Below are positions 1 through 64,000 of a DNA stretch of 64,000 nt, in pieces (position 1 is the first letter of the stretch; each line of letters starts with the position of its first letter). The position numbers and the translations under genes were made by a program. This stretch comes from Symbiodinium sp. CCMP2592. Its lineage: Eukaryota > Sar > Dinophyceae > Suessiales > Symbiodiniaceae. Where the stretch lies: contig CAJNDT010003279.1 of assembly GCA_905221615.1 (NCBI GenBank), forward strand, positions 682,641 to 746,640, in the 5' to 3' direction. Below the pieces are notes generated by a model. The model had not been told where the DNA came from and did not search any database. It was given only the letters and a program-made list of their open reading frames with translations.

Positions 1-180
1 AACTAAATCCTAAACCCCTGAACTCTAAAGCCCCGCATCCCAGAACTCTGTGCGCTGAGACCTCTCTGAGTCGAACCTATGGGTAGTGCTCCAAACTCGG
101 GTCCCTGCTTTCATAAGTACAGTCGCCGTACGATTGTGAGGACCATCTCCCCACAAGAAACCCTAATGTCGCCAAAACCT

Positions 181-304
181 ACTTGGAGGGGCAGGGGACT
201 TAGTAAGTAGGTTATAAGCTCGGTTATAATTGGGGTAACTCCATTTAGGGCACTTATAACTCTACTTATAACCTACTTACTAAGTCCCCTGCCCTTCCAA
301 GTAA
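181..304. repeat. MITE family G
   Basis: Imperfect palindrome; arms ACTTGGAGGGGCAGGGGACT and the complement ending CCTTCCAAGT, interior TTAGTAAGTAGGTTATAA. Other copies at 8444-8570, 35771-35888, 62427-62537 and a diverged one at 26444-26579. Confidence 0.85.
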
Positions 305-1031
305 GCCAGGAGCCCTGAATCCGAACCACGAAGCGATGTGCACATCTCCGAACAGGAGGAAGAATCATAGTAGAAGCCCTACATCCTCAACCTCAAACTT
401 CATCTATACACAAAACGGAACCCTAATCAAAACCTAGACCCCAAACTCTAAAGCCTTCAAACCCTAAACCTGAAGCAAACCCTAAACCCTAAACTCTGAA
501 CATTACGTCACATGACTTCTGGAATCAACAAAGGCTGCTTTACGAGGGCCCCGAGCTGGGACAGAAGCCCACCGTTCACAGCATGATGCTCGGCGTAAGA
601 TTGATAGTGGAAGCTTTGCAGCTGACAGTTTCGGGCATTTTGTCTCTACATGAAAAATAAGAATGGTAAAAAGACAACTATTATTAACAACAGCGATCAT
701 ACCCAGAATGCAAGCACGAATGCAAATAACTATTATGAGTACGAACTCGAAGACTGCGACGACTACTACTATCAGTACGAATACTAAAAACATTAGTAAT
801 AGCAAGGTAATCATATTTTGTGTGTCTCTGTTTGTCTTTACCTACTTTCTAACAAGACAGATATGTATGTGTACATATATATATATGTATATAGACATAG
901 GTATATGCAGTCATGTGTGTATGTATATGGATATATATGCTTGTACATGCTCTTGGTTGATCAGCTATTCCTTGATCAGCTGATTCCATGTATACTTTCC
1001 ATGCCCATACACGTTTGTATGTCTTTGTGTG

Positions 1032-1066
<35 letters not shown>

Positions 1067-1607
1067 AGAGATGTGTGTATACATATTATCATATATATAT
1101 ATATATATATATATACATGGGTCTATGTGTTGATGCCCACAGAAGTCACACTAATGTTCCAGAAGCCTTATATGGTATGGTCTCCGAGCCAAAAAGCCTT
1201 GGTATACATATATATATATATTTGTATATATATATATACATACATATGTGTGTGTGTATATATATATATATATATGTGAGTTCTTAGAGTGCCCTAGGGT
1301 CGTGTGATGCGAGGGACTCGCATGTTTCGAGGACCTAGGATCGGTGTCCGAGATGTGCTTGACCTTACCTGTGGATCCAAAAACGGTCAGACCCTCTAAT
1401 TAAAGGGGTCATAACCTCCTAGTTTGTAGCCCTAAGGGCCAAGTAGTTCCTATTTATGGTTTTTGGTACCTTAAATGGCCCTAAAGTCCTATCATAGGGA
1501 GTACTTGGACCCTCTGGGTAGGGTTTGGGGATACAGGTAAGGCATGTCAACCTTGAAGTCGACAGTAAGCCCTGCATCCTGAGAACCGCTCAACCCTAAG
1601 CTCTAAA

Positions 1608-1703
1608 CCCTACCTGGGCCCTAAGGAACCTACATTCTTAGGGTTCCTTATGATGATTTCCTTATATGGGTCCTGAAAAAGGTAGGTTATTTGGGGTTAA
1701 TGT
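1608..1703. repeat. Repeat family Q, copy 1
   Basis: TACCTGGGCCCTAAGGAACC ... AAAAAGGTAGGTTA; a second copy lies at about 4935-5031. Internal inverted arms are short. Confidence 0.7.
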
Positions 1704-1821
1704 AATCTTTAAACAGCCCAAAGTCCCTAAACCCTAAATCTTAAACCCTAAAACCCTAAACCCTAAAGCATCGGAGAAAGGGGCTAGTGCACTTAAAAAA
1801 AAACAAAACATCTTTGGGAAG

Positions 1822-1893
1822 GAGCTCTGGCCTGGATGGGGTGTGGCGCCTCCTCGTTCCCCGCGTCTGGCGTGGACGATACTACACCTACAG
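1822..1893 (+). CDS. Pullulanase exon 1 as seen (CBM48-like region)
   Basis: Encodes [18 protein letters not shown], matching the GVW...W.G.YYxY pattern at the end of the N-terminal carbohydrate-binding part of pullulanases. Acceptor GAAG|G, donor CTACAG|GC, exit phase 2. It must be preceded by at least one exon (entry phase 1). The following intron (1894-3664) opens with TTTAGGG-like repeat to about 2130 and ends in a family H MITE; nothing else recognised. Confidence 0.82.
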
Positions 1894-4800
1894 GCAGCTT
1901 AGGGCTTTAGGGGTTTAGGGAATGAGTTTAGGGTTTAGGGGTGTAGGGTTTTGCAGCTTAGGGCTTAAAAGGGTTAAATAGGGTTGGGGGCTTTAGGGAT
2001 TTGGGGGTTTTAGGGTTTAGGGTTTGGGGACTTAGGGGTTTAGGGTTTAGGGTTGGGGGCTTTAGGGCTTCAGGGGTTTAGAGTTGGGGCCTTAGGGTTT
2101 CAGGGTTTGGGGTTTATCCCCGGGGGGTTAGGGTTTAGGGTATGAAGGCAAATTATGGCTTCGGGAGTCAATGTAGTTTGGGGTTTAGTTTTAGGGATCT
2201 ACCGTCTTCTATGGCACGCCTCTCAAGGCACCCTCCCAAGCAGTGCATGAAGCCTATCTAGGCCCATTGAGAGGCACGGAGGGCCACGGAGGCCTATTGA
2301 AGCGGATTGAGGCCCATGGGTTTAGGGTTTAAGGTTTAGGGTCGCCAGTGGTTTTCGTTGAGGCGGTTTAGTTCTCAGGCGTTGTAATCGAACGTTGCGC
2401 ACTTCCTTTCTCCAGTGGCCAACACACATTCCTAAAAATCCCTAACGCCTACCTCCTAAACCGCTGCGTTTGAGCAATCGTCATACAGCCACTCGAGAGG
2501 GCCTACCATGCAAGGTTTCGAATCCCTGAGCAACGGGCCTCCAAGACCCTTTTTTAGGGAATAACCCTTGAACTATGGTAGGAACCCTGATTTGCCCTTA
2601 AATAATAAGAAAAATCTCTTGTGGTATTGTAAGAACCCTAATATGCCTCCTACTTAAGGAGCATCCCTTAAATTTAAGGTGTATTGCTTGTGTTCAGGCT
2701 CATGGATCTGGCAAGGGAAGTACTACTTGAGACTCCCATGGTCTGTGCAAGTGTTTTCATTGTGGAGACACAGCTACTCCTACATGGAGGGCGGCAGGCC
2801 GCGCGAGGACATCATGTCGTCCGTGGAATGGGGTCGTACTATGAACATGAGCGCATCAAAGCATGTTTGGTGCTGAAGTCAAACTACATCGAGTATGAGA
2901 TGGAAATGCTCCGAAAATCATGTGGAAAGTATGCAACCGGACATGCGCGACTTGCGCAGCCTAGCTGCTGAAGCAAGTAACCTTCCGACGGATATACTCC
3001 GTGATCTTGTGGACTTTCGCGATACTCTGATGGCCATAGTTTAGTATCCTCAGGCTGCTAATTCTGTTGGATTCGCGTTGGGTCCTGAACCGGTCTCTGA
3101 TTAGTTTCTGATAGGTCCCTGGATGGTCTCTGATTGGTGTCTGATTGGTCCTTGATTGGGTTTTTGGAGTCTCCTGGAAAGCCCGATATTCCCAAGCTCC
3201 AAGCCGAATCTCGAGTAGCCATCCCAGTTCCTGGTTAGGTTTAGGGCTTCGAGCGGCGTTTAGGCTGGGTTTGGAGTCCTGGGGTTTAGAGTTTAGGTTT
3301 AGGGGCTCAGGGTTTTGGGGTGTGGGTTTAGAGCCGGAAACCCCGCAATGGCAAGACCCCTACACCACAGTAAGGCTACTTCTCGAATTCGATACTTTTT
3401 GACTTGATTGAAGGTCTTGGTCGCTCTGGGTTCCACCGAATGACCCGCCCACAAAACCCCAAAAGCCCCGTAAACCCTTTAGATCCCTTTAAAGAACGCT
3501 TATCTGCGTTCCCTTTAAAACAGTCCTGCAAGAGACCTTGACAACCCAAAAAACGCCCTCAAAACTTCCCACTTAAGTAGGGTTATTATAAGGTAACTAT
3601 ACTTTTAACCCAGATTAGGGGACTTATAACCTTCCCTTATAACTACCCACGAGCCTCCAAGCAGGGTCCGGGCCTATCACCCTGCCACCGGCCGCGTGGA
3701 AACGATGGAGACGCCGGATCCCTACTCCCACGCCTGCTCTGCAGATGCAGGGCGGTCCATGATCTGCCTCCTTCCCCCTTGGGTGCCTGGGATTGCACTA
3801 CTTGGAGGTTCATGGATAGTTATAAGTCAGGTTATAAGTGGGTAACAATACTTATCACCCATATTAGGGGACTTCTACCCCCACAAAAAGGAACTACCCA
3901 TGAACCTCCAAGTGTACGGGCTTTCTTAGGGCTGGCAGTTGGGTTTAAGGCCCCAAAAGCTTACCTGTTATCATAAAAAAAATGTTATAAAAAAATATGT
4001 CTGATCTAGGGCTCCAGGGTTTGAGTAGAGCATTGGGTTTTGGGTTGAAGCCCCAAGCGATGTACTTCTTATCCATAGGGGATTCCATAGGGAGCCCACG
4101 GAAAGAAGCCCTAGTAATAAAGCCGTAGGTCGTTTGGGTTGCAGGTAAGGTTTGCGGCTATGGTTGTTGGCTTGGGTTGCTTCGTTTGGGTAAGTTCTAG
4201 TTCAAAACCAACCTGTTGGGTTTCTTAAAAAGTATGTTGAACGCGGCTTGTGCACGGTGGCTCGATTGAGTTCTTGTTTTTTGTGCTGTATGCATACGGG
4301 CTTACGTCTGATTAAGAACCTACATCTGTGTCACTCAACTGTGAAACATGAAAATGAGTTCCTGGAGTGTTAGGGATAGCGAAAGGGCTTGCATTAGCTA
4401 TCCGACATCCAGAAGCACAGCCGTCTGTTTTGTCGAAGCCGCGAACTCCAACTCCAGCACCGTTCGTCGTGTACAGTCTGATTTGGTGTACCAGGCATTG
4501 GGCGCCGCCCCCATTGGATTTAGAATTATCATAGGAGGCCAAAAGGGGTTTTAGCCTATGGGGGTTCAGTAGGGATTAGGGTTCCCATGATAGGGTTCAT
4601 ATTAAGGAATCCCTACCGAGAATCTTAAACCCCCCTTTTGGCCTCCCATCAAAATCGGGGCTTAGGGTGGGTTTACTGGTGCATCAGGCCCTGAGATTTT
4701 TGTTCATTTCATTCAGAGCCTGCCTAGACGCCGAAGCCCTATTCATAAGCACTAAACGCTAAGTCCTAAAGCCTAGACGCTTAATACCTATTCATAACCC

Positions 4801-7800
4801 TAAACATTAAGTCCTAAAGCCAATCCCGGCCCAATCCCTCCTCCTTGGCAGGACTCTTGCAGAAGAAGCCCCCTGCATGATTCGAACAAGCCGTAGACCC
4901 CCCTCCACAAATTCAACCTCGAAATCGCCCTAAACATAAACTCTACCTGGACCCTAAGGAACCTACCTTCTTTAGGGTTCCCTAATATGATTTCTTTATA
5001 TAAGTCCTTAAAAAGGTAGGTTACGTGGGGTTAAGGTAATTACATCCTATCAAACATGCCAGATCGAAACATTCTATATCCTTGTAAACAAGAAACTAAC
5101 CCTATGCCTCCAAGGACCTTATAGTTAGGGCCCTAGACCCCTTAAGGACCCAAGAATAAGGTCCCGGGAAGCCTGGGTTAAGTCCAGGAGCCTTAATTAA
5201 GGAATATAGCCTAATCATAATATGAAGCCTCTCATGATTTAAGGTATATTCCTTAATTCAGGGGTATTGGGCTTTCTGGGAAAGCCCCTAATAACCAAAG
5301 CCCAGGAGCCGATAGACGAACAAGTTCCCGAGCTGGAGCACCGCGCGGATGCCGTGATTTACGAGCTGCACGTCCGCGACTTTAGCGCGCGAGATCCGAC
5401 GGTGGGGTGCCGAAATATGTTGAGGGTGGGTTTAGGGTTCAGGGGTTTAGGGGTTCGGGGTTTAGGGTTTAGTCTTTGAGCTGAGCACGGAGACCCTGCC
5501 ATTGGCCACTCGGAAAGCCGGTCTGTAATATGGGGGCCTCTATACTAACCTAACCTAGTTTGGGGGCTCCTTATTACGGTGATAGTACAATATGCCCCAA
5601 AATCCTATTCTAATTATTAATTAGGCCCCTATATTATAATCTTTGCGATTGCGGGAGCTCGAACCCCTACTTAGATGTTCTCCTAGTTTGTGCTGCATTC
5701 AGTCTGAGTAGGTTGGTTTTGAGCGTCCTAGAAGAGGCAGGGTGGGTTCTACTTGGGGTTTAGAGGTTCTGGCTTGACAGGGTTTTGAAGGGTTTGTTGT
5801 CAGACTTGGCATTTGGGGTCCGCTTTGCTTTCCACATAGTTACTCTCTAGGGATGTTACAACCCGTTAGAGCTTGAAAAACAGTTCCGAACTGGAGCCAC
5901 CGCATGAGTCTTCAAGCAAGGTTTTGGGCAGTGGATTGTGAGTTGCCTTTTGCTGCCCAATTCATCTGTGCATGAGGATTGAGGTAGCAAGGATCCTGTG
6001 CAACCCCATGCAGAACCATCTGAATCTTGCCCTGAAGCCTTAAAATGTCAAACCTCCCTGCAGCCCTAAACCCCACTCGCTATGTAAACCTTTGGGGAGG
6101 TGGAGGCAGCTTTCCGTGGTAAGTACCTCGCATTTGAACAAGAGGACACCAACGGCGACTTGGCTATGGGGGCTTGAGCGTTCAGTGAAAATTTCCATGA
6201 TCTACTAGAAGAGTTTCCAATGCTTCTCTTTAGGGTTCTTACTAGAACTTTACTATAACATATCCCATAAATATGAAGGCCCCTACATTACCGTCTTGCG
6301 GTGCGTCAATGGATGTCTATATAATATGGTGGTGTTGTAAGTTGGACCCTACAAAGCGGCAGGTCACAGCAAACTAGGCAAGCAAGATGTACCAACCTAA
6401 CCCCCAGAACCCCCAAACCCAACAGCCGACCCGCCAAACCCCATACCTGGAGCCCCCAACTACCCTCTATTGCAGCCCAAACACCCACTAGTAAGAACCA
6501 TCAGAGCTCCATTGAGTCTGGACTACCAAGACCTACTCTCCTGCAAGCTCCCCATCAGTTCGGTGGTAGGGATACCGGTTTCGGGTTTATGGGGGAGCTT
6601 AGGGTCAAAGATGAGAGCGAACAAGACCCCCCCCCCCAATTACCTTCAAATATACCGCAAATACCAACCCTTAAGGGACCCCCCCAACGACCTTCAAATA
6701 TATCGCAAATTCCCACTATTTGGGGGGCCAGAAGGGCTCTATTAAAGGGCCCTGGGCAGTCCTGGCAAGGCAGGGCTTAGCAGGGTGCAGGGCATCTTGG
6801 CGACTCGGAGCCTCTGTGTAATATAGGGGCTTAAATAACAACCAATATTATTCCTTAGGGTTCCTTCTTTTAGCTATAGTATTAAGGGCCCCAAATCCCT
6901 ATTCAAATTATTAGTGTAATTAAGGCCCCTATATTGCCTACCCCAACCACCTCCTCTGCTTCCCTTTTTTGGTTTGCCAGGTTGCTAGTTTGAACCCCCC
7001 AACGCCAACAAAGGAAGCCACAGCAAACAAGTTCGACTTTGACATGCGCTAACCCTGGACATCAAAATAGTCCAAAAGCCCTGTATAGTATGGTCTTTGA
7101 GCCTAAAAAAGCCTTAATATATGAGTCCTTAGAGCCCTAGTGTAAGCAGAAGAAACCTTAAGCAAAAAAGGGACTGCAGAGCTCCTACACCCTGCACCCT
7201 AAGCTCCGAGGTGACTGCCACCTTCGGCGTCTTGCGGCAGCTGGCCTTACACATGTGCATCTGCCGCCCGGCATCAAACGGTAGTTGGGGTTCGGGTTCT
7301 AGGGAACAGGGCCAAAAGACAGGGTTTGGGGTTTGAGGACCCAAAGTATTGTGGTTTCGGGCTTGGCACGTATGGGTTTTTGGGTTTTGGGGACAATATC
7401 GGCCACAATGGCTAGTCGTCCTCTTTCTCTAAGGGATAGTGGAATGTACCCCTGAAACCCAATTCTAATTTTTCTGGCCCCCAAAGGGTCGGAAGGACCC
7501 GAAATTAGTCAAGGTCATAACCTGAACCAAAACAAACCTTAACCGTAGATCTTGAAGCCGCAGAGGCTATAGCAGGTGTTTATGTAAGGTCTTAGGCAAG
7601 CTTCCCTGCTTTGGGCTTCAAGTTGAAACGTGCTGCTTCAGCAGGGCTTTTCGATATTAGGCACTTTGGCGTAGACTGCTAAGCAAGATTAGGGATATTG
7701 GGTCGTGGCACGGAGGGAATTGCAGCGTATGTTCGTTGAGATTCAGATAGAGGCGATTGTCGAACATGGCACATGATAGCGATACATGTAAAGTCATTCG

Positions 7801-10800
7801 GAACAGCCTCAAGTCCATGTTCATCATACAGTAATATTTCTGTGTTGCGTTTGGTTTCAGAATTGCAGTTGGTTTGAACGCGAGCAAGTACTTTTGCACC
7901 CCAGCTCGTTTAAGGCAGGTCTAGGTAGGCATCCGAGTTTTCAGATCCTACCCGGGAACTACCCATTGGCTCCATAGTAGTTCCTTGTTGGGATTTAAAA
8001 GGCTATAGGGTGATCCCAAAAAGGCACTACTATGGAGCCTCTGGGTAATGATTGCAGTCCAGATTAAATTTGAAGCTCCGTTCAGGCTCAATATTACGGT
8101 TCTTAGTGATCTTAGTCTGTACAGGGCTCCTTTTCTCTCGAAGGCTCTCAGGTTATTTAGTGCTAGAGTAGGCAACATGAAACTTCTTTTAGCGTATTAT
8201 AGCACGCCGTATCTTTTCCCAAACTTTAACCCTATCGAGGACCTCATAGTTAGGGCCCTAGACCCCTTAAGGACCCCATCATAAGGTCCCTGGAGGCATA
8301 GGGTAACCTTTATTACCCGGATAGTGGACAAGTAAGCCCAAAGGCTCCATGTACCGTTATAGTAGATACTTCAGCCTTAAAGGGGTCCCTATATAGGTAG
8401 TTTAAGGCCTAAGTATATACTATAAGGGTACATGGAGCCCTAAGTACTTCGAGGGGCAAGGGACTTAGTAAGCATGTTATAAGTAGGGTTATAATTGGGG
8501 TAAGTCCATTTATGGTACCTTTAACTCTACTTATATCCTACGTACTAAGTCCCCTGCCCCTCCAAGTAAGGTTACCAACCTACGACTTTGGCTCCGTGCC
8601 TGAGCGCGCGGCCGACCGCCGTGAGCCAGAGATCAACGCAACTGGGGCTTTTCAGTGGTTTTAGGGTTTAGGAGGATATAGAATTTGAAATTTTAGGGGC
8701 TTATATAGGGTTAAGGGTTTAGACTTTAGGGCCTAGCGGCTTTGGGTCTGATTAGACAGGTTTAGGGTGTCGGGCTTATAGAGTTTAGGTGGTGCGGGGT
8801 TTAGGGCTTGACGGCTTGACGGGTATCAGCATCAGGGCTTTTTGGGCGGAGAGGTTGAGGGTTCCTGGTTGTGTTCGGTAAGGATTTGTACTTAGGTGTT
8901 TTTAATGGGTGCCAGCCGACTTTGCTTATGATCCGTCCCAGATGCTAAACCTACCACCGTTTTAATACAGTATATGATTTGGTGTTGCCGTACGCTATAC
9001 AATATTGTACGGTATTATGCTGTATTACATCAAGTTACAATGGGTTTTATGTATGCCGTTTATACCATGTTATATGACATTATGTTATCTAGTTTTGGAC
9101 CTTGCTGCATGTTGCTGTATTGTAGTGCACTACACTACATTTTCAAGTATTGTATTAAGCCAGACTAGGCTGTAGAGCAGGTTTTATGTTTCTATGTTAT
9201 ATGGGATATGTTATATGATTCTACTTGTTATTATCATTACACTGTACTGCATCATGTTACGTTATGTCATGTTAAACAGTTTTTTAGTATATTCAGTTGT
9301 AACTATGAGATGTACTATCACATCTTGTACAAAGTTATGCCACCATGTTGTGCATTTTGAGGGGTTCTTCTGGGTTGCGGGTTCGGTTTGCAAGGTATCT
9401 TCCAGCTTCCGCGGCGCATGTGCAAGGTGTCTTGTTTGGTGTTTACGTTCAACCTTCATGAAGGCATATCTTTGCAGGGTGGTGGTTAGTGGTTTTACAT
9501 GTTTGCGTTCTTTCGTTCAACGCTTACTCAGAGGTGCGGAAGACTTTATACTTTATACAGTATGGTGCTTAAGCCCAAACAGTCTGAACACATGGCTCCT
9601 TCGGCTGTCAGTTGATGTAGCCTCAGCATGCCATATCTGCAATGTTTCCTAAACCCTAAAAAAAGTCAAGCCCTATAAGGGAATCCTTCTAAAACACTAT
9701 AGTTCGTACTAAGGAAGTCTAAGGGAGGCCCATTAAGGAATCCTATCCCTTAACATGAACCGCGAAGAGTGCTTATAAACCCTAAGCCCTGACCCTAAAA
9801 GCAAGCCCTAGGAATCCTAAGAGTGCTTATGCTCCGGGCTCTGAGGGCTCAGTCGGCTCATCGGTCCACCAGTGTTCGTAGTGGGACTCGGGGTGCTTGA
9901 AGTCTAGAGTTCTTGGGGTTAGGTCTTGCCGCAGCTTGTTTTTTTTTGTTTTTTGTTTATGGTTCTTTCTTTTTCTGTTTTTTCTCAAATAAAGCCTATA
10001 AACCCTATAGCTCGGGATTTTTGGGGGGTTGAATGTTGAAGTTGTGAAAGCCGAAGCCCCTTATGAGCCCTCTTTCTATGACCTCAGACCCCAAGAGCTC
10101 GGAAAACAAGTTGTGACTAGGGCCTCCGCCTCTCGAGGCGTGCTGTTTCGAGTAATTCGTTCCTTTTCATGGAGAGTTGGTGGGTGGCTGAGTGAGATTC
10201 TAAAGAACTAGGTACCGGAAGCAGGAATAAGGAATCTCTTTTCTTTATGTCTTGTGTAGGGCCCACAACCCCTGCCTAGTAGTAGAGTAGGTAACCTTTA
10301 ACCTCTTTTGGGTAGTATAGTCCCTATATAATCCCTATGTAACCAAAAAGGTTAACCTTGAGCTCCCCATGATACCCGACATGTAGGCCTATTATGTCCG
10401 TAAACTTCGCACACAGCCTCAACCTGCCGTGATGCCAAGCAATCAAGGAATCACCATTCCAAGCACTCCTCTTTCCAAAACCCAAACCTCAAAGTACCAT
10501 GAAAACAGGCTTGTATTTAACCCGTAAGCCAGAAAGTTGGAATTTGATTATCCTAACCCTTCTATGGTAAACTATAGGGTATCCTACCAAGAAACCATAT
10601 TCCAACTTTCTGGAGTTCCCTATATGTTTCTGCGGCTGGAACAAGCCAGCATGCGCAGCATCTTGCCCCATACCCTGAGCCGTCAACCTGCGACCCGAAG
10701 CCCTCATCCCCCACTCGAAACACAATAAGCCCCCATAAGCTTCCTAGAAGCTGCATCATAGAACCTTTACTTAGGGGTACTTAGAAATATTTTTTAAATT

Positions 10801-13800
10801 TTTGGTTATCATAATCCCTAAGAAACAGCTAAAATTACAATTTTTGCAAGGGTTCTAAGTTCAGTATAGTTTATAGAACCCTGTAAAGAACCTTTACCGA
10901 ACTCTGAGCCAGGAACGTACTGCTCGAGATTCTGAGGAGCAGCAAGCAGCAGTGCCCAGCCATACCTTTCAAGTTGCGACATTGGTTTTGGGTGTTAAGG
11001 TTTAGCATGAGGTACTATAGGGGGGTTTGGAATTTGTACTGGGTTCAGACGGTTCAGACCTTGCGAGCTAGTTTGGGTTTCGGGTTTAGGGTTTCGTATA
11101 ATACTTTGTATCCCTTCTGGCTCCATGTGCTCATATGGTATAAACTCAGGCCCAAATGGGGTTCCTACATTGGCATGGGTACCTTAAGGCCTAAGTATCT
11201 ACAATATAGGTACATGGAGCCTTAGGGTGTACCAGCTTGTGGGGACTTACGGTTCAGGATTCCATCAAATAAGAATATCCAAAGGTAAAAGGAGGGACCC
11301 TTAATAAGGACCCCTAGGTATATACCCTTAATATAGCTATCATATCCCCATTATATAGCCCCATTATAGGGTAGGGTCCCCATTAAGGGTCCCTCCTTTT
11401 CCCCTTTGAGAATATGAGGCTTGGCGGCCTTTCCTGTTTAGGAGCTAGGATTTTGTGCTGATTTTGTGTATTACTTAGGGTCTTAGGGTTTCCATACTTG
11501 TGCCTAAACCCCATAAACCCTAAACCCTAAACTAAGCCCTATACCCTATGCCCCAAACCGTAACCCTTAATAAGGGTCTAGACGGCGATTTCGGCCCCAA
11601 GCCTAGGTGATGAGCGTCGCGGACCGCGACTCCTTCAACTGGGGCTACGACCCAGTGCTCTATGGCGTACCCGAGGGCTCCTATGCCACGAACCCAGGCA
11701 TCATTCTACATATAGGGCATATATGCGGCACCACGATCCTTCTGTTTAGGGTCTATGATTTCATACGGATCCTGCTTTTTCGGGTCTATGTTACATGATA
11801 AGGGCCTTACTCTGTTGGATCTATGATACAATCATGGCCCTACTTTTCATGGCTACTAATACTTTTGACGGCTCTTCATAGGGTTCTGTTGACTTTCCAA
11901 GGTTTATTTTCAATACAGGGCAGAGCTGCATTGCTAGTTAGCTGTTAGTTTTAATTTAGGTATGGATGCCTGTGCTTAACTTAGACTTAGTATGGGTTAT
12001 CGACAGTCATAAATGTAGATGCCGTTCAGTATGCCCGCCCCCTAAACCTAAAACCGTAAACCCTAAACCCCTGCCAGATGGCTTGACACGAGTCGAAGAG
12101 CACCGCCGTATGGTGGCAGCTCTACATCGCAAAGGGCTGCGTGTGGTGGCAGACGTGGTCTTCAACCATGTGCCCCAGAGTTTGCAGTATTCCGTAAGCT
12201 AGCCGAAACTCTCGGCCTTAATATGGTTTAAATTACGTGTATGTGTATATTATATACTATGTGTGTGTGTGTGTGTCGGTGTTTTTTAAACAAATATACT
12301 TACTGAATTAGGGGATGCTGGAGTCGTGGTTGCGGCCGCGCATCGACTTTCAGAGCGATTTGACGTTCATAGCCAGGGGGTTACGTTAAAACGCTGCAAG
12401 CCCGGAATCTCGTGCGCTGGTATGTCAGACTATCTTTTTGAATGGGTCGTGAAAGCTGGCATATTGAATCAAATCCCAAAACTACCACAGAGTTGTTTGT
12501 CCTCTCTCTCTCTCTCTCTCTCCGTCGTTAGTTATCGCTCTCCCTCGGAGGTTTAGCAAGTCCAGTGCCCCATTCGACGGGGTGCAAGATGGGATGTAGT
12601 TTGCCGCACGCAGCCGGAAACAAAGATTGACACGTTACTTTAGTTTCCAGGGGAAGGGGGAAGGGGGTGTTCAACTGCACTGGGAAGCCCACTGCTGTTA
12701 AGACTGGTGCTGGGAATGGAGTCCTCTGCAGAAATCCCGTCATGCCTTCTTGTTGTTGTCTTGTTTGTTGTTCTCACTTCCATTATCTATTGTCGCTGTC
12801 GCGAGTATTCTTGAGATTGTTAACGTTCTTCTTATGATGAGATGAAGGGACAGCCCAAGCACCCTGCAGACCGGGAAGACAATGCAAAACAGCATAAGCT
12901 GCACGAAAGAAGGACGTTCTACAAACCTGGGCCCGAAACTTACCCAGAGACTCCAACATCCCTTAATTAAGGAATATACCTTAAATTATAGTAGGGTCCG
13001 TAATATGATTTAAGGTATATTCCTTAATTAAGGGGTATTGGATACTCTGGGGGCCTTAAGAACTAGAATAGGGTTTCTTTACTATAAGGGTGCTATAAGG
13101 GTGTAGTATAGGGGCCTTGATAATTAGAATAGGGTTTCGGGGCCCGATATACTATAACTATAGAGGAACCCACCAAAATAGTATAGGTAATTATTAAGGC
13201 CCCTATAGTAATCAGATATGGATGTGCATGTCAAGAGTCCCTGAGCCTTTATAAACCATGCAAGCCGTCAACCCTCTTGATAGAGCCCTAAACCCTGCAC
13301 AGACAACACGGCGAGACCTGAAAGGGCGAATGTGGACATGAGGTTGCCCCTACATGTTTCTCGGGCCAAGGCTAAAAATTGTGAAAGCAAGTCTGTTGGA
13401 CATTATTTTCGCGAAGCAGCGGCAGTTACGAGGATCGCGATCCGGTATGAGTGTTGACATTTGTGGATGCATGACGAACCCGGAACGATGCCAAAACGAG
13501 CTTTCCGCAACTACAGTGCTCGCAAGCATTTGCCAAAAGCTTCACGAACGTGCCTCGGTAGGATTCTTGTCGCATGCCCAGCCTCAGACCCCTGCATCTT
13601 TGATCCGGATTCCGTTTGCCATGCAGCCAGAGCATATATTGCACACCCTTGTGGTTCCAAGTTAGTTATTCTTGTGTAAGGCTTGCCCGCAAAGATACTT
13701 GGGAGCTGCCGGGAAAAGAATAGGTACCCAGAGAGCCCAATACTCGGTGATAAGAAATGCCTTTAATGATAATTTTATAGGAAGGACTGTTGCGGGGGAT

Positions 13801-16800
13801 CGCTTGCGGCCCACGGCTGTTCCAGATGCTCGTTTACAAACGTTTTGGGCCTGTTTGGGGACTTTTTTCCTTTCTGCCTAATATAAAGCCCTTTCCAATC
13901 TACAAATCAAGAACGCTTCCTCGATGAAGCGGCCATTAAAGCCATTAAGGGGCATTGGGCTCTCTGGGAAATTACAACCTTTTAGGAACAAAGCTGAACC
14001 CTGAAACAGGTCCTAGCGAGTGGACCTGAGTCCAGTAAGAGCGTTCTGGACAAGTGCGTCCCTGGGTATTACATGCGCCGAAGCGAAGACGGCAAAGTAG
14101 AGCACTCCACTTGCATGCCACTCGGAGAACAGGGATTATTCGGGTCTTTGGTGCAGGGTTTGTGAAGTTCTCCAGTGGTTTCCGCGGGCTTGAAAGGGAT
14201 CACTTGAATGTGTTGTTGCAGTTCCTATGGCATCCTATCCAACACATGAGAGCTTGCAGAGGCTTCTTTGGAGTGCTCCAGTTAGATTTTGATCAGCAGA
14301 CTATGACTTCAAGGATTTCGTGAACCCACTCCCAACTACTTTGCTGCAGGGTCCCCTATGTGTCTATGTGTTATCCTTTAGGAATAGGGGCTTCAGGTTC
14401 GCTTTGGGACTCCGGTCAGGGACCTGCGGCACAGTAGGTTCCAGTAGATTACTAGGTAGGGCTTTGGGACATTTTATATTTTCCCTTATTGGGCTTAAGA
14501 GGATCTTATTTACTAATATTTTTCAAAAGCTTTAAACGCCCCACTTAGATTAAGGTCGTTCTTGTTGTGTCTAATGCAGGGCTGCTTCTGTTGTTGTCAG
14601 TCTTCTTGCCAAGTATCCCACGATTGAGGCATGATCCTGAAACTGTGGTGAGGACCCTACAAGCCTTGATTGCAGGGTATAGAAGGATATTGCAGTCTCT
14701 GCGTCATCGTCGACGCACGTGGAGTCACATAATCCTGAGCCTTCAGCCCCGAGCATTTCGAGCTGCACGGCCCCGACCCCTAAACCCGAAACCCCGGACC
14801 TAACTGGGAGTTTCCGAAAATAGGGGACCCTAATACAGTACCTTAAAATAGTAGGATCCTTATTATAAGGACCCCCAAAATAAGGTACCCCTAATTTTCG
14901 GAAACTCTAGACCCTAAACCCTTCATAGAACTCTTATAGATCCCTTTAAGGAACCCTTATAGTAACCCTTTAAAGGAACCCTAAGGTACCTCATTTTCGG
15001 AAACTCCCAACTCCCGAGACGCTTCGGCTCCAAAGCCCCTGAACTCAAAACGTGAAGCCTCAAGCCCTGAACCCATGCAAGGCCCTAGTATAGGGGCCAA
15101 AAATATTACGAATACTATGTTGGGGGGGCTCCTTATTTTTGGTATAGTATATTGGGACCCCCAAACCCTGCTCTAATGACTAAGAACCCTATATTAAACA
15201 TCTTGCTTGGTGTAGTAAAGGCATCTTCAACCTTGGGCCCTTGTAGCTTGAACGTCTAGTCTGGCCCTCCCGGTACTAAGAGTGGAGAAAGAAATATGTT
15301 GACTACTATAGGACTTGAGGAGGTTATATATATATGGACTTTTGTAGGGATCCACTGTCCCACTCCCCCTGAAGCACCGGTATGCCTCAGGAACAACACT
15401 GCCACGGAAAGATACATGATGGAGCCTTGACCACGCACTCCAGACCTGTCCCAAGGCTTTTGGCTGGCTGCTGACCCCGATAGTAGGGGTTGGGCTTGTT
15501 TGTAGGTGTGTAGGCCTTGCAAGGAGGGGATGCACAAAAGGCTTCTTCAGACTTGATTTTCCTGATCGTATCAAGTTCCTGTTGAGGGTACGGGCAAAGA
15601 TAGCCTACCACAAAGCCTCACAAAGCCTTAAACTTGTGGCCCCACGAAAGAAGCGCAAGAACTCTGGACATCACAATCCCCCGACGAGCATCACAATCCC
15701 CGAATCTCCAGCAAGAAACGAAGAAGAGCCTTCATGAATCCCTAAACTCCTAAACCTTTGTCCACCCAGGGGTTTAAGCTGTAGGGTCTGTAGCTGCGTA
15801 ACTGTTACTCGAAACTGGCCCTAGACGTAAGAGGCGCAAGGTCTAGGATCTATAGCTGTCGCCTGCAGAGCGTAGGCATGCTACGTAAGAGCCATATCTG
15901 TTCCCATTTTACGTATGAAGCCTCGCATGTTTTTTAAAGAACCAGAAACGGATCTTTAAAGAACCCCTTGACTTAAAGGAAGCATTGCTATGTATTGAGG
16001 CCCCTATCTCATCCTAGGGTCCAAGTAGCTACTATTCATCTACTGTTTTGTTAAATGCCAACCTACAAAACTACTATCCTAAACCCAAGTAATCGCCTAA
16101 CTTCTGAGTTCTTTGGACCTAAAGGGTTCCTCTATGGGTTCCTTTAATATAAGGGTTCTATAGGGGTTCCTTTGGTTCCTTTAAGGGTTCCTTTTAGCGT
16201 TCCTTCAAAAGAGCCCTGAGCGGTAGACGAAGGAGCGCCTCGTGGTGGACATGGTCCGGCGCTGGGCCGTAGAACATCGAGTGCCTTGATGGCCCCGGGT
16301 TTAGGGTTTAGGGGTTGGGGGTTTTGGGTACCTACTCTGTGCAAACCCCTAAAGCCCCAAACTCTCTCGCTCTGCGACAAAAATCCCAAGTCCCTAATTT
16401 TAAAACTCCTAAACCTGAACCCCCCGCCTAAACCTCATGGGTTTGGGCTTTAGGGTTAACCGAGAACCCTACATCCAAGGGTAAAAGGAGGGACCCTTAA
16501 TGCCTACCCTATAGTGGGCTATATATTGGGTGTATATACTAGCTATATTAAGGGTATATACCCTGGGGTCCTTATTAAGGGTCCCTCCGTTTACCCTTTG
16601 CCTACAAATAGTTCCAAACCCTTGCCCCTGAACCATGAGTACCACGGTGCCGATGCTTAAGTATCTACTATAAGGGTACATGGAGCCTTTGGGGAGGTGG
16701 ACGGCTTTCGCTTCGACCTCATGGGCCATGTGGCGCTGCAGTGCATGAAGACGCTTTCCTGGATTTAGGTAGGAGTTTAGGGATTAGGATGAGTAGGAGT

Positions 16801-19800
16801 TTAGGATTTTAGGTAGGAGTTTAGGGATGATATAGGAATTTGGGATTTAGGGTTTAGGGTTTAGGGTGTTTAGAAGCTTCAAGGGACGGTTTACAGTGCT
16901 TGATATTGCTTTACAGCTTTTCTTCAGATTGGGTTGCATAGGTTGTTCTGTAGGGTTAGATGATGCTTTTCAAGTTGTTTGTTTGGGGCTGGTGGGTGTG
17001 AGGTTTCGGGTTCAGGGTGCACCGGGTTCGGAATGTAGTGTTACGGCTGAGGGTCAGTAGGGCCTAGTGGTCATCGGTTTCATAGTTCATGGATTGCAAG
17101 GTTGAGACATAAAAGCTTTGGTGAGGGTGTTCTGTTTGTAGAGCTCTCAAGTACACTTGGAGTGTTCACTAAGAGCATCTAGGTGCGATACGAAACCTTA
17201 CTTCTGGCAGGGCCACTTGGCATGGATACTACCGTGACCACTGGCCTTAAACAGCACCTTGAAGAGACACCGCCCTGAATCTCTCGACCATCGAGATATA
17301 GGAGTTTCCGAGAATAGGGGACTCTAGTTGGATCTGTACTATAAGGACCCCAAAATAAGCTCCCAATATGATGCTATGGATCTTCACCACTAAAGCCTTG
17401 ACCACGGTTTAGAGTTTCGGGTTTGTAGGGTTGAACTCAGAGCAACAAGCAGAAAGATGGTGCCCCCAGCCTGAAGCCACAGAGCCCTGAACCCAGAGAC
17501 TCCAACATCCCTTAATCAAGGAATATTCCTTAAATCATATTAGGGATCCTATTATAATTTAAGGAATATTCCTCAATTAAGGGATATTGGAGTCTCTGGG
17601 AATAACAATGACAAGCCCGATGCCCAGCAACGTGCTCTAATCTCAGGCCAGAAGTCTAAGCTTGAAGCTCTAGTCCAAGGGTAAACGGAGGGACCCTTAA
17701 TAAGGACCCCGAGGTATATACCCTTGATATAGCCATTTTATACCCACGATATAGCCCATTATAGGGTAGGAGTTCCCATTAAGGGTCCCTCCTTTTCCCC
17801 TTCGATCTAGGATCCCTCAAGCACCAAATCCTGAACCCTATTGTCCCCAAATCCTCAACTATAACCAAAAGCACAAGAAGCTGCGAAGCCTTGCAAGCCC
17901 CGGACACCCCACCCGCCCAACAACAAAGCCGAGCCGTTGTCAATATAGGTAGTTGTCAAAATTAAGGTCCCTTTTGCGGTACCCTAAATATTAGGTGCCG
18001 TACCATACTAGGGACCCAAAAAAGGATCATAATTTCGACAACCACCCATATAGTAGACTCTTCTGAACCATAGCCCTCCCCCCCCACCCCCCCGAAATAA
18101 ACCCTAGACCGTTAACCCTAAAGTCTTTATCCGGTATGCCCTAAATCCCGACAGGGATACCTAAACCCCTAAGCCCCTATAAACCCCTAAACCGTTAACC
18201 CCTACACCCCGAAACCCTAGACACCTAAACTCCTATGTAGATCCCTCATAGAACCCGTTTAGATCCCTTTAAAGGAACCCGTCAACCCCTTTCGTAAACC
18301 GTATGGATCCCTTAAAGGCTCCTTGTTTGGAACCTTTTAAGGGACCCTTACCCTAAGGCTCAAAGTAGCCCAAAAGCCTTATATAGTATGGTCTTTGGGC
18401 CCAAAAGCCTTAAAATATGAGTCCTTAGAGCCTCAGGGTTGGCGTACTCCTATAAAACCCAAAACGTTTCGAAAAGCGTGCAGAAGGCGCTGCCGAGCCA
18501 CTTTGGATAGCCTGAGCCTGGCCGAGCACGGCATCGACGGACCCAGGTCCGGCTTAGGGTTTAGAGTTTCGGGTTTAGGTTGGAAGAGTCTTTCAGCGTT
18601 TGATAGAGGGTTTATGTTAAAAGGGTTTCGGGTTTCATATGTGCACCTGACGGACCTGAACACTTAGTTTTGAGACTACGGTTCTGCGGGTATATTGCAA
18701 ATGTATGATTCTATAGGATTTCGAAGGGAGTTCGTGTGCGAAGTGTTCAGACGTCTGTTGGTTCATGAAAGGTTGAGGGTGGAGTGCACCCGGGCGCTTG
18801 TCCTGCTAGAGTACTGTACAGGGCTTAGCATCGGAAAGGGATTTGGGCGTGCAAGGTGTAACGTTCACAAGGGTTGTCGGTTCAACAGGGTCTATAGCCT
18901 TCAAAACGAGGGTTTTGGGGCGGGGGTTGGGGTTTCGGATTCGGCAGTCGCTGCTATATGTGAGCATGCCGGGTAAGAACCGAAACTTTGTCATCTAGCG
19001 TTTAGACTCCGGCTGATTTTCGTTACAACTACCACCCTAAGAACAGGGGTTTGTGGTTCCTGGTAAACCCGACGCCTAAGCCCTCTACCTAACACCCTAC
19101 ACTTGCGTCGTTGAACTTGTTTTGCAGTTGCTGTTGGCACTGGGGTATAGCAGATGAGTGTTGGCGCTGTGGTCGAAGAAAAAACGCTTTCCCTCGACAC
19201 AAATCCGCAAACGCTGATCTCCTGCGCCCCAACACAGAAGCTCCTCTTGTCTCCACCCATTTACCTACACACCTTTGAAACCCAACTTCCAATGACCCTA
19301 AACCTCTAGACTAAACCAGAAATCCCTGAACCCCTAAACCCCAACGAACCCTCGACGCCCTACAGTACACGTCAAACTGTACGCCGAATGACGTGTGCAC
19401 TGAAGCTGTCGCCAGGCTGCTCCTCTATGGAGAAGGTCAGAAGCTCAGATGACAGAGCCAAGCGCAGCTGCATTGCTGGGGTTTAGGGTACTAGGATGTC
19501 TACTGTATATATATATATATATATACATAGAGGGTTGTCCAGATCATGGAAGGGAACCATGCAACCGAAAAAGCTTTAAGTTGATCCTTAAGGACCTTCT
19601 GCTCCCCCATTTTCTTGGCCTGCTACTACCCTCAAGCTATGCTGTTGTGGGTCATTTCGACCCGTAGTTAGGATACACCATGCAGGGCTTTAGGGTTTAG
19701 GGTTTAGGGGATACATCATGCAGGGCTGCAGATCTTCGATCCTTCTCTGACCGACCCCCCCGCCCACGCCTCCAACATTCACAGATGCGACGTATAGGGC

Positions 19801-20105
19801 AATTCAGAATTATGTCGGGGTTCATTGTCATAGGGTATTGAAATTGGATTACGAGCTTTCGTTTTCAGCAGGGTTTATTGCCTGGCATGCGGTCCGTGGG
19901 TGTTTAGGTTTCGGGTCTCGGGCTCTTCGGCATCTTAAAACCTAAACCCTAAACCCTAAAGCCCTAAAGCCCTGAGGTTTAAGGCTAGGGGTTGAGGCAT
20001 TGCGCAATCCAATCCCGAAGCGCAGATCCCCAAGTCCTAAACCCGTAAACGATGTCGGGATGAAGCATGTTAAAGTCGAAGCAACTCAAAGCTTTACACC
20101 CTTTG

Positions 20106-20161
<56 letters not shown>

Positions 20162-23100
20162 GTATATATATACATATATATATATATATATGTATATTCA
20201 CCATCATCGAAGCCTAAAGAGCTTCATGAAACCACGCGAAAGCTACAAGCCATCCAACAAAACCGTCAGCAAAGCCCCAAACCCAGACCCTAAACCCCAA
20301 AGCCTTCACAATCCTAAACCCTAAACCCAAACCCACCCAAAGCCTTCAAAACCCTCAGGTTGGGAGTTTGGGGAAGTCGCCGGCGGTGCGCGCGGTCCGA
20401 CGGGCTGTCAGCGCTTCCTTGCTCCCAGACTTGAGAGCTTAAGTGATGGGTTTTTCCTTATTTACCCTCTGCCTCCAGGGACCTTATTATGGGGTCCTTA
20501 AGGGGCCTAGGGCCCTAACTATGAGGTCCTTGGAGGGATAGGGTTAGGGTTTAGGGGGGATATGACAAGGGCCTGGCTAATTTAGAGTTTCGGTGTTCAG
20601 GGCCTTGCTGACTAGATTATAGTTCGTTTCTGTTGAGTGGGGCTCTTCGATTGTAACTTTATTCGGGAAGCCTGCGGAACAATTCAAGCACTAGCTGTTC
20701 AGGCCCTTGTGATGGTTTGGTTTCTTGTGGTGGAGCATATAGAATGTCAGGGCTATGGGCATTCAACCTTTAAGGTTGTGGTTATATGTCTGAAACCCTG
20801 AGCCCGACATCCCAAAGTGATCCAGACTTCGGGGGCCTTCTATCTTAGGGTTTAGGGTATAGGGTTTACTGTAGGGTCTGAAATTATATATTCTAAAAAC
20901 CACCCAAAATGCCAAGGTGAACTGAGCGGTTTAGCTGTAGGGTTGGTGCGCTAATCTCGAAGAACCGAGGCCTCTATGATATACCCTTAAGGGCGCATGA
21001 ACCCAAGTAGTATAACAAGAAGCTTCAATTCCCGAAACCCTAAACCCTAAACCCTAAACTTCCTAAACCCAAACCCCGAAACCCTAATCCCCAAACTTCA
21101 GACCTCAGGGCGGCACGGGCATCGCATCTTTCAACGATCACATGCGTGATGCCATCCTTGGCGGCAGCCCTTTCGAGGCCCTGCGTGCCCCCCTGAATCC
21201 GACAGGTGGAGTAGAAATTTTACTAGAATTATGGTGAGCGGCACCGCTCATTGATTGAATCACAGCATTGTGACAATTATTCGTCTCGTCTTCGTCTGGT
21301 GTTGATTATCGTTGTTGTCAGCGTCAGTTTTTTACTAGTGTGTTTATGTTATTGTTGCTCCTTATGTTTATTCCTGTTGTTGATATTGCCTTGTTGTCGC
21401 TTTAGTATTGTTATTGTTATTATTGTAGTGATCAACATCACGCTGATTTGGGCGATGATTATGATGATTAGGGCCGTATTCTAGCCGCTGATGAAGTGAT
21501 GGTGCTGATTATGATTCGTACTGCAATTGTTGTGATCATTACCTTTACAAGTTTGCCCTGACGATGGTTTTAGCTGTTGAATGAGCTGTTAAAGTGCTTT
21601 GTTCGGTCAGGTCTATATGCGTCTCGAGATTCAGTTAACAGTAAATAGAGCGCCGAGAGCAGGGGTACCGTGATGTTTGGGTGCACTCGCTCAAACTTGT
21701 GTTTGCATGGCAAGGATAAATGTGCTATTGTTACTTCTGTTGAAGTTATGTTAACCCCCCACAGAGTTTCGCTGTGTTTGCATGGCAAGGGCAAGCATGT
21801 TGTGGTTACTTCTGTTCAGGTTATTGTGCCAGAACTCCTTGTTACGAAAGTATTGCTTGTCTGGTTGTTTTGTTCGAGCATAGGTCTGCACTTTGTCAGC
21901 CCCAACCCCCTCCCCCCGTCCCCCCTCCCCCGCACCCATCAAACTGACCCCTGACAAACCTGAACCTTAAATCCAACACCCCTCCACCCCCAAAGCCCGC
22001 CCCCCCCCCTTAAAAAAGAAAAAAACAAAACAAAACAACAACCAAGTGTGCAGGACCCGCGCCTGCAAGGATTTGCCACCGGGCAAGGCCCCTGCTGCTT
22101 CCTCGTGGGTCCTGGTTTAGGTTCGAAGATTGAGGGTTTAGGGTTTTGGGTTGGCGGTGCATCCGGTAGCTCTGAGTTAACTCCTTTAGTTTCTAGTCTA
22201 GTTTCTGACGATAAGGCTCGCTGAAGATCGAGCGAGAGAGAAGGAGAGAGACAACATCGTACGGTTGATGGTATAAATTCTGCATCACCCAGAATAAGGA
22301 ATATACAATAATTCCCACAGGTTAGGGTCCTTAAGGTACTGCAGGATTTATATCATGAAGGACCCTTAAACGTTGACACGCAAGGATAAACCGAAGCTCA
22401 GTCTGAACCCTGGGCCCTAAGCCCAACGCTGCTCAAGAACTTACCGTTGGCTAGTAGGGAATGGAGGAATGGGGTACAACTATAGCTACTATTACTACCA
22501 TTCTTCTATTCCCTACTACCCAAAGGTAAGAGAAGTAGTATCCCCATCTATCTGTAGACCTTAAGACCTCCATATGCACGAGACCCAAACCCTAACCAAG
22601 AAGCACAACCCGAAACCCCAGCCTTCAATCTTAAACCCGCAAACCCCAACTCCTAACTCCTAAACCCTAGAACCCCAAAACCCTTAGAGAACCCCTTGTA
22701 GACCATTTAAAGGAACCTTAGATAGTGAACGGGGGAACTTTAAACATTTTGGCCTTATATAGTAGCTCTTTCTTAAAAAGTTTGAACTTTTTGGGGCCCG
22801 GTTGTTGAAGAAGAGAAGAACTCGAAATCCGAACCTCGCCCTTAACCCTTAACCCCGAGCCGTGCAACGGTTCAGGTCTTCGCCCCTTCCCGGGGGATCA
22901 GGGCCTCAACCAAGGCAGGGGGTGTAGGTTGTAGGGGTTTGGGTTCAGGATTCAGGGCTGATGGGTTGAGGTTTTAGGATTTAGGGTTTAAGGCTTTAGG
23001 GGTTCGGGTTTTGGGGGTTTAGGGTTCAGGTTCTATGGGTTTAGGGTCTATGGTTTAGGGGTTGGGGTTTATTGGTTTGTTCTTAATAAGGACCCCTAGG

Positions 23101-26100
23101 TATATACCCTTAATATAGCCATTATATACCCATATTGTAGCCCATTATAGGGTAGGGGTCCCCATTAAGGGTCCCTCCTTTTCCCCTTGATGTGAGTAGT
23201 GGTGCAGCGCCAATTCAGCGAAAGTTTCGATGTGGACACCATCTTTGGGAACTGATGTTAAGCTGAGAACCGTTTAACTTAGGTACGGCCCCCACTCAGA
23301 AATACTTGAATAATATTCATAATATAGGTATAGTAGGACCTTAATAGTAGCCCTATTATAGACTCTTACTGTATGGGGGCCGCACCTAAGGTTTTACCTC
23401 TAAGATCCCTGAGCCCGTTGAGGGGTTGTGGTTTTTTAGGGTTTAGGGTTTGGCCCGTCTAGGGCTAGAACTCAGTGACTCCAACAATTAAGGCCCCCTG
23501 TGTTAGGAACTGTGCGATCGGGCAGCTGTAGTTGATTGAAGCGGTGCGGATCGGGGGTTCTGCTGAATTGCGGCTCCGGGTTGGGGTAGGCTTGAGCATG
23601 GAGCCTGCATCCTGAGTTATCCCAGTTGCATGTGGGCATTTGAGGTGTAGGGCTTGTGTGTAAATTGAAACTTCTGCTGCTGCGGCGAGGCCTTCGACAC
23701 GTGAACACTGAAAGGAGCAAACCACAACAAGTCAAAGGTGCCATACGATATTTGGGACTTACAAAATCCCCCAAATTTAGAGAACCACCCATACACTGGC
23801 TAGTTTGTCTTGTTTGTAGAACGTACACGAAACTCGGAAGTCCCCGACAACTGTGGGCATGAAGCTCAGAAGCTGCGGGAGGAAGGCAACGTATCCTGTG
23901 TTTGGATTGAGTTTTTAAGTACCCTACGCCTCTTTTCCGAACGAAGAGCTGCGTTTGCGAACCGCCGGAGTGTGAGCTCTTTCAAACCAAACACAAGCTG
24001 CCATAAACCCTTTTGACTCAAACCCGCCAGTGTCTTCCCTTCAAGATGCTGAAGCCCTTATTTCAATCCTAAGCCCTTAGGCCCTTACTGCAACGCTAAT
24101 CCTAAACCCTTATCATACTCTATGTAAACCCATAAGCCCCCCTTTTCCTTTATCGCTGCTTCTTGCCTGCCAACGCATCCGAGGCTCCACAGAGGAGCAG
24201 CTGGAAACGCTGAAGGTTCTGGTCTGTCTAAAGTCTTCCTAAGACTCAGGTGTTCCTAAGGCGTCTATCAGGGTTCTTGTTCAGGGCTTCTTTTAAAGGG
24301 TTCCGTTCAAGGGGTCCTTCAAGGGTAATTGATTGGGCTTCCTTCTTAAAACCGAATAGCAGGAAGGAGGGATTGCTGCTTCTCAAGGATTTCAATTATC
24401 GGTTTAGCGCTCGCAGGGCTGATTCTGCAGCTGCGACATTAGGTTGTCGTTTAAACCCGCAACCCTACAGAACCTGCAGGGGATCCCTTCAATCCCCTAA
24501 AGCCCTATAGATCCGTTAAAAAAACCCGTAAACCCTAAACAACTCCTAAACCCTAAAGGAACCTTTAAAACTTTAAAGCAAGCTCCAAGTGGAGAGGTGG
24601 CCGCCGACACGATCCGCTTGTGTCTCGCCGCCGGACTCCGTGAATTCGTCCTGGAGGCTTCGGGGTCTAGGGCTTTGGGTTTCGAGGGTTCAGGGTCTAT
24701 GGTCTAAAGTGTATGGTTTAGGGTTTAAGGTTTAGGATTCTTAAGGGCTTCGGGGTTTAGGGTTTCTAGGGCTAGGTTCCTGAGTCGTACCCTTTAGCCC
24801 TTTTGGTTTTTGGGTATCCTGGTTAACACCTAGGAAAAAGGACACCCTAATTATAAACGGGGTTACTCGGGAATCTAGATAGGGTTGTAGGAAGTTTCGG
24901 GTTTAACGGCCTTTATGCCTGAGAGTAGGGTTGTTTGAGTGTGGGATTTGGGCTTTTTCCGACCTGGGTTTTTTTTGGCTTCAGTTTAGGGTTCAGGGTT
25001 GAGGGTCTGAGTCTCTGGTTAACTTTGGTTCAGGGTTCAGGTGCAGACGGAGACAGAGCTGACTTTACTTTGGGGTGTCCTCTTATAATAGCCATTCTCG
25101 CCCTACTTTATGTTAACCTGGATATACCGTTTGGTTTCCGAGTTGCCGTTTTATGGCTACGATTTGGGGCTTAGGTTGTTGAGTGTGACGGTTGTTCCTC
25201 GGTTATCTGTGAATGCAGGACTGTAGCACCTAGCTTCACATTTTCGAACCGTCAGCCAGAGACTCTACCGGTCCAGCCTGTGGTCAGAGACCCCTCAATT
25301 AGGGAATCTAGCTTACATCAGAATATGAAGTCCCTCATGATTTACGGTAATTAAAGGGTATTGGGCTCTCTGGGTAGTCATGCAGCGCAGGAAGACTGCT
25401 TCGGCCATCGCCACGTACTGGCCAGTGACTTGGGAGCCAAGAAGATACCTAGACGCTCCACAGCAGTTCCTCTTTGTGGTTCATATTTAGAATCACGCTC
25501 CATGGTAGTTCGTTTTTGTGGTTCATAATTAGAATCCTACAAAGGTACGTAATCCCAAAAGGAACTACTATGGAGCCTATGGGTAGACACCTGCTTGTTC
25601 AAAGAGGGCTGGGGCCTCGAGCTTTTGGGTTTCAGAGCTTCGCGGTAATTTCATCCTTAAGGGTCCATGTGCCCAAACACGGTGCCTATAAGGCTTCCTA
25701 CAAGGGTACCATGAGGGTTCTATGGGATTTAGTAGGGTTTGAGGGCCCATGTACCCAAATAGTATATACTTTGGTTCCAATGTACCTTTTTAGGGAGTAC
25801 TTTAAGGCCCCCTGTCAACAGTAAGGAAAAGATAGCAAACTTGTAACAAACCCGTATGCCCAAATACAAGCTGGATACATGATTATCACCAAGTGCTTCA
25901 TTGCTCACGAAGCAAACAATAACCTCAAATAAATCTAAAGGTCCTTGCCACATGTTACAACACCATATTACCATACACCGTTTTACTATCCTATACTACT
26001 ATAATGCTATAATATACTATACCATACCGTACCGTACCATACGTTACTATATAAGACTATACTGTGCGATACTCTACCATAAATACACCGGCCGGCCAAT

Positions 26101-29100
26101 GGAACTGTCAACTCCCTGGTATTACAGCTTATATGTCGACGGTTTGGGCTTCCTGATTCTGGCGCCACAGCAGTCCGGGTTGCAGCAAGAGCAGCAAGCG
26201 GCTGTACCTCGAAAATCACAAATGCAACACCCATATCCGAAAGCCCCTAAAGCCGTAAGCCCCCATTCCCTAAATCGCCTAAACCCTCTTGCCCATTTGG
26301 GCCTTCCATGACATATCACACAGCCACAGGCAAGGTGCACGACGGGCGCGCTGCCTACGTCGTTTCGCCTTGCGAGGTCGTCAATTTCATTTGCGAGCTT
26401 TTGAAGCACTGGAAGGGATGGTTCTCAAGACAGAACGAGGATGTACTTGAAGGGTCGGGAGATCCAGTAACTAGGCAACCAGTAGAGTTATAAGTACCTC
26501 AAAAGTGATCCCAATTGGGGTCGTGATACTTATAACTCTATCAAATAACTGCTTACCAAGTGCCCCGACCCTCCAAGTGTTTCAAATCCAGAAAGCATTT
26601 TGATGACCACTAACGGGTTACAGTGCCGAGACTCTGGAACAGATTGTTGTCAAAGGGCCGTAAGCCCCTAACCTCTTCAAAAGCAAATTGACGCCTGTGG
26701 ATCCGACAAATGTCCCCTTACAACATCTAAGCCTTAAACTTGAAGCCTTCAAGCCTAACCTAAGTTTTACTTTGATTACGCGGCACTATATTGTCTCATC
26801 AGGTGCCATGGGGCAGTATGAAGTCACAACCCCCCCATGTCCTGTCGTTCAAAGGGCTTGGGGCTACAGGTGATTCCCAAACACCAATAAGGCGTCAAAC
26901 CCATGTTGCGGCGGACCAGAGTGGACCTTAACCTCTCAACAACCAGCCTTGTCTAAGGAACTAGGGATCGACACTCCGAAGGGTGAGCCCGAAAAATGCA
27001 GGTTTGTCCAGGGTCAAGGGAGGCATTGCATGTATTTAGAACAGCGGTGCTGGCAAGGCTTACAAGCCGGACACATGTTGCAAAATGCTCCGGCCCTTCA
27101 CATCAAGCTCTGCCTCCAACACTCAAATCCCTTGCGGTGTGCTCATGTGCAGAGTGCTGATTGTGTTTGTGTGTTTGGGGTTGTGGGTTCCAGTTTTCGT
27201 GTATCGTGTCATGCTTTCCCTAGTAGTCGAGTAGGTGACCTTTAACATTTTTGGGGTAGTATAGTCCCTATATATTCCCTATTTAACCAAAAAGGTTAAC
27301 CTTTAGTTCCCCATGATACCCGACAAGTAGGTTTCCGAGGTGCATGACAATGAAACGCTGTACGACAACACTGTCTGGAAGCTGCCGCCTGCCATTGCCT
27401 CGCCTGCCGACTTCCGATTGCAACATACCCCAAGGGTCCAAGTACCTAATAATCATATACTCTCCAAAATCCTAACCTACATAACTACTATCCTAAAACC
27501 GAGTACCTAATTATTGGGTCCTTTGGACCCTTGGGGATACTACATGAAGCTATCCCCTTCTTGTAGGGCTTATGACAGTGTCCAGGGTTGAGGGTGTAGG
27601 ATTTAGGGTTCCTGTGTTACTTGAAAGGGTCTCCTGTGCTACTTGAAGGGGTCTTTATCCTCAACTCGAGTGTGATAACCCTGCCATTATGATAGAGATC
27701 TCGTTAAGTATTAATAGTGTTCCCTAGTGGTCCCTGTATGTCCCTATATATGGCCGTTTTATAATCCCCCCAAAGCCCTATTCTAATTACGAAGGCCGCG
27801 ATATATGCTGGAATCAGGCATTTTACTATTAGGGTTTGGGGGTTAGGAATTGGGGTTTAGGTCCATGAGGGTGATATGTAAGAGTGCTGCGTTGCGCCTA
27901 GAAGCTCCTGTGGTAGGCTCTGGTCTACTGTCGCGTAGTCCTGGCCACAATGAGGTTCAGAAAATTGCAGTGAGGCTCAGTGCGGGGCTCTCCCACTACT
28001 CAGGCGCGGGTATATACACTCCACAACACTCCCAGTCCCTTGGGCAGAGCAGTACCACATGCGAGGGCTTGAAGGTTCGCCGAAGGGTTTCGTTGATAAA
28101 GGACACTAGCACCGGCTTGAACAAAAATGTGGTAAGCGCCACGTTGCTGCAATCTTGCTGCTCCCCTCATCTTCGGTTCGATCTGGTCTCCATATTCTGA
28201 AATGCGGGGACCACATTCTTGGGCAATCTCTTCTTGGAGAGCTTTCAGCGACTGGCCGCATTCAACGCCCACGCTGGCAAACTGCTCTACCATTGTAAAC
28301 AGAAGCTGCACATGCCGGGCAAGCCAGACCACGCTTGAGGTTGCCATCGGTTCGCGCAGATATTCCGACACTTGCTCGACTTTGTTGCCTCGACCAACGA
28401 AAACCCGGAGGTCTTTTTCGAATTGGGTGGACGAGGACAACATGAAGTGGCTGCCCACTCATTGCGGCATCACTGAAGCCGAAGACAGCCACACAACAGC
28501 TGTCCAAACAGTATCTCTTGAAGAGAACTCTGGCATGGTCCCGCGATGGCTCAAAAAATGAGATCCCAGGCAGAACAGAAGAGCTTGCAGCTGATGCCGA
28601 ACCAACCCCCAACTTCACAGCCTGAACTGGAGGCCCTAAGCTAGAAATGGCAAAGCGCGATTGGGTTCATTGTGAACGGCATCGTAGCCACGTAGCTAGT
28701 TTGATGGAAACACCTTGAAGGCTAAACACATCAAACGTAAAGTGCTGAGCCTAAACCCAGAAAGCCTAAAACACTTGAAGCACCCTGAAACCTTACTGAG
28801 CCGCAAGCCCCAAGCAGTAAGCCCTAAAGCCCTAAGCCGTAATATAGGAGCCTGAATAATTGCCAGCACTATTTTGGGGGGGGCTCGATAATTATAGTAT
28901 AATGGCAGCCAAAACCCTATTCCAATTAAGTCCCCTATATTATACCCTAAGGCCCCAAAGTAGTTCCTTTTCGGGGTTCATATATAGAATCCTATAGGGT
29001 GCTCCCAAAAAGGAACTACTTTGGGGCCTCTGGGTAAGCTATAAGCCGTATAAGCCGTAGCGGCTCAGGAGCGGATGCGCTCAAACTGGCTGTGCACGGC

Positions 29101-32100
29101 TTTTCTGGCCCTGGGCCACGGGGTTCCGCTCTTTCACGCAGGCAGGGTTTCGCGTTCAGGGTTTTTGGGTTTTTAGGGTTTCTAGGGTTTAGGTTTTTTG
29201 GGTTTAGGGTTTCTGGGGCGGTTTGGGATTCTGGATTTCGGGGTATTGCGTCTGCACAGCTTTGGGACGTCATATTACTTATTCATATGGCTTCAGCATT
29301 GAGGTAACTCTTATTTTCGATGTCTCGGATGCAAAGCGGTCCGTTTTGGGTGGAGTACTAAGTCATAGGATCTCAGGTGATCCCAGCATTCTAAACACTA
29401 GGACACTAGTTCTGCAGGCTTAAACCCCCAACGCCGACTCCCCTTAAACCCCTAGCGCCCACCAATGGAAAGTATCAGCCCAAAGCCCCAACAGCTCGCA
29501 ACCCGAAAAACCGGCATGTTTTCGGTTCAGGGTCTTTGTCCCAGGGGTTCAGTGTTTTAGCCTGTTGGGTTCAGGGCTTGAGGGTTTGAGTCTTTGAAGT
29601 TTGCAGTTCGGTCCGTGGCTTAGGCTCAGGGCTTGGTGGTTTTAGGGTTCCGGTATTTTGCTTTAAGTTTTTTGTGTGCGAATGATGGCCGCAGTCCCGT
29701 GACCAAAAAGCTTTCAGGATATCGGTCTAGCATTTAGGGTTAACCCAAACAATGTAGGAGCTAGCTTACTTATATCATGGACTCTATAGGTTTATGGATA
29801 TACTGTTTGCTCCCTATATAAACCTAAGGTACCTAACGTGTACGTCAAGGGTCGTCCAAGATCTGTAAACAGAATTTAACCCCTAAGACTAACCTCTGAT
29901 CCGTGAGCCCTACACCTCAACCTAAAAGTTCACAACCCGTATAGAACACATATGAGCTTTTTCTTTTCATTGCAGTCCTTGCATTTAAACGTTCACAACC
30001 CATATAGAATACTTCTGAGCTTTTTGTTTTAACTGCAATCCTTGCACATTGTTTCTTACAGAAGCCTCTGCAGCACCGCTAGTGGAGTTGGAACCCTTTT
30101 AGCCTTTTAGCGAACCCATTACAGACCATAACCCGAAACCCTAAACCCCTAAACCCTAAACCCCTAAACCCTAAACCCTCAACCCTACACCCCTAAACCC
30201 CTAAACCCCTAAACCCTAAACCCCTAAACCCCTAAACCCCTAAACCCCTAAACCCTAAACCCCTCAACCCTAAACCCCCGATATTTCGGGGCCTTCTCAG
30301 AAGGAGACGAGCTCCTCCGATCGAAGTCTCTCGACCGGGACAGCTACAACAGCGGAGACTGGCACCTTGCATACTCATAGGGGGCTCAGGGCGTTTAGGG
30401 TATAGGGTTTAGGGTTTACGGTTTAGGGTTTAGGGCTTTAGGGTATATATGGTATAGGGTTTAGGGTTTGGGGTGTTTATGGCAATTTGAAGGCATTGAG
30501 GGCTTAAGGGGTGTTTGAAAGGGTCTCAAGGGGTTCTTACGTTTAAGGCTCTAAGGCCCGTGTGCTGTAATCAAGTCTCCAGGGTGCCACTTCAGGGGTT
30601 CCTCAAACACTAGGACCCAGAGTAGGCCCTTATTCCCTTTTTTAGGGTTCAGGTTCCCTTTTAAGCCCCTTTAAACCAAAAAGGGCATCCTTTTTATGCT
30701 TGGGTTACTCTTGGGTCTAGAACATGTCTACAAAAGCTGAATGATTCTAGAACGGTTTCTTTCTAGGTGATATGAGGGTTCTAATAGGGCTTGCAGCTTA
30801 GGGTTTATTGGGTTTCGGGCTTTAGGGCCTGCAGGTTAGGCTCCCCTCTTGCATTGCTGACCTCCTTAGAATTTAAGCTTCTCCGGCACCCAAAGGAGTT
30901 TGGAAACTAGGCTATTTTCTTACGGATCCGCCCACGGGATGCTTTAGACATGGAGTTTAGGAGTTCTGGAAATACCTTAACCTAGAAGTAGCTACTATAA
31001 TTAAAGGTACCTGTGGGATTGTGGCTTGCTACAGTCAATGGTTCGGCCCCTGTGTTAGGAACATGCTGGCACACGTTGATTTTGCGAGACCGACCTTTAC
31101 GCAGGCCATCAGAAAGTATAGAAGCTTGAATAATTAGTTGGGGCCCCGACTTTCCGCAAATACATGGGTGTTGATGTAGTCAAGTTCCGCTTCTGATCAT
31201 GACCTGTGCTGCTTTGTGTCTAAAGGCTGGACTTCCGCGTAGGCCGATCTTTGAAGACATTTTTGAGTCGTATGGTATGCATATCTGTTCAGAAGAGACA
31301 ACAGTAAATACAAGCAAGGGTGCCCTCAACAAAAACAGCACAGTTAATGATCGTCTGTCAGCAGAAAACCTGTATCCACGATTTCTCGTTGCAGGATTTA
31401 GCTAGTGGGTTGTAGGCTTCTAGGACCCAAAGGCGTTTAGCAATGAAGGTTTTTAGGTACTTCGGGTTTCAGGATTATTGTTTAAGGTTTTAATGGTGTA
31501 GGGTTTAGGGATGCTACGCCCTCAGTTCTGACAGTTAAACCTAAGCCCAGGGCCCCTGATGCCCCTGATGCCCTGAACCCTACGACCCTCAGAAGGGTTT
31601 GCCTTTGAAGCTTCATCTACAAGCCCTCGAGGACCTCAAAAACCCGTGCCTGAATCCTAAAGGATCAAAAGAACAATGCCGAAAGAAATTCTGAGTTGTA
31701 GTCCTCGCAAGAATGGCGAAAATAGGGACAGCACGGACGGGTATGCGGCATGGTTCACCACGCGACGTGCTGTTTAGGAACCCAGTATAGTGCCCGAATG
31801 CTCAGACATCCACGCCTGCGGCAAGACGCCCGGGTTAAGGGTTTATAGGGTTTACCCAAAGGCCCCAAAGTAGTTCCTTTTTGGGATTACCTTATAGGAT
31901 TCTACATATGAACCCCCAAAAAGGAACTACTTTGGGGGGCCTTAGGGGTTGGGGACAGCATCGAGTCGATGATTCTGGGCTCGGAGCTCCCGGCCCCTGC
32001 TCACGCTTTTGCACCTTCTGCCTCCACCCGTCCCACCCTAGACCCTGTAGTTTTTTGTAATAATACCCTAGACATGCCAGAACGCATTAAGGAAGACCTT

Positions 32101-35100
32101 TCTGGTACGCTTGAAGACCCATGAGAGCCAAACAGCACTTCCCCTTTTGAAAGCCATTAATGAGGTTTAACCTCTTGGATTTCACGGGCGAGCGCTCTGC
32201 ATTCGGCACGGGGCTTCCAGTGCCCTGGGCGCAGTTACATGATACGGTTGATGATGTAGACCCTGCATTACCTTAGTGACCCTAGACTTTGGGAGTTGTG
32301 GTATGGGTAATGCAGGATTAACATCAACCGTATGTCAAGGATTTAGGGTGTAGGGTTGAGGGAGGGTACGAGGTTTCATCACTCACAAAGCTTTTTGCGA
32401 AGTCAGGAAGCCAGGCGAAGGGTACACCTCCTAGCAGTGACAGGGTTTGCCCAGTTGTTCGGCGTGCAGTTGAGAGAGTTTTCGCCATCATACAATGTGG
32501 AGACAGCCCTAACCCTATGCCTCCAAGGACCTTATAGTTAAGGAAGGCCCTAGACCCCTTAAGGACCCCCGATATAGCCATAGTCTCCTTAGGAACTATT
32601 TTTTGTTTTTGTTCATATAAAACCCAAGAGAAGATTAAACATATTTTTGTTGCATGGCTCTAAGGGGGTATAGAATAAGGTCCCCGGAAGCCTTGGGTAA
32701 GCCTTAAACCCCCCAAGCCGCAAACCCAAAACCCTAAACCCCAAGGCCTAAACCCTAAACCCAAAACCCTTAACCCCCCTAACCCTAAAACCCTAAACCC
32801 CAAGCCCTAAACCTTGAACCTAAAACCCAAACCCTAAACCCTAAACCCCAAACCCAAAACCTTAAACCCTAAACCCTAAACCCGAACAGGTCGCCGACAA
32901 GAACCGTGGGAAGTGGGACATGATGAGACCTCTCCTAAGAGATCCGCGCTTGCAGCCGACTCCCGTGGCTAACTTGCAAGTCTGTGGGCTTCAGGGTTTA
33001 GGGTATAGGGTTTAGGGTATAGGGTTTAGGGTTTAGGGGCTTCAGGGTTTAGGGTATAGGGTTTAGGGTGTAGGGTTCAGCCTAGACCCCCCCAACTACC
33101 CAGAGGCTCCATAGTAGTTCCTTTTTAGGATTATATACCTAATCCACCCCAAAAAAGAACTGCTATTGGGCCTCTGAGTACCCTCTAATACACCCCAAAT
33201 ACCCACTATTAAGGTCCACAGCGGCTCTATTGAAGGGCTTTTGGTGGGTCCTGGAGGGTTTCGGCTTTACATAGGCTTTGCGGCTGAGGGTTTGCGGATT
33301 TGGGGGTTCGGGGATTCAAGCCATGCCAATGCGTTCTTGTCTAAACATTCTTCTTGAGGCCGGGGTGTGGGGGGGTACCCAAAGCAAGGAGTTTGGGGTT
33401 GCGGTGTCAAGTTGCAGGATGAGTGCCGGGATTTCACCCGGGCTTGAGGGGTCCTTGCCGGAACCCTGAGGGCTTAAGTCAGTCTGCAGCTTCGGGATGT
33501 CCTTTTGGTGGTTGCAATGGTCCTAGCATGTGGTCATGTCTTGCAGATGGTCATATGTCATAAAACTGAAGAGTGGCATTTACCCTCAGGTTCCATGCGC
33601 CTTTAAAGTGACTACTTTAGCGCCAAAGCGTTTCCTATAATTTTCTTATAAGTCCTAAACACCAAAGCCCACACCCGAAGCCCTCAATCCGTAAACTCCG
33701 CAAACCTGTGCCTGTAACTTCTACTATATGGGAGTTTCCGAAAATAGGACCCCCAAAAAAGGTACCCCTAATTTTCGGAAACTCCGAAATGGGCACGTGG
33801 ATCCGTAGCTTAGCTCGGATTGCGATGAGCCACGTAAGGCGACCCATGTTAGTGAATTCGGGGTTTCGGGTTTGTACAGGACTTATAATGGAGTTTAAGG
33901 CTTACGGTACAGTGATTAGGGAATAGGGTATCAGGGTTTTAGGGTTTACCGTATATAGGACCCGGCTATGCAGAGCAGTGCCCCAAATAATGCCAGGATA
34001 GCTATTCCAGGATTGTGTGATTTCAGGTTTGGGGCTCAGGTCGTGGTGAAGCTCGAAGCCTGATGGGCGGTTGTCAAAACTATGGTCCCTTTTTGCGCAC
34101 TTTTTGGGTCCTTAATTTAGTTTAGGGTTTAGGGTTTCGGGTCCCTTTTTGAGTACCCTACATATTAAGTGCCGCACTATATATGGGACCCAAAAAGGCA
34201 CCATAATTTTGACAGCCGCCCTTATCAACAGATCAACCCTGAAGCTTCAACTCCAAGACCAACGACCCCAGCCACAGGCCAGCAGAGCTGCCCATCATCA
34301 GCCCATGGGTAGAGTTCCCTATGAACCCGTAAACTACTAGATCCTAAAACCCGAAACCCCTAACCCGACTTCCGGTAACCCCAGCTCACCCCCGGGCTGT
34401 TCGAGGGATCTATGCCACACATATACATACATACGTATACAATCGATCGTGTACATCACCAAATATTACATATGTATATATATATATATACACATATGTA
34501 TGTGTGTGCATATTTATCTATACATATGTGTATGTGTACATCTATATATATATATATATATATACTTGCTTAGTTAGATTTGCGTATCATGTCTGATCAT
34601 ACTCCCTCTAATGACACCGTTTATGCTTCTTGCAGCTCCCGCACGAGGAGATGGCCCGAGCCACCATCGCAAAATTCTGCGACTTGGAACAGGGGAGCGT
34701 GGGCTTTGGGTTTGGGGCTTTAGGGCCTAGGGTGTAGGGCTTTAGGGCCTAGGGTTTGGGGCTTTAGGGCCTAGGGTTTAGGGCTCTAGGGCCTAGGGTT
34801 TAGGGCTTTGGGGTTTAGGGCTTTAGGGTTTTAGAGTTTAGGGTTTAGGGGTTTGGGTTTAGGGCTTCCCAGAGATCCCAAGACCCCTTAATTAAGGAAA
34901 AAAAGCTTAAATCATAGTATGAAGCCCTTCTTGATTTGAGGTACACTACTTAAATAAGGGGTTTGGGTTTAGGGCTTTAGGGTTTATATTTAGTCATAGG
35001 GACCCTTGGGGGAGTAGGGGGAGGGGGGGTAGGGGGCCTTGATGCCCATAATAAGGACCTAGTAATGCCTATTTAAGGAAGTAGAGTCCCCTCCCCCTTC

Positions 35101-38100
35101 TAGGGGTCCCTATGATTTAGGGATCCTTAGGCTTTAAACACACTAATCACCGGATGATGTTACGGGGATTTCCTAGACCGTCCTTCTACTTCGACCCTCC
35201 CATTAGGCCCTAAATACCTACTACTAGGGGCTGTATATTTGCCTGTAAATTTCGGTACAATCTTGGCCCTGGTTTAGTGTATGGCTGAGTGTAAGTGTAT
35301 CGAATGCTGCTTTCATCTGCATACTGATCAAGGAGCAAATCCCGCACCCTAAAGCCCAAACTCTGCACCTTAAGCCGAAAAAGCTCAAGCAACAAAATCG
35401 ATTCGGGTAGATGCCAAACCCCTGAACCACAAGCCCCAAACCAGAAACCCCAAATCCCAGTCCCAGAACAATTGTCTTTGGAGAACCCAGAGACCACCAC
35501 CACAGTCTACTAGAGCCATTTACGACTATTTCATTCAACATGCTACCTGCTGAGGATAGTCTAATCCTCCCTCCATCAACCGGCAGAGTCGTGACACCCC
35601 AAAACTCGCAAAATGCCATAAAGCAACCCTATAAAAGTGCCGCACTGTCGTCTTCAAGCATGTTACAGCAAACCATAACAACCTGTAAACACCAGACCCG
35701 AAAACCTACACCCATACCTTCAGGGAGCTCGTGGTGGAGAACCCTCAGCCGTAAAACCTAAACCGTATTTAGAGGATCATGGGACTTAGTAAGTAGGTTA
35801 TAATTGGGGTCATAGGTCCCCTAAGTGGGGTTATCCTCATTATAACCTACTTATAACCTTACTTACTAAGTCCCATGAGCCTTGAAGTAAACCCCGAACC
35901 CTTGTCCCTAAACCTTGACGCTAACTAAACCACAAAGCACCCTAAACCCTGAACCTGAAACCCCCCCAGAGCCTGAACCTGGAAACCTCAGGCGAGCTCT
36001 TGGCTATCCGCAAGTCGACTGCTCTTTTCGGTCTCCGTGAGGCTGAGGAGCAGGGTTTAGGGTCTAGGGTCTTAGGGGTTTAGGTTTCAGGGTTTAGGGT
36101 TCAGGGTTTAGGGTTCGGGCTTTGGGGCTCAGGGTTTAGAGTTTCGGGCTTAGGGCTTTGGGTTAGGGAGCTCCGAGTGAAAGGCTTTTTTTAGCTTTGG
36201 GTGTTCGAGGTGTAGGACTGTAGGATGCGTAGGGCTTGAGTGTTGCTGTCGGGTTTTGGACGGCTTGGGTGTTGGGGTGAATGCCCAGTTTCTTTCAAGC
36301 ACAGTATCGTATACCCCAAATCCTGTTCTGGATGTTAAACCTTTATTGCCTATGGACCCAGATCCCCTGATTCTGGCTCTACTTGTTCTTATGTATACTT
36401 AGTTCCCCAATACCCCAACCTTTAAATCTTTTAGGTTCTTGTAGTTTAGTGGTAATGGGAAAGTTTAACCTTTCATGCTGCTTGTGGCTTCATGGGGAAG
36501 TACCTAAACCTTAAACCCTAAACCCTAAACCCCCTAAACCCCCTAAACCCCTAAACCTAAAGCCTAAACCCCCCACCCTAAACCCTAAACCCCTAAACCT
36601 AAACCCCCCCAAACCCTAAACCCTAAACCCTATACCCTAAACCCTAAACCCTCAACCCTCAAACCCTAAACCCCTATACCCTGAATGGGCCAAAGGTCCG
36701 AAGGTGGAAGCCTGAGCCTAAGAGCCAAGCCCTCGGCTCGGGTTTAGGGTTTAGGGTTTAGGGTTCAGCAGCTCTGACTTTGAAGATTTCACGTCAAGCT
36801 ATTTCTAGTCAAGCTATCTTCAAGAAGAAACCCCACCCGCCCAGAGAATCCCCTCACATTAGAATTAAGGGTTTTATTTCTTCTGGCATGAATTATTAAA
36901 TAATAACTTACATACAACTCCAAGACTTTTCATACCGTTCGTGTTTGCTATAGCAGCCACAGCCGTGGAGTTGATTTCATGTCCTAAACCCTAATGCCCA
37001 AACCGTAGCCCTAAACCCTGGGGGCCCAAACCCTAGGCCCTAAACAACGGCCCAAACCCTGGGGCCCAAACCCTAGGCCCTAAAGCCGGGCCCAAACCCT
37101 CGCCCTTTCCCCTAGTGCCCAAACCCTAGGCCCTAAACCCTAGGGCCCAAACCCTAGGCCCTAAACCCTAGTGCCCAAACCCTAGGCTCTAAACCGGGCC
37201 CCCCTACAACCCAAAGGCCCTAAACCCTAGAGCCCAAACCCTAACAAACCCTAGCCCAACCCTAGGGCCCAAACCCTACCCTAAACCCAAGCCCTAAACC
37301 CTACTGCCCAAACCCTAGGCCCTAAACCCTAAGGCCCAAACCCTAGGCCCTAAAACCCTAGTGCCCAAACCCTAGGCCCTAAACCCTATACGCTAAACCC
37401 TAGGGCCCAAAACCCTAGAGGGGGGGGGGAGGGAGGAGAGGGAGGGAGGGGGCACCCCAGGAGATTTTTTTTTTTGAAAAAGGCCTAGGCCCCCCAAACC
37501 CTAGGCCCTAAACGTAAAGCCCTAAACCTAGGGCTAACGGTTTAGAGCATCAGTGGCCACGAAGATTGATGAAGTGACCACGAAGATTGATGAAGTGACC
37601 ACGAGAAGATTGATGAAGTGACCACGAAGATTGATGAAGTGACCACGAAGATGGATGAAGTGACCACGAAGATTGATGAAGTGACCACGAAGATTGATGA
37701 AGTGACCACGAAGATTGATGAAGTGACCACGAAGATTGATGAAGTGACCACGAGGATTGATGAAGTGACCACGAAGATTGATGAAGTGACCACGAAGATT
37801 GATGAAGTGACCACGAAGATTGATGAAGTGACCACGAAGATTGATGAAGTGACCACGAAGATTGATGAAGTGACCACGAAGATTGATGAAGTGACCACGA
37901 AGATTGATGAAGTGATCAGCTGAAAACGTCAAGTGACCACGAAGCCATTAAGGTTTAAATTACTATAGGTAGAGAGTTTTAGGGGTTTAGGGTTTAGGGG
38001 TTAGGGGTTTAGGGTTTAGGGGTTAGGGGTTTAGGGTTTAGGGGTTAGGGGTTTAGGGTTTAGGGTTTAGGGGTTAGGGGTTTAGGGTTTAGGGGTTAGG

Positions 38101-41100
38101 GGTTTAGGGTTAGGGTTTAGGGTTTGGGGTTGAGTGTTCGGGGTTACGAGTTTGCTTAGTCTTGAGGCTGGAGCCTCAACCCTTTACCCAGCAAAGAATC
38201 CGTACTCTGCAATGCATGAATAATGCGAATAGTGCGGTAATGTAAGCACTATTGCTCAAGCAAGGGCTAGAGTCCATCGGGCTCTTTGACTCTGGCCACT
38301 CCTCATCTCCGGCACAGGACATCCTCACCAAGGTGAAGTTCCCCGGCTGTGGCCGTCATCAAGTGCCGGGCGTGGTGATGATGGAGGCCGGTTTGGGAAT
38401 CAATCGTGGGCCAAGGTTGCTTTCCCAAAGGCTCCATTTACCTTTATAGCAGATACTTCAGGCCCTAAAGGGGTTCCTATATAGGTACTTTCAGGCCTAA
38501 GTATATACTATATTGGGACATGGAGCCTTAGGGTTTGGATTATCTAGATCTCGTTGGATCGTTTCTCTGGATGCCCATATTGACGCCCAGCCGAGGCCCT
38601 AAAGCCCGAAAGCCTCATAAATCAACCATTAAAGAAAACTGAGTAGGCAAACAAACAAATAGATATGTACATGCATATCATATACATCAGTATATATATA
38701 TATATGTACATATTATACTTGTATTCATATTTAGACATATAATAGTAGATCCCAAAACCCGTTTCCAAGCATTATGGCCGCTGTGCCGATCCCTACAAAA
38801 GCATGGAACCTAAGAAGCGTGCAAGGTGACCAACGGAAGGGCTGCTGCTGGTCCGAATGCAGGTGCCGGTTGAGCATTTGCACGGTTTGTGTCCGTGATT
38901 CTTCTGCTTCTTCTTACTACTCTTCGTCGAGCAGCAGCAGCAGCAGCAGCAGGAGGAGGAGGAGGAGTAGTAGTAGGAAAAGTCGAGTAGCAGCAGCAGT
39001 AGTGGCTCTTGGTACTGTTGTAGCAGGAGCAGGAGTAGGGGTAGGGGTAGGGATAGGGGTAGGGGTAGGAGTAGGCGCAGGGGTAGGGGTAGGAGGAGGG
39101 GGAGGAGTAGGAGTAGCAGTAGGTGTAGGCGTAGGCGTACGGGTAGTGGTAGGAGTAGTATAGTAGGAATAGGAGTAGGAGGAGGAGTAGTAGCAGTAGT
39201 ACGATTACTGCCACGACGACGGCGATTAGGGGCTCGAACGGCGCATTTTTGGATGTGGGTGATTTTGGCTGATACACACCATATCCTGATGCCTGCGGCC
39301 CATACTGTACCCACATAAATATGAAGAGTGCTGCAGGCTACTTATAGAAGGTTATACTGACAGTGCTGTACATTTCAGGGTTTAGGTTTTATTAGCAGTG
39401 CTAATAAAATATTGCTGTGGGGTTCGAGTTTGGGGTTGTGCTGACTGTGCCACTAGTGTTGTAGGGCTGTGCCTGGCGCCAAAGGCCATGAACCACCAGA
39501 ATCTTGACGACAACCTCATAAAGTACATCTAAACCCTGGCCCACATTTGCCCCCGATGCAAGGCCTACCATTGTGCGACCAGTATGCGCGCGTGGTGGTG
39601 GTCTTTTCGTCCCGGCCCTCGCCCGTGCGGATACCCGTACCAGAGCCTCGGCGCAGGGATTGCTCCCACGACTGCTTCCAAATTTAAGCCCTAAATCAAA
39701 CCGTCTAAATCCCAAACTGCGGCGCCGCGCAAGCATAGGGCAGTTGGGCTATCTACTTGCTGGCACCTGAACTTCTTGGAGGGGCCCCTAAACCCTAAAT
39801 CCATGATGCTGGCAACGCTTCAGGCTCCTCGGACTGCGACTGCGACTAAAAGCCGACAGGCCCTAAACCCTTCGCGGATCCGCTGGGAGATGGATGCACA
39901 TAAGCAACACCCGACTCTGAACCCCTAAACCACCCCAAATCCTTCCCCTGTCTATCTCAGGTTACTCATGGGACTCGTAGTGGTGAGGAGGAGGAGGAGG
40001 AGGAGGAGGAGGGGGTAGGCCCATACTTCCTAAAATCTTAAGCCTCAGTAGACCTTTTTTCAAGGGTATTAACGGCCTCATACCCCCTGCCCGTAAACCC
40101 TAAACCTTAAACCGTGCCCCCTTACCCAGAGAGCCCAATACCCCTTAATTATAAGGAATATAGCCTAAATCATAGTATGAAGCCCCTAATGATTTAAGGT
40201 ATATTCCTTAATTAAGGGGTATTGGGCTCTCTGGGCAAGGGTCCGTATGATTCCCCGAACGACCAGAAAAGATCGCCAAGGCCAGCAGTTCCACTGGCAC
40301 TTTACAGCACCCGGGCACAAAATTCAGAGCTGTTGATCTTACCTTCGGTTAGTAGGGAATGGAAGAATGGCAGTAATAGTAGATATAATTATACCCTGCT
40401 CCTCCATTCCCTACCAACCAAAGGTAAGAAATCTGATAATACAATCCTTTCCATAAGACTGATGCTTGTGGTTAACGGCTTGCATGTAGAGCTAGACCGG
40501 CAATTTCGACGTTGCTCACAGTCTTGGTGTTGCTGCAAGTCCGGATCGCGAGGTGTAGTTTGACCAAAACCGAGGATTACCTTAGGGAGGGCTTCTTTCA
40601 GGGGCTTGCTTTGGCTTCCGAGATTACAAATTTAGATGCTGTTCTAAAGCAGGACTCTGGGACTGAATGTTTAGAAAACACCCAGAGAGCCCAATACCCT
40701 TTAATTAAGGAATACAGCTTAAATCCTAATATTAATCCCCTAATGATTTAAGGTATATTCCTTAATTAAGGGGTATTGGGCTCTCTGGGCAGACTTTTGC
40801 TTTTGGGCTGAGGGTTGTAGATCAGGTCATGGGGATTCAGGTTGGATCAGATTCCACATTTCTCAAAGCCGCAGTCTTCCAACATCGTCCTAGAACGTTG
40901 TAGCTTTGGTAGAACAGGGCCCCTTGTCCTGAATGCCTTGTATGCGTCATTGCTTGATTAGAGCCTATTGACATGAAAGCTCAATGTATGTTGACCCCTG
41001 CCAGTCATTGGAGTATACTATATACTGCCGCTCTTGGTTCAGGTGGTCTGTGGACCCCTGCCAGTCATTCGAGTATACTGTATACTGCCGCTCTTGGTTC

Positions 41101-41285
41101 AGGTGGTCGGTGTAATTCTTTCAGAATGATCATATGAGTTGAAGAAAGTCTGCATCAGAGGGGCAAGGTACAATCTAACCGAGGCTACACTACAGCTTTG
41201 TACAATGAACTGTCCAGCAGCAGGAACGATGAAACGCTGAAACGTGAATCTACTGCCGTGAAGCCACACTAGCAGTTTGATACCG

Positions 41286-41316
<31 letters not shown>

Positions 41317-41547
41317 GGAAACCCTACTTGAGTGCGCTATCCTAAACGCTCGACAGTAGACGCACCACGATACTCCAATCTAGTGCCCCAGGGCGCTCCC
41401 AAACTGAATCATACTAATTCCCTGAAGACTTCATCCCTATAAAGACTCCCCCACAACACCCGCTGAAGGATCGCTTAAGGTTAAAGGATCCCCTCAGACT
41501 CAAGGATACCTGTAAGGGTCAGCTCCGAGGCTTCCCTATCACATGGC

Positions 41548-41606
<59 letters not shown>

Positions 41607-41678
41607 ATATATACATACATACATATATATATATACACATATGCATACATATATATATATATATATACATATATACAC

Positions 41679-41711
<33 letters not shown>

Positions 41712-42414
41712 CACATGCATATATATGTATATAGGCATGTACATACATCATATCTACTATATACATATATAGAGAGAGAGGGAGAGAGATAGATAGATAG
41801 ATATTTACTTACATTTATACACACACATATACATAGCGTATTTCCGCAACTCTAAGGCTACATCCCCTGCAAGCCTCCTCGACAGACGAGCGCACCCGTG
41901 CCTCGTCGGAAGCAGAATTCCTTCAGAGAGGGGATACATACAACGTGCGATGCAAGTAAGTCTTCTGGCATAGGATTGCAACATGTTGAAAACCTCAAGT
42001 GCTACACATCCTAAACCCAAAGTTCGAAACTAAAGACTGCATGGATCCTTACAGAGAATGTCTGGGACGTGGACAGATTCAGGAGTTTGGTTTTTGCTCT
42101 TATTCTTTTGTCTGATAGGGGTGAGTGTTGAAGTTTTCGTGCATAGGTGGTTTGGACGTGGGGAGTGTCGGTATTCCTAAATTACCGGTTCGCTTCTAGA
42201 GTTTCGGGGGAAGGGGAACCAGAAGAGGAACTACAATGGAGTGTCAAGGTTAGGCTCAAGGGCTTAAGGGCCAGTGGCAAAGTGGAAAGATTCTCTTAGC
42301 GGACAAAGCCTTCGGGACTTAGGACAAGCTTTTGTGGACGAAGAGAAGGACGAGCTCTTCGTTCCGGCGCTTTCCGCCATTGTATTTGCGATGACCTCAG
42401 CTGACGTTGCTTAG
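1822..42414 (+). CDS. Pullulanase / limit dextrinase (GH13 debranching enzyme), split into at least 30 exons
   Basis: Hydrolyses alpha-1,6 branch points of starch or pullulan; in dinoflagellates this would serve storage-starch turnover. The exons, read in order, give a CBM48-like N-terminal region (exons 1-2), the type I pullulanase signature FNWGYDP (exon 8), region I DVVFNH (exon 9), region [11 protein letters not shown] with the nucleophile Asp (exon 12), region III YGEGW with the acid/base Glu (exons 14-15), region IV HDNET with the third catalytic Asp (exon 21), and a C-terminal beta domain ending at TAG 42412-42414. Summed coding length is about 2.0 kb (about 665 residues), against roughly 880-960 for plant limit dextrinases, so N-terminal exons and perhaps two internal ones are not placed. 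Phases agree at all but two junctions and no exon has a stop, so I read an intact gene rather than a pseudogene. Of 27 assigned donors, 12 are GT, 10 GC and 5 GA. All assigned acceptors are AG, mostly AG|G. Confidence 0.93.
1894..2130. repeat. Degenerate TTTAGGG array at the start of intron 1
   Basis: Many TTTAGGG and variant words, starting immediately after the exon 1 donor. Confidence 0.9.
3568..3661. repeat. MITE family H ending at the exon 2 acceptor
   Basis: CTTCCCACTTAAGTAGG ... CGAGCCTCCAAG, related to the 3801-3914 copy. The right arm ends three bases before exon 2. Confidence 0.7.
3665..3782 (+). CDS. Pullulanase exon 2
   Basis: Encodes [13 protein letters not shown] and then [14 protein letters not shown], equivalent to the VYHxxTGxVET...DPYSRGLSADG stretch of limit dextrinases. 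Its first base completes the AG left by exon 1. Donor GT at 3783. The next intron (3783-5305) carries MITEs at 3801-3914, 4533-4649, about 4935-5031, 5097-5180 and 5184-5280. Confidence 0.88.
3801..3914. repeat. MITE family H
   Basis: Arms CTTGGAGGTTCATGGATAGT and ACCCATGAACCTCCAAG. It starts 19 bases after the exon 2 donor. Confidence 0.88.
4533..4649. repeat. MITE-like palindrome
   Basis: Arms GGAGGCCAAAAGGGG and CCCCCCTTTTGGCCTCC around an inner inverted repeat containing GTAGGGATTAGGGTT. Confidence 0.85.
4935..5031. repeat. Repeat family Q, copy 2
   Basis: Same sequence as 1608-1703, with TACCTGGACCCTAAGGAACC and AAAAAGGTAGGTTA ends. Confidence 0.7.
5097..5180. repeat. MITE family C
   Basis: TAACCCTATGCCTCCAAGGA ... 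GGAAGCCTGGGTTA around GGGCCCTAGACCCC. Other copies 8227-8306, 20462-20544, and interrupted at 32509-32698. Confidence 0.8.
5184..5280. repeat. MITE family A
   Basis: Right arm GGGGTATTGGGCTTTCTGGG, inner arms CCTTAATTAAGGAATA and TATTCCTTAATTCAGG. The left outer arm is worn. It lies 25 bases upstream of exon 3. Confidence 0.8.
5306..5401 (+). CDS. Pullulanase exon 3
   Basis: Encodes [18 protein letters not shown], the conserved start of the catalytic (beta/alpha)8 barrel. Phase 0 at both ends; acceptor CCCAG|G, donor ACG|GT. The intron that follows (5402-6099) starts with TTTAGGG-like repeat (5425-5475), holds an inverted repeat at about 5524-5640, and ends with CCCTAAA-like sequence. Confidence 0.92.
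6100..6154 (+). CDS. Pullulanase exon 4
   Basis: Encodes [14 protein letters not shown], the RGKYLAFTxxxSNG block. Acceptor GGAG|G; donor AACG|GC, exit phase 1. The intron (6155-7210) contains an inverted-repeat element at about 6810-6940 and a short family-T repeat near 7073-7140. Confidence 0.9.
7211..7262 (+). CDS. Pullulanase exon 5
   Basis: Encodes [16 protein letters not shown], the [17 protein letters not shown] strand. Acceptor CCGAG|G. The GC donor after CATCT makes the junction read [15 protein letters not shown] with exon 6. The intron (7263-8570) carries four MITEs in its last 600 bases (families B, C, I and G). Confidence 0.9.
7961..8046. repeat. MITE family B
   Basis: ACCCATTGGCTCCATAGTAG ... 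CTACTATGGAGCCTCTGGGT; other copies 28944-29035, 31854-31944, 33098-33180 and compound 25448-25586. Confidence 0.88.
8227..8306. repeat. MITE family C
   Basis: TAACCCTATCGAGGACCTCA ... CTGGAGGCATAGGGTAA. Confidence 0.8.
8342..8432. repeat. MITE family I
   Basis: AGGCTCCATGTACCGTTATA ... TATAAGGGTACATGGAGCC; other copies 11119-11221 and 38429-38528. Confidence 0.87.
8444..8570. repeat. MITE family G ending at the exon 6 acceptor
   Basis: AGTACTTCGAGGGGCAAGGG ... CCCCTCCAAGTAAG. The final AG is the splice acceptor of exon 6. Confidence 0.87.
8571..8628 (+). CDS. Pullulanase exon 6
   Basis: Encodes [11 protein letters not shown] then ERAADRREP, as in LLPSFDFGSVPE of the family. The acceptor AG is the last dinucleotide of a family G MITE. 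A GA donor (CCA|GA) gives phase 0. The intron (8629-10912) starts with TTTAGGG-like repeat and holds a family M MITE (10276-10388), a palindrome at 10530-10613 and another at about 10763-10890. Confidence 0.85.
10276..10388. repeat. MITE family M
   Basis: CCTAGTAGTAGAGTAGGTAA ... TGATACCCGACATGTAGG with inner AACCTTTAACC/GGTTAACCTT arms; second copy 27219-27331. Confidence 0.8.
10530..10613. repeat. MITE-like palindrome
   Basis: CCAGAAAGTTGGAAT ... ATTCCAACTTTCTGG with an inner TATGGTAAACTATAGGGTA. Confidence 0.82.
10913..10951 (+). CDS. Pullulanase exon 7 (39 nt)
   Basis: Encodes [12 protein letters not shown], the [10 protein letters not shown] block. Acceptor GCCAG|G, donor GCA|GT; exon 8 supplies the next Val. 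The intron (10952-11606) has family I and F MITEs and a CCCTAAA run at 11515-11535. Confidence 0.87.
11119..11221. repeat. MITE family I
   Basis: GGCTCCATGTGCTCATATGG ... ATATAGGTACATGGAGCC. Confidence 0.8.
11282..11407. repeat. MITE family F
   Basis: AAGGTAAAAGGAGGGACCCT ... AGGGTCCCTCCTTTTCCCCT; copies 16476-16599, 17676-17802 and a 5'-truncated one at 23085-23188. Confidence 0.88.
11607..11697 (+). CDS. Pullulanase exon 8 (type I pullulanase signature)
   Basis: Encodes [13 protein letters not shown] and [21 protein letters not shown] is diagnostic for type I pullulanases among GH13 enzymes. Acceptor CTAG|G, donor CCCAG|GC. The intron (11698-12077) is short and ends in CCCTAAA-like repeat; I see nothing else in it. 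Confidence 0.95.
12078..12169 (+). CDS. Pullulanase exon 9 (catalytic region I)
   Basis: Encodes [18 protein letters not shown] followed by ADVVFNH, GH13 conserved region I. The CCAG|A acceptor restores the codon split by exon 8 to give [10 protein letters not shown]. Donor CAT|GT. The 1.8-kb intron (12170-14009) has GT and CT microsatellites, a family A MITE (12943-13051) and an inverted repeat at about 13085-13205. Confidence 0.95.
12943..13051. repeat. MITE family A
   Basis: CCCAGAGACTCCAACATCCC ... GGGGTATTGGATACTCTGGG with TTAATTAAGGAATATACC inner arms. Confidence 0.88.
13085..13205. repeat. Inverted-repeat element, family R
   Basis: GGGGCCTTGATAATTAGAAT ... GGTAATTATTAAGGCCCCTA. Related copies near 5524-5640, 6810-6940, 15085-15200, 28848-28945 and 43745-43835. 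Confidence 0.72.
14010..14116 (+). CDS. Pullulanase exon 10
   Basis: Encodes [19 protein letters not shown], then MRRSEDG and VEHSTC, the SVLDKxVPGYYxR...STC block. Acceptor AACAG|G, phase 0. The 3' end is uncertain: GC after 14116 is proposed, but a GA donor at 14127 would join exon 11 in phase with a shorter loop. The usual NNTASEH segment was not located. The intron (to 16226) holds MITEs at 14806-14907, about 15085-15200 and 16017-16123. Confidence 0.85.
14806..14907. repeat. MITE family E
   Basis: GGGAGTTTCCGAAAATAGGG ... CTAATTTTCGGAAACTC; a right half-copy follows at about 14980-15006. Other copies 33730-33785 (internally deleted) and 43150-43250. Confidence 0.88.
16017..16123. repeat. 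MITE family K, diverged
   Basis: AGGGTCCAAGTAGCTACTA ... CTTTGGACCTAAA; copies 27431-27534 and 51764-51866. Confidence 0.7.
16227..16280 (+). CDS. Pullulanase exon 11
   Basis: Encodes [16 protein letters not shown], the helix before catalytic region II. Acceptor GGTAG|A, donor CGA|GT; phase 0 at both ends. The intron (16281-16696) opens with TTTAGGG-like repeat within 30 bases and contains a family F MITE (16476-16599). Confidence 0.92.
16476..16599. repeat. MITE family F
   Basis: CAAGGGTAAAAGGAGGGACC ... AGGGTCCCTCCGTTTACCCT. Confidence 0.88.
16697..16749 (+). CDS. Pullulanase exon 12 (region II, nucleophile Asp)
   Basis: Encodes [17 protein letters not shown]; the Asp of FDL is the GH13 nucleophile. 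A GA donor (ATGAA|GA) joined to exon 13 gives a [15 protein letters not shown] spacing identical to plant limit dextrinases. The intron (16750-18486) starts with TTTAGGG-like repeat and holds family A, F and D MITEs. Confidence 0.94.
17492..17600. repeat. MITE family A
   Basis: CCCAGAGACTCCAACATCCC ... GGGATATTGGAGTCTCTGGG, arms almost perfect. Confidence 0.9.
17676..17802. repeat. MITE family F
   Basis: AAGGGTAAACGGAGGGACCC ... AGGGTCCCTCCTTTTCCCCT. Confidence 0.88.
17945..18049. repeat. MITE family D
   Basis: TATAGGTAGTTGTCAAAATT ... AATTTCGACAACCACCCATA; copies 34075-34221, 47222-47324, 48733-48829 and 51924-52012. Confidence 0.87.
18487..18546 (+). CDS. Pullulanase exon 13
   Basis: Encodes [19 protein letters not shown], matching the helix that precedes the YGEGW motif. 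Donor CCCAG|GT, exit phase 2. The intron (18547-19415) begins with TTTAGGG-like repeat and has CCCTAAA-like words at 19289-19345. Confidence 0.9.
19416..19435 (+). CDS. Pullulanase exon 14: 20-nt micro-exon with the catalytic Glu
   Basis: Reads (R)LLLYGE(G). With AG from exon 13 and GT from exon 15 it restores [18 protein letters not shown] exactly. The Glu of YGEGW is the general acid/base of the enzyme. Acceptor GCCAG|G, donor GAAG|GT. Skipping it would both delete the residue and shift the frame. The intron (19436-20358) has (TA)n tracts at 19507-19533 and 20107-20197 and ends in CCCTAAA repeat. Confidence 0.85.
20107..20197. repeat. (TA)n microsatellite
   Basis: Runs of TATATA broken by TACATATA; the Tyr/Ile-rich open frames across it are artefacts. 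Confidence 0.95.
20359..20420 (+). CDS. Pullulanase exon 15
   Basis: Encodes [20 protein letters not shown], continuing YGEG from the micro-exon. Joined to exon 16 it gives a length identical to ARGVNASQFNLCGTGIGSF of plant enzymes. Donor CTT|GC. The intron (20421-21108) carries a family C MITE and ends in CCCTAAA repeat. Confidence 0.92.
20462..20544. repeat. MITE family C
   Basis: TTACCCTCTGCCTCCAGGGA ... TTGGAGGGATAGGGTTA. Confidence 0.8.
21109..21210 (+). CDS. Pullulanase exon 16
   Basis: Encodes [20 protein letters not shown], then [14 protein letters not shown]; the FND.(M/I)RDA(V/I)xGG motif is characteristic. Phase 0 at both ends; donor GGA|GT. The intron (21211-22053) holds a duplicated segment (21689-21830) and C-rich sequence; no gene seen. 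Confidence 0.95.
22054..22087 (+). CDS. Pullulanase exon 17 (34 nt)
   Basis: Encodes [11 protein letters not shown], the QGFxTGL block. Acceptor GCAG|G; GC donor after CAAG joins to GSTEEQL. The intron (22088-24183) has TTTAGGG-like repeat at its start and MITEs at 22260-22360, 22441-22531, 22724-22815, 23085-23188 and 23278-23393. Confidence 0.85.
22260..22360. repeat. MITE family J
   Basis: TACGGTTGATGGTATAAATT ... CTGCAGGATTTATATCATGA; the right arm is worn. Confidence 0.8.
22441..22531. repeat. MITE family N
   Basis: CTTACCGTTGGCTAGTAGGG ... TCCCTACTACCCAAAGGTAAG; second copy 40340-40430. Confidence 0.88.
22724..22815. repeat. Repeat family S, copy 1
   Basis: GATAGTGAACGGGGGAACTT ... 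CCGGTTGTTGAAGAAGAGAA; shared with 48615-48715. Confidence 0.75.
23278..23393. repeat. MITE-like palindrome
   Basis: CTTAGGTACGGCCCCCACTC ... ATGGGGGCCGCACCTAAG. Confidence 0.85.
24184..24215 (+). CDS. Pullulanase exon 18 (32 nt)
   Basis: Encodes [10 protein letters not shown]. Acceptor CCGAG|G, donor AAG|GT. It joins to exon 19 as [15 protein letters not shown], which fits the xxLxxxxDxIRLGLAGNL helix of the family. The intron (24216-24596) ends in CCCTAAA-like words. Confidence 0.8.
24597..24656 (+). CDS. Pullulanase exon 19
   Basis: Encodes [18 protein letters not shown], the DxIRxGLAxNLxDFxL helix. Acceptor AGAG|G, GC donor in phase 0. The intron (24657-26334) opens with TTTAGGG-like sequence, carries MITEs (25285-25374, 25448-25586, 25661-25805), a CATA-rich tract near 25970-26080, and ends with CCCTAAA-like words. 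Confidence 0.88.
25285..25374. repeat. MITE family A, worn
   Basis: CAGAGACCCCTCAATTAGGG ... AAAGGGTATTGGGCTCTCTG. Confidence 0.78.
25448..25586. repeat. MITE family B, compound
   Basis: Two left halves (GCTCCACAGCAGTTCCTCTT, then GCTCCATGGTAGTTCGTTTT) before one right half ending ACTACTATGGAGCCTATGGG. Confidence 0.75.
26335..26394 (+). CDS. Pullulanase exon 20
   Basis: Encodes [20 protein letters not shown], the AYAxxPxExINYVS strand leading to region IV. Acceptor CAAG|G. A GA donor (TGC|GA) gives FICVHDNET with exon 21; no GT alternative keeps the spacing. The intron (26395-27340) holds a family G-like MITE (26444-26579) and a family M MITE ending 10 bases before the next exon. Confidence 0.9.
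27219..27331. repeat. MITE family M
   Basis: TTCCCTAGTAGTCGAGTAGG ... ATACCCGACAAGTAGG; it ends about 10 bases before the exon 21 acceptor. Confidence 0.8.
27341..27409 (+). CDS. Pullulanase exon 21 (catalytic region IV)
   Basis: Encodes [17 protein letters not shown] then AIASPA. HDNET contains the transition-state-stabilising Asp. A GA donor (GCC|GA) joins to exon 22 as SPAERMR, the expected SPAERVR. The intron (27410-29068) carries a family K MITE, a minus-strand ORF (28000-28458) and a family B MITE at its end. Confidence 0.94.
27431..27534. repeat. MITE family K
   Basis: CAAGGGTCCAAGTACCTAAT ... GGGTCCTTTGGACCCTTGG. Confidence 0.85.
28000..28458 (-). CDS. Hypothetical ORF in a pullulanase intron
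   Basis: A 152-codon open frame on the opposite strand, unrelated to low-complexity DNA: the composition is protein-like ([37 protein letters not shown]). I do not recognise it. Overlapping frames on both strands are also open here (28202-28561 +, 28262-28618 -), so base composition may be keeping stops away. It could be a fragment of a mobile element or an antisense gene exon. Confidence 0.3.
   Translation of the reverse strand: MGSHFMLSSSTQFEKDLRVFVGRGNKVEQVSEYLREPMATSSVVWLARHVQLLFTMVEQFASVGVECGQSLKALQEEIAQECGPRISEYGDQIEPKMRGAARLQQRGAYHIFVQAGASVLYQRNPSANLQALACGTALPKGLGVLWSVYTRA
28944..29035. repeat. MITE family B
   Basis: ACCCTAAGGCCCCAAAGTAG ... CTACTTTGGGGCCTCTGGGT, ending 33 bases before exon 22. 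Confidence 0.9.
29069..29141 (+). CDS. Pullulanase exon 22
   Basis: Encodes [20 protein letters not shown] then LFHAG, equivalent to xRxxxLxxxxxALGQGIPFFHAGDE. Acceptor CTCAG|G, donor CGCAG|GC. The intron (29142-30303) is the clearest case of TTTAGGG repeat at the start and a long CCCTAAA array (30126-30290) at the end, with a 64-bp tandem duplication between. Confidence 0.94.
29929..30055. repeat. 64-bp tandem duplication
   Basis: GTTCACAACCCGTATAGAAC and GTTCACAACCCATATAGAAT begin two diverged copies, each ending near TCCTTGCA. Confidence 0.8.
30126..30290. repeat. CCCTAAA telomere-like array before exon 23
   Basis: Almost uninterrupted CCCTAAA/CCCCTAAA units, the longest such array here, ending 14 bases before the exon 23 acceptor. 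Confidence 0.95.
30304..30361 (+). CDS. Pullulanase exon 23
   Basis: Encodes [18 protein letters not shown], near-identical to the [22 protein letters not shown] hallmark. Acceptor AGAAG|G; GC donor inside the Trp codon. It sits directly between a CCCTAAA array and a TTTAGGG array. The intron (30362-32164) also holds inverted repeats at 30613-30725 and 31854-31944. Confidence 0.96.
31854..31944. repeat. MITE family B
   Basis: ACCCAAAGGCCCCAAAGTAG ... AAGGAACTACTTTGGGGGGC. Confidence 0.88.
32165..32219 (+). CDS. Pullulanase exon 24
   Basis: Completes W and encodes [18 protein letters not shown], matching WFNRLDFTxxxNNxGxGLP. Acceptor TGAG|G, donor CCA|GT. The intron (32220-32889) has a family J MITE (32243-32332), an interrupted family C MITE and a 180-base CCCTAAA array. 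Confidence 0.92.
32243..32332. repeat. MITE family J
   Basis: TACGGTTGATGATGTAGACC ... GGATTAACATCAACCGTA. Confidence 0.88.
32509..32698. repeat. MITE family C interrupted by about 90 bp
   Basis: Left part CTAACCCTATGCCTCCAAGG to GACCCCTTAAGGACC, then foreign AT-rich sequence (about 32571-32668), then the right part AATAAGGTCCCCGGAAGCCT. Confidence 0.7.
32704..32884. repeat. CCCTAAA telomere-like array before exon 25
   Basis: Degenerate CCCTAAA/CCCAAA units ending 5 bases before the exon 25 acceptor. TTTAGGG repeat follows the exon at 32993-33080. Confidence 0.93.
32890..32979 (+). CDS. Pullulanase exon 25
   Basis: Encodes [20 protein letters not shown] then [10 protein letters not shown], matching xxxKNxxxWxxxxPxLxDPxxxP. 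Ninety bases, phase 0; acceptor ACAG|G, donor CAA|GT. The intron (32980-34635) opens with TTTAGGG repeat and holds MITEs at 33098-33180, 33730-33785 and 34075-34221 and a (TA)n tract. Confidence 0.92.
33098..33180. repeat. MITE family B
   Basis: ACCCAGAGGCTCCATAGTAG ... AACTGCTATTGGGCCTCTGA. Confidence 0.85.
33730..33785. repeat. MITE family E, internally deleted
   Basis: GGGAGTTTCCGAAAATAGGA ... CCTAATTTTCGGAAACTCC, only 56 bases. Confidence 0.85.
34075..34221. repeat. MITE family D with a telomere-repeat insertion
   Basis: GGGCGGTTGTCAAAACTATG ... AATTTTGACAGCCGCC, with TTTAGTTTAGGGTTTAGGG near 34118-34138 between a duplicated GGGTCC/CCCTTTTTG segment. Confidence 0.8.
34470..34565. repeat. 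(TA)n/(TG)n microsatellite
   Basis: Alternating TATATATA and ATGTGTATG stretches upstream of exon 26. Confidence 0.93.
34636..34678 (+). CDS. Pullulanase exon 26 (43 nt)
   Basis: Encodes [17 protein letters not shown] donor after TTCT joins to GCGAG in exon 27 to read [11 protein letters not shown], as in xFxELLxIRxSxxLF. Acceptor GCAG|C, one of three acceptors not followed by G. The intron (34679-35991) begins with a strong TTTAGGG-like array and ends with CCCTAAA-like words. Confidence 0.85.
34868..34967. repeat. MITE family A, worn
   Basis: CCCAGAGATCCCAAGACCCC ... TTAAATAAGGGGTTTGGG. Confidence 0.7.
34992..35124. repeat. MITE-like palindrome
   Basis: CATAGGGACCCTTGGGGGAG ... CTTCTAGGGGTCCCTATG. 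Confidence 0.82.
35771..35888. repeat. MITE family G
   Basis: AGAGGATCATGGGACTTAGT ... ACTAAGTCCCATGAGCCTTG; closest relative is 62427-62537. Confidence 0.88.
35992..36047 (+). CDS. Pullulanase exon 27
   Basis: Encodes [18 protein letters not shown], the DLLxIRxSxPLFRLxTAEE helix. Acceptor CTCAG|G; a GA donor (GAG|GA) preserves the family spacing [10 protein letters not shown]. The 2.3-kb intron (36048-38317) contains telomeric arrays of both orientations, a family O repeat (36399-36495) and a 21-bp minisatellite (37543-37919). Confidence 0.9.
36505..37410. repeat. CCCTAAA-type arrays and CCCTAGGCCCTAAA variant repeat
   Basis: 36505-36685 is CCCTAAA-like; 36980-37400 is a higher-order variant alternating CCCTAAAC with CCTAGGGCCCAAACC. 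It is followed by poly-G and poly-T runs (37420-37475). Confidence 0.88.
37543..37919. repeat. 21-bp minisatellite
   Basis: About 17 units of GTGACCACGAAGATTGATGA plus A, very uniform. Because 21 is a multiple of 3, several frames stay open on both strands (VTTKIDE on +). An early unit has two extra bases, which breaks the frame. It lies inside pullulanase intron 27 and I do not call it coding. Confidence 0.92.
37978..38130. repeat. TTTAGGG array
   Basis: Higher-order GGGGTTAGGGGTTTAGGGTT units, opposite in strand to the arrays at 36505-37410. Confidence 0.93.
38318..38390 (+). CDS. Pullulanase exon 28
   Basis: Encodes [12 protein letters not shown] then [11 protein letters not shown], matching xxxVxFxNxGxxQxPGVIxM of the C-terminal beta domain. 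Acceptor CACAG|G, donor GCCG|GT. The intron (38391-39562) has a family I MITE, a TA tract and a long (GTAGGG/GGA)-type purine-rich tract at 38930-39220. Confidence 0.9.
38429..38528. repeat. MITE family I
   Basis: AGGCTCCATTTACCTTTATA ... ATATTGGGACATGGAGCC. Confidence 0.85.
38930..39220. repeat. Purine-rich GCA/GGA/GTAGGG tract
   Basis: (GCA)n, (GGA)n and GTAGGGGTAGG-type units; the Gly/Val- and Leu/Tyr-rich frames over it are low-complexity artefacts. Confidence 0.9.
39563..39636 (+). CDS. Pullulanase exon 29
   Basis: Encodes [14 protein letters not shown] then [10 protein letters not shown], matching YxRxVVxFNAxPxxVxxP. Acceptor CAAG|G. The 3' end is a proposed GT donor (CCC|GT); a GC donor at 39651 is the alternative. 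Between here and the last exon (to 42322) I placed no exon, though one is needed for phase. That stretch holds MITEs at 40135-40235, 40340-40430 and 40681-40789, a 60-bp tandem duplication and (TA)n sequence. Confidence 0.85.
40135..40235. repeat. MITE family A
   Basis: CCCAGAGAGCCCAATACCCC ... GGGTATTGGGCTCTCTGGG; the arms are perfect over about 20 bases. Confidence 0.93.
40340..40430. repeat. MITE family N
   Basis: CTTACCTTCGGTTAGTAGGG ... CCCTACCAACCAAAGGTAAG. Confidence 0.88.
40681..40789. repeat. MITE family A
   Basis: Second copy within 500 bp, with the same CCCAGAGAGCCCAATACCC ends. Confidence 0.93.
40992..41108. repeat. 60-bp tandem duplication
   Basis: GACCCCTGCCAGTCATTGGA and GACCCCTGCCAGTCATTCGA start two nearly identical units ending GGTTCAGGTGGTC. 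Confidence 0.92.
41540..41815. repeat. (CA)n/(TA)n microsatellite
   Basis: CACACACA then TATATA with TACATACA variants and GAGAGA/GATA; the Tyr/Ile-rich frames on both strands are artefacts. Confidence 0.95.
42323..42414 (+). CDS. Pullulanase last exon (C-terminus and stop)
   Basis: Encodes [19 protein letters not shown] then [10 protein letters not shown] and TAG. The FxVPALSxxVF pattern is the last strand of the pullulanase C-terminal domain. Acceptor CTTAG|G. Downstream (42415-43872) I see only repeats: MITEs at 42620-42726, 42774-42926, 43150-43250 and a partial one near 43256-43325. Confidence 0.78.
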
Positions 42415-42619
42415 GGACCCAAACAGGGCATAAGCATACCGTTTTATAGGGATAGCACTACCGAGCTTCATTAACAGGGGGTTTATATGGGATAGTTGCA
42501 GTCGCAGTTGCTGATGTTTCGTGCCCCCAAACCCCTGAACCTCCGAACCGCAATGCTAAACTCCTCACCACTGATCCCCAAATGTTGTCCTTAAAACACC
42601 CTAAAGCGCAAACCGAGAT

Positions 42620-42726
42620 CTAGGATGCCCAGTACTACCCTTATTCCCTTTTTGTAGTCCTAGGTTCCAGAGTTACCCAATACCGAAAAGGGAGCCCGTT
42701 TTATGCCTAGGTTACTGGGCATCCTA
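42620..42726. repeat. MITE family L
   Basis: CTAGGATGCCCAGTACTACC ... GGTTACTGGGCATCCTAG; copies 45865-45976, 51476-51595 and a variant at 30613-30725. Confidence 0.9.
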
Positions 42727-42773
42727 GAAATGTCTGCCCGGGTTCGAGGATGCAGGATGCCATCCTGCACGCA

Positions 42774-42926
42774 CCCAGAGAGCCCAATACCCCTCAATTA
42801 AGAAATGCACCTTAAATCTTTTGGGGCGTCATCTTATGATTTAAGCTATATCATAATTAAAGGGGTATTGGGCCCTAATATGATTTAAGCTATATTCCTT
42901 AACTAAGGGGTATTGGGCTCTCTGGG
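42774..42926. repeat. MITE family A, compound
   Basis: CCCAGAGAGCCCAATACCCC ... AAGGGGTATTGGGCTCTCTG, but with the right half present twice (AAGGGGTATTGGGCCC at about 42858-42873 and the full end). Confidence 0.85.
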
Positions 42927-43149
42927 CAGCTGTCAGTTTGCCAAGGATTCAGAGCTTTCGCAAGTCCCTGCAAGCCTGGCCTAGAAGCCCCTAGGGGCCC
43001 ATGAACCCAAATAGTATATGGGTGGTTGTCAAAATTAGGGTCCCTTTTCGAGTCCCTATATCGAAACTGAGAAGGTACCTTAGGGTTCCTTTGAAGGGTT
43101 ACTATAAGGGTACTATAAGGGTTTCTTTACAGGGCTCTGTAAGGGTTTA

Positions 43150-43250
43150 GAGTTTCCGAAAATTGGGGTACCTCATTTTGGGGGTCCTTATAATAAGGAT
43201 CCTACTATTTAGGGTACTATATTAGGGTCCCCGATTTTCGGAAGCTCCCA
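43150..43250. repeat. MITE family E
   Basis: AGAGTTTCCGAAAATTGGGG ... CCCGATTTTCGGAAGCTCC. Confidence 0.85.
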
Positions 43251-43872
43251 TCTACTTCTGGCCCAAGGTACTTGTAGGGAGTACTTGAAGGCCAAAATGT
43301 GTACTACTTAAGGTACATGGACCCTTACGGAGCCAGTATACTTGTTTTCATATGATAGAAAACCCTCAAAACTCTATTCTAGCATCCAACACCCCGGCTG
43401 TCTTTCGGGATCAGAACCTACAATTATGGGATCATAGCCTACTATTTTGTAGGGTTTGGGCTTTCTTTCTTCTATGTAGGTTTCCATCTGCGCATACCCG
43501 GAGATAACAGGCTGATCGTAAAAGAGTACTATGGAGTACTCGAAGTATCCAATGCTCCTTTATACAGGCTTCCGCCTTGAGGGGTGTCGGGTCTAAATCC
43601 CTTCCTTGCAGCATCTTGAGCCCTACACCCCTGAGCCCAGAAACTCTAAACCCTGAACCCCTAGATCCTTAGCCCCTCACACCCCACACACTGAAAACAT
43701 TGAGCTGTAGATCCCTTAACACAGAGCTGAACATAATGGCGTTTAGGATTAGAATAGGGTTTTGGGGCCCAGTAATACTAAAAATATAATGAGGAACCAC
43801 CAGCATAGTATACGTAATTATTCAGGCCCCTATGGTAGAAATGAAACCCCCAAGCTCCAGACCTGTGCACAG

Positions 43873-43953
43873 GTAGAGCCCCTACCCGGCCGCGATGGCT
43901 ACAAGGCCATCGTCAGAGACCGTGTTCGGCCGGGGGCAACGATCCGACAGGGT
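43873..43953 (+). CDS. Possible upstream exon of the P4H-like gene
   Basis: An open, GC-rich segment after CACAG|G reading VEPLPGRDGYKAIVRDRVRP then GATIRQ, with codon use like the recognised exons. I cannot match it to a P4H block, and the 3' boundary is a guess. It may belong to an N-terminal extension or to nothing. Confidence 0.3.
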
Positions 43954-44209
43954 CTGCTCTTACTGTGGTCTTGTGACGCATCTTTGCTTCTATCTATATA
44001 GTTTGCCATGAAAAGGACAGCCATGCATCTTTGGAGTGGAAACGTAGTCCTGCCAGCCGTAAGCCCTAATTGACTACCATAGCCTCAAAATCCACCAGCT
44101 CTGGCACTTCCTCAGACTTCATGAAGCAGAGTCTTGCAAAAAGAAGAAACCCCTGAGGATTGGAAAACGGGTTCTGAGCCTGAATCCGAACCAGGCGTAG
44201 CCAAGCGCC

Positions 44210-44419
44210 CTAAGGGTCCATGTGACCAAATACGGTTGATGATATAAATCCTGCATTACCTTAAGGACCCTAGACTATGCGAATCATGGTATGTTCCTTA
44301 CTCTGGGTAATGCAGGATGTATATCATCAACCGTAGTATATACTGCGGTCTTAAGTGTACTCCCTATATAGGTTCGTTGGGCCCAAAGTATACACTATCT
44401 GGGTGCATGGACCCTTAGG
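44210..44419. repeat. Family I-like MITE split by a family J MITE
   Basis: Outer arms CTAAGGGTCCATGTGACCAA and GGTGCATGGACCCTTAGG. Inside, 44231-44335 is a complete family J element, TACGGTTGATGATATAAATC ... TATATCATCAACCGTA. Confidence 0.88.
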
Positions 44420-44668
44420 GAACGGTTTAGTTAAGTTTAGGGTTCGGAAAGCCCTGACCAAAAGAACATCCCGCTCATGCCAGGTGGGAAAAATCCAAAC
44501 CCCAAACCCTTAAAAACCTTGACTTTCAAGCCTATTAAACCCCAAGCTTTAAACCCTGGACCCGAAACCCTGAACCCTCAATCCCAAACGCTAAACCCTA
44601 AACCCTACTCCCTGGACCCTCAAACCTGAACGATCAATAGGTTCAGGAAGCACCTCCAAAGCCGACAG

Positions 44669-44698
44669 GCGCACCCGCTCAAGCGGAACTTTTCCTGC
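44669..44698 (+). CDS. P4H-like exon B (30 nt)
   Basis: Encodes RTRSSGTFPA, matching the (V)RTSSGxFL motif. Acceptor GACAG|G. A GC donor in phase 2 joins to exon C as SSGTFPAVKAVKARV. The intron (44699-46927) carries nested telomere/MITE sequence at 45153-45322, a family L MITE (45865-45976), an (AGT)n tract (46349-46476) and a family J MITE (46755-46840). Confidence 0.68.
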
Positions 44699-46355
44699 GC
44701 CGTGATGTGAGTCTTCGGTTCATGCCTTTAAGAGTTTATGGTTCAGGATTTTGGGTCTAAGAGCTTCCTATATAGATCTCGCCTCTTCATGGTTCATGAT
44801 ATAGCAAAACTGTATTCTAATTGGTAATACGGGCAGGAGGAATTTCTAGCTGACATCATCCGCTTCTGATTCCTGATGTAATTTTTCGCCTAACCCTGAG
44901 CCCAGTAAGTGCTGAAGCCGAGTCCTCTGAGCGGCCCCCGGGAACTAGGCACTCATCTCATGCGCTACTTTTCGTTGTCATAGTTGGGTAACATTTTACA
45001 TTTTTAAGGGTACTTAAACCCAATAAGGAGCAAAAATGTACATTTTTTAATCCTATCCCAACCATGAACTACTTGTATGTGGGGATCATGACTGTCAAAC
45101 GAAGGCACTAAACTCTGAGGATCTTGGGTCAAACACGGGAGCCCGAAAGCCCACTTGGAGGTCCATGGGTGGTTACAAGTAGAGTTATAGGGTTTAGGGT
45201 TTAGGGTTTAGGGTTTAGGCTTGGAGGTCCATGGCTGGTTACAAGTAGAGTTATAATAGTAGGTTTTCTATACTTAGGGGACTTATAACCCTACGTATAA
45301 CTACCCATGAACCTCCAAGCAGAGTCTCGGAGAGCTGCGACTTACCATAAGGGTCCAAGTACAAGGGGTGTAGGGGTTTGGGGTTAGGGGTTCAGGGGAA
45401 TAAAGGTTTGAGGGGTTTAGGTTCAGGGTTTAGGGTTGTTGGTGCCCAAAAAGGGTGGAAGTACTGCTCCAGCCTCAACCGTAAAGCCTGTTGAAAGCCC
45501 CCGAAGCTCCTCTGCAACCGCACCAGCAGACCTAATAGGCTTTAACGCCTGTTTAAAAGGTGTTAAAGCCAAACCCTGAACCTTAAACGTTCGGTCAATG
45601 GACCTGATCTCTACTGCGCATGCTCAGAATGAGACCCAGAAAAGGTCCTTAGATCTCGGGGGCCAGAGCAGCTGCTAGCTGCTAGGGATTGTGATATATG
45701 GTCTGCGGATTGCGGACTGCGGTTCATAGTATCAGTGCTGTAGCCTTGCTGTACCGGACTATTCGGCCTTCATCAGGTTTTCAACCTTATGGGGTTTACT
45801 GTAGGATCATCGAGGGAAGTTGGGGCTCCAGGTAGAGCCAGGTTTTGTGGTCCTTCGGCATAGTCTAGGATGCCCAGTACCACCCTTATTCCCTTTTTGT
45901 AGTCCTAGGTTCCTTATTAAGTTACCCAATACCAAAAAGGGAGCCCGTTTTATTCCTAGGTTTCTGGGCATCCTAGGAGTGCAGGGTCCGGCTTCCGGTA
46001 TAGTCCAGGTAGTGCGCACCAGGACGTAGAAACGTTGCACTGTTGACCATCTGAAGAATTCCAAGTTGTCTTGGCCACATCGTGAGAATATACCCACAAA
46101 CCTGGATCCTAAACTCCTACGTTAACCCTAAACCCTATATAAAACCGAAGCCCAAAAACCGCTCTGAATCCTAGACTCCTGGACCAAGTTTGCGGCTTTG
46201 CAAAGCAAGTGACAGGATCAATACTGGCAATTGTGAAAGGGCAAAACCCGGTACCTTGCACCCCGAAACCTGATTATCAGCTTTTATTCTTATTGTTTTT
46301 CGCTATTCTTATTAGTTGTGGCAGCAGTAGCAGCAGCAGGAATAGCAGTACTAGT

Positions 46356-46398
<43 letters not shown>

Positions 46399-46404
46399 CA
46401 GCAG

Positions 46405-46476
<72 letters not shown>

Positions 46477-49400
46477 GCCCGCTGTTCTCTCTGGGTCCCA
46501 GAAGGAGCGCGCAGAACTCGGTTTACCGCTGCTGCAAAAGAGTGCTGTCCAACCAAAGGTTTTCGGATGATGTTCAAATCGTAGTCGTCAGATAAAGGCG
46601 GCCAAATTCGGGGGTGCAGATGTAAGTTTTGCTTCAGACGCAACTTGACCTTCCATTGGAGTTTATTAGGGCTTAGGGGTTTAAGGTTTAGGGGTGCGCT
46701 GCAGCCCCGCCTCAAAAGGGTTCAGGGGTTTAGGGGGCGAGCGCAAGACATCCATACGGCTGATGATAAAAATCCTGCATTTCCCATAGTAAGGGTTATA
46801 CCCTGGTTAAGGTAATGCAGGATTTATAACATCAACCGTAGTGGAGGGATAAGTGTCCGATCACCACTCAAGGGGGTCTTTGCCAAGGAGCATTTGGGAT
46901 TCTTGCGCCCTTCGCTTTGGGCTTCAGGGTTAAGGCGGTTAAGGCAAGGGTCCAGGATCTACAGGACCTCCCTGCCGACACAGCAGCAATTCGCATGACC
47001 CCTCACAGACACACTCACACAAAGCCTACATCCCGAACCATGCATAGCGCCTTATCAAACCTCATCTTTCTTTGCTCTGAGGTTGTTTCCTCTATTCGTG
47101 AACGGGCTGCCGGTGAGTTCGGTTTGTGCCTGCACTGGAATCAGAGTTCATGTATCGGGTCTTCATGTTAGTTGAGGGTTTACGGTTTCAACACCCTGGA
47201 AACCAGGAGCCGAATGTCATGTGGGTGGTTGGCAAAATCAGGGTCCCTTTCTGGGTACCCTAAATATTAGGTGCCGTATTACAGTAAGGACCCAAAAAGA
47301 GACCATAATTTTGACAACCACCCATGTAGCACCAACACTGTAAAGTGCTAAATATGTGATGGAACGCTGAATGGCATGCCCTTAGATGCTGTGTTTATAT
47401 TCCCTGTACAAAAATCACAAAACTCTAGCCGCTAGTCCTACCTTTAGCCTGCATTGCAGTTCCTTCTTTGGTTAACAAGCTCTTCTTCAACAAGATCCTA
47501 GCCATAACATGGCCGTTTTCCAAAAAGGAACTACAACAGAGACTCCAGGTAGAGCTTTAAGTTTTCAGGATTAAGCGTCTCAAAATCTCAAGGCTGAGGC
47601 TGGTGGGGCTCTTCTTCGTGGCCCAAACTATAGGGTTTAGGGTTTAGGGTAAACTAAACAGAATCCTATGAGTTACACCCAAAAAGGAACTACTTTGGGG
47701 CCTACCTGGACCCCAAAAGTATGCAGCATAATAGCCTTTTATATGTTTTGGGACATTATTCTACCTACTTTGGGGGGACACCTGAGTTATTCCTGACATC
47801 ATGCCTCATATCGAGTCCCGGTTTGACTTTCTACTACAATATACTCCCCAACCCGACTGTATTTATGAAGGCCCCTCTTTGTACCCACTAAGCACAACTT
47901 AACTATAAAGAATCTCCCTGACCCAAACCCTAAGGCCCAAAATAGCCCAAAAGCCTTAATGTATGAGTCCTCAGAGCCTTAGGGAAAGCCGGAACAACCC
48001 TAAACCCTACACCCTCAACCCTACACGCTAAACTCTAAACCCTAAACCCTACACCCCAACCTTAAACCCTAAACCCTAAATCTTAAACCCTAAACCCTAA
48101 ACCCAGGCCTGAGAGCCACGTCGAGCCTCTGCAGCTGGTTCGGTACCGCGCCGGGGAGTTCTATGCCGCACACGTCGACTGGGGTCGCAAGGAGGACTGC
48201 GATTCCCAGAGAGCCCAAATACCCCAATACCCAACCTTTAAACTTTCTGGGTTCCTAGAGTTTAGTAGTACCCTGAAAGTTCAGCCTTTTGTGTGTGTGG
48301 CCTGTTGGAGAAGTAAGCTATAGGCCACTACACCTTCCTAAAGCCTACATACGGCCCCTAAATCCCTAAATCCTTAACCCTACCTAAGACTCCTTTAAAC
48401 TGTCAGATGGAATCTACTACCAACTACTATTCTGGAATTAGTTATTCCCCAAAAGACCATCCCAAGGGTAGCTTTCTGGACCGTTTTGGAATCCCCCCTA
48501 TAAACCCGAAACCCCAGTATATGGACGCTCTTGGGTAACCCCTAACTGAACCATAACTTTATGGACACTCTTGGGATTCCCCTAAACCCGCTATAAACCC
48601 TAACTATATTTCTTAGATATCGAACGGGGGAGCTTTAAACTTTTTGGCCTTATATGTTTTTCTCTATCTTGGAAAGGTTGAACTCTTTTGGGCCTGGTTG
48701 TTGAAGAAGAGAGTATAAGCCCTTACTATATATGGGTGGTTGTCAAAATTATGGTCCCGTCTGGGGAATATTAGGTGCCGTAGTATATTAGGGATCCCAA
48801 AAAGGGATCATAATTTTGACAACCACCCAATTACCCTAAACCCTAAACCAAGGAACCCTTAAAGGATCCCGTTAAAGGAGCCCTAGTTTTCGGAAGCTCC
48901 CATATGGACCCTCTTGGACGGTCAGGATTCCACCCTTTGGCTGGCGGGTCAGCGCGTGGCCACGCTGCTGGTGTACCTGACAGAACCAAGAGGCCGGCAG
49001 TCGGAGTTTAGGGTTTGGGTTTAGAGATGTTTAGAGTTTAGGTTTAGGGGTTTAGGGTTTAGGAGTTTAGGGTTGTTTAGAGTTTAGGTTTAGGAGATAA
49101 GGGGTTTAGAGATGTCGAGTTTAGGTTTAGGAGTTTAGGGTTTAGAGATGTTTAGAGTTTAGGTTAGGGGTTTAGGGTTTAGCAATGTTTAGAGTTTCGG
49201 GTTAGGGTTCAGGGTGCGCGGTTTAGTTTCGGAACCAATTGAAGGTAGGTAGGGTTTTAGTTTAGGGTCCAGGGTTTGGAGTTTAATTAGGGGTTTAGGG
49301 TTCAGGGTTCAGAGATCAGGGGCCAGGGTTTGGAGTTTCGGGGTTCAGGGTTTAGAGATCAGGGTTTCGGGATCAGGGTTTGGAGTTTCGGAGTTTAGGG

Positions 49401-49786
49401 TTCAGGGTTTAGTTTGAAGGGTTTGGAGTTTAGGGTTTAGGCTTTGAAGTGTAGGGGTTCAGGGCTCGGGGTTTAGAGGTCTGGATTAGGGTTCAGGGCT
49501 GAGAGTGTTGTCTCTGTGCGTGTGTTCTTGGTGTGTGCGTTGCTTAATGTTTTTTGTAGTATGTATTTTGTGCTGAAGTTCCCGCGACACCTGGATTGGG
49601 AACTAACTTCAAGTAATTTTCATCTGTGCTCCGGGGGAACCCGAGTTTCGAATCTCCTTAGCACTATAAACTGTAGAACCATCGATGCATCGTCATCGCC
49701 ATGATGATGTTGGTCGGTACCGACCATGCCATCGACAAGATCAACAGCCACAGCCATCCCTGAAAATAATAGTAGCCCTCATGATC

Positions 49787-49821
<35 letters not shown>

Positions 49822-49863
49822 TATTTTCTTCTTCTTCATCGTCATCATGCCAAAAATGGGCAG

Positions 49864-49897
<34 letters not shown>

Positions 49898-52304
49898 TCA
49901 TCAACCATCGTATTCTATGGTGAAAGCAGCCCCTCCCACCAAGTGTTAATACCAGTCGGCCAAGTCTTTCAACACGCCTACCGCACCCTACAAACTCATG
50001 GTGCCTGACAAGATGAGAGTTGTCCGTTCCATTCTGTACGAGAAAGTACTATGAAGAATGTCCAGGTCTACATAAGTTGGAGTTTAGGACGCTTTGCCGC
50101 GATCCACGGTCAAAAGAAGTCCCAGGTGATGCAACCACTGCGGCCGGTGGGGAAACGCGCCCTCCGGCGGCAACACAAGCTTGCATTATCGGCAGTGGAG
50201 TTCGTAGCCCACACCCTTGAAGTTGTCCCCAGTATAGAATAGAGGTTTGAATTGGCCTGAATCTTGGGCAAGAGCATCGCTTTACGAAGACACTATCTTG
50301 TGGGGTTGCCAGATTCACGACGCAATCTGGTGACCATACATGCCGCATAATCCACTTCTAAGTGTTGAGGCTCCCACGCTAGCTAGGCTTCCTAGGGAAG
50401 GGCGAGCTTCAAGAGTGACGGTCTTTGCACTCTTAGGCTAAGACATTCTTTCCGTGGAGCTCGATGTGGGGCTTCTTTCAATTACGAGTCGTTTGTTCAA
50501 AAGTCCTCGAAAACCGGATCCTAGTGTATACTATCTCCATTTGGTCCACTTGGTTCCCTTACTATTTTAAACTCCCTGGTTCAGTCGACACGCTCAAATC
50601 TGTACCCCGAACCCCCGAAACTTGACACTTCGACAAGCACCACATCCTCTAAAGACCCTGGCGTCCTACCACCCTAGACCCTAAACCATAAATCCCGAAA
50701 CCCTAAAACCCTAAACCCTAAAACCCTAAACCCTAAACCCCGAAACCCTAAACCATAGAACCCTAAACCCACCCGTCCCATGCACCTGCCAGAACCCGCT
50801 CCTTGTCGGGCCCGGTGTGACGGTTTTGGGTTTAACGGCGGCAGGTTTAGTAAGGGTTTAGGGTTTAGTCCCCGGCGCAATCCCAGGCTTCACGCAGCTT
50901 GACATAAGTGCACCCTGGCTCAGATCAGCAGAGATCCTCCCCGGTTCAGGGTGTAGGGTTTCCATCAGTGAGCAATATTGACCTTGAATCATGTTGACGA
51001 TTCCGCTCTTGTTGTTCAAGGTTGTTTCCACACTTGACTGGCATTGGGCCTTGTAGCTAGGTAGTTGGCTTCGTAAACGTTGGTTTGTTTTGGGGCTAAA
51101 TCATGGTTCCCGATAAGCTGCACATCTAAATATCTGCTAGCTTGTGAAATAGGCGGCTATGCGATGCAGCCACCACCACCACCACGTGGGCTTTTTACAA
51201 GGTAACTCAACACGAACTAGGTTGCGGGTCGTCTATTTAACTACGCGTAACTGCTAAGCCCAATTCCATGTACCAGTATGTATATATACTTATATGCCTT
51301 AAAGTCGCACTTGACGTCTGTGATAGGCTGTATGAGTACAGAAGTCACAGTCGAGTGGTAGTGCCGAGAAGACGTGCAATGCTGCAGCCTTTGTTGATGG
51401 AGCCCTCCGACCATGAATACTTCCAAAGCCGCCACAATCGCCAACCCTAAGTCTTCCAAAAGACTCTACTACAGACTGGGATGCCTAGTAGTACCCTTAT
51501 TCGGTTTTTGTAGTCCTAGGAACCGTATAAATTTCTAAAGTTACCCAATACCAAAAAGGAAGCCCTCTTTATTCCTAGGTTACTGGGCATCCTAGCAGGC
51601 TGGGCATCCTAGCAGAAGATAGAACCCTGCACACTCAGGAGCCCTAAGCACTCAGGGAGTGCGAAAGATACTGTAACATACACAGAGCCCAGAGAAAAAA
51701 CGAACCAGCAGACCAGATGACTCCGTTGCGTGTTCCTGTTCAGAGAAAGCAAGCCTAATACACCAAGGGTCCAAGTACCTAATAATCATAGACTCTCCCA
51801 AATCCTAACCTACATAACTATTATCCTAAAACCGAGTACCTAACTATTGGGTCCTTTGGCTTTGGGGGAGTCTGAGGGGTGCAGAGGTTTCGGATGCGGT
51901 TTTCCGCGGTTCAGCTTTCCAGGCGGGTGGTTGTCAAAAATAGGGTCCCTTTTTGGGTACCCTAAATATTAGGTGCCTTACTATAATAATGCCTAATTTT
52001 GACAACCACCCAGGTGAGTGCTTTGGGTTTGAGGTTGAGCCTCGTAGAACCGGAGGCGGCTGGGGTTGCCGGGAACCCCGAAACTCCGAAAACCGCCTAA
52101 AACCCCCAACATCTCTGAACCCCTAAATCCCCAAACCCCAAACCCCTCAACTTAAACCTCTAAACCCTAAACCCTTAGGGTTTAGGGTTTAGGGTTTATA
52201 GGGTTTAGGGTTAATCCCGAAGCCTCTAAACCCCTAAGCCCGAAGCTCCTAAGCTAAAGCTGAAGGTACCTCCAACGCCCGGGGTCGCCATCCTCTGGCC
52301 AAAT
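44669..52304 (+). CDS. Prolyl 4-hydroxylase-like 2OG/Fe(II) dioxygenase, split gene, C-terminus not found
   Basis: Enzymes of this family hydroxylate proline in target proteins using 2-oxoglutarate, O2 and Fe(II), usually in the secretory pathway. Six exons in order give RTRSSGTF (the RTSSGxF motif), ARVQDLQDLPADTAAIR (helix), LQLVRYRAGEFYAAHVDW (LQVxxYxxGxxYxxHxD with the first Fe-binding His and Asp), AGQRVATLLVYLTE (GxRxATxLxYLxD), GAIPGFTQL (GGxTxFP-L) and LKVPPTPGVAILWPN (LxVxPxxGxALxWxN). Junction phases agree. The distal Fe-binding His and the 2OG-binding Lys would lie in a further exon that I cannot find before the retrotransposon at 53.45 kb. At least one N-terminal exon is also missing; 43873-43953 is a weak candidate. 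Confidence 0.82.
45153..45322. repeat. MITE family H with telomere-repeat insertion
   Basis: Left end CTTGGAGGTCCATGGGTGGT occurs twice (45153 and about 45220), separated by four perfect TTTAGGG units (45188-45219); right end ACCCATGAACCTCCAAG. Confidence 0.85.
45865..45976. repeat. MITE family L
   Basis: CTAGGATGCCCAGTACCACC ... TTTCTGGGCATCCTAG. Confidence 0.92.
46349..46476. repeat. (AGT)n microsatellite
   Basis: About 40 trinucleotide units; it yields poly-Val and poly-Tyr frames that are not genes. Confidence 0.97.
46755..46840. repeat. MITE family J
   Basis: TACGGCTGATGATAAAAATC ... ATTTATAACATCAACCGTA. Confidence 0.88.
46928..46996 (+). CDS. P4H-like exon C
   Basis: Encodes VKAVKARVQDLQDLPADTAA then IR, equivalent to the IExRIAxxTGLPxxN helix. 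Acceptor TTCAG|G; a GA donor (CGCAT|GA) joins to exon D as IRMPESHVEPLQLVRY. The intron (46997-48106) has a family D MITE (47222-47324) and CCCTAAA repeat just before the acceptor. Confidence 0.72.
47222..47324. repeat. MITE family D
   Basis: TGGGTGGTTGGCAAAATCAG ... AATTTTGACAACCACCCA. Confidence 0.9.
48107..48200 (+). CDS. P4H-like exon D (Fe-binding HxD)
   Basis: Encodes PESHVEPLQLVRYRAGEFYA then AHVDWGRKEDC. The LQxxxYxxGexYxxHxD motif supplies the first His and the Asp of the Fe(II) triad. Acceptor ACCCAG|G; GA donor (TGC|GA) in phase 0. The intron (48201-48925) holds a family O repeat (48222-48316), a family S repeat (48615-48715) and a family D MITE (48733-48829). Confidence 0.88.
48222..48316. 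repeat. Repeat family O, copy 2
   Basis: CCCCAATACCCAACCTTTAA ... GGCCTGTTGGAGAAGT; matches 36399-36495. Confidence 0.75.
48733..48829. repeat. MITE family D
   Basis: ATGGGTGGTTGTCAAAATTA ... ATAATTTTGACAACCACCCA. Confidence 0.9.
48926..48992 (+). CDS. P4H-like exon E
   Basis: Encodes DSTLWLAGQRVATLLVYLTE then PR, matching GGQRxATxLxYLxDV. The GATTCC at both ends of the preceding intron supports the GA donor of exon D. Donor is GC. The intron (48993-50868) begins with about 500 bases of degenerate TTTAGGG, has ATC microsatellites (49783-49898), and CCCTAAA-like repeat at 50680-50770. Confidence 0.87.
49000..49500. repeat. Degenerate TTTAGGG region after P4H exon E
   Basis: About 500 bases of GTTTAGGGTTTAG, GTTCAGGG and GTTTAGAG words, beginning 8 bases after the exon E donor. 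Confidence 0.92.
50869..50900 (+). CDS. P4H-like exon F
   Basis: Encodes PGAIPGFTQL, fitting the xxGGxTxFPxL block. The acceptor GTTTAG|T lies inside a TTTAGGG repeat. The 3' end is uncertain: a GA donor after CTT or a boundary after GAC. The intron (to 52259) contains MITEs at 51476-51595, 51764-51866 and 51924-52012, and ends in CCCTAAA-like sequence. Confidence 0.6.
51476..51595. repeat. MITE family L
   Basis: CTGGGATGCCTAGTAGTACC ... GGTTACTGGGCATCCTAG; the right 18 bases are repeated once more just downstream. Confidence 0.85.
51764..51866. repeat. MITE family K
   Basis: CAAGGGTCCAAGTACCTAAT ... TATTGGGTCCTTTGGCTTTG. Confidence 0.83.
51924..52012. repeat. MITE family D
   Basis: GGGTGGTTGTCAAAAATAGG ... 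CTAATTTTGACAACCACCC. Confidence 0.9.
52130..52215. repeat. Head-to-head telomere-like repeats
   Basis: CCTCTAAACCCTAAACCC turns directly into TTAGGGTTTAGGGTTTAGGG, an inverted junction. Confidence 0.85.
52260..52304 (+). CDS. P4H-like exon G
   Basis: Encodes LKVPPTPGVAILWPN, the LxVxPxxGxALxWxN strand. Acceptor AAAG|C; GC donor (AAT|GC) proposed. The next exon, which should carry the distal His, was not found. The interval 52305-53452 holds GCAT microsatellite (52465-52540) and sequence I cannot assign. Confidence 0.72.
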
Positions 52305-53455
52305 GCTCCTCGGGCTCAGGAAGTTGTCAGGGCTTAGTATGAGAGTTATTACCCATGTCTTTCCTTCGGGTTTAGGGTTTTAGAGGGCCTAAATGGTCAC
52401 CCATATAAGGACAAGTCCGTAAAGTGGGCTTGCGCAAATTCATTCGGGTCTTTCTCTAATGACGCCATGCACATGGATGCATGCATACGTACATGCATAC
52501 ACGCGTGCGTGCATGCATGCATGCATGCATGCACGCATGCCGGCACAGGATGTAGCATTCTTGTAGCTACCACTCGTTGCTGTTTACTGAGTCTTTATAA
52601 TAACCTTAGGTAACCATACACAAGCTTTCAAAACAGCGCAGCCAAACGGCTGCCACAGATACAAGAATGCTCTTAAGATTGAAATGGTCCCAGGGGATGG
52701 TGCTAAACCTATCCAACTGAGGGCTTGGGCTCTAGGTTGAGTGGTGACATGGTAATTAGCCTGGATGATGAGACGATGGCTCGGGGAGATTTCATGTGCT
52801 TCATAGTAACGAGACATGTGCATTGATTTGATGATGCAGAACTATTAGGTTGGTACATTCCGGCAGAAGCAAGCCAGAACGCGAGGCGCGATGGCCCACA
52901 AGCCAGTGGTCCAGGTTGCCGCTGTCTTTGCTCCTTTTGTGCCGCAGATGGTCCCGGGATCACGGAAAGAGGACTCCAGCGAAGAAACGTGCCTTCGAGG
53001 ATTCTGGACCAACCGCAGACGCTTGACCTGTGCCGGTACCGAAGGCCAGACAGTTGTGCTGCACTTCACGATTAGCATTTACGAAGCCCTACAGCCATAG
53101 ACCCTAGAACCCTAAAAAAATAGCTCGTAAAGCTCTAGACTCTAGGCCCAGTCCCTAAAACCCTAATCCCTGAACCATAAGCAGCGACCTCATCTTCGGC
53201 ATCGTCGGCATAATGTCATGGTGGAAGTTGACGTTCAGCGTGGAAGCACCTGCTTTATTAGTATGGCGGGCTGAACAAGTCGAACAGGGTGTTGGGGTGT
53301 CGTTTACTGTAGTTGTAGAACGTACAAGACATGTTTTTAAAAGAGCGGTCAGACCCCATACTAGTTGCTGAACTCCGCTGCAGGTGCCATAGGACATAGA
53401 TGCAAGGCCAAACCCAAAGCTCCTAAACACGAAATACCAAATCCTACGGTTGATG

Positions 53456-53571
53456 CAGTTGCTTTGTAGCATGGCTGGTTGGAGTAGGGTCCAAAGCTCT
53501 TATATGAATCACATCACACCTTCCTTTTCCTAGCCATTGCGGCTCAGGGAAAGCGGAGGTCCTTTGATTTC
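53456..53571 (+). repeat. Split direct repeat A1
   Basis: Starts CAGTTGCTTTGTAGCATGGC and ends GTCCTTTGATTTC, six bases before the first ATG. It matches 61763-61878 with one difference (GCGGCTC here, GCGTCTC there). It presumably holds the promoter and 5' end of the transcript. Confidence 0.95.
53531..53548 (+). other. Spliced-leader-like relic upstream of ORF1
   Basis: TAGCCATTGCGGCTCAGG matches the last 18 bases of the conserved dinoflagellate spliced leader (TAGCCATTTTGGCTCAAG) at 15 of 18 positions, on the sense strand, 29 bases before the ORF1 ATG. The A2 copy (61838-61855) has one more difference. It may be a relic from a trans-spliced ancestor RNA. Confidence 0.55.
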
Positions 53572-53576
53572 GAGCC

Positions 53577-55478
53577 ATGGCTCTGTCTGGTGCAGTCCGG
53601 GCATCTCTTTCTGATGAGGCCCTGGCGATTATTGCGACTGCAGGAATTGAGACAGATGCTGATATGGCTTGCTTTTGGACTTCCGAAGAAGAGATTCTGG
53701 GATTATATCAGGGGGAGATTGCTGGGCCTTTGGTTCGCGCATGGCGCTTGGCCAATCAGTGTTTTGCCCGGGAGAATGCTCTTCAACCGCTGAATGTTCC
53801 CTTAAAGAAATCTGATCCTGTGCCTGTGGCGGCACGACCCAAGAAGCGATGCATGCCGCCTGCTGTGTTGCAGAGCAAGGCCTGCCGAGTTAAGGGTCCC
53901 CAGCCAGTGATGGTGGCACAGCCGCAGCATATTGAGTCTAAGAGGTCGCAGCACGTGCAGTTAATGTTGGACGTGGTCTTAGCCTCTGGTTCGGCGAACC
54001 TCAAGTTCTCGCCGGTTGAGCTGAAGGTACGTGCCGAGGTCCTGCCGCTATTTATGCGTCTGCTTGAGAAGGTTTCCGATTCCAAGCTTGCGGCATTGGT
54101 TTCTACGCTTAAGCGCTGGATTCGTTTTGCTGAGTGTCATCTTCCTGCTGACGTGGTCTATTGGATGCCTTCTGCGATGACATTGTCTGCCTTCTTGCAG
54201 CAGGTCGCACAGGGCGGTCCCACTGCTTCGGTTAATGTCTATCACAATATGAGGTGGTGGGTGGAGCATATGGGTTTGCCTTTGCCAGTCCAGGACCCGC
54301 TTGTTGCAATGTTCAAGCAGCCTCCGACGGGTTATGCAGCAAAGCAGCGTACTCCTATTGCGCTGGGGGTTTTCTTCCACTTGTGCGGAATGCTGCAGAG
54401 TACCACTGGAACTGTCAAAGCCTTTATTGCATGGGCTTTGCTGCTGTGTACGGCCTGCCTCAGGTTCGCGCACTTGCAGCGCTCTGTCAATCTACGGTGC
54501 GAAAATTCCTTGTTGTCGGCCCTTTGCAAGAAAGGGAAGAGAAAGCAGCAAGGTGTGCAGCAACCCTTTGTGTGGTGCGTGCCGGCATGCCCTGCTCCTT
54601 CAGTCTGTATTGCACCTATACTGCTGCTAGAATATGGCGAGTTGTGTGTGGCCAAGTCCGATGTGGATTTTATTATCCCTGACCTGCAGCTACCGCGATC
54701 GGGGAGATTGGAGCCGGGTACACCCAAGCTTTTGCGCCGAATGAGTCGTGCTAAATTCTGTGAACTCATGAGAAGTTTGCTCCGTGCAATTGGAGTCCAG
54801 GACGAGGACGTGGATCAGCTTTCCAGCTATTCCTTTCGGCGTTTTATGCCGACCTTGGCTGACTGTCAGGACGCTTCCTATGAGGCTAGGCTGGCGGTTG
54901 GCAACTGGGTTGAGGCTGCAACTGACAAAGTTACAGCCACGAAGGCTGGATCTGCAATGCCGATTCGATATTCGGACGAGAAGGCTGTTACAGCGGGCAT
55001 GACCAAGCTTCGCATGCTAGTTAGTCTTGATATTTCCAGGCAGCGCTGTTCAGCCGGGGACCTTACATGGGCCGAGGTTTCTCGCTTGAGGCCGTCTGCG
55101 TCGAAGGTTGAGAAAGCCCTTCAGTCAGCGGCTTGGCGCGCCGGTGACGACATGGTTCCCAAGCATGCTTCTGAGAGCGAGGACTTAGAGGACGAGGACG
55201 ATGATTCTTCTTCTTCTAGCTCGGAGTCTTCCTCTAGCGATTCTGAGGTGTCTGCTGAGGCTACCCCGGTTGTGTCGTGGTTTGTTCAGCATGGCCGAGG
55301 TTCAGTGCACCTGACGCAGAGGCAAGTGCAAGGCCGTCTGGTGCCGTGGTGCCGTGACATTCCCTTTGATGTTGCTCATAGTGAGCGGGGATATGGCATC
55401 GATATTGGTGCCGAGCGTAGCCTTTGTAAGAAGTGTGTGGCCAGGGCTCCCCCGGCTATCATTGCACGCTTTACTTGA
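53577..55478 (+). CDS. Tyrosine recombinase of the retrotransposon (ORF1)
   Basis: A 633-residue protein that should insert the circular cDNA by site-specific strand exchange. The catalytic domain lies at about residues 255-480. Box I is CLRFAHLQR (Arg296), a basic KKGKRKQ stretch follows near 313-319, box II is SYSFRRFMP (Arg421, with Tyr418 where the usual His of HxxR sits), and MPIRYSDEK carries the putative nucleophile Tyr465. Residues 120-250 look like the helical core-binding domain. An acidic/serine run (DEDDDSSSSS...) at about 536-557 and a short Cys pair (LCKKC) at the C-terminus follow. The ATG at 53577 is the first in frame and lies just after A1. Having the recombinase as the first ORF is unusual, since in DIRS and Ngaro elements it follows RT. 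Confidence 0.88.
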   Translation: MALSGAVRASLSDEALAIIATAGIETDADMACFWTSEEEILGLYQGEIAGPLVRAWRLANQCFARENALQPLNVPLKKSDPVPVAARPKKRCMPPAVLQSKACRVKGPQPVMVAQPQHIESKRSQHVQLMLDVVLASGSANLKFSPVELKVRAEVLPLFMRLLEKVSDSKLAALVSTLKRWIRFAECHLPADVVYWMPSAMTLSAFLQQVAQGGPTASVNVYHNMRWWVEHMGLPLPVQDPLVAMFKQPPTGYAAKQRTPIALGVFFHLCGMLQSTTGTVKAFIAWALLLCTACLRFAHLQRSVNLRCENSLLSALCKKGKRKQQGVQQPFVWCVPACPAPSVCIAPILLLEYGELCVAKSDVDFIIPDLQLPRSGRLEPGTPKLLRRMSRAKFCELMRSLLRAIGVQDEDVDQLSSYSFRRFMPTLADCQDASYEARLAVGNWVEAATDKVTATKAGSAMPIRYSDEKAVTAGMTKLRMLVSLDISRQRCSAGDLTWAEVSRLRPSASKVEKALQSAAWRAGDDMVPKHASESEDLEDEDDDSSSSSSESSSSDSEVSAEATPVVSWFVQHGRGSVHLTQRQVQGRLVPWCRDIPFDVAHSERGYGIDIGAERSLCKKCVARAPPAIIARFT

Positions 55479-55615
55479 TGGCCTTGTGGCTTCTTCAAGT
55501 GTGCTTGGTGCTGTGAAAAGGGCTGCCTTGTCCTTTAGGTGCGTGTCCTGCGCCCGGCGGCATCCGATAGTGCATATGCAGCCGACTCTTTGTGTGCTCA
55601 CAGCAGTGGTTAGCT

Positions 55616-55846
55616 ATGGGATCAAGCTCCTCCTCGTTCGAAGATCATGTCGACCGGGCCTTTCGGATTTTGCTCATTTTGCCTAGCCCTTGGTTGGCTG
55701 TGATCAGGATGGCCGTGAGGCGCTATGAGGACCAGCCTAACATGACCGAGCCAGTGGCTATGTTTTACTCGGCATTACAGCCGGCGAGTTCGGGATCTTC
55801 AGCTTGCCACGGGAGTCGTGCAGAGGAGGTGAGTCCGGCAGCTTGA
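55616..55846 (+). CDS. Small ORF in the retrotransposon
   Basis: A 76-codon frame starting MGSSSSSFEDHVDRAFRILL, with protein-like composition, between the recombinase and the Gag-like ORFs. No family recognised. An overlapping frame (55354-55686) is also open, so this may be non-coding. Confidence 0.35.
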   Translation: MGSSSSSFEDHVDRAFRILLILPSPWLAVIRMAVRRYEDQPNMTEPVAMFYSALQPASSGSSACHGSRAEEVSPAA

Positions 55847-56016
55847 GCTAGGGCGATTTTGCATCCGTGCAGCAGCTACTTGCTAAAAGTTTGTGTATGC
55901 CGGGTGCTCTGTCTCGAGGCTGAAGCTTTGCATCGTTGTGCTCCGTGTCTCGCTCTGCCCTTCAGCTGTTTTGCTTAGGCATAGGGGTGCCTTTGACTTT
56001 TCGTCGGCCTGGCACA

Positions 56017-56463
56017 ATGGACGGATCCGCTTCATCAGAGCCTCCGGGGAAACCACCACATGTGATGCTGCTTCAGATTGCTGCGCTCCCGGAGCCAGTG
56101 CTTGCATCGGTATGTCAGGCTCTTCCGGTGGAAGTGCGGCAGCGTCTTGTCAGGGCCCTGAGTGTGGATGCTGCGAGTCAGCCGGATGCGGGGCCAAGCG
56201 GCCCTACCACCTATGAGGATGTTGCTCAAGGAGCGGTCTATGCGCCTCCAGGGCACGAGACCACATCGACGATGCCATCTTCTTGCCAGCCGCCTTCTGA
56301 GGCGGTTCCTCGCCCGCCGCGAGTGCGCAGACCCAGATGTAAAGTGCTTTGCTCCTCAGGTTGTGGTAGGTTTTGCGGTCGTAAGGATAAGCCTTGGAAG
56401 CCACGGCCACATGAGGGTCACGAGTGCAAATTCTGCCATAGAGCAGGGAGTGCTTCGTCCTGA
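56017..56463 (+). CDS. Retrotransposon ORF2, Cys/His-rich small protein
   Basis: I start it at ATG 56017 (MDGSASSEPPGKPPH, context ACAATGG); the frame is open from 55936. About 148 residues: a helical stretch (MLLQIAALPEPVLASV), a Pro/Ser-rich middle, and a C-terminal cluster (CKVLCSSGCGRFCGRK ... HEGHECKFCH) with four Cys, then His-x2-His-x-Cys-x2-Cys-His, probably a zinc site. It ends 29 bases before the ATG of the Gag-like ORF in another frame. It could be a nucleocapsid-like or accessory protein, or the N-terminal part of Gag made by frameshifting. No family recognised. Confidence 0.55.
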   Translation: MDGSASSEPPGKPPHVMLLQIAALPEPVLASVCQALPVEVRQRLVRALSVDAASQPDAGPSGPTTYEDVAQGAVYAPPGHETTSTMPSSCQPPSEAVPRPPRVRRPRCKVLCSSGCGRFCGRKDKPWKPRPHEGHECKFCHRAGSASS

Positions 56464-56492
56464 AGAGGCCTTTTGCTCCGGGCTTTGGCCGG

Positions 56493-57743
56493 ATGCCTGC
56501 TGGCCTGGAGAGTATAAAGACTGCGGGTTTTGTGCCTGTACGGTCGGCTCTGCTGCATGGCTTGTGCGACCTGTTGATCCCCTTGCAGCCATTGTGGCTG
56601 AATAGGGGTGTGGGAGCAGGCTGTGTTGTGATCGCCATGGATGCTTTGCGAGGGGTCCTGCAAGCAGCTAAGACTTCAGATGAGGTGAACAAGTATCTTG
56701 TGGATACGCTTCGCTTAGCTTCACTGGAGGACTTAGTCTGTGTGGTGTCGGCTGCCACTTATGAGACTGAGTTGAAGACTTTGGTCACTGATCAGATTGC
56801 GGCAGTCAAGGATGTTCCGATTGAGTTAGCCAGGCTTAGGGCAGCTTGGCGTAGAGCCAAGGCGGAACTTCTGAAGGTGGAGGACAAAGCCAGGCGTGGG
56901 ACTACGCCATCTGAGGAGCTCGACGAAACTTTGGAATCCACCGTGCAGGAGGATCTTATGTCTCGCTTCGCCAGATGCTATGGCCACCAGGTCTCAGTGC
57001 ATATGGCTCCTTCTGACACCGTTTTAGCGAGGGTATACCGCGAGCTCACACGCAATTTGCCTACAGTGATCCCGCTGACGAAAGTGCGTAGCCTTTTCCA
57101 ATCGCACAAGCCATCGGCGGAGAGGAAGATTTCCCTTGGTGGCAATGTTACAGTGAAAGTCGACGAACAAGAGTCGGCACCGCTGCGCAATGTGTTCGAT
57201 TACTATCATGCGCTGAGGGTCCTTGGCAATGCTTATGCAATCGCAGGTTCCACTGAGCTTCCCAGCCAATCTGACCCGACCAAGGCCGTCAGGATGTGTC
57301 CTTTCCAGGTCCAGTTGGACTATGCCAATTTCGTCCTTCGCATGTCTATGCAGTGGGAAGCTCCGTTAGGATGGGTTAAGGTCAGGGATGAAGCCACCCG
57401 GGGCCGAATGGTAGAGCTCATGCGTCAGGGCTGGAGCCAAGGAGAGTCGTTGGCTAGAGCCATGTCCGAGCAGGAAATCCAGTGGGCTGTCACGCCTCCT
57501 CCGGTGCCTCAGCCGAAGCGTGCAGCCTCCGAGGATGGCTCATCACCGGGTGCCCCTCCGAAGAAGATGCTCCGCACTGGTTCGCACTGCCAAGGTAGAG
57601 AGATCTGCAAGCGCAAGAACGATCAGCGAGGGTGTTCCGACCCTTCTTGTGCTAAGGAGCATAGGTGTGACGTTTTGGTCAATGGTGAGGTGTGCGGCTC
57701 TACCAAGCACACTCGTCTGAATTGCCCGCATTTCCGAAAGTGA
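56493..57743 (+). CDS. Gag-like protein with a C-terminal CCCH zinc finger
   Basis: A 416-residue frame; Met49 (ATG 56637, MDALRGVLQAAKTSDEV) is an alternative start. The middle is helical and charged. Near the C-terminus CKRKNDQRGC-SDPSC-AKEH fits a C-x8-C-x4-C-x3-H finger, followed by CDVLVNGEVCGSTKHTRLNC, a second Cys/His knuckle; together they suggest RNA binding and packaging of the element transcript. It ends with a single TGA (57741-57743), and the downstream pol frame is the same frame and open from the next codon. No homologue is recognised by name; the Gag assignment rests on position before pol and on the fingers. Confidence 0.7.
   Translation: MPAGLESIKTAGFVPVRSALLHGLCDLLIPLQPLWLNRGVGAGCVVIAMDALRGVLQAAKTSDEVNKYLVDTLRLASLEDLVCVVSAATYETELKTLVTDQIAAVKDVPIELARLRAAWRRAKAELLKVEDKARRGTTPSEELDETLESTVQEDLMSRFARCYGHQVSVHMAPSDTVLARVYRELTRNLPTVIPLTKVRSLFQSHKPSAERKISLGGNVTVKVDEQESAPLRNVFDYYHALRVLGNAYAIAGSTELPSQSDPTKAVRMCPFQVQLDYANFVLRMSMQWEAPLGWVKVRDEATRGRMVELMRQGWSQGESLARAMSEQEIQWAVTPPPVPQPKRAASEDGSSPGAPPKKMLRTGSHCQGREICKRKNDQRGCSDPSCAKEHRCDVLVNGEVCGSTKHTRLNCPHFRK
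57741..57743 (+). promoter_or_regulatory. Candidate UGA readthrough site between gag-like and pol
   Basis: The gag-like stop TGA is followed by C (UGA-C, a known leaky context) and then by a G/C-rich stretch (CAGGGGGGCCGCCTGGCC, then GGACCCGGGGCCAGGC) that can form stems. The same frame runs on with no stop, and the first ATG in it is over 100 codons downstream, inside the conserved region. Confidence 0.6.
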
Positions 57744-57809
57744 CAGGGGGGCCGCCTGGCCATTTGCCAGGACCCGGGGCCAGGCGAGGCCACCCCGCTC
57801 GATGATCAT

Positions 57810-60800
57810 GTGGCTACGCGAGTGATTTTGTCTGAGTGTGAGACTTCGTCTCCAGTCTCGACTGCTGTAGTGGATTCGGGGTCCCCTAGGCGGGTTGTTT
57901 CGGGTGTCGGCTCGGGTTCGGTTGCCTTGCTTAGGGGTTCGGTTCGGGTCCGCTTGTGGTCTGGCGCAAAAGCAATCGGCACAGGGCTACGAGAGGTTCG
58001 CATTAATGCGTCTGGCCCGGTTTCCCCAGCTGCTCAGGATTACGCGGCTGTGCCAGCTGCTTGGCGCACGGTCCGAGCTTGGGAGCCTGCCTCGGTTTTC
58101 GCCCCTAGGCCTGATTGGGCCTACAGACCGTGGCTGCGCGATATGGGCCTCAAGTATGTGGTCTACACTGGCGATTCGCCTTTGCCACAGATTCCCTGGA
58201 AGCTTCCATGGGAGGGTCCAATCCTTGTGATTTCGCTGTTTGATGGGATTGGGGCTTTGCTGGTTGCCCTGATGTGTATGGGGGCTGTCTTCTCGGCCAT
58301 AGCTGTTGAGGCAGACTCTTCATTGACGCAAGCTGTGAGCATGTGTTTTGGAAATGTTTTCTTCCAGCATGACGCTGAGCACTTTGATACCTCTGTGCTC
58401 CGTTCGTTGCTGCATGAAGGGGGCTACACAGCAATTTTGGTCGCAGGGGGATCGCCTTGCCAGGATGTTAGCCAGCTGAATCGAGATCGAGCCGGTCTGA
58501 GTAGCCGTCGTACTCAGCTCTACCAGTGCATTCCGCGGGTTGCCAAGTTGTGCCAGGAGCTTGTTGCCGAGCTCAGCTTGGATATTCCTGTGTTGCAGCT
58601 TCTTGAGAATGTGGCCAATACACCGCGATCCTTTCAGGCTGCCGTTTCGCGCGAAATGCATGGGCCACCGCTGCATGTTCATGCTGGTAGTTTTGGTTGG
58701 TGTCGTAGGTCTAGGTGCTTCTGGGGTTGTGTCGGGGATAGAGCACTTGCTGCTTTGTCTGAGCCTCGCTTGTCGCACGGGGTGTCATGGGCGAGCCGTG
58801 GTGACTCGAAGCATCTGGTGTGGGCCGGCAAGAAGCCGTTGCCTGCAAAAGTTCACTTCCAGGATGCCTTTGCTCCGACCTTTGTGCCTGCTGAAGTCAT
58901 TGCCAGTGGAGTTGATGCTTCCCCTTTCCCAACCTTCACGCAAGAGTTTCCTCACCAGATTGATTCAGATGCACGGGCTAGCCAGGCAGCTGTGTCACGC
59001 TTCAAGCAGGATCAGGGCCGATTTCCGGTCCACACGTATGAAAGTCATGCGCTCCTGTGGAAAGGAGATCAGTGGCGTCAGCCAACAGCGAGTGAGAAAG
59101 CTGCCATGATGTGTATCCCGTCCTCGCTTCTATCAGCTCTTGCTTTCTGCTTGGAGGCGAAACCCGAGGTTGCTGAGCGTCGTAAGGCTTCTGCAGTGGG
59201 CAATTCATTTCATGTGCCGTCGATTATGCTGGCTCTGATTCTTTTGTTCCAGCTGGTGCCGCAAGCGTGTGCTATCCCTACTGTGCGTTATTGTGCTATG
59301 GAGGAGCGGCTACGCCATCAGTGCCAGGGCACAGTTTGGCAGCCGGGGCTTGTTGATTCATTCCCGGGATTGTTATCGGCTTCGGATGTTTCTTTGCGCT
59401 TGACTGAGCTGTTTGCGGATGTAGATGTGGAGTTGCCCGCTATGCCAATCACACCCGATGTTGAGCGGGCACTCAAGCGTCTGCAGGTTTACACTGTGGA
59501 TCGGATCCTCAGAGACCTGCCGATCAGCGAGATGGGCCCTGAGTGGGCACAGCAGAAAGCAGCCGGGGAGTCAGCAGCAGCTTTGGGGATCCAGAAGGGT
59601 GCCAAATTGCACCGTCATGCGATTGCCGCTTTGATTCCAGAGTCCATTGGCAAAAATACGCATGCGGTACTTAGTACATCCTTGCAATCTCCTTTTCAGA
59701 CTTCGTCGGTGCTTGACGATGATGCTCGCTTCTCAGTGCGTGCCATGGTAGCCCTAGGCCCGTTCATTCGAACATGGAGACGTAAGCAGCTCAGAGCCTT
59801 GCTTTGTCTTGATAAAGCGCTGGATAAACTCAACAAGACCCTAGTCGCAGCGATGCACCCGTCGGTGTCTGCAGTTGCCTCCGATAAGAAGCCAGCCACT
59901 ATGGCAGCCCTTGCAGTTATGCTTCGATGGCCGGATGTTACTTTAGGGCTTCGGTTCGTTCGGGGGTTTGGTCTTCTGGGGTTCATTGAATCTCCTTCTC
60001 TTTTTCGTGAGATTGTGCCAACCTTTCCCCCGGTGGTTGGGTTGCCGGCTCTCACGGGGGAGCATGCCCAGCTTATGTGTGCGAAGTTGCATGCGAATCT
60101 GCCCCAAGCTGAGTTCGCGCGCGAGGTCAAACAATTTGTCCTGCAGGAGATTAGTGAGGGTATCGCCGAAGGTCCATTCACTGAGGCTGAGCTTCATGCT
60201 CGTTTTGGCCGCTTTCAATGGGCCCCGATGCGGCGATTTATGCATCAGCAATCTTGCGGCAAGCTTAGGCCGATAGACGACGGCCGGAGCGGCGGCCATA
60301 ATGCTTGTGCCGTAGCGACCGAAACAATCTTTACGAGTTCACCGGACTTCGTCAGTGCAGCACTAAAATTCTTCATTGAGCTCCTGGCGCGGACTGGTGA
60401 TGACTCGCTGGATTGGGCTCAGCCTGTCTTTGGTTCTGAGGACATGTCTTCTGCTTACAGACAGCTGCCTAATATCCCATGCGAGGCTGCGGGATTGGTC
60501 CTGGCCTATTGGGATCCGGACCTTGACGAGGTTCGTTACGCGATCCTCAGGGCACACCCTTTTGGTTTAGCTAGTGCTGTGGTAAACTTTAATAGGGTTC
60601 CTTGCTTGGGTACAGCCTGCCTGCGCCGCATGACGGGTGCGTGTGTGACTCACTTCTTTGACGATTCCGGCATCTTGGATTTAACATCCGCGCATGGCTC
60701 AGCACAGGAATGCGTGAATGCCGTTTACCAGAGCATGGGAGTGAGGTTGGACATCCTGAAGCAGCAGCCTATGGCCACCCAGAGGCTCTTCCTCGGTGTG

Positions 60801-61601
60801 CTTTTGAATCTCTCCAGGGCTTTGTCGGATAGGACCATTTTGGTTGACATTAAGCCTGGTTTGCGCGAGACAATTTTCGCGGATGTCCAGAGAATGATAG
60901 ATGCAGGCTCTTGCACTCCCAGTGAAGCGTCTAAGTTGAGGGGACGGATGGTGTGGGCTGCTTCGGCCATGTTCGGCCGGTGTGGCCGGGGTGGCCAAGG
61001 ACCGCTGTGTGACAGGCAGTACGATGTTGGCCGTTGCGAGCTGGATGAGCCGCTCCTTGCAGCATTACGCTACATCCAAGCCTTAGTTAAGGTAGTCCCT
61101 CCTAGGCTTGTCCCGCTGCACTCTGTTCCCGTTTCCCCGGTTGTGGTTTATACAGATGCCAGTTTTGAGCCGGCAGAGATGTCTAGTCCCGGATTGGGTT
61201 CCGTCATCTTTGTCAGGGATGAACCGACTCAAGGCCGCGCCTCTTGGGTCCCAGCACAGGTGCTTGACAGTTTTGCTGACAGGGCTACGCAGATCGCTCC
61301 TCTGGAAGCGATGGCTGTGGTTTTGGCGACGCTCCAGTTTCGCCGAAAGCTGGCAGGTGCGGAGATTATTTGGTTTATAGATAATCAAAGCGTGTGCGCT
61401 AGCCTTGTACGTGGAGCCAGCTCCGTTGACGATATGTCAACTCTGGTTGCAGTGACTCATCTTTTGTGGGCCACTCTTGGAGCTCGCGTCTGGATTGAGT
61501 GGGTGGACAGCGAGTCCAATCCTTGGCATGAATTCCGAGAGTTGTCGCTCCTTCAGTTGTCGGATGCCTTGTTACGTTGGGCAGATGATACATTGGGGTG
61601 A
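57810..61601 (+). CDS. Retrotransposon polyprotein: C5-cytosine methyltransferase - reverse transcriptase - RNase H
   Basis: Numbering is from the GTG at 57810, but the frame is open from 57744 and is probably entered by UGA readthrough. Residues about 135-490 are a complete C5 methyltransferase: motif I SLFDGIG (144-148), motif IV GGSPCQDVS with catalytic Cys217, motif VI LLENV (Glu266), an RRSR motif VIII-like site near 298-301, and motif X AVGNS (464-466). The SLFDGI/GGSPC style is closest to DNMT3-type enzymes. Reverse transcriptase follows: KLRPIDDGRSGGHN, motif A SEDMSSAYRQ (Asp878), motif B FGLASAVVNFN, motif C FFDDS (Asp951-Asp952). RNase H has TDAS (Asp1116), LEAM (Glu1166) and IDNQS (Asp1191); the last Asp is replaced in NPWHE. 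No protease or integrase. The TGA stop lies inside repeat B1. The methyltransferase may methylate the element's own cDNA or its insertion sites. Confidence 0.92.
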   Translation: MATRVILSECETSSPVSTAVVDSGSPRRVVSGVGSGSVALLRGSVRVRLWSGAKAIGTGLREVRINASGPVSPAAQDYAAVPAAWRTVRAWEPASVFAPRPDWAYRPWLRDMGLKYVVYTGDSPLPQIPWKLPWEGPILVISLFDGIGALLVALMCMGAVFSAIAVEADSSLTQAVSMCFGNVFFQHDAEHFDTSVLRSLLHEGGYTAILVAGGSPCQDVSQLNRDRAGLSSRRTQLYQCIPRVAKLCQELVAELSLDIPVLQLLENVANTPRSFQAAVSREMHGPPLHVHAGSFGWCRRSRCFWGCVGDRALAALSEPRLSHGVSWASRGDSKHLVWAGKKPLPAKVHFQDAFAPTFVPAEVIASGVDASPFPTFTQEFPHQIDSDARASQAAVSRFKQDQGRFPVHTYESHALLWKGDQWRQPTASEKAAMMCIPSSLLSALAFCLEAKPEVAERRKASAVGNSFHVPSIMLALILLFQLVPQACAIPTVRYCAMEERLRHQCQGTVWQPGLVDSFPGLLSASDVSLRLTELFADVDVELPAMPITPDVERALKRLQVYTVDRILRDLPISEMGPEWAQQKAAGESAAALGIQKGAKLHRHAIAALIPESIGKNTHAVLSTSLQSPFQTSSVLDDDARFSVRAMVALGPFIRTWRRKQLRALLCLDKALDKLNKTLVAAMHPSVSAVASDKKPATMAALAVMLRWPDVTLGLRFVRGFGLLGFIESPSLFREIVPTFPPVVGLPALTGEHAQLMCAKLHANLPQAEFAREVKQFVLQEISEGIAEGPFTEAELHARFGRFQWAPMRRFMHQQSCGKLRPIDDGRSGGHNACAVATETIFTSSPDFVSAALKFFIELLARTGDDSLDWAQPVFGSEDMSSAYRQLPNIPCEAAGLVLAYWDPDLDEVRYAILRAHPFGLASAVVNFNRVPCLGTACLRRMTGACVTHFFDDSGILDLTSAHGSAQECVNAVYQSMGVRLDILKQQPMATQRLFLGVLLNLSRALSDRTILVDIKPGLRETIFADVQRMIDAGSCTPSEASKLRGRMVWAASAMFGRCGRGGQGPLCDRQYDVGRCELDEPLLAALRYIQALVKVVPPRLVPLHSVPVSPVVVYTDASFEPAEMSSPGLGSVIFVRDEPTQGRASWVPAQVLDSFADRATQIAPLEAMAVVLATLQFRRKLAGAEIIWFIDNQSVCASLVRGASSVDDMSTLVAVTHLLWATLGARVWIEWVDSESNPWHEFRELSLLQLSDALLRWADDTLG

Positions 61602-61762
61602 AATTAGCCTGCTGCCAGGGCCGCTTTGAAAGGCTTTCAGAGAAAGCTTCTTTTATGCCAACGGACATACGGCCCCCTCGACTTCGGAGCTTGCAGTGTC
61701 CGAGTGAAAATGAAGACGAGCGTGCACTGCAGCCTTGACCTTAGAGTGATTGCATTCATATG
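61594..61762 (+). repeat. Split direct repeat B1
   Basis: 169 bp, from TGGGGTGAAATTAGCC to TGCATTCATATG, including the pol stop codon. I see no difference from 61976-62144. It abuts A2 through the shared ATG. Confidence 0.95.
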
Positions 61763-61878
61763 CAGTTGCTTTGTAGCATGGCTGGTTGGAGTAGGGTCCA
61801 AAGCTCTTATATGAATCACATCACACCTTCCTTTTCCTAGCCATTGCGTCTCAGGGAAAGCGGAGGTCCTTTGATTTC
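61763..61878 (+). repeat. Split direct repeat A2
   Basis: 116-bp copy of A1 directly after B1. The B1-ATG-A2 joint would be the recombination junction of the circular intermediate. A unique 97-bp spacer (61879-61975) separates it from B2. Confidence 0.95.
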
Positions 61879-61975
61879 CCGCCCTGACCCTTCCCTCAAA
61901 GTGGTGACTGCGAGGGTTGGGGGGCTTATCAGCCCCAGTGGCTGCAGTGCCATTCTGGCGTTTCATTAGTGTTGG

Positions 61976-62144
61976 TGGGGTGAAATTAGCCTGCTGCCAG
62001 GGCCGCTTTGAAAGGCTTTCAGAGAAAGCTTCTTTTATGCCAACGGACATACGGCCCCCTCGACTTCGGAGCTTGCAGTGTCCGAGTGAAAATGAAGACG
62101 AGCGTGCACTGCAGCCTTGACCTTAGAGTGATTGCATTCATATG
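61976..62144 (+). repeat. Split direct repeat B2
   Basis: Second copy of B1; its terminal ATG continues straight into the interrupted MITE (ATATAAATCCTGCATTACC). Confidence 0.95.
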
Positions 62145-62238
62145 ATATAAATCCTGCATTACCTTAAGGACCCTAAAGTATGGGAATTATGATATATTGC
62201 TTATTATGGGTAATGCAGGATTTATATCATCAAGCGTA
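62145..62238. repeat. MITE family J, right part of the retrotransposon target
   Basis: ATATAAATCCTGCATTACC ... GATTTATATCATCAAGCGTA; the left 11 bases TACGGTTGATG lie at 53445-53455 on the other side of the retrotransposon. Confidence 0.92.
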
Positions 62239-62964
62239 TAAACCCTAAACCCAAAGCTCCAAGCACCAAACCGCTGAGCCTGGAAGGGGAGATTGGAATC
62301 TTTAGGTCGGTGTACTCGAATCTTACGAGTAGAGTTCTGCAGCCTAGGGTTCAGCGATTATGGTAGGAGGTTTCCGCCTTTAGAAATAAGGCCTTCAGGG
62401 TTGATTGTTGGGCTAGTATCGGCATTACTTAGAGGATCATGGGACTTAGTAAGTAGGTTATAATTGGGGTTATGGGGTTATCCTAATTATAACCCTACTT
62501 ATAACCTTACTTACTAAGTCCCATGAGCCTTCAAGTAGTATTAGTATAACCACTGTTTGTGTTAGTATTATCCCCTGAAACTTGGAACATGGATTTAGGA
62601 TGATTGGCGCGCGGGGATTCCCTGTACTTTACCATACTTCTAAGGGCGGTGGGTTAATAAGTAGATACATAAGTTAGTAATCGATTGTACAGTTTAGTGG
62701 GGATGGCTAGTCTAACATAGCAATTGACCTAAGTGCAGTTAGCAGGGTACAATTACAGAAGTTAGCCAAACACAGTTAACGAAGTTAGCATTTTACTAAC
62801 AGCACCTTAAAACCATGATGATGCCCATGAGGATGATGAAAAATCCAATGTCGCAATGCAGGGCGATTCGCTCGCAGGCAGGATCAGAACATGAAAACTG
62901 TGACAATTCATGTGTCGCCATGCAGGGCGATTCGCTCGCAGGCATATATGCACAACAATCTTTT
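62239..62964. other. Intergenic repeats between retrotransposon and right-end gene
   Basis: Contains a family G MITE (62427-62537), AT-rich sequence with several GTTAGC/AGTTAG words (62640-62800), and a short duplication in which ATGCAGGGCGATTCGCTCGC occurs at about 62857-62876 and 62920-62939. No gene recognised. Confidence 0.6.
62427..62537. repeat. MITE family G
   Basis: TTAGAGGATCATGGGACTTA ... AAGTCCCATGAGCCTTCAAG. Confidence 0.88.
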
Positions 62965-64000
62965 TTATGGCACGACCAGCATGCTGTCTGCACTCATGCG
63001 TTTGAAGAGGCAGGTTCGACTGATCTCGGCCACTCGCATGAACTGGGCTCCGTCCTGCTTGACCCGGAAGAGATTCTTCCCTTGTGGCTCAAGCACACTC
63101 AACAGAGCCAGGAGCTCGCCATGCTGCAACCGGCAAAACAACCACACCTCTGCAACGGACCCCGTCTTAAGCAGCACCAGGTCACCCCTCTCGCAAGTCT
63201 GTCCTGGGCAGACCTCGGCCTGCATGGCCGACTGCACATGCTCAAGAGTCTGAAACCCGAATGTCTGCCCCAGGTGCCACAGCAAAGTGCCATCAGTGAC
63301 AGACTTGGGGGACTTCAAATGGGGCCGCATGAAGCCAGCATGCTCAGACAGATCCAGAAGAGCCCTGCCCAAAACATCTTTAAAGAGTGAAGCTTCGAAC
63401 CAGTCGGTCACTTTCTTCGTGTTGTCAGCAAACTGCTTCACTTGCCGATGCTTTCGTTCGTGTGTAAAACAGGAAATCAGAGGCCTGTCTCGAGCCATCA
63501 GGGGAAGATGGAGGCTATAGTGGAACTTCGGTATACAGTGCTGCTCTCCATATGCTTTAAGGAAAGCTTGGCTATGGGCCCGAATCGCATTCTCGAGCTC
63601 GTCCGGCGACAGGTTCCCAGTCCGATTGCATTCAAGCAGGAGGTCGAGAACCATACAAATCTTCATAAAGGATCTGATGCATCGCCGAAGTTCGTCGTCC
63701 ATTGTGTCAAAGTGATGAGTCAGCAAGAAAAGCCGCAGCAAGGGATAGACAGTGATGCACTGCGAAGCACCGGCCTTGAACTCAGAAGGTTTGCTCCTTT
63801 TGTCGAACAAATGCAAGATTTCTCTTCTCCGGTTCTTCAGGTTGTGAGGCCATTCGTACTCTGAGATAAAGCTCTGGATCACCTGAAATGTTGCACCCTG
63901 CACATGCAAGAGTGGCAAGAGTAAGCTCAATTCCACGTGCAGGAGGCCGCTTACCACATAACAATGCATCCAATCCCACATCAAGCATTTCACAAGCGGC
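62965..64000 (-). CDS. Unrecognised, possibly transposase-type protein, partial at the window edge
   Basis: At least 342 codons, open to the right edge (PLVKCLMWDWMHCYVVSGLL ...), stop at 62965-62967. The WDWMHCYVVSG start and the FHYSLHLPLMAR ... CFTHERKHRQVKQFADN block look like the C-terminal half of DDE transposases that have a D-MH-x(3)-G motif followed by an H-rich Tnp2/CxC-like segment, but I recognise this only by feel. An alternative is a dinoflagellate-specific protein of unknown role. The long intron-free frame, unlike the host genes here, favours a mobile or retroposed origin. Confidence 0.5.
   Translation of the reverse strand, partial: PLVKCLMWDWMHCYVVSGLLHVELSLLLPLLHVQGATFQVIQSFISEYEWPHNLKNRRREILHLFDKRSKPSEFKAGASQCITVYPLLRLFLLTHHFDTMDDELRRCIRSFMKICMVLDLLLECNRTGNLSPDELENAIRAHSQAFLKAYGEQHCIPKFHYSLHLPLMARDRPLISCFTHERKHRQVKQFADNTKKVTDWFEASLFKDVLGRALLDLSEHAGFMRPHLKSPKSVTDGTLLWHLGQTFGFQTLEHVQSAMQAEVCPGQTCERGDLVLLKTGSVAEVWLFCRLQHGELLALLSVLEPQGKNLFRVKQDGAQFMRVAEISRTCLFKRMSADSMLVVP

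Follow-up and report, generated by a model that had tools for sequence, protein, structure and literature searches.

Why should telomere-like repeats change strand from one side of an exon to the other? This question is raised by the window, the whole 64-kb stretch of DNA analyzed here, which contains 139 copies of TTTAGGG and 135 of CCCTAAA, while base composition predicts about 4 of each. A sequence-only reading had described the exons of a pullulanase gene and a P4H-like gene as islands between CCCTAAA and TTTAGGG and had offered two mechanisms, pairing of intron ends and scars of intron spread. We found that the orientation pattern is real in this window and that the island arrangement stands, while neither mechanism is supported. 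That reading knew of no description of such a pattern, and as far as openly licensed papers go, we found none in the literature.

Telomere-like arrays are strand biased at splice sites

Homology-based reconstruction of the pullulanase and P4H-like genes gave 32 supported introns, 11 with GT, 15 with GC, and 6 with GA donors. The acceptor is AG|G in 31 of the 32. TTTAGGG-type 7-mers in any rotation are called G-type below, and CCCTAAA-type 7-mers are called C-type. The main counts omit two introns of the first gene model, numbers 29 and 30 (about 38390-39563 and 39669-41837), in view of their uncertain splice sites; an earlier count of 30 introns that included them, together with an undivided intron 27, gave the same picture. 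A comparison with Rfam returned no matches.

In the 100 nt next to the donors of these 32 introns, G-type words cover 657 bases and C-type words cover 7, while in the 100 nt upstream of the acceptors, G-type words cover 21 bases and C-type words cover 469. None of 10,382 shifted controls attained half of the observed strand bias. When words within 100 nt were merged into clusters, there were 22 G-type and 1 C-type clusters at the 5' end (P = 5.7e-6) and 15 C-type and 3 G-type clusters at the 3' end (P = 7.5e-3). Counted by intron, 22/32 have a G-type and 1/32 a C-type word no more than 80 nt from the donor, and 15/32 have a C-type and 1/32 a G-type word within the same distance of the acceptor; by eye, about 16 and 11 of 29 introns had been counted. 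The bias is present separately in introns 1 to 14, in introns 15 to 29, and in the three P4H-like introns. In a motif-blind k-mer contrast of the 5' and 3' zones, telomere-like rotations also rank top on both sides. In the earlier 30-intron list, coverage by the expected strand was 0.17 to 0.20 at donors and 0.14 to 0.16 at acceptors in the two 50-nt bins nearest to the splice site and 0.02 to 0.07 in deeper bins (150 to 400 nt), apart from one donor bin (400 to 450 nt) at 0.13, while coverage by the wrong strand near splice sites was 0.00 to 0.01. To the right of both genes (52.3 to 64 kb), coverage is about 13-fold (G-type) and 7-fold (C-type) below that in the pullulanase gene.

All introns lie on the forward strand. 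A G-type array at the 5' end and a C-type array at the 3' end are found in introns 3 (5402..6099; GT donor), 4 (6155..7210; GC), 7 (10952..11606; GT), 8 (11698..12077; GC), which has the sole acceptor without a G after it, 12 (16281..16696; GT), which also has a C-type word within 80 nt of its donor, 14 (18547..19415; GT), 15 (19436..20358; GT), 19 (22915..24558; GC), where the choice of acceptor is less certain, 24 (29142..30303; GC), and 28 (34679..35991; GC). A 5' G-type array is listed for introns 1 (1894..3664; GC), 5 (7263..8570; GC), 6 (8638..10912; GC), 10 (14117..15390; GC), 13 (16750..18486; GA), 18 (22088..22875; GC), 20 (24657..25390; GC), 25 (30362..32164; GC), 27 (32965..34647; GT), and 29 (36048..38317; GA), whose array begins 5 nt inside the intron, and for P4H-like introns 30 (47126..48106; GT), which terminates in CCCTAAACCCTAAACCCAG|G, and 32 (48993..50125; GC). 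The acceptor of intron 32 also has a G-type word within 80 nt and is an exception to the orientation rule. C-type words mark the 3' ends of introns 16 (20421..21108; GC), 21 (25425..26329; GT), and 26 (32220..32889; GT) and, within 80 nt of the acceptor, P4H-like intron 31 (48195..48925; GA). Both ends are free of 7-mers within 80 nt in introns 2 (3783..5305; GT), 9 (12170..14009; GT), 11 (15422..16232; GA), and 23 (27409..29068; GA), as is the whole of introns 17 (21178..22053; GC) and 22 (26395..27339; GA). Splicing does not depend on having an array, as 10/32 donors have no G-type word, and 17/32 acceptors no C-type word, within 80 nt.

The idea that GC and GA donors might be enriched for arrays finds weak support for GC and none for GA. 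In a post hoc comparison, a 5' array accompanies 14/15 GC donors and 8/17 others at 150 nt (P = 0.007; P = 0.06 at 100 nt and 0.04 at 200 nt), while GA donors have one in 2/6 cases.

Exons lie between C-type and G-type arrays

The 7-mers cover none of the 1,750 exon bases. Where neighboring clusters lie no more than 400 nt apart, a C-then-G pair holds a modeled exon in 14/21 cases and a G-then-C pair in 0/15, and same-strand neighbors have one between them in 2/23 (C-C) and 1/23 (G-G). The description of exons as islands is thus accurate inside the window. The first pullulanase exon in the window (1822..1893, forward strand; located by tblastn with P0001) has, in the cluster list, a C-type array about 55 to 97 nt 5' of its acceptor and a G-type array immediately 3' of the exon.

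An intron that had been called mixed, the former intron 27, is in fact two introns, of which the present intron 27 is the first half, flanking a 31-nt micro-exon (34648..34678, forward strand). This micro-exon, supported by homology, encodes 10 residues with a Cys split across the junction, and a G-type array lies no more than 80 nt from its donor. Outside the window, an upstream pullulanase exon (L055:7486-7524) departs from the rule, with C-type words 3' of its donor.

Acceptors avoid AGG and donors carry little signal

The closest upstream AGG lies a median of 67.5 nt from the acceptor, where 27 nt is expected, while plain AG is frequent, at a median of 9.5 nt upstream. The avoided word is therefore AGG; simple exclusion of AG was ruled out, and exclusion of AGG was retained. 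The donor signal is poor, with about 4.4 bits of information from -3 to +9, and the acceptor holds about 6.8 bits from -15 to +3, an interval without a pyrimidine tract. In 36.4 kb, 113 donor-like and 30 acceptor-like positions score at least as high as the median true site. The presence of 5' and 3' arrays is independent, both within introns and across exons, as expected where each splice site is under its own selection.

The explanation that we find best, and to which we give about an even chance, is that telomere-like repeats are dispersed and that splicing sorts which way they face next to exons. Degenerate repeats would build up in the introns of some parts of the genome. As RNA, the G strand would read UUUAGGGUUUAGGG and present UUUAG|GG once per seven bases, a fit to this gene's AG|G acceptor consensus, so that selection would purge it from the sequence that precedes true acceptors. 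The C strand (CCCUAAA), without a G, would make neither a donor nor an acceptor, and as a C-rich tract with the branch-point-like CUAAAC it may be tolerated or favored 5' of acceptors. On the 3' side of donors, the G strand would be tolerated and is probably favored as a G-run or UAGGG intronic enhancer of weak donors. Avoidance of decoys by itself fails to explain the scarcity of C-type words after donors. We infer that the cause is selection acting through splicing, and G-strand arrays may well act as enhancers at donors.

Other candidate signals were rejected. CTAA words are scattered 15 to 150 nt upstream of acceptors with no peak, which speaks against a fixed branch point. A general compositional skew mostly tracks the arrays, and array-free ends have little of it, with a GC skew of 0.04 at the 5' side (n = 8) and -0.11 at the 3' side (n = 11).

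Outside the window the pattern is patchy

Telomere-like repeats occur genome-wide, and the orientation pattern is patchy outside the window. Among 66 exons of CPSase-, phosphorylase-, and myosin-like genes from the same assembly, arrays lie within 150 nt at 18/132 sides, 12 following the rule and 6 against it (P = 0.12); the counts are 9 and 6 at 100 nt and 13 and 7 at 200 nt. One myosin exon (L058) has both sides reversed. A C-type array is directly followed by AGG 425 times and by GAG 339 times genome-wide, merely a 1.25-fold difference. These observations favor a local peculiarity, in which one array-rich gene and its neighbor acquired the bias through chance ancestral expansions with little or no general function. 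We regard this as possible but rather unlikely, since 37 of the 41 clusters found no more than 100 nt from the 64 splice sites of the two genes show the bias, and on contig C1, C-to-G intervals look more like coding sequence, outscoring G-to-C, C-C, and G-G intervals on codons (n = 64, 46, 43, and 64; P = 3e-5 to 7e-5).

At 565 CCCTAAACCC sites from the C1 sample and L055, the next word is AGG in 0 cases, GAG in 1, and GGA in 1. The C1 loci were also scanned crudely for ab initio exons, many of which are probably not exons, and the counts of bases within 150 nt were mixed. At scores of at least 13 (n = 110), G-type and C-type bases at donors number 780 versus 286, and C-type and G-type bases at acceptors number 775 versus 684. 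The corresponding values are 193 versus 184 and 453 versus 312 at scores of at least 16 (n = 58), 154 versus 168 and 370 versus 173 at scores of at least 19 (n = 38), and 79 versus 7 and 248 versus 107 at scores of at least 22 (n = 22). A stricter filter left 9 exons (P = 0.11 to 0.14).

GC content was rejected as a driver of array density (rho = -0.10, P = 0.35; C1 sample). Separately, the repeat occurs in 17 loci of IMG/VR; the 3 of these that were inspected have long unbroken frames, and the other 14 were counted only.

A stronger functional reading is that the repeats form a strand-polar exon-definition code in a subset of array-rich genes of this dinoflagellate lineage, where CCCTAAA would flag the start and TTTAGGG the end of short exons that could not be recognized by their splice sites alone, as these hold too little information. 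We consider such a code unlikely.

Intron gain and pairing of intron ends

The arrays could instead be scars, left either by introner-type transposons whose terminal inverted repeats are telomere-like or by telomere-capped breaks that were rejoined. The order and orientation of the arrays fit this account, as fusion of two capped ends predicts exon-TTTAGGG...CCCTAAA-exon, and introners with inverted repeats exist in dinoflagellates (PMC7789003, PMC9860276, and PMC10666404). In addition, a MITE-like palindromic element (8445..8570, forward strand) ends exactly at the acceptor of intron 5, and the acceptor of intron 1 lies at a related end; further copies were found by comparing the window with itself (180-305, about 35765-35889, and 62426-62537). 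However, either origin predicts paired ends, and no association of 5' and 3' arrays was seen in the 32 introns. An exact inverted repeat of at least 8 nt within 30 nt of both ends, as in published introners, is present in 0/32 introns, while mismatched introns predict 1.6, and the distance from the donor to the first array word ranges from 3 nt to over 100 nt. An origin of the arrays as scars of either kind is thus quite improbable, and the earlier proposal of scars of intron spread is not supported. In-register direct repeats of at least 4 nt occur in 11/32 introns, with 7.2 expected from mismatched pairs. Among the 140 of 154 self-matches listed for the window, which comprise MITE-like copies, local tandem repeats, and telomere-like tracts of up to 292 bp, none spans a whole modeled intron. 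A 23-nt probe from the MITE-like element was matched exactly by none of the viral or GTDB contigs, in a search that may omit the window's own genome.

Also quite improbable is that the two ends of one intron RNA pair through complementary arrays and so bring the splice sites together. The 5' and 3' arrays are reverse complements, a predicted own-end duplex is below -50 kcal/mol in 11/32 introns, and 5' x 3' duplexes (own, -46.4; mismatched, -48.8 kcal/mol) are stronger than those between mid-intron segments (-38.6 kcal/mol). Yet an intron's ends pair no better with each other than with the ends of other introns (permutation P = 0.90), 5' x 5' duplexes are almost equal in strength (-45.6 kcal/mol), and an array at one end of an intron is not associated with an array at the other (table 11/11/4/6, P = 0.71; at 100 nt, rho = -0.17), although a test of 32 introns is still compatible with a weak association. 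In 15/28 cases the 3' end pairs better across the short exon with the 5' end of the next intron, which would favor looping out the exon between them. The folding check that had been suggested for this mechanism was therefore unfavorable to it.

Comparison with known systems

Dinoflagellate genes splice dozens of tiny exons, and their donors retain little beyond a G. A strand-polar simple repeat around exons would be either a concrete cue for exon finding or a clear case of a repeat filtered by splicing. The orientation rule could aid gene finders, as the apparent exception in the former intron 27 concealed a 31-nt exon. Intronic G-run and UAGGG splicing enhancers of the hnRNP H/F and A1 type act near 5' splice sites, and the arrays resemble them in placing G-rich words just 3' of donors. 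We know of no matching C-strand telomere-like word 5' of acceptors in the G-run enhancer model. Here, C-strand words also precede acceptors, and an enhancer role is putative.

The pattern also cautions against taking every inverted repeat close to intron ends as a sign of introners or hairpins. Dinoflagellate introners have been described in Amoebophrya (PMC7789003), Symbiodinium microadriaticum (PMC9860276), Prorocentrum cordatum (PMC10666404), and Suessiales (PMC10522408) and are recognized by an inverted repeat within 30 nt of both ends of the same intron plus short (3 to 5 nt) direct repeats at its boundaries. The introns analyzed here share with them inverted repeats close to both ends, GC and GA donors, and proposed hairpins, but the arrays are tandem, degenerate, and variably placed, and the two ends are uncoupled. 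The Hypoxylon sister stwintrons form one sequence family with terminal inverted repeats of 45 to 55 nt, and a similar symmetry of intron ends is proposed to bring splice sites together (PMC9024468); the introns in our window are alike only in the simple repeat and in short MITE-like copies. In zebrafish, introns that carry AC and GU repeats, which are complementary, splice via RNA structure (Lin et al. 2016, as described in PMC9024468). Unlike in those introns, we saw neither coupling within introns nor better pairing of an intron's own ends, but the two systems are alike in having strand-polar, complementary simple repeats near opposite ends of the intron.

Genes and intron models

The assembly that holds the window spans 1.10 Gb in 5,383 contigs, with the window at 682641-746640 of contig C3279. 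Judged from relatives in Symbiodinium natans and Symbiodinium pilosum, a Luciferase_N/LBP domain, and GT/GC/GA donors, the window is dinoflagellate DNA, and by sequence its main gene is a pullulanase/limit dextrinase, whose closest relative is PU1 of S. natans (P0001; 62% identity, 76% of the query covered). For the second gene, a single relative was found, P0121 from S. pilosum (53%); its likeness to prolyl 4-hydroxylases (P4H) is by motif only, and P0121 falls short of the Pfam cut-off for 2OG-FeII_Oxy_3 (E 0.0043). The plus strand also carries an open reading frame at 56442-57740 with a Luciferase_N/LBP N-terminal domain (PF05295), which is typical of dinoflagellates, and a 1,285-codon open frame at 57744-61598 that weakly matches a C-5 cytosine methylase (E 0.00051; 20 bits, below the 22-bit cut-off) and is possibly a retroelement with a methyltransferase.

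Homologues from dinoflagellates and elsewhere served as tblastn queries to place the exons. For the splice sites, candidate G[TCA]/AG pairs were scored against these homologues, and AG|G received a slight bonus; because only such pairs were scored, these dinucleotides are assumed, not discovered. Twenty-eight pullulanase exons yielded 582 stop-free codons. We counted 29 pullulanase and 3 P4H-like introns, omitting another two, at the pullulanase 3' end, as uncertain, with a median exon of 59 nt and a median intron of ~1 kb. The 32 donors (11 GT, 15 GC, and 6 GA) hold ~4.4 bits of information. Their position +1 is G and +2 never is; C occupies +5 and G occupies +8 in 21/32 each, in place of the usual GTRAGT, and 6 of the 11 GT donors read GTGCCY. 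Acceptors were AG|G in 31/32 introns, a count somewhat inflated by the scoring bonus. Inside intron 29, a tandem array at 37537-37947 (units of ~21 bp by translation) is open in three minus-strand frames.

Orientation of telomere-like repeats at intron ends

We measured the bases covered within 100 nt of each splice site by TTTAGGG in any rotation (G-type) and by the complementary words (C-type, CCCTAAA). Over the 32 introns, G-type words covered 657 bases and C-type words 7 at the 5' end, compared with 21 and 469, respectively, at the 3' end. The orientation statistic was 1098, against a maximum of 434 in 10,382 circular shifts of the entire junction set, and merged clusters lay on the right versus the wrong strand in 22 versus 1 cases at the 5' end and 15 versus 3 at the 3' end. 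The bias held in introns 1 to 14 (5' G, 5' C, 3' G, 3' C: 245/7/14/83), introns 15 to 29 (336/0/0/303), and the P4H-like introns (76/0/7/83), and the same words ranked top when k-mers were chosen blind to the motif. These data confirm, for the pullulanase gene and the adjoining P4H-like introns, the sequence-only reading's claim that TTTAGGG follows donors and CCCTAAA precedes acceptors. That reading had set intron 27 apart as mixed; homology places a 31-nt micro-exon at 34648-34678 within it, making it two introns, and a G-type array lies within 80 nt of the micro-exon's donor. The array excess dies away over ~150 nt at both ends, with a weaker bias beyond 200 nt (first half G 567/C 356, second half G 387/C 568; intron 28 donor 3 nt off).

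In post hoc, uncorrected comparisons, 5' G-type arrays accompanied GC donors more often than others at 100 nt (13/15 versus 9/17, p 0.06), 150 nt (14/15 versus 8/17, p 0.007), and 200 nt (14/15 versus 10/17, p 0.04), and intron length correlated positively with 5' G-type coverage (rho 0.37 to 0.41) and negatively with 3' C-type coverage (rho -0.40 to -0.46). Open-licence full text, mostly on dinoflagellates, was searched on introns, introners, telomeric words, and inverted repeats; none of the papers listed describes exons flanked by strand-polar telomere-like repeats.

Reach across the genome

Overlapping matches to (TTTAGGG)3 numbered 73,488 and 75,164 on the two strands of the whole assembly, against 0 and 1 for the reversed control. 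In a 196-kb sample of another contig, C1 (19/20 stretches, picked around array matches), we scored intervals of 60 to 400 nt with a codon model trained on the window exons. C-to-G intervals (n=64) had a median score of 10.5, above G-to-C (7.2, n=46), C-C (7.0, n=43), and G-G intervals (7.1, n=64), with p 3e-5 to 7e-5 for the three comparisons.

Exons of other genes were located by family models (9 in a CPSase gene, 37 in three phosphorylase genes, and 20 of 79 myosin matches). Within 150 nt, arrays follow the orientation rule on 12 of the 132 exon sides, run against it on 6, and are absent from 114 (p 0.12), and one myosin exon is reversed on both sides; the scarcity of arrays near these exons counts against a general rule. 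Among the six sides of three pullulanase exons upstream of the window (locus L055), three conform (one mixed, C 25/G 20), two lack arrays, and one, the donor side of exon 7486-7524, opposes (C 47). C-type arrays run directly into AGG at 425 places genome-wide and into GAG at 339; none running into AGG was seen in the small C1 sample. Thus, the pullulanase gene, with its dense arrays, shows a strong polarity. Some comparison genes have a GC content of ~0.55 and might come from another eukaryote in the assembly. Three loci with CPSase- or phosphorylase-like genes (L048, L049, L050) differ from the pullulanase gene in their shorter introns, a GC content of ~0.55, and a density of telomere-like words of 0.2, 0.7, and 3.8 per kb, respectively. 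Another contig, C5051, holds three full-length uninterrupted CPSase frames with equal scores, which suggests that some contigs of the assembly are bacterial or duplicated.

Proposed sorting of repeats by splice signals

The most likely cause of the polarity is that splicing sorts dispersed repeats. A G-type array presents AGG every 7 nt, and a C-type array is without any G; AGG-bearing arrays would be kept from upstream of AG|G acceptors, with G-free arrays tolerated there. The 3' side agrees directly with this: the closest AGG upstream of acceptors lies at a median of 67.5 nt, against 27 expected, and AG is not pushed back (median 9.5 nt). The lack of C-type arrays after donors calls for something more: G runs may act positively there, or CTAAAC, which resembles a branch point, may be costly near donors. 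hnRNP proteins and U1 have roles in reading G runs, and G-type arrays are possible enhancers at weak donors.

The proposal that the two ends of an intron RNA pair is not supported. Duplex energies of an intron's own ends (-46.4 kcal/mol) were no better than those of mismatched introns (-48.8; P 0.90), both being stronger than mid-intron pairs (-38.6). In the 32 introns, 5' G-type and 3' C-type arrays were unassociated (11/11/4/6, p 0.71, rho -0.17), although weak coupling could escape this sample, and arrays across exons were likewise unassociated (rho 0.07).

Relation to introners

The suggestion that the repeats are scars of intron spread is also not supported, as 0/32 introns carried, by exact matching, the inverted repeat of 8 to 20 nt within 30 nt of both intron ends that serves as the criterion for dinoflagellate introners in PMC10666404. 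A MITE-like palindromic family has copies at 180-305, 8445-8570, ~35765-35889, and 62426-62537, and related ends at 3615-3668 and 45274-45326. The copy at 8445-8570 terminates exactly at the intron 5 acceptor and the end at 3615-3668 spans the intron 1 acceptor, making the element an apparent source of 3' splice sites. In this respect, the family resembles the Symbiodinium introners, for which an element supplying 3' splice sites is reported in PMC9860276.
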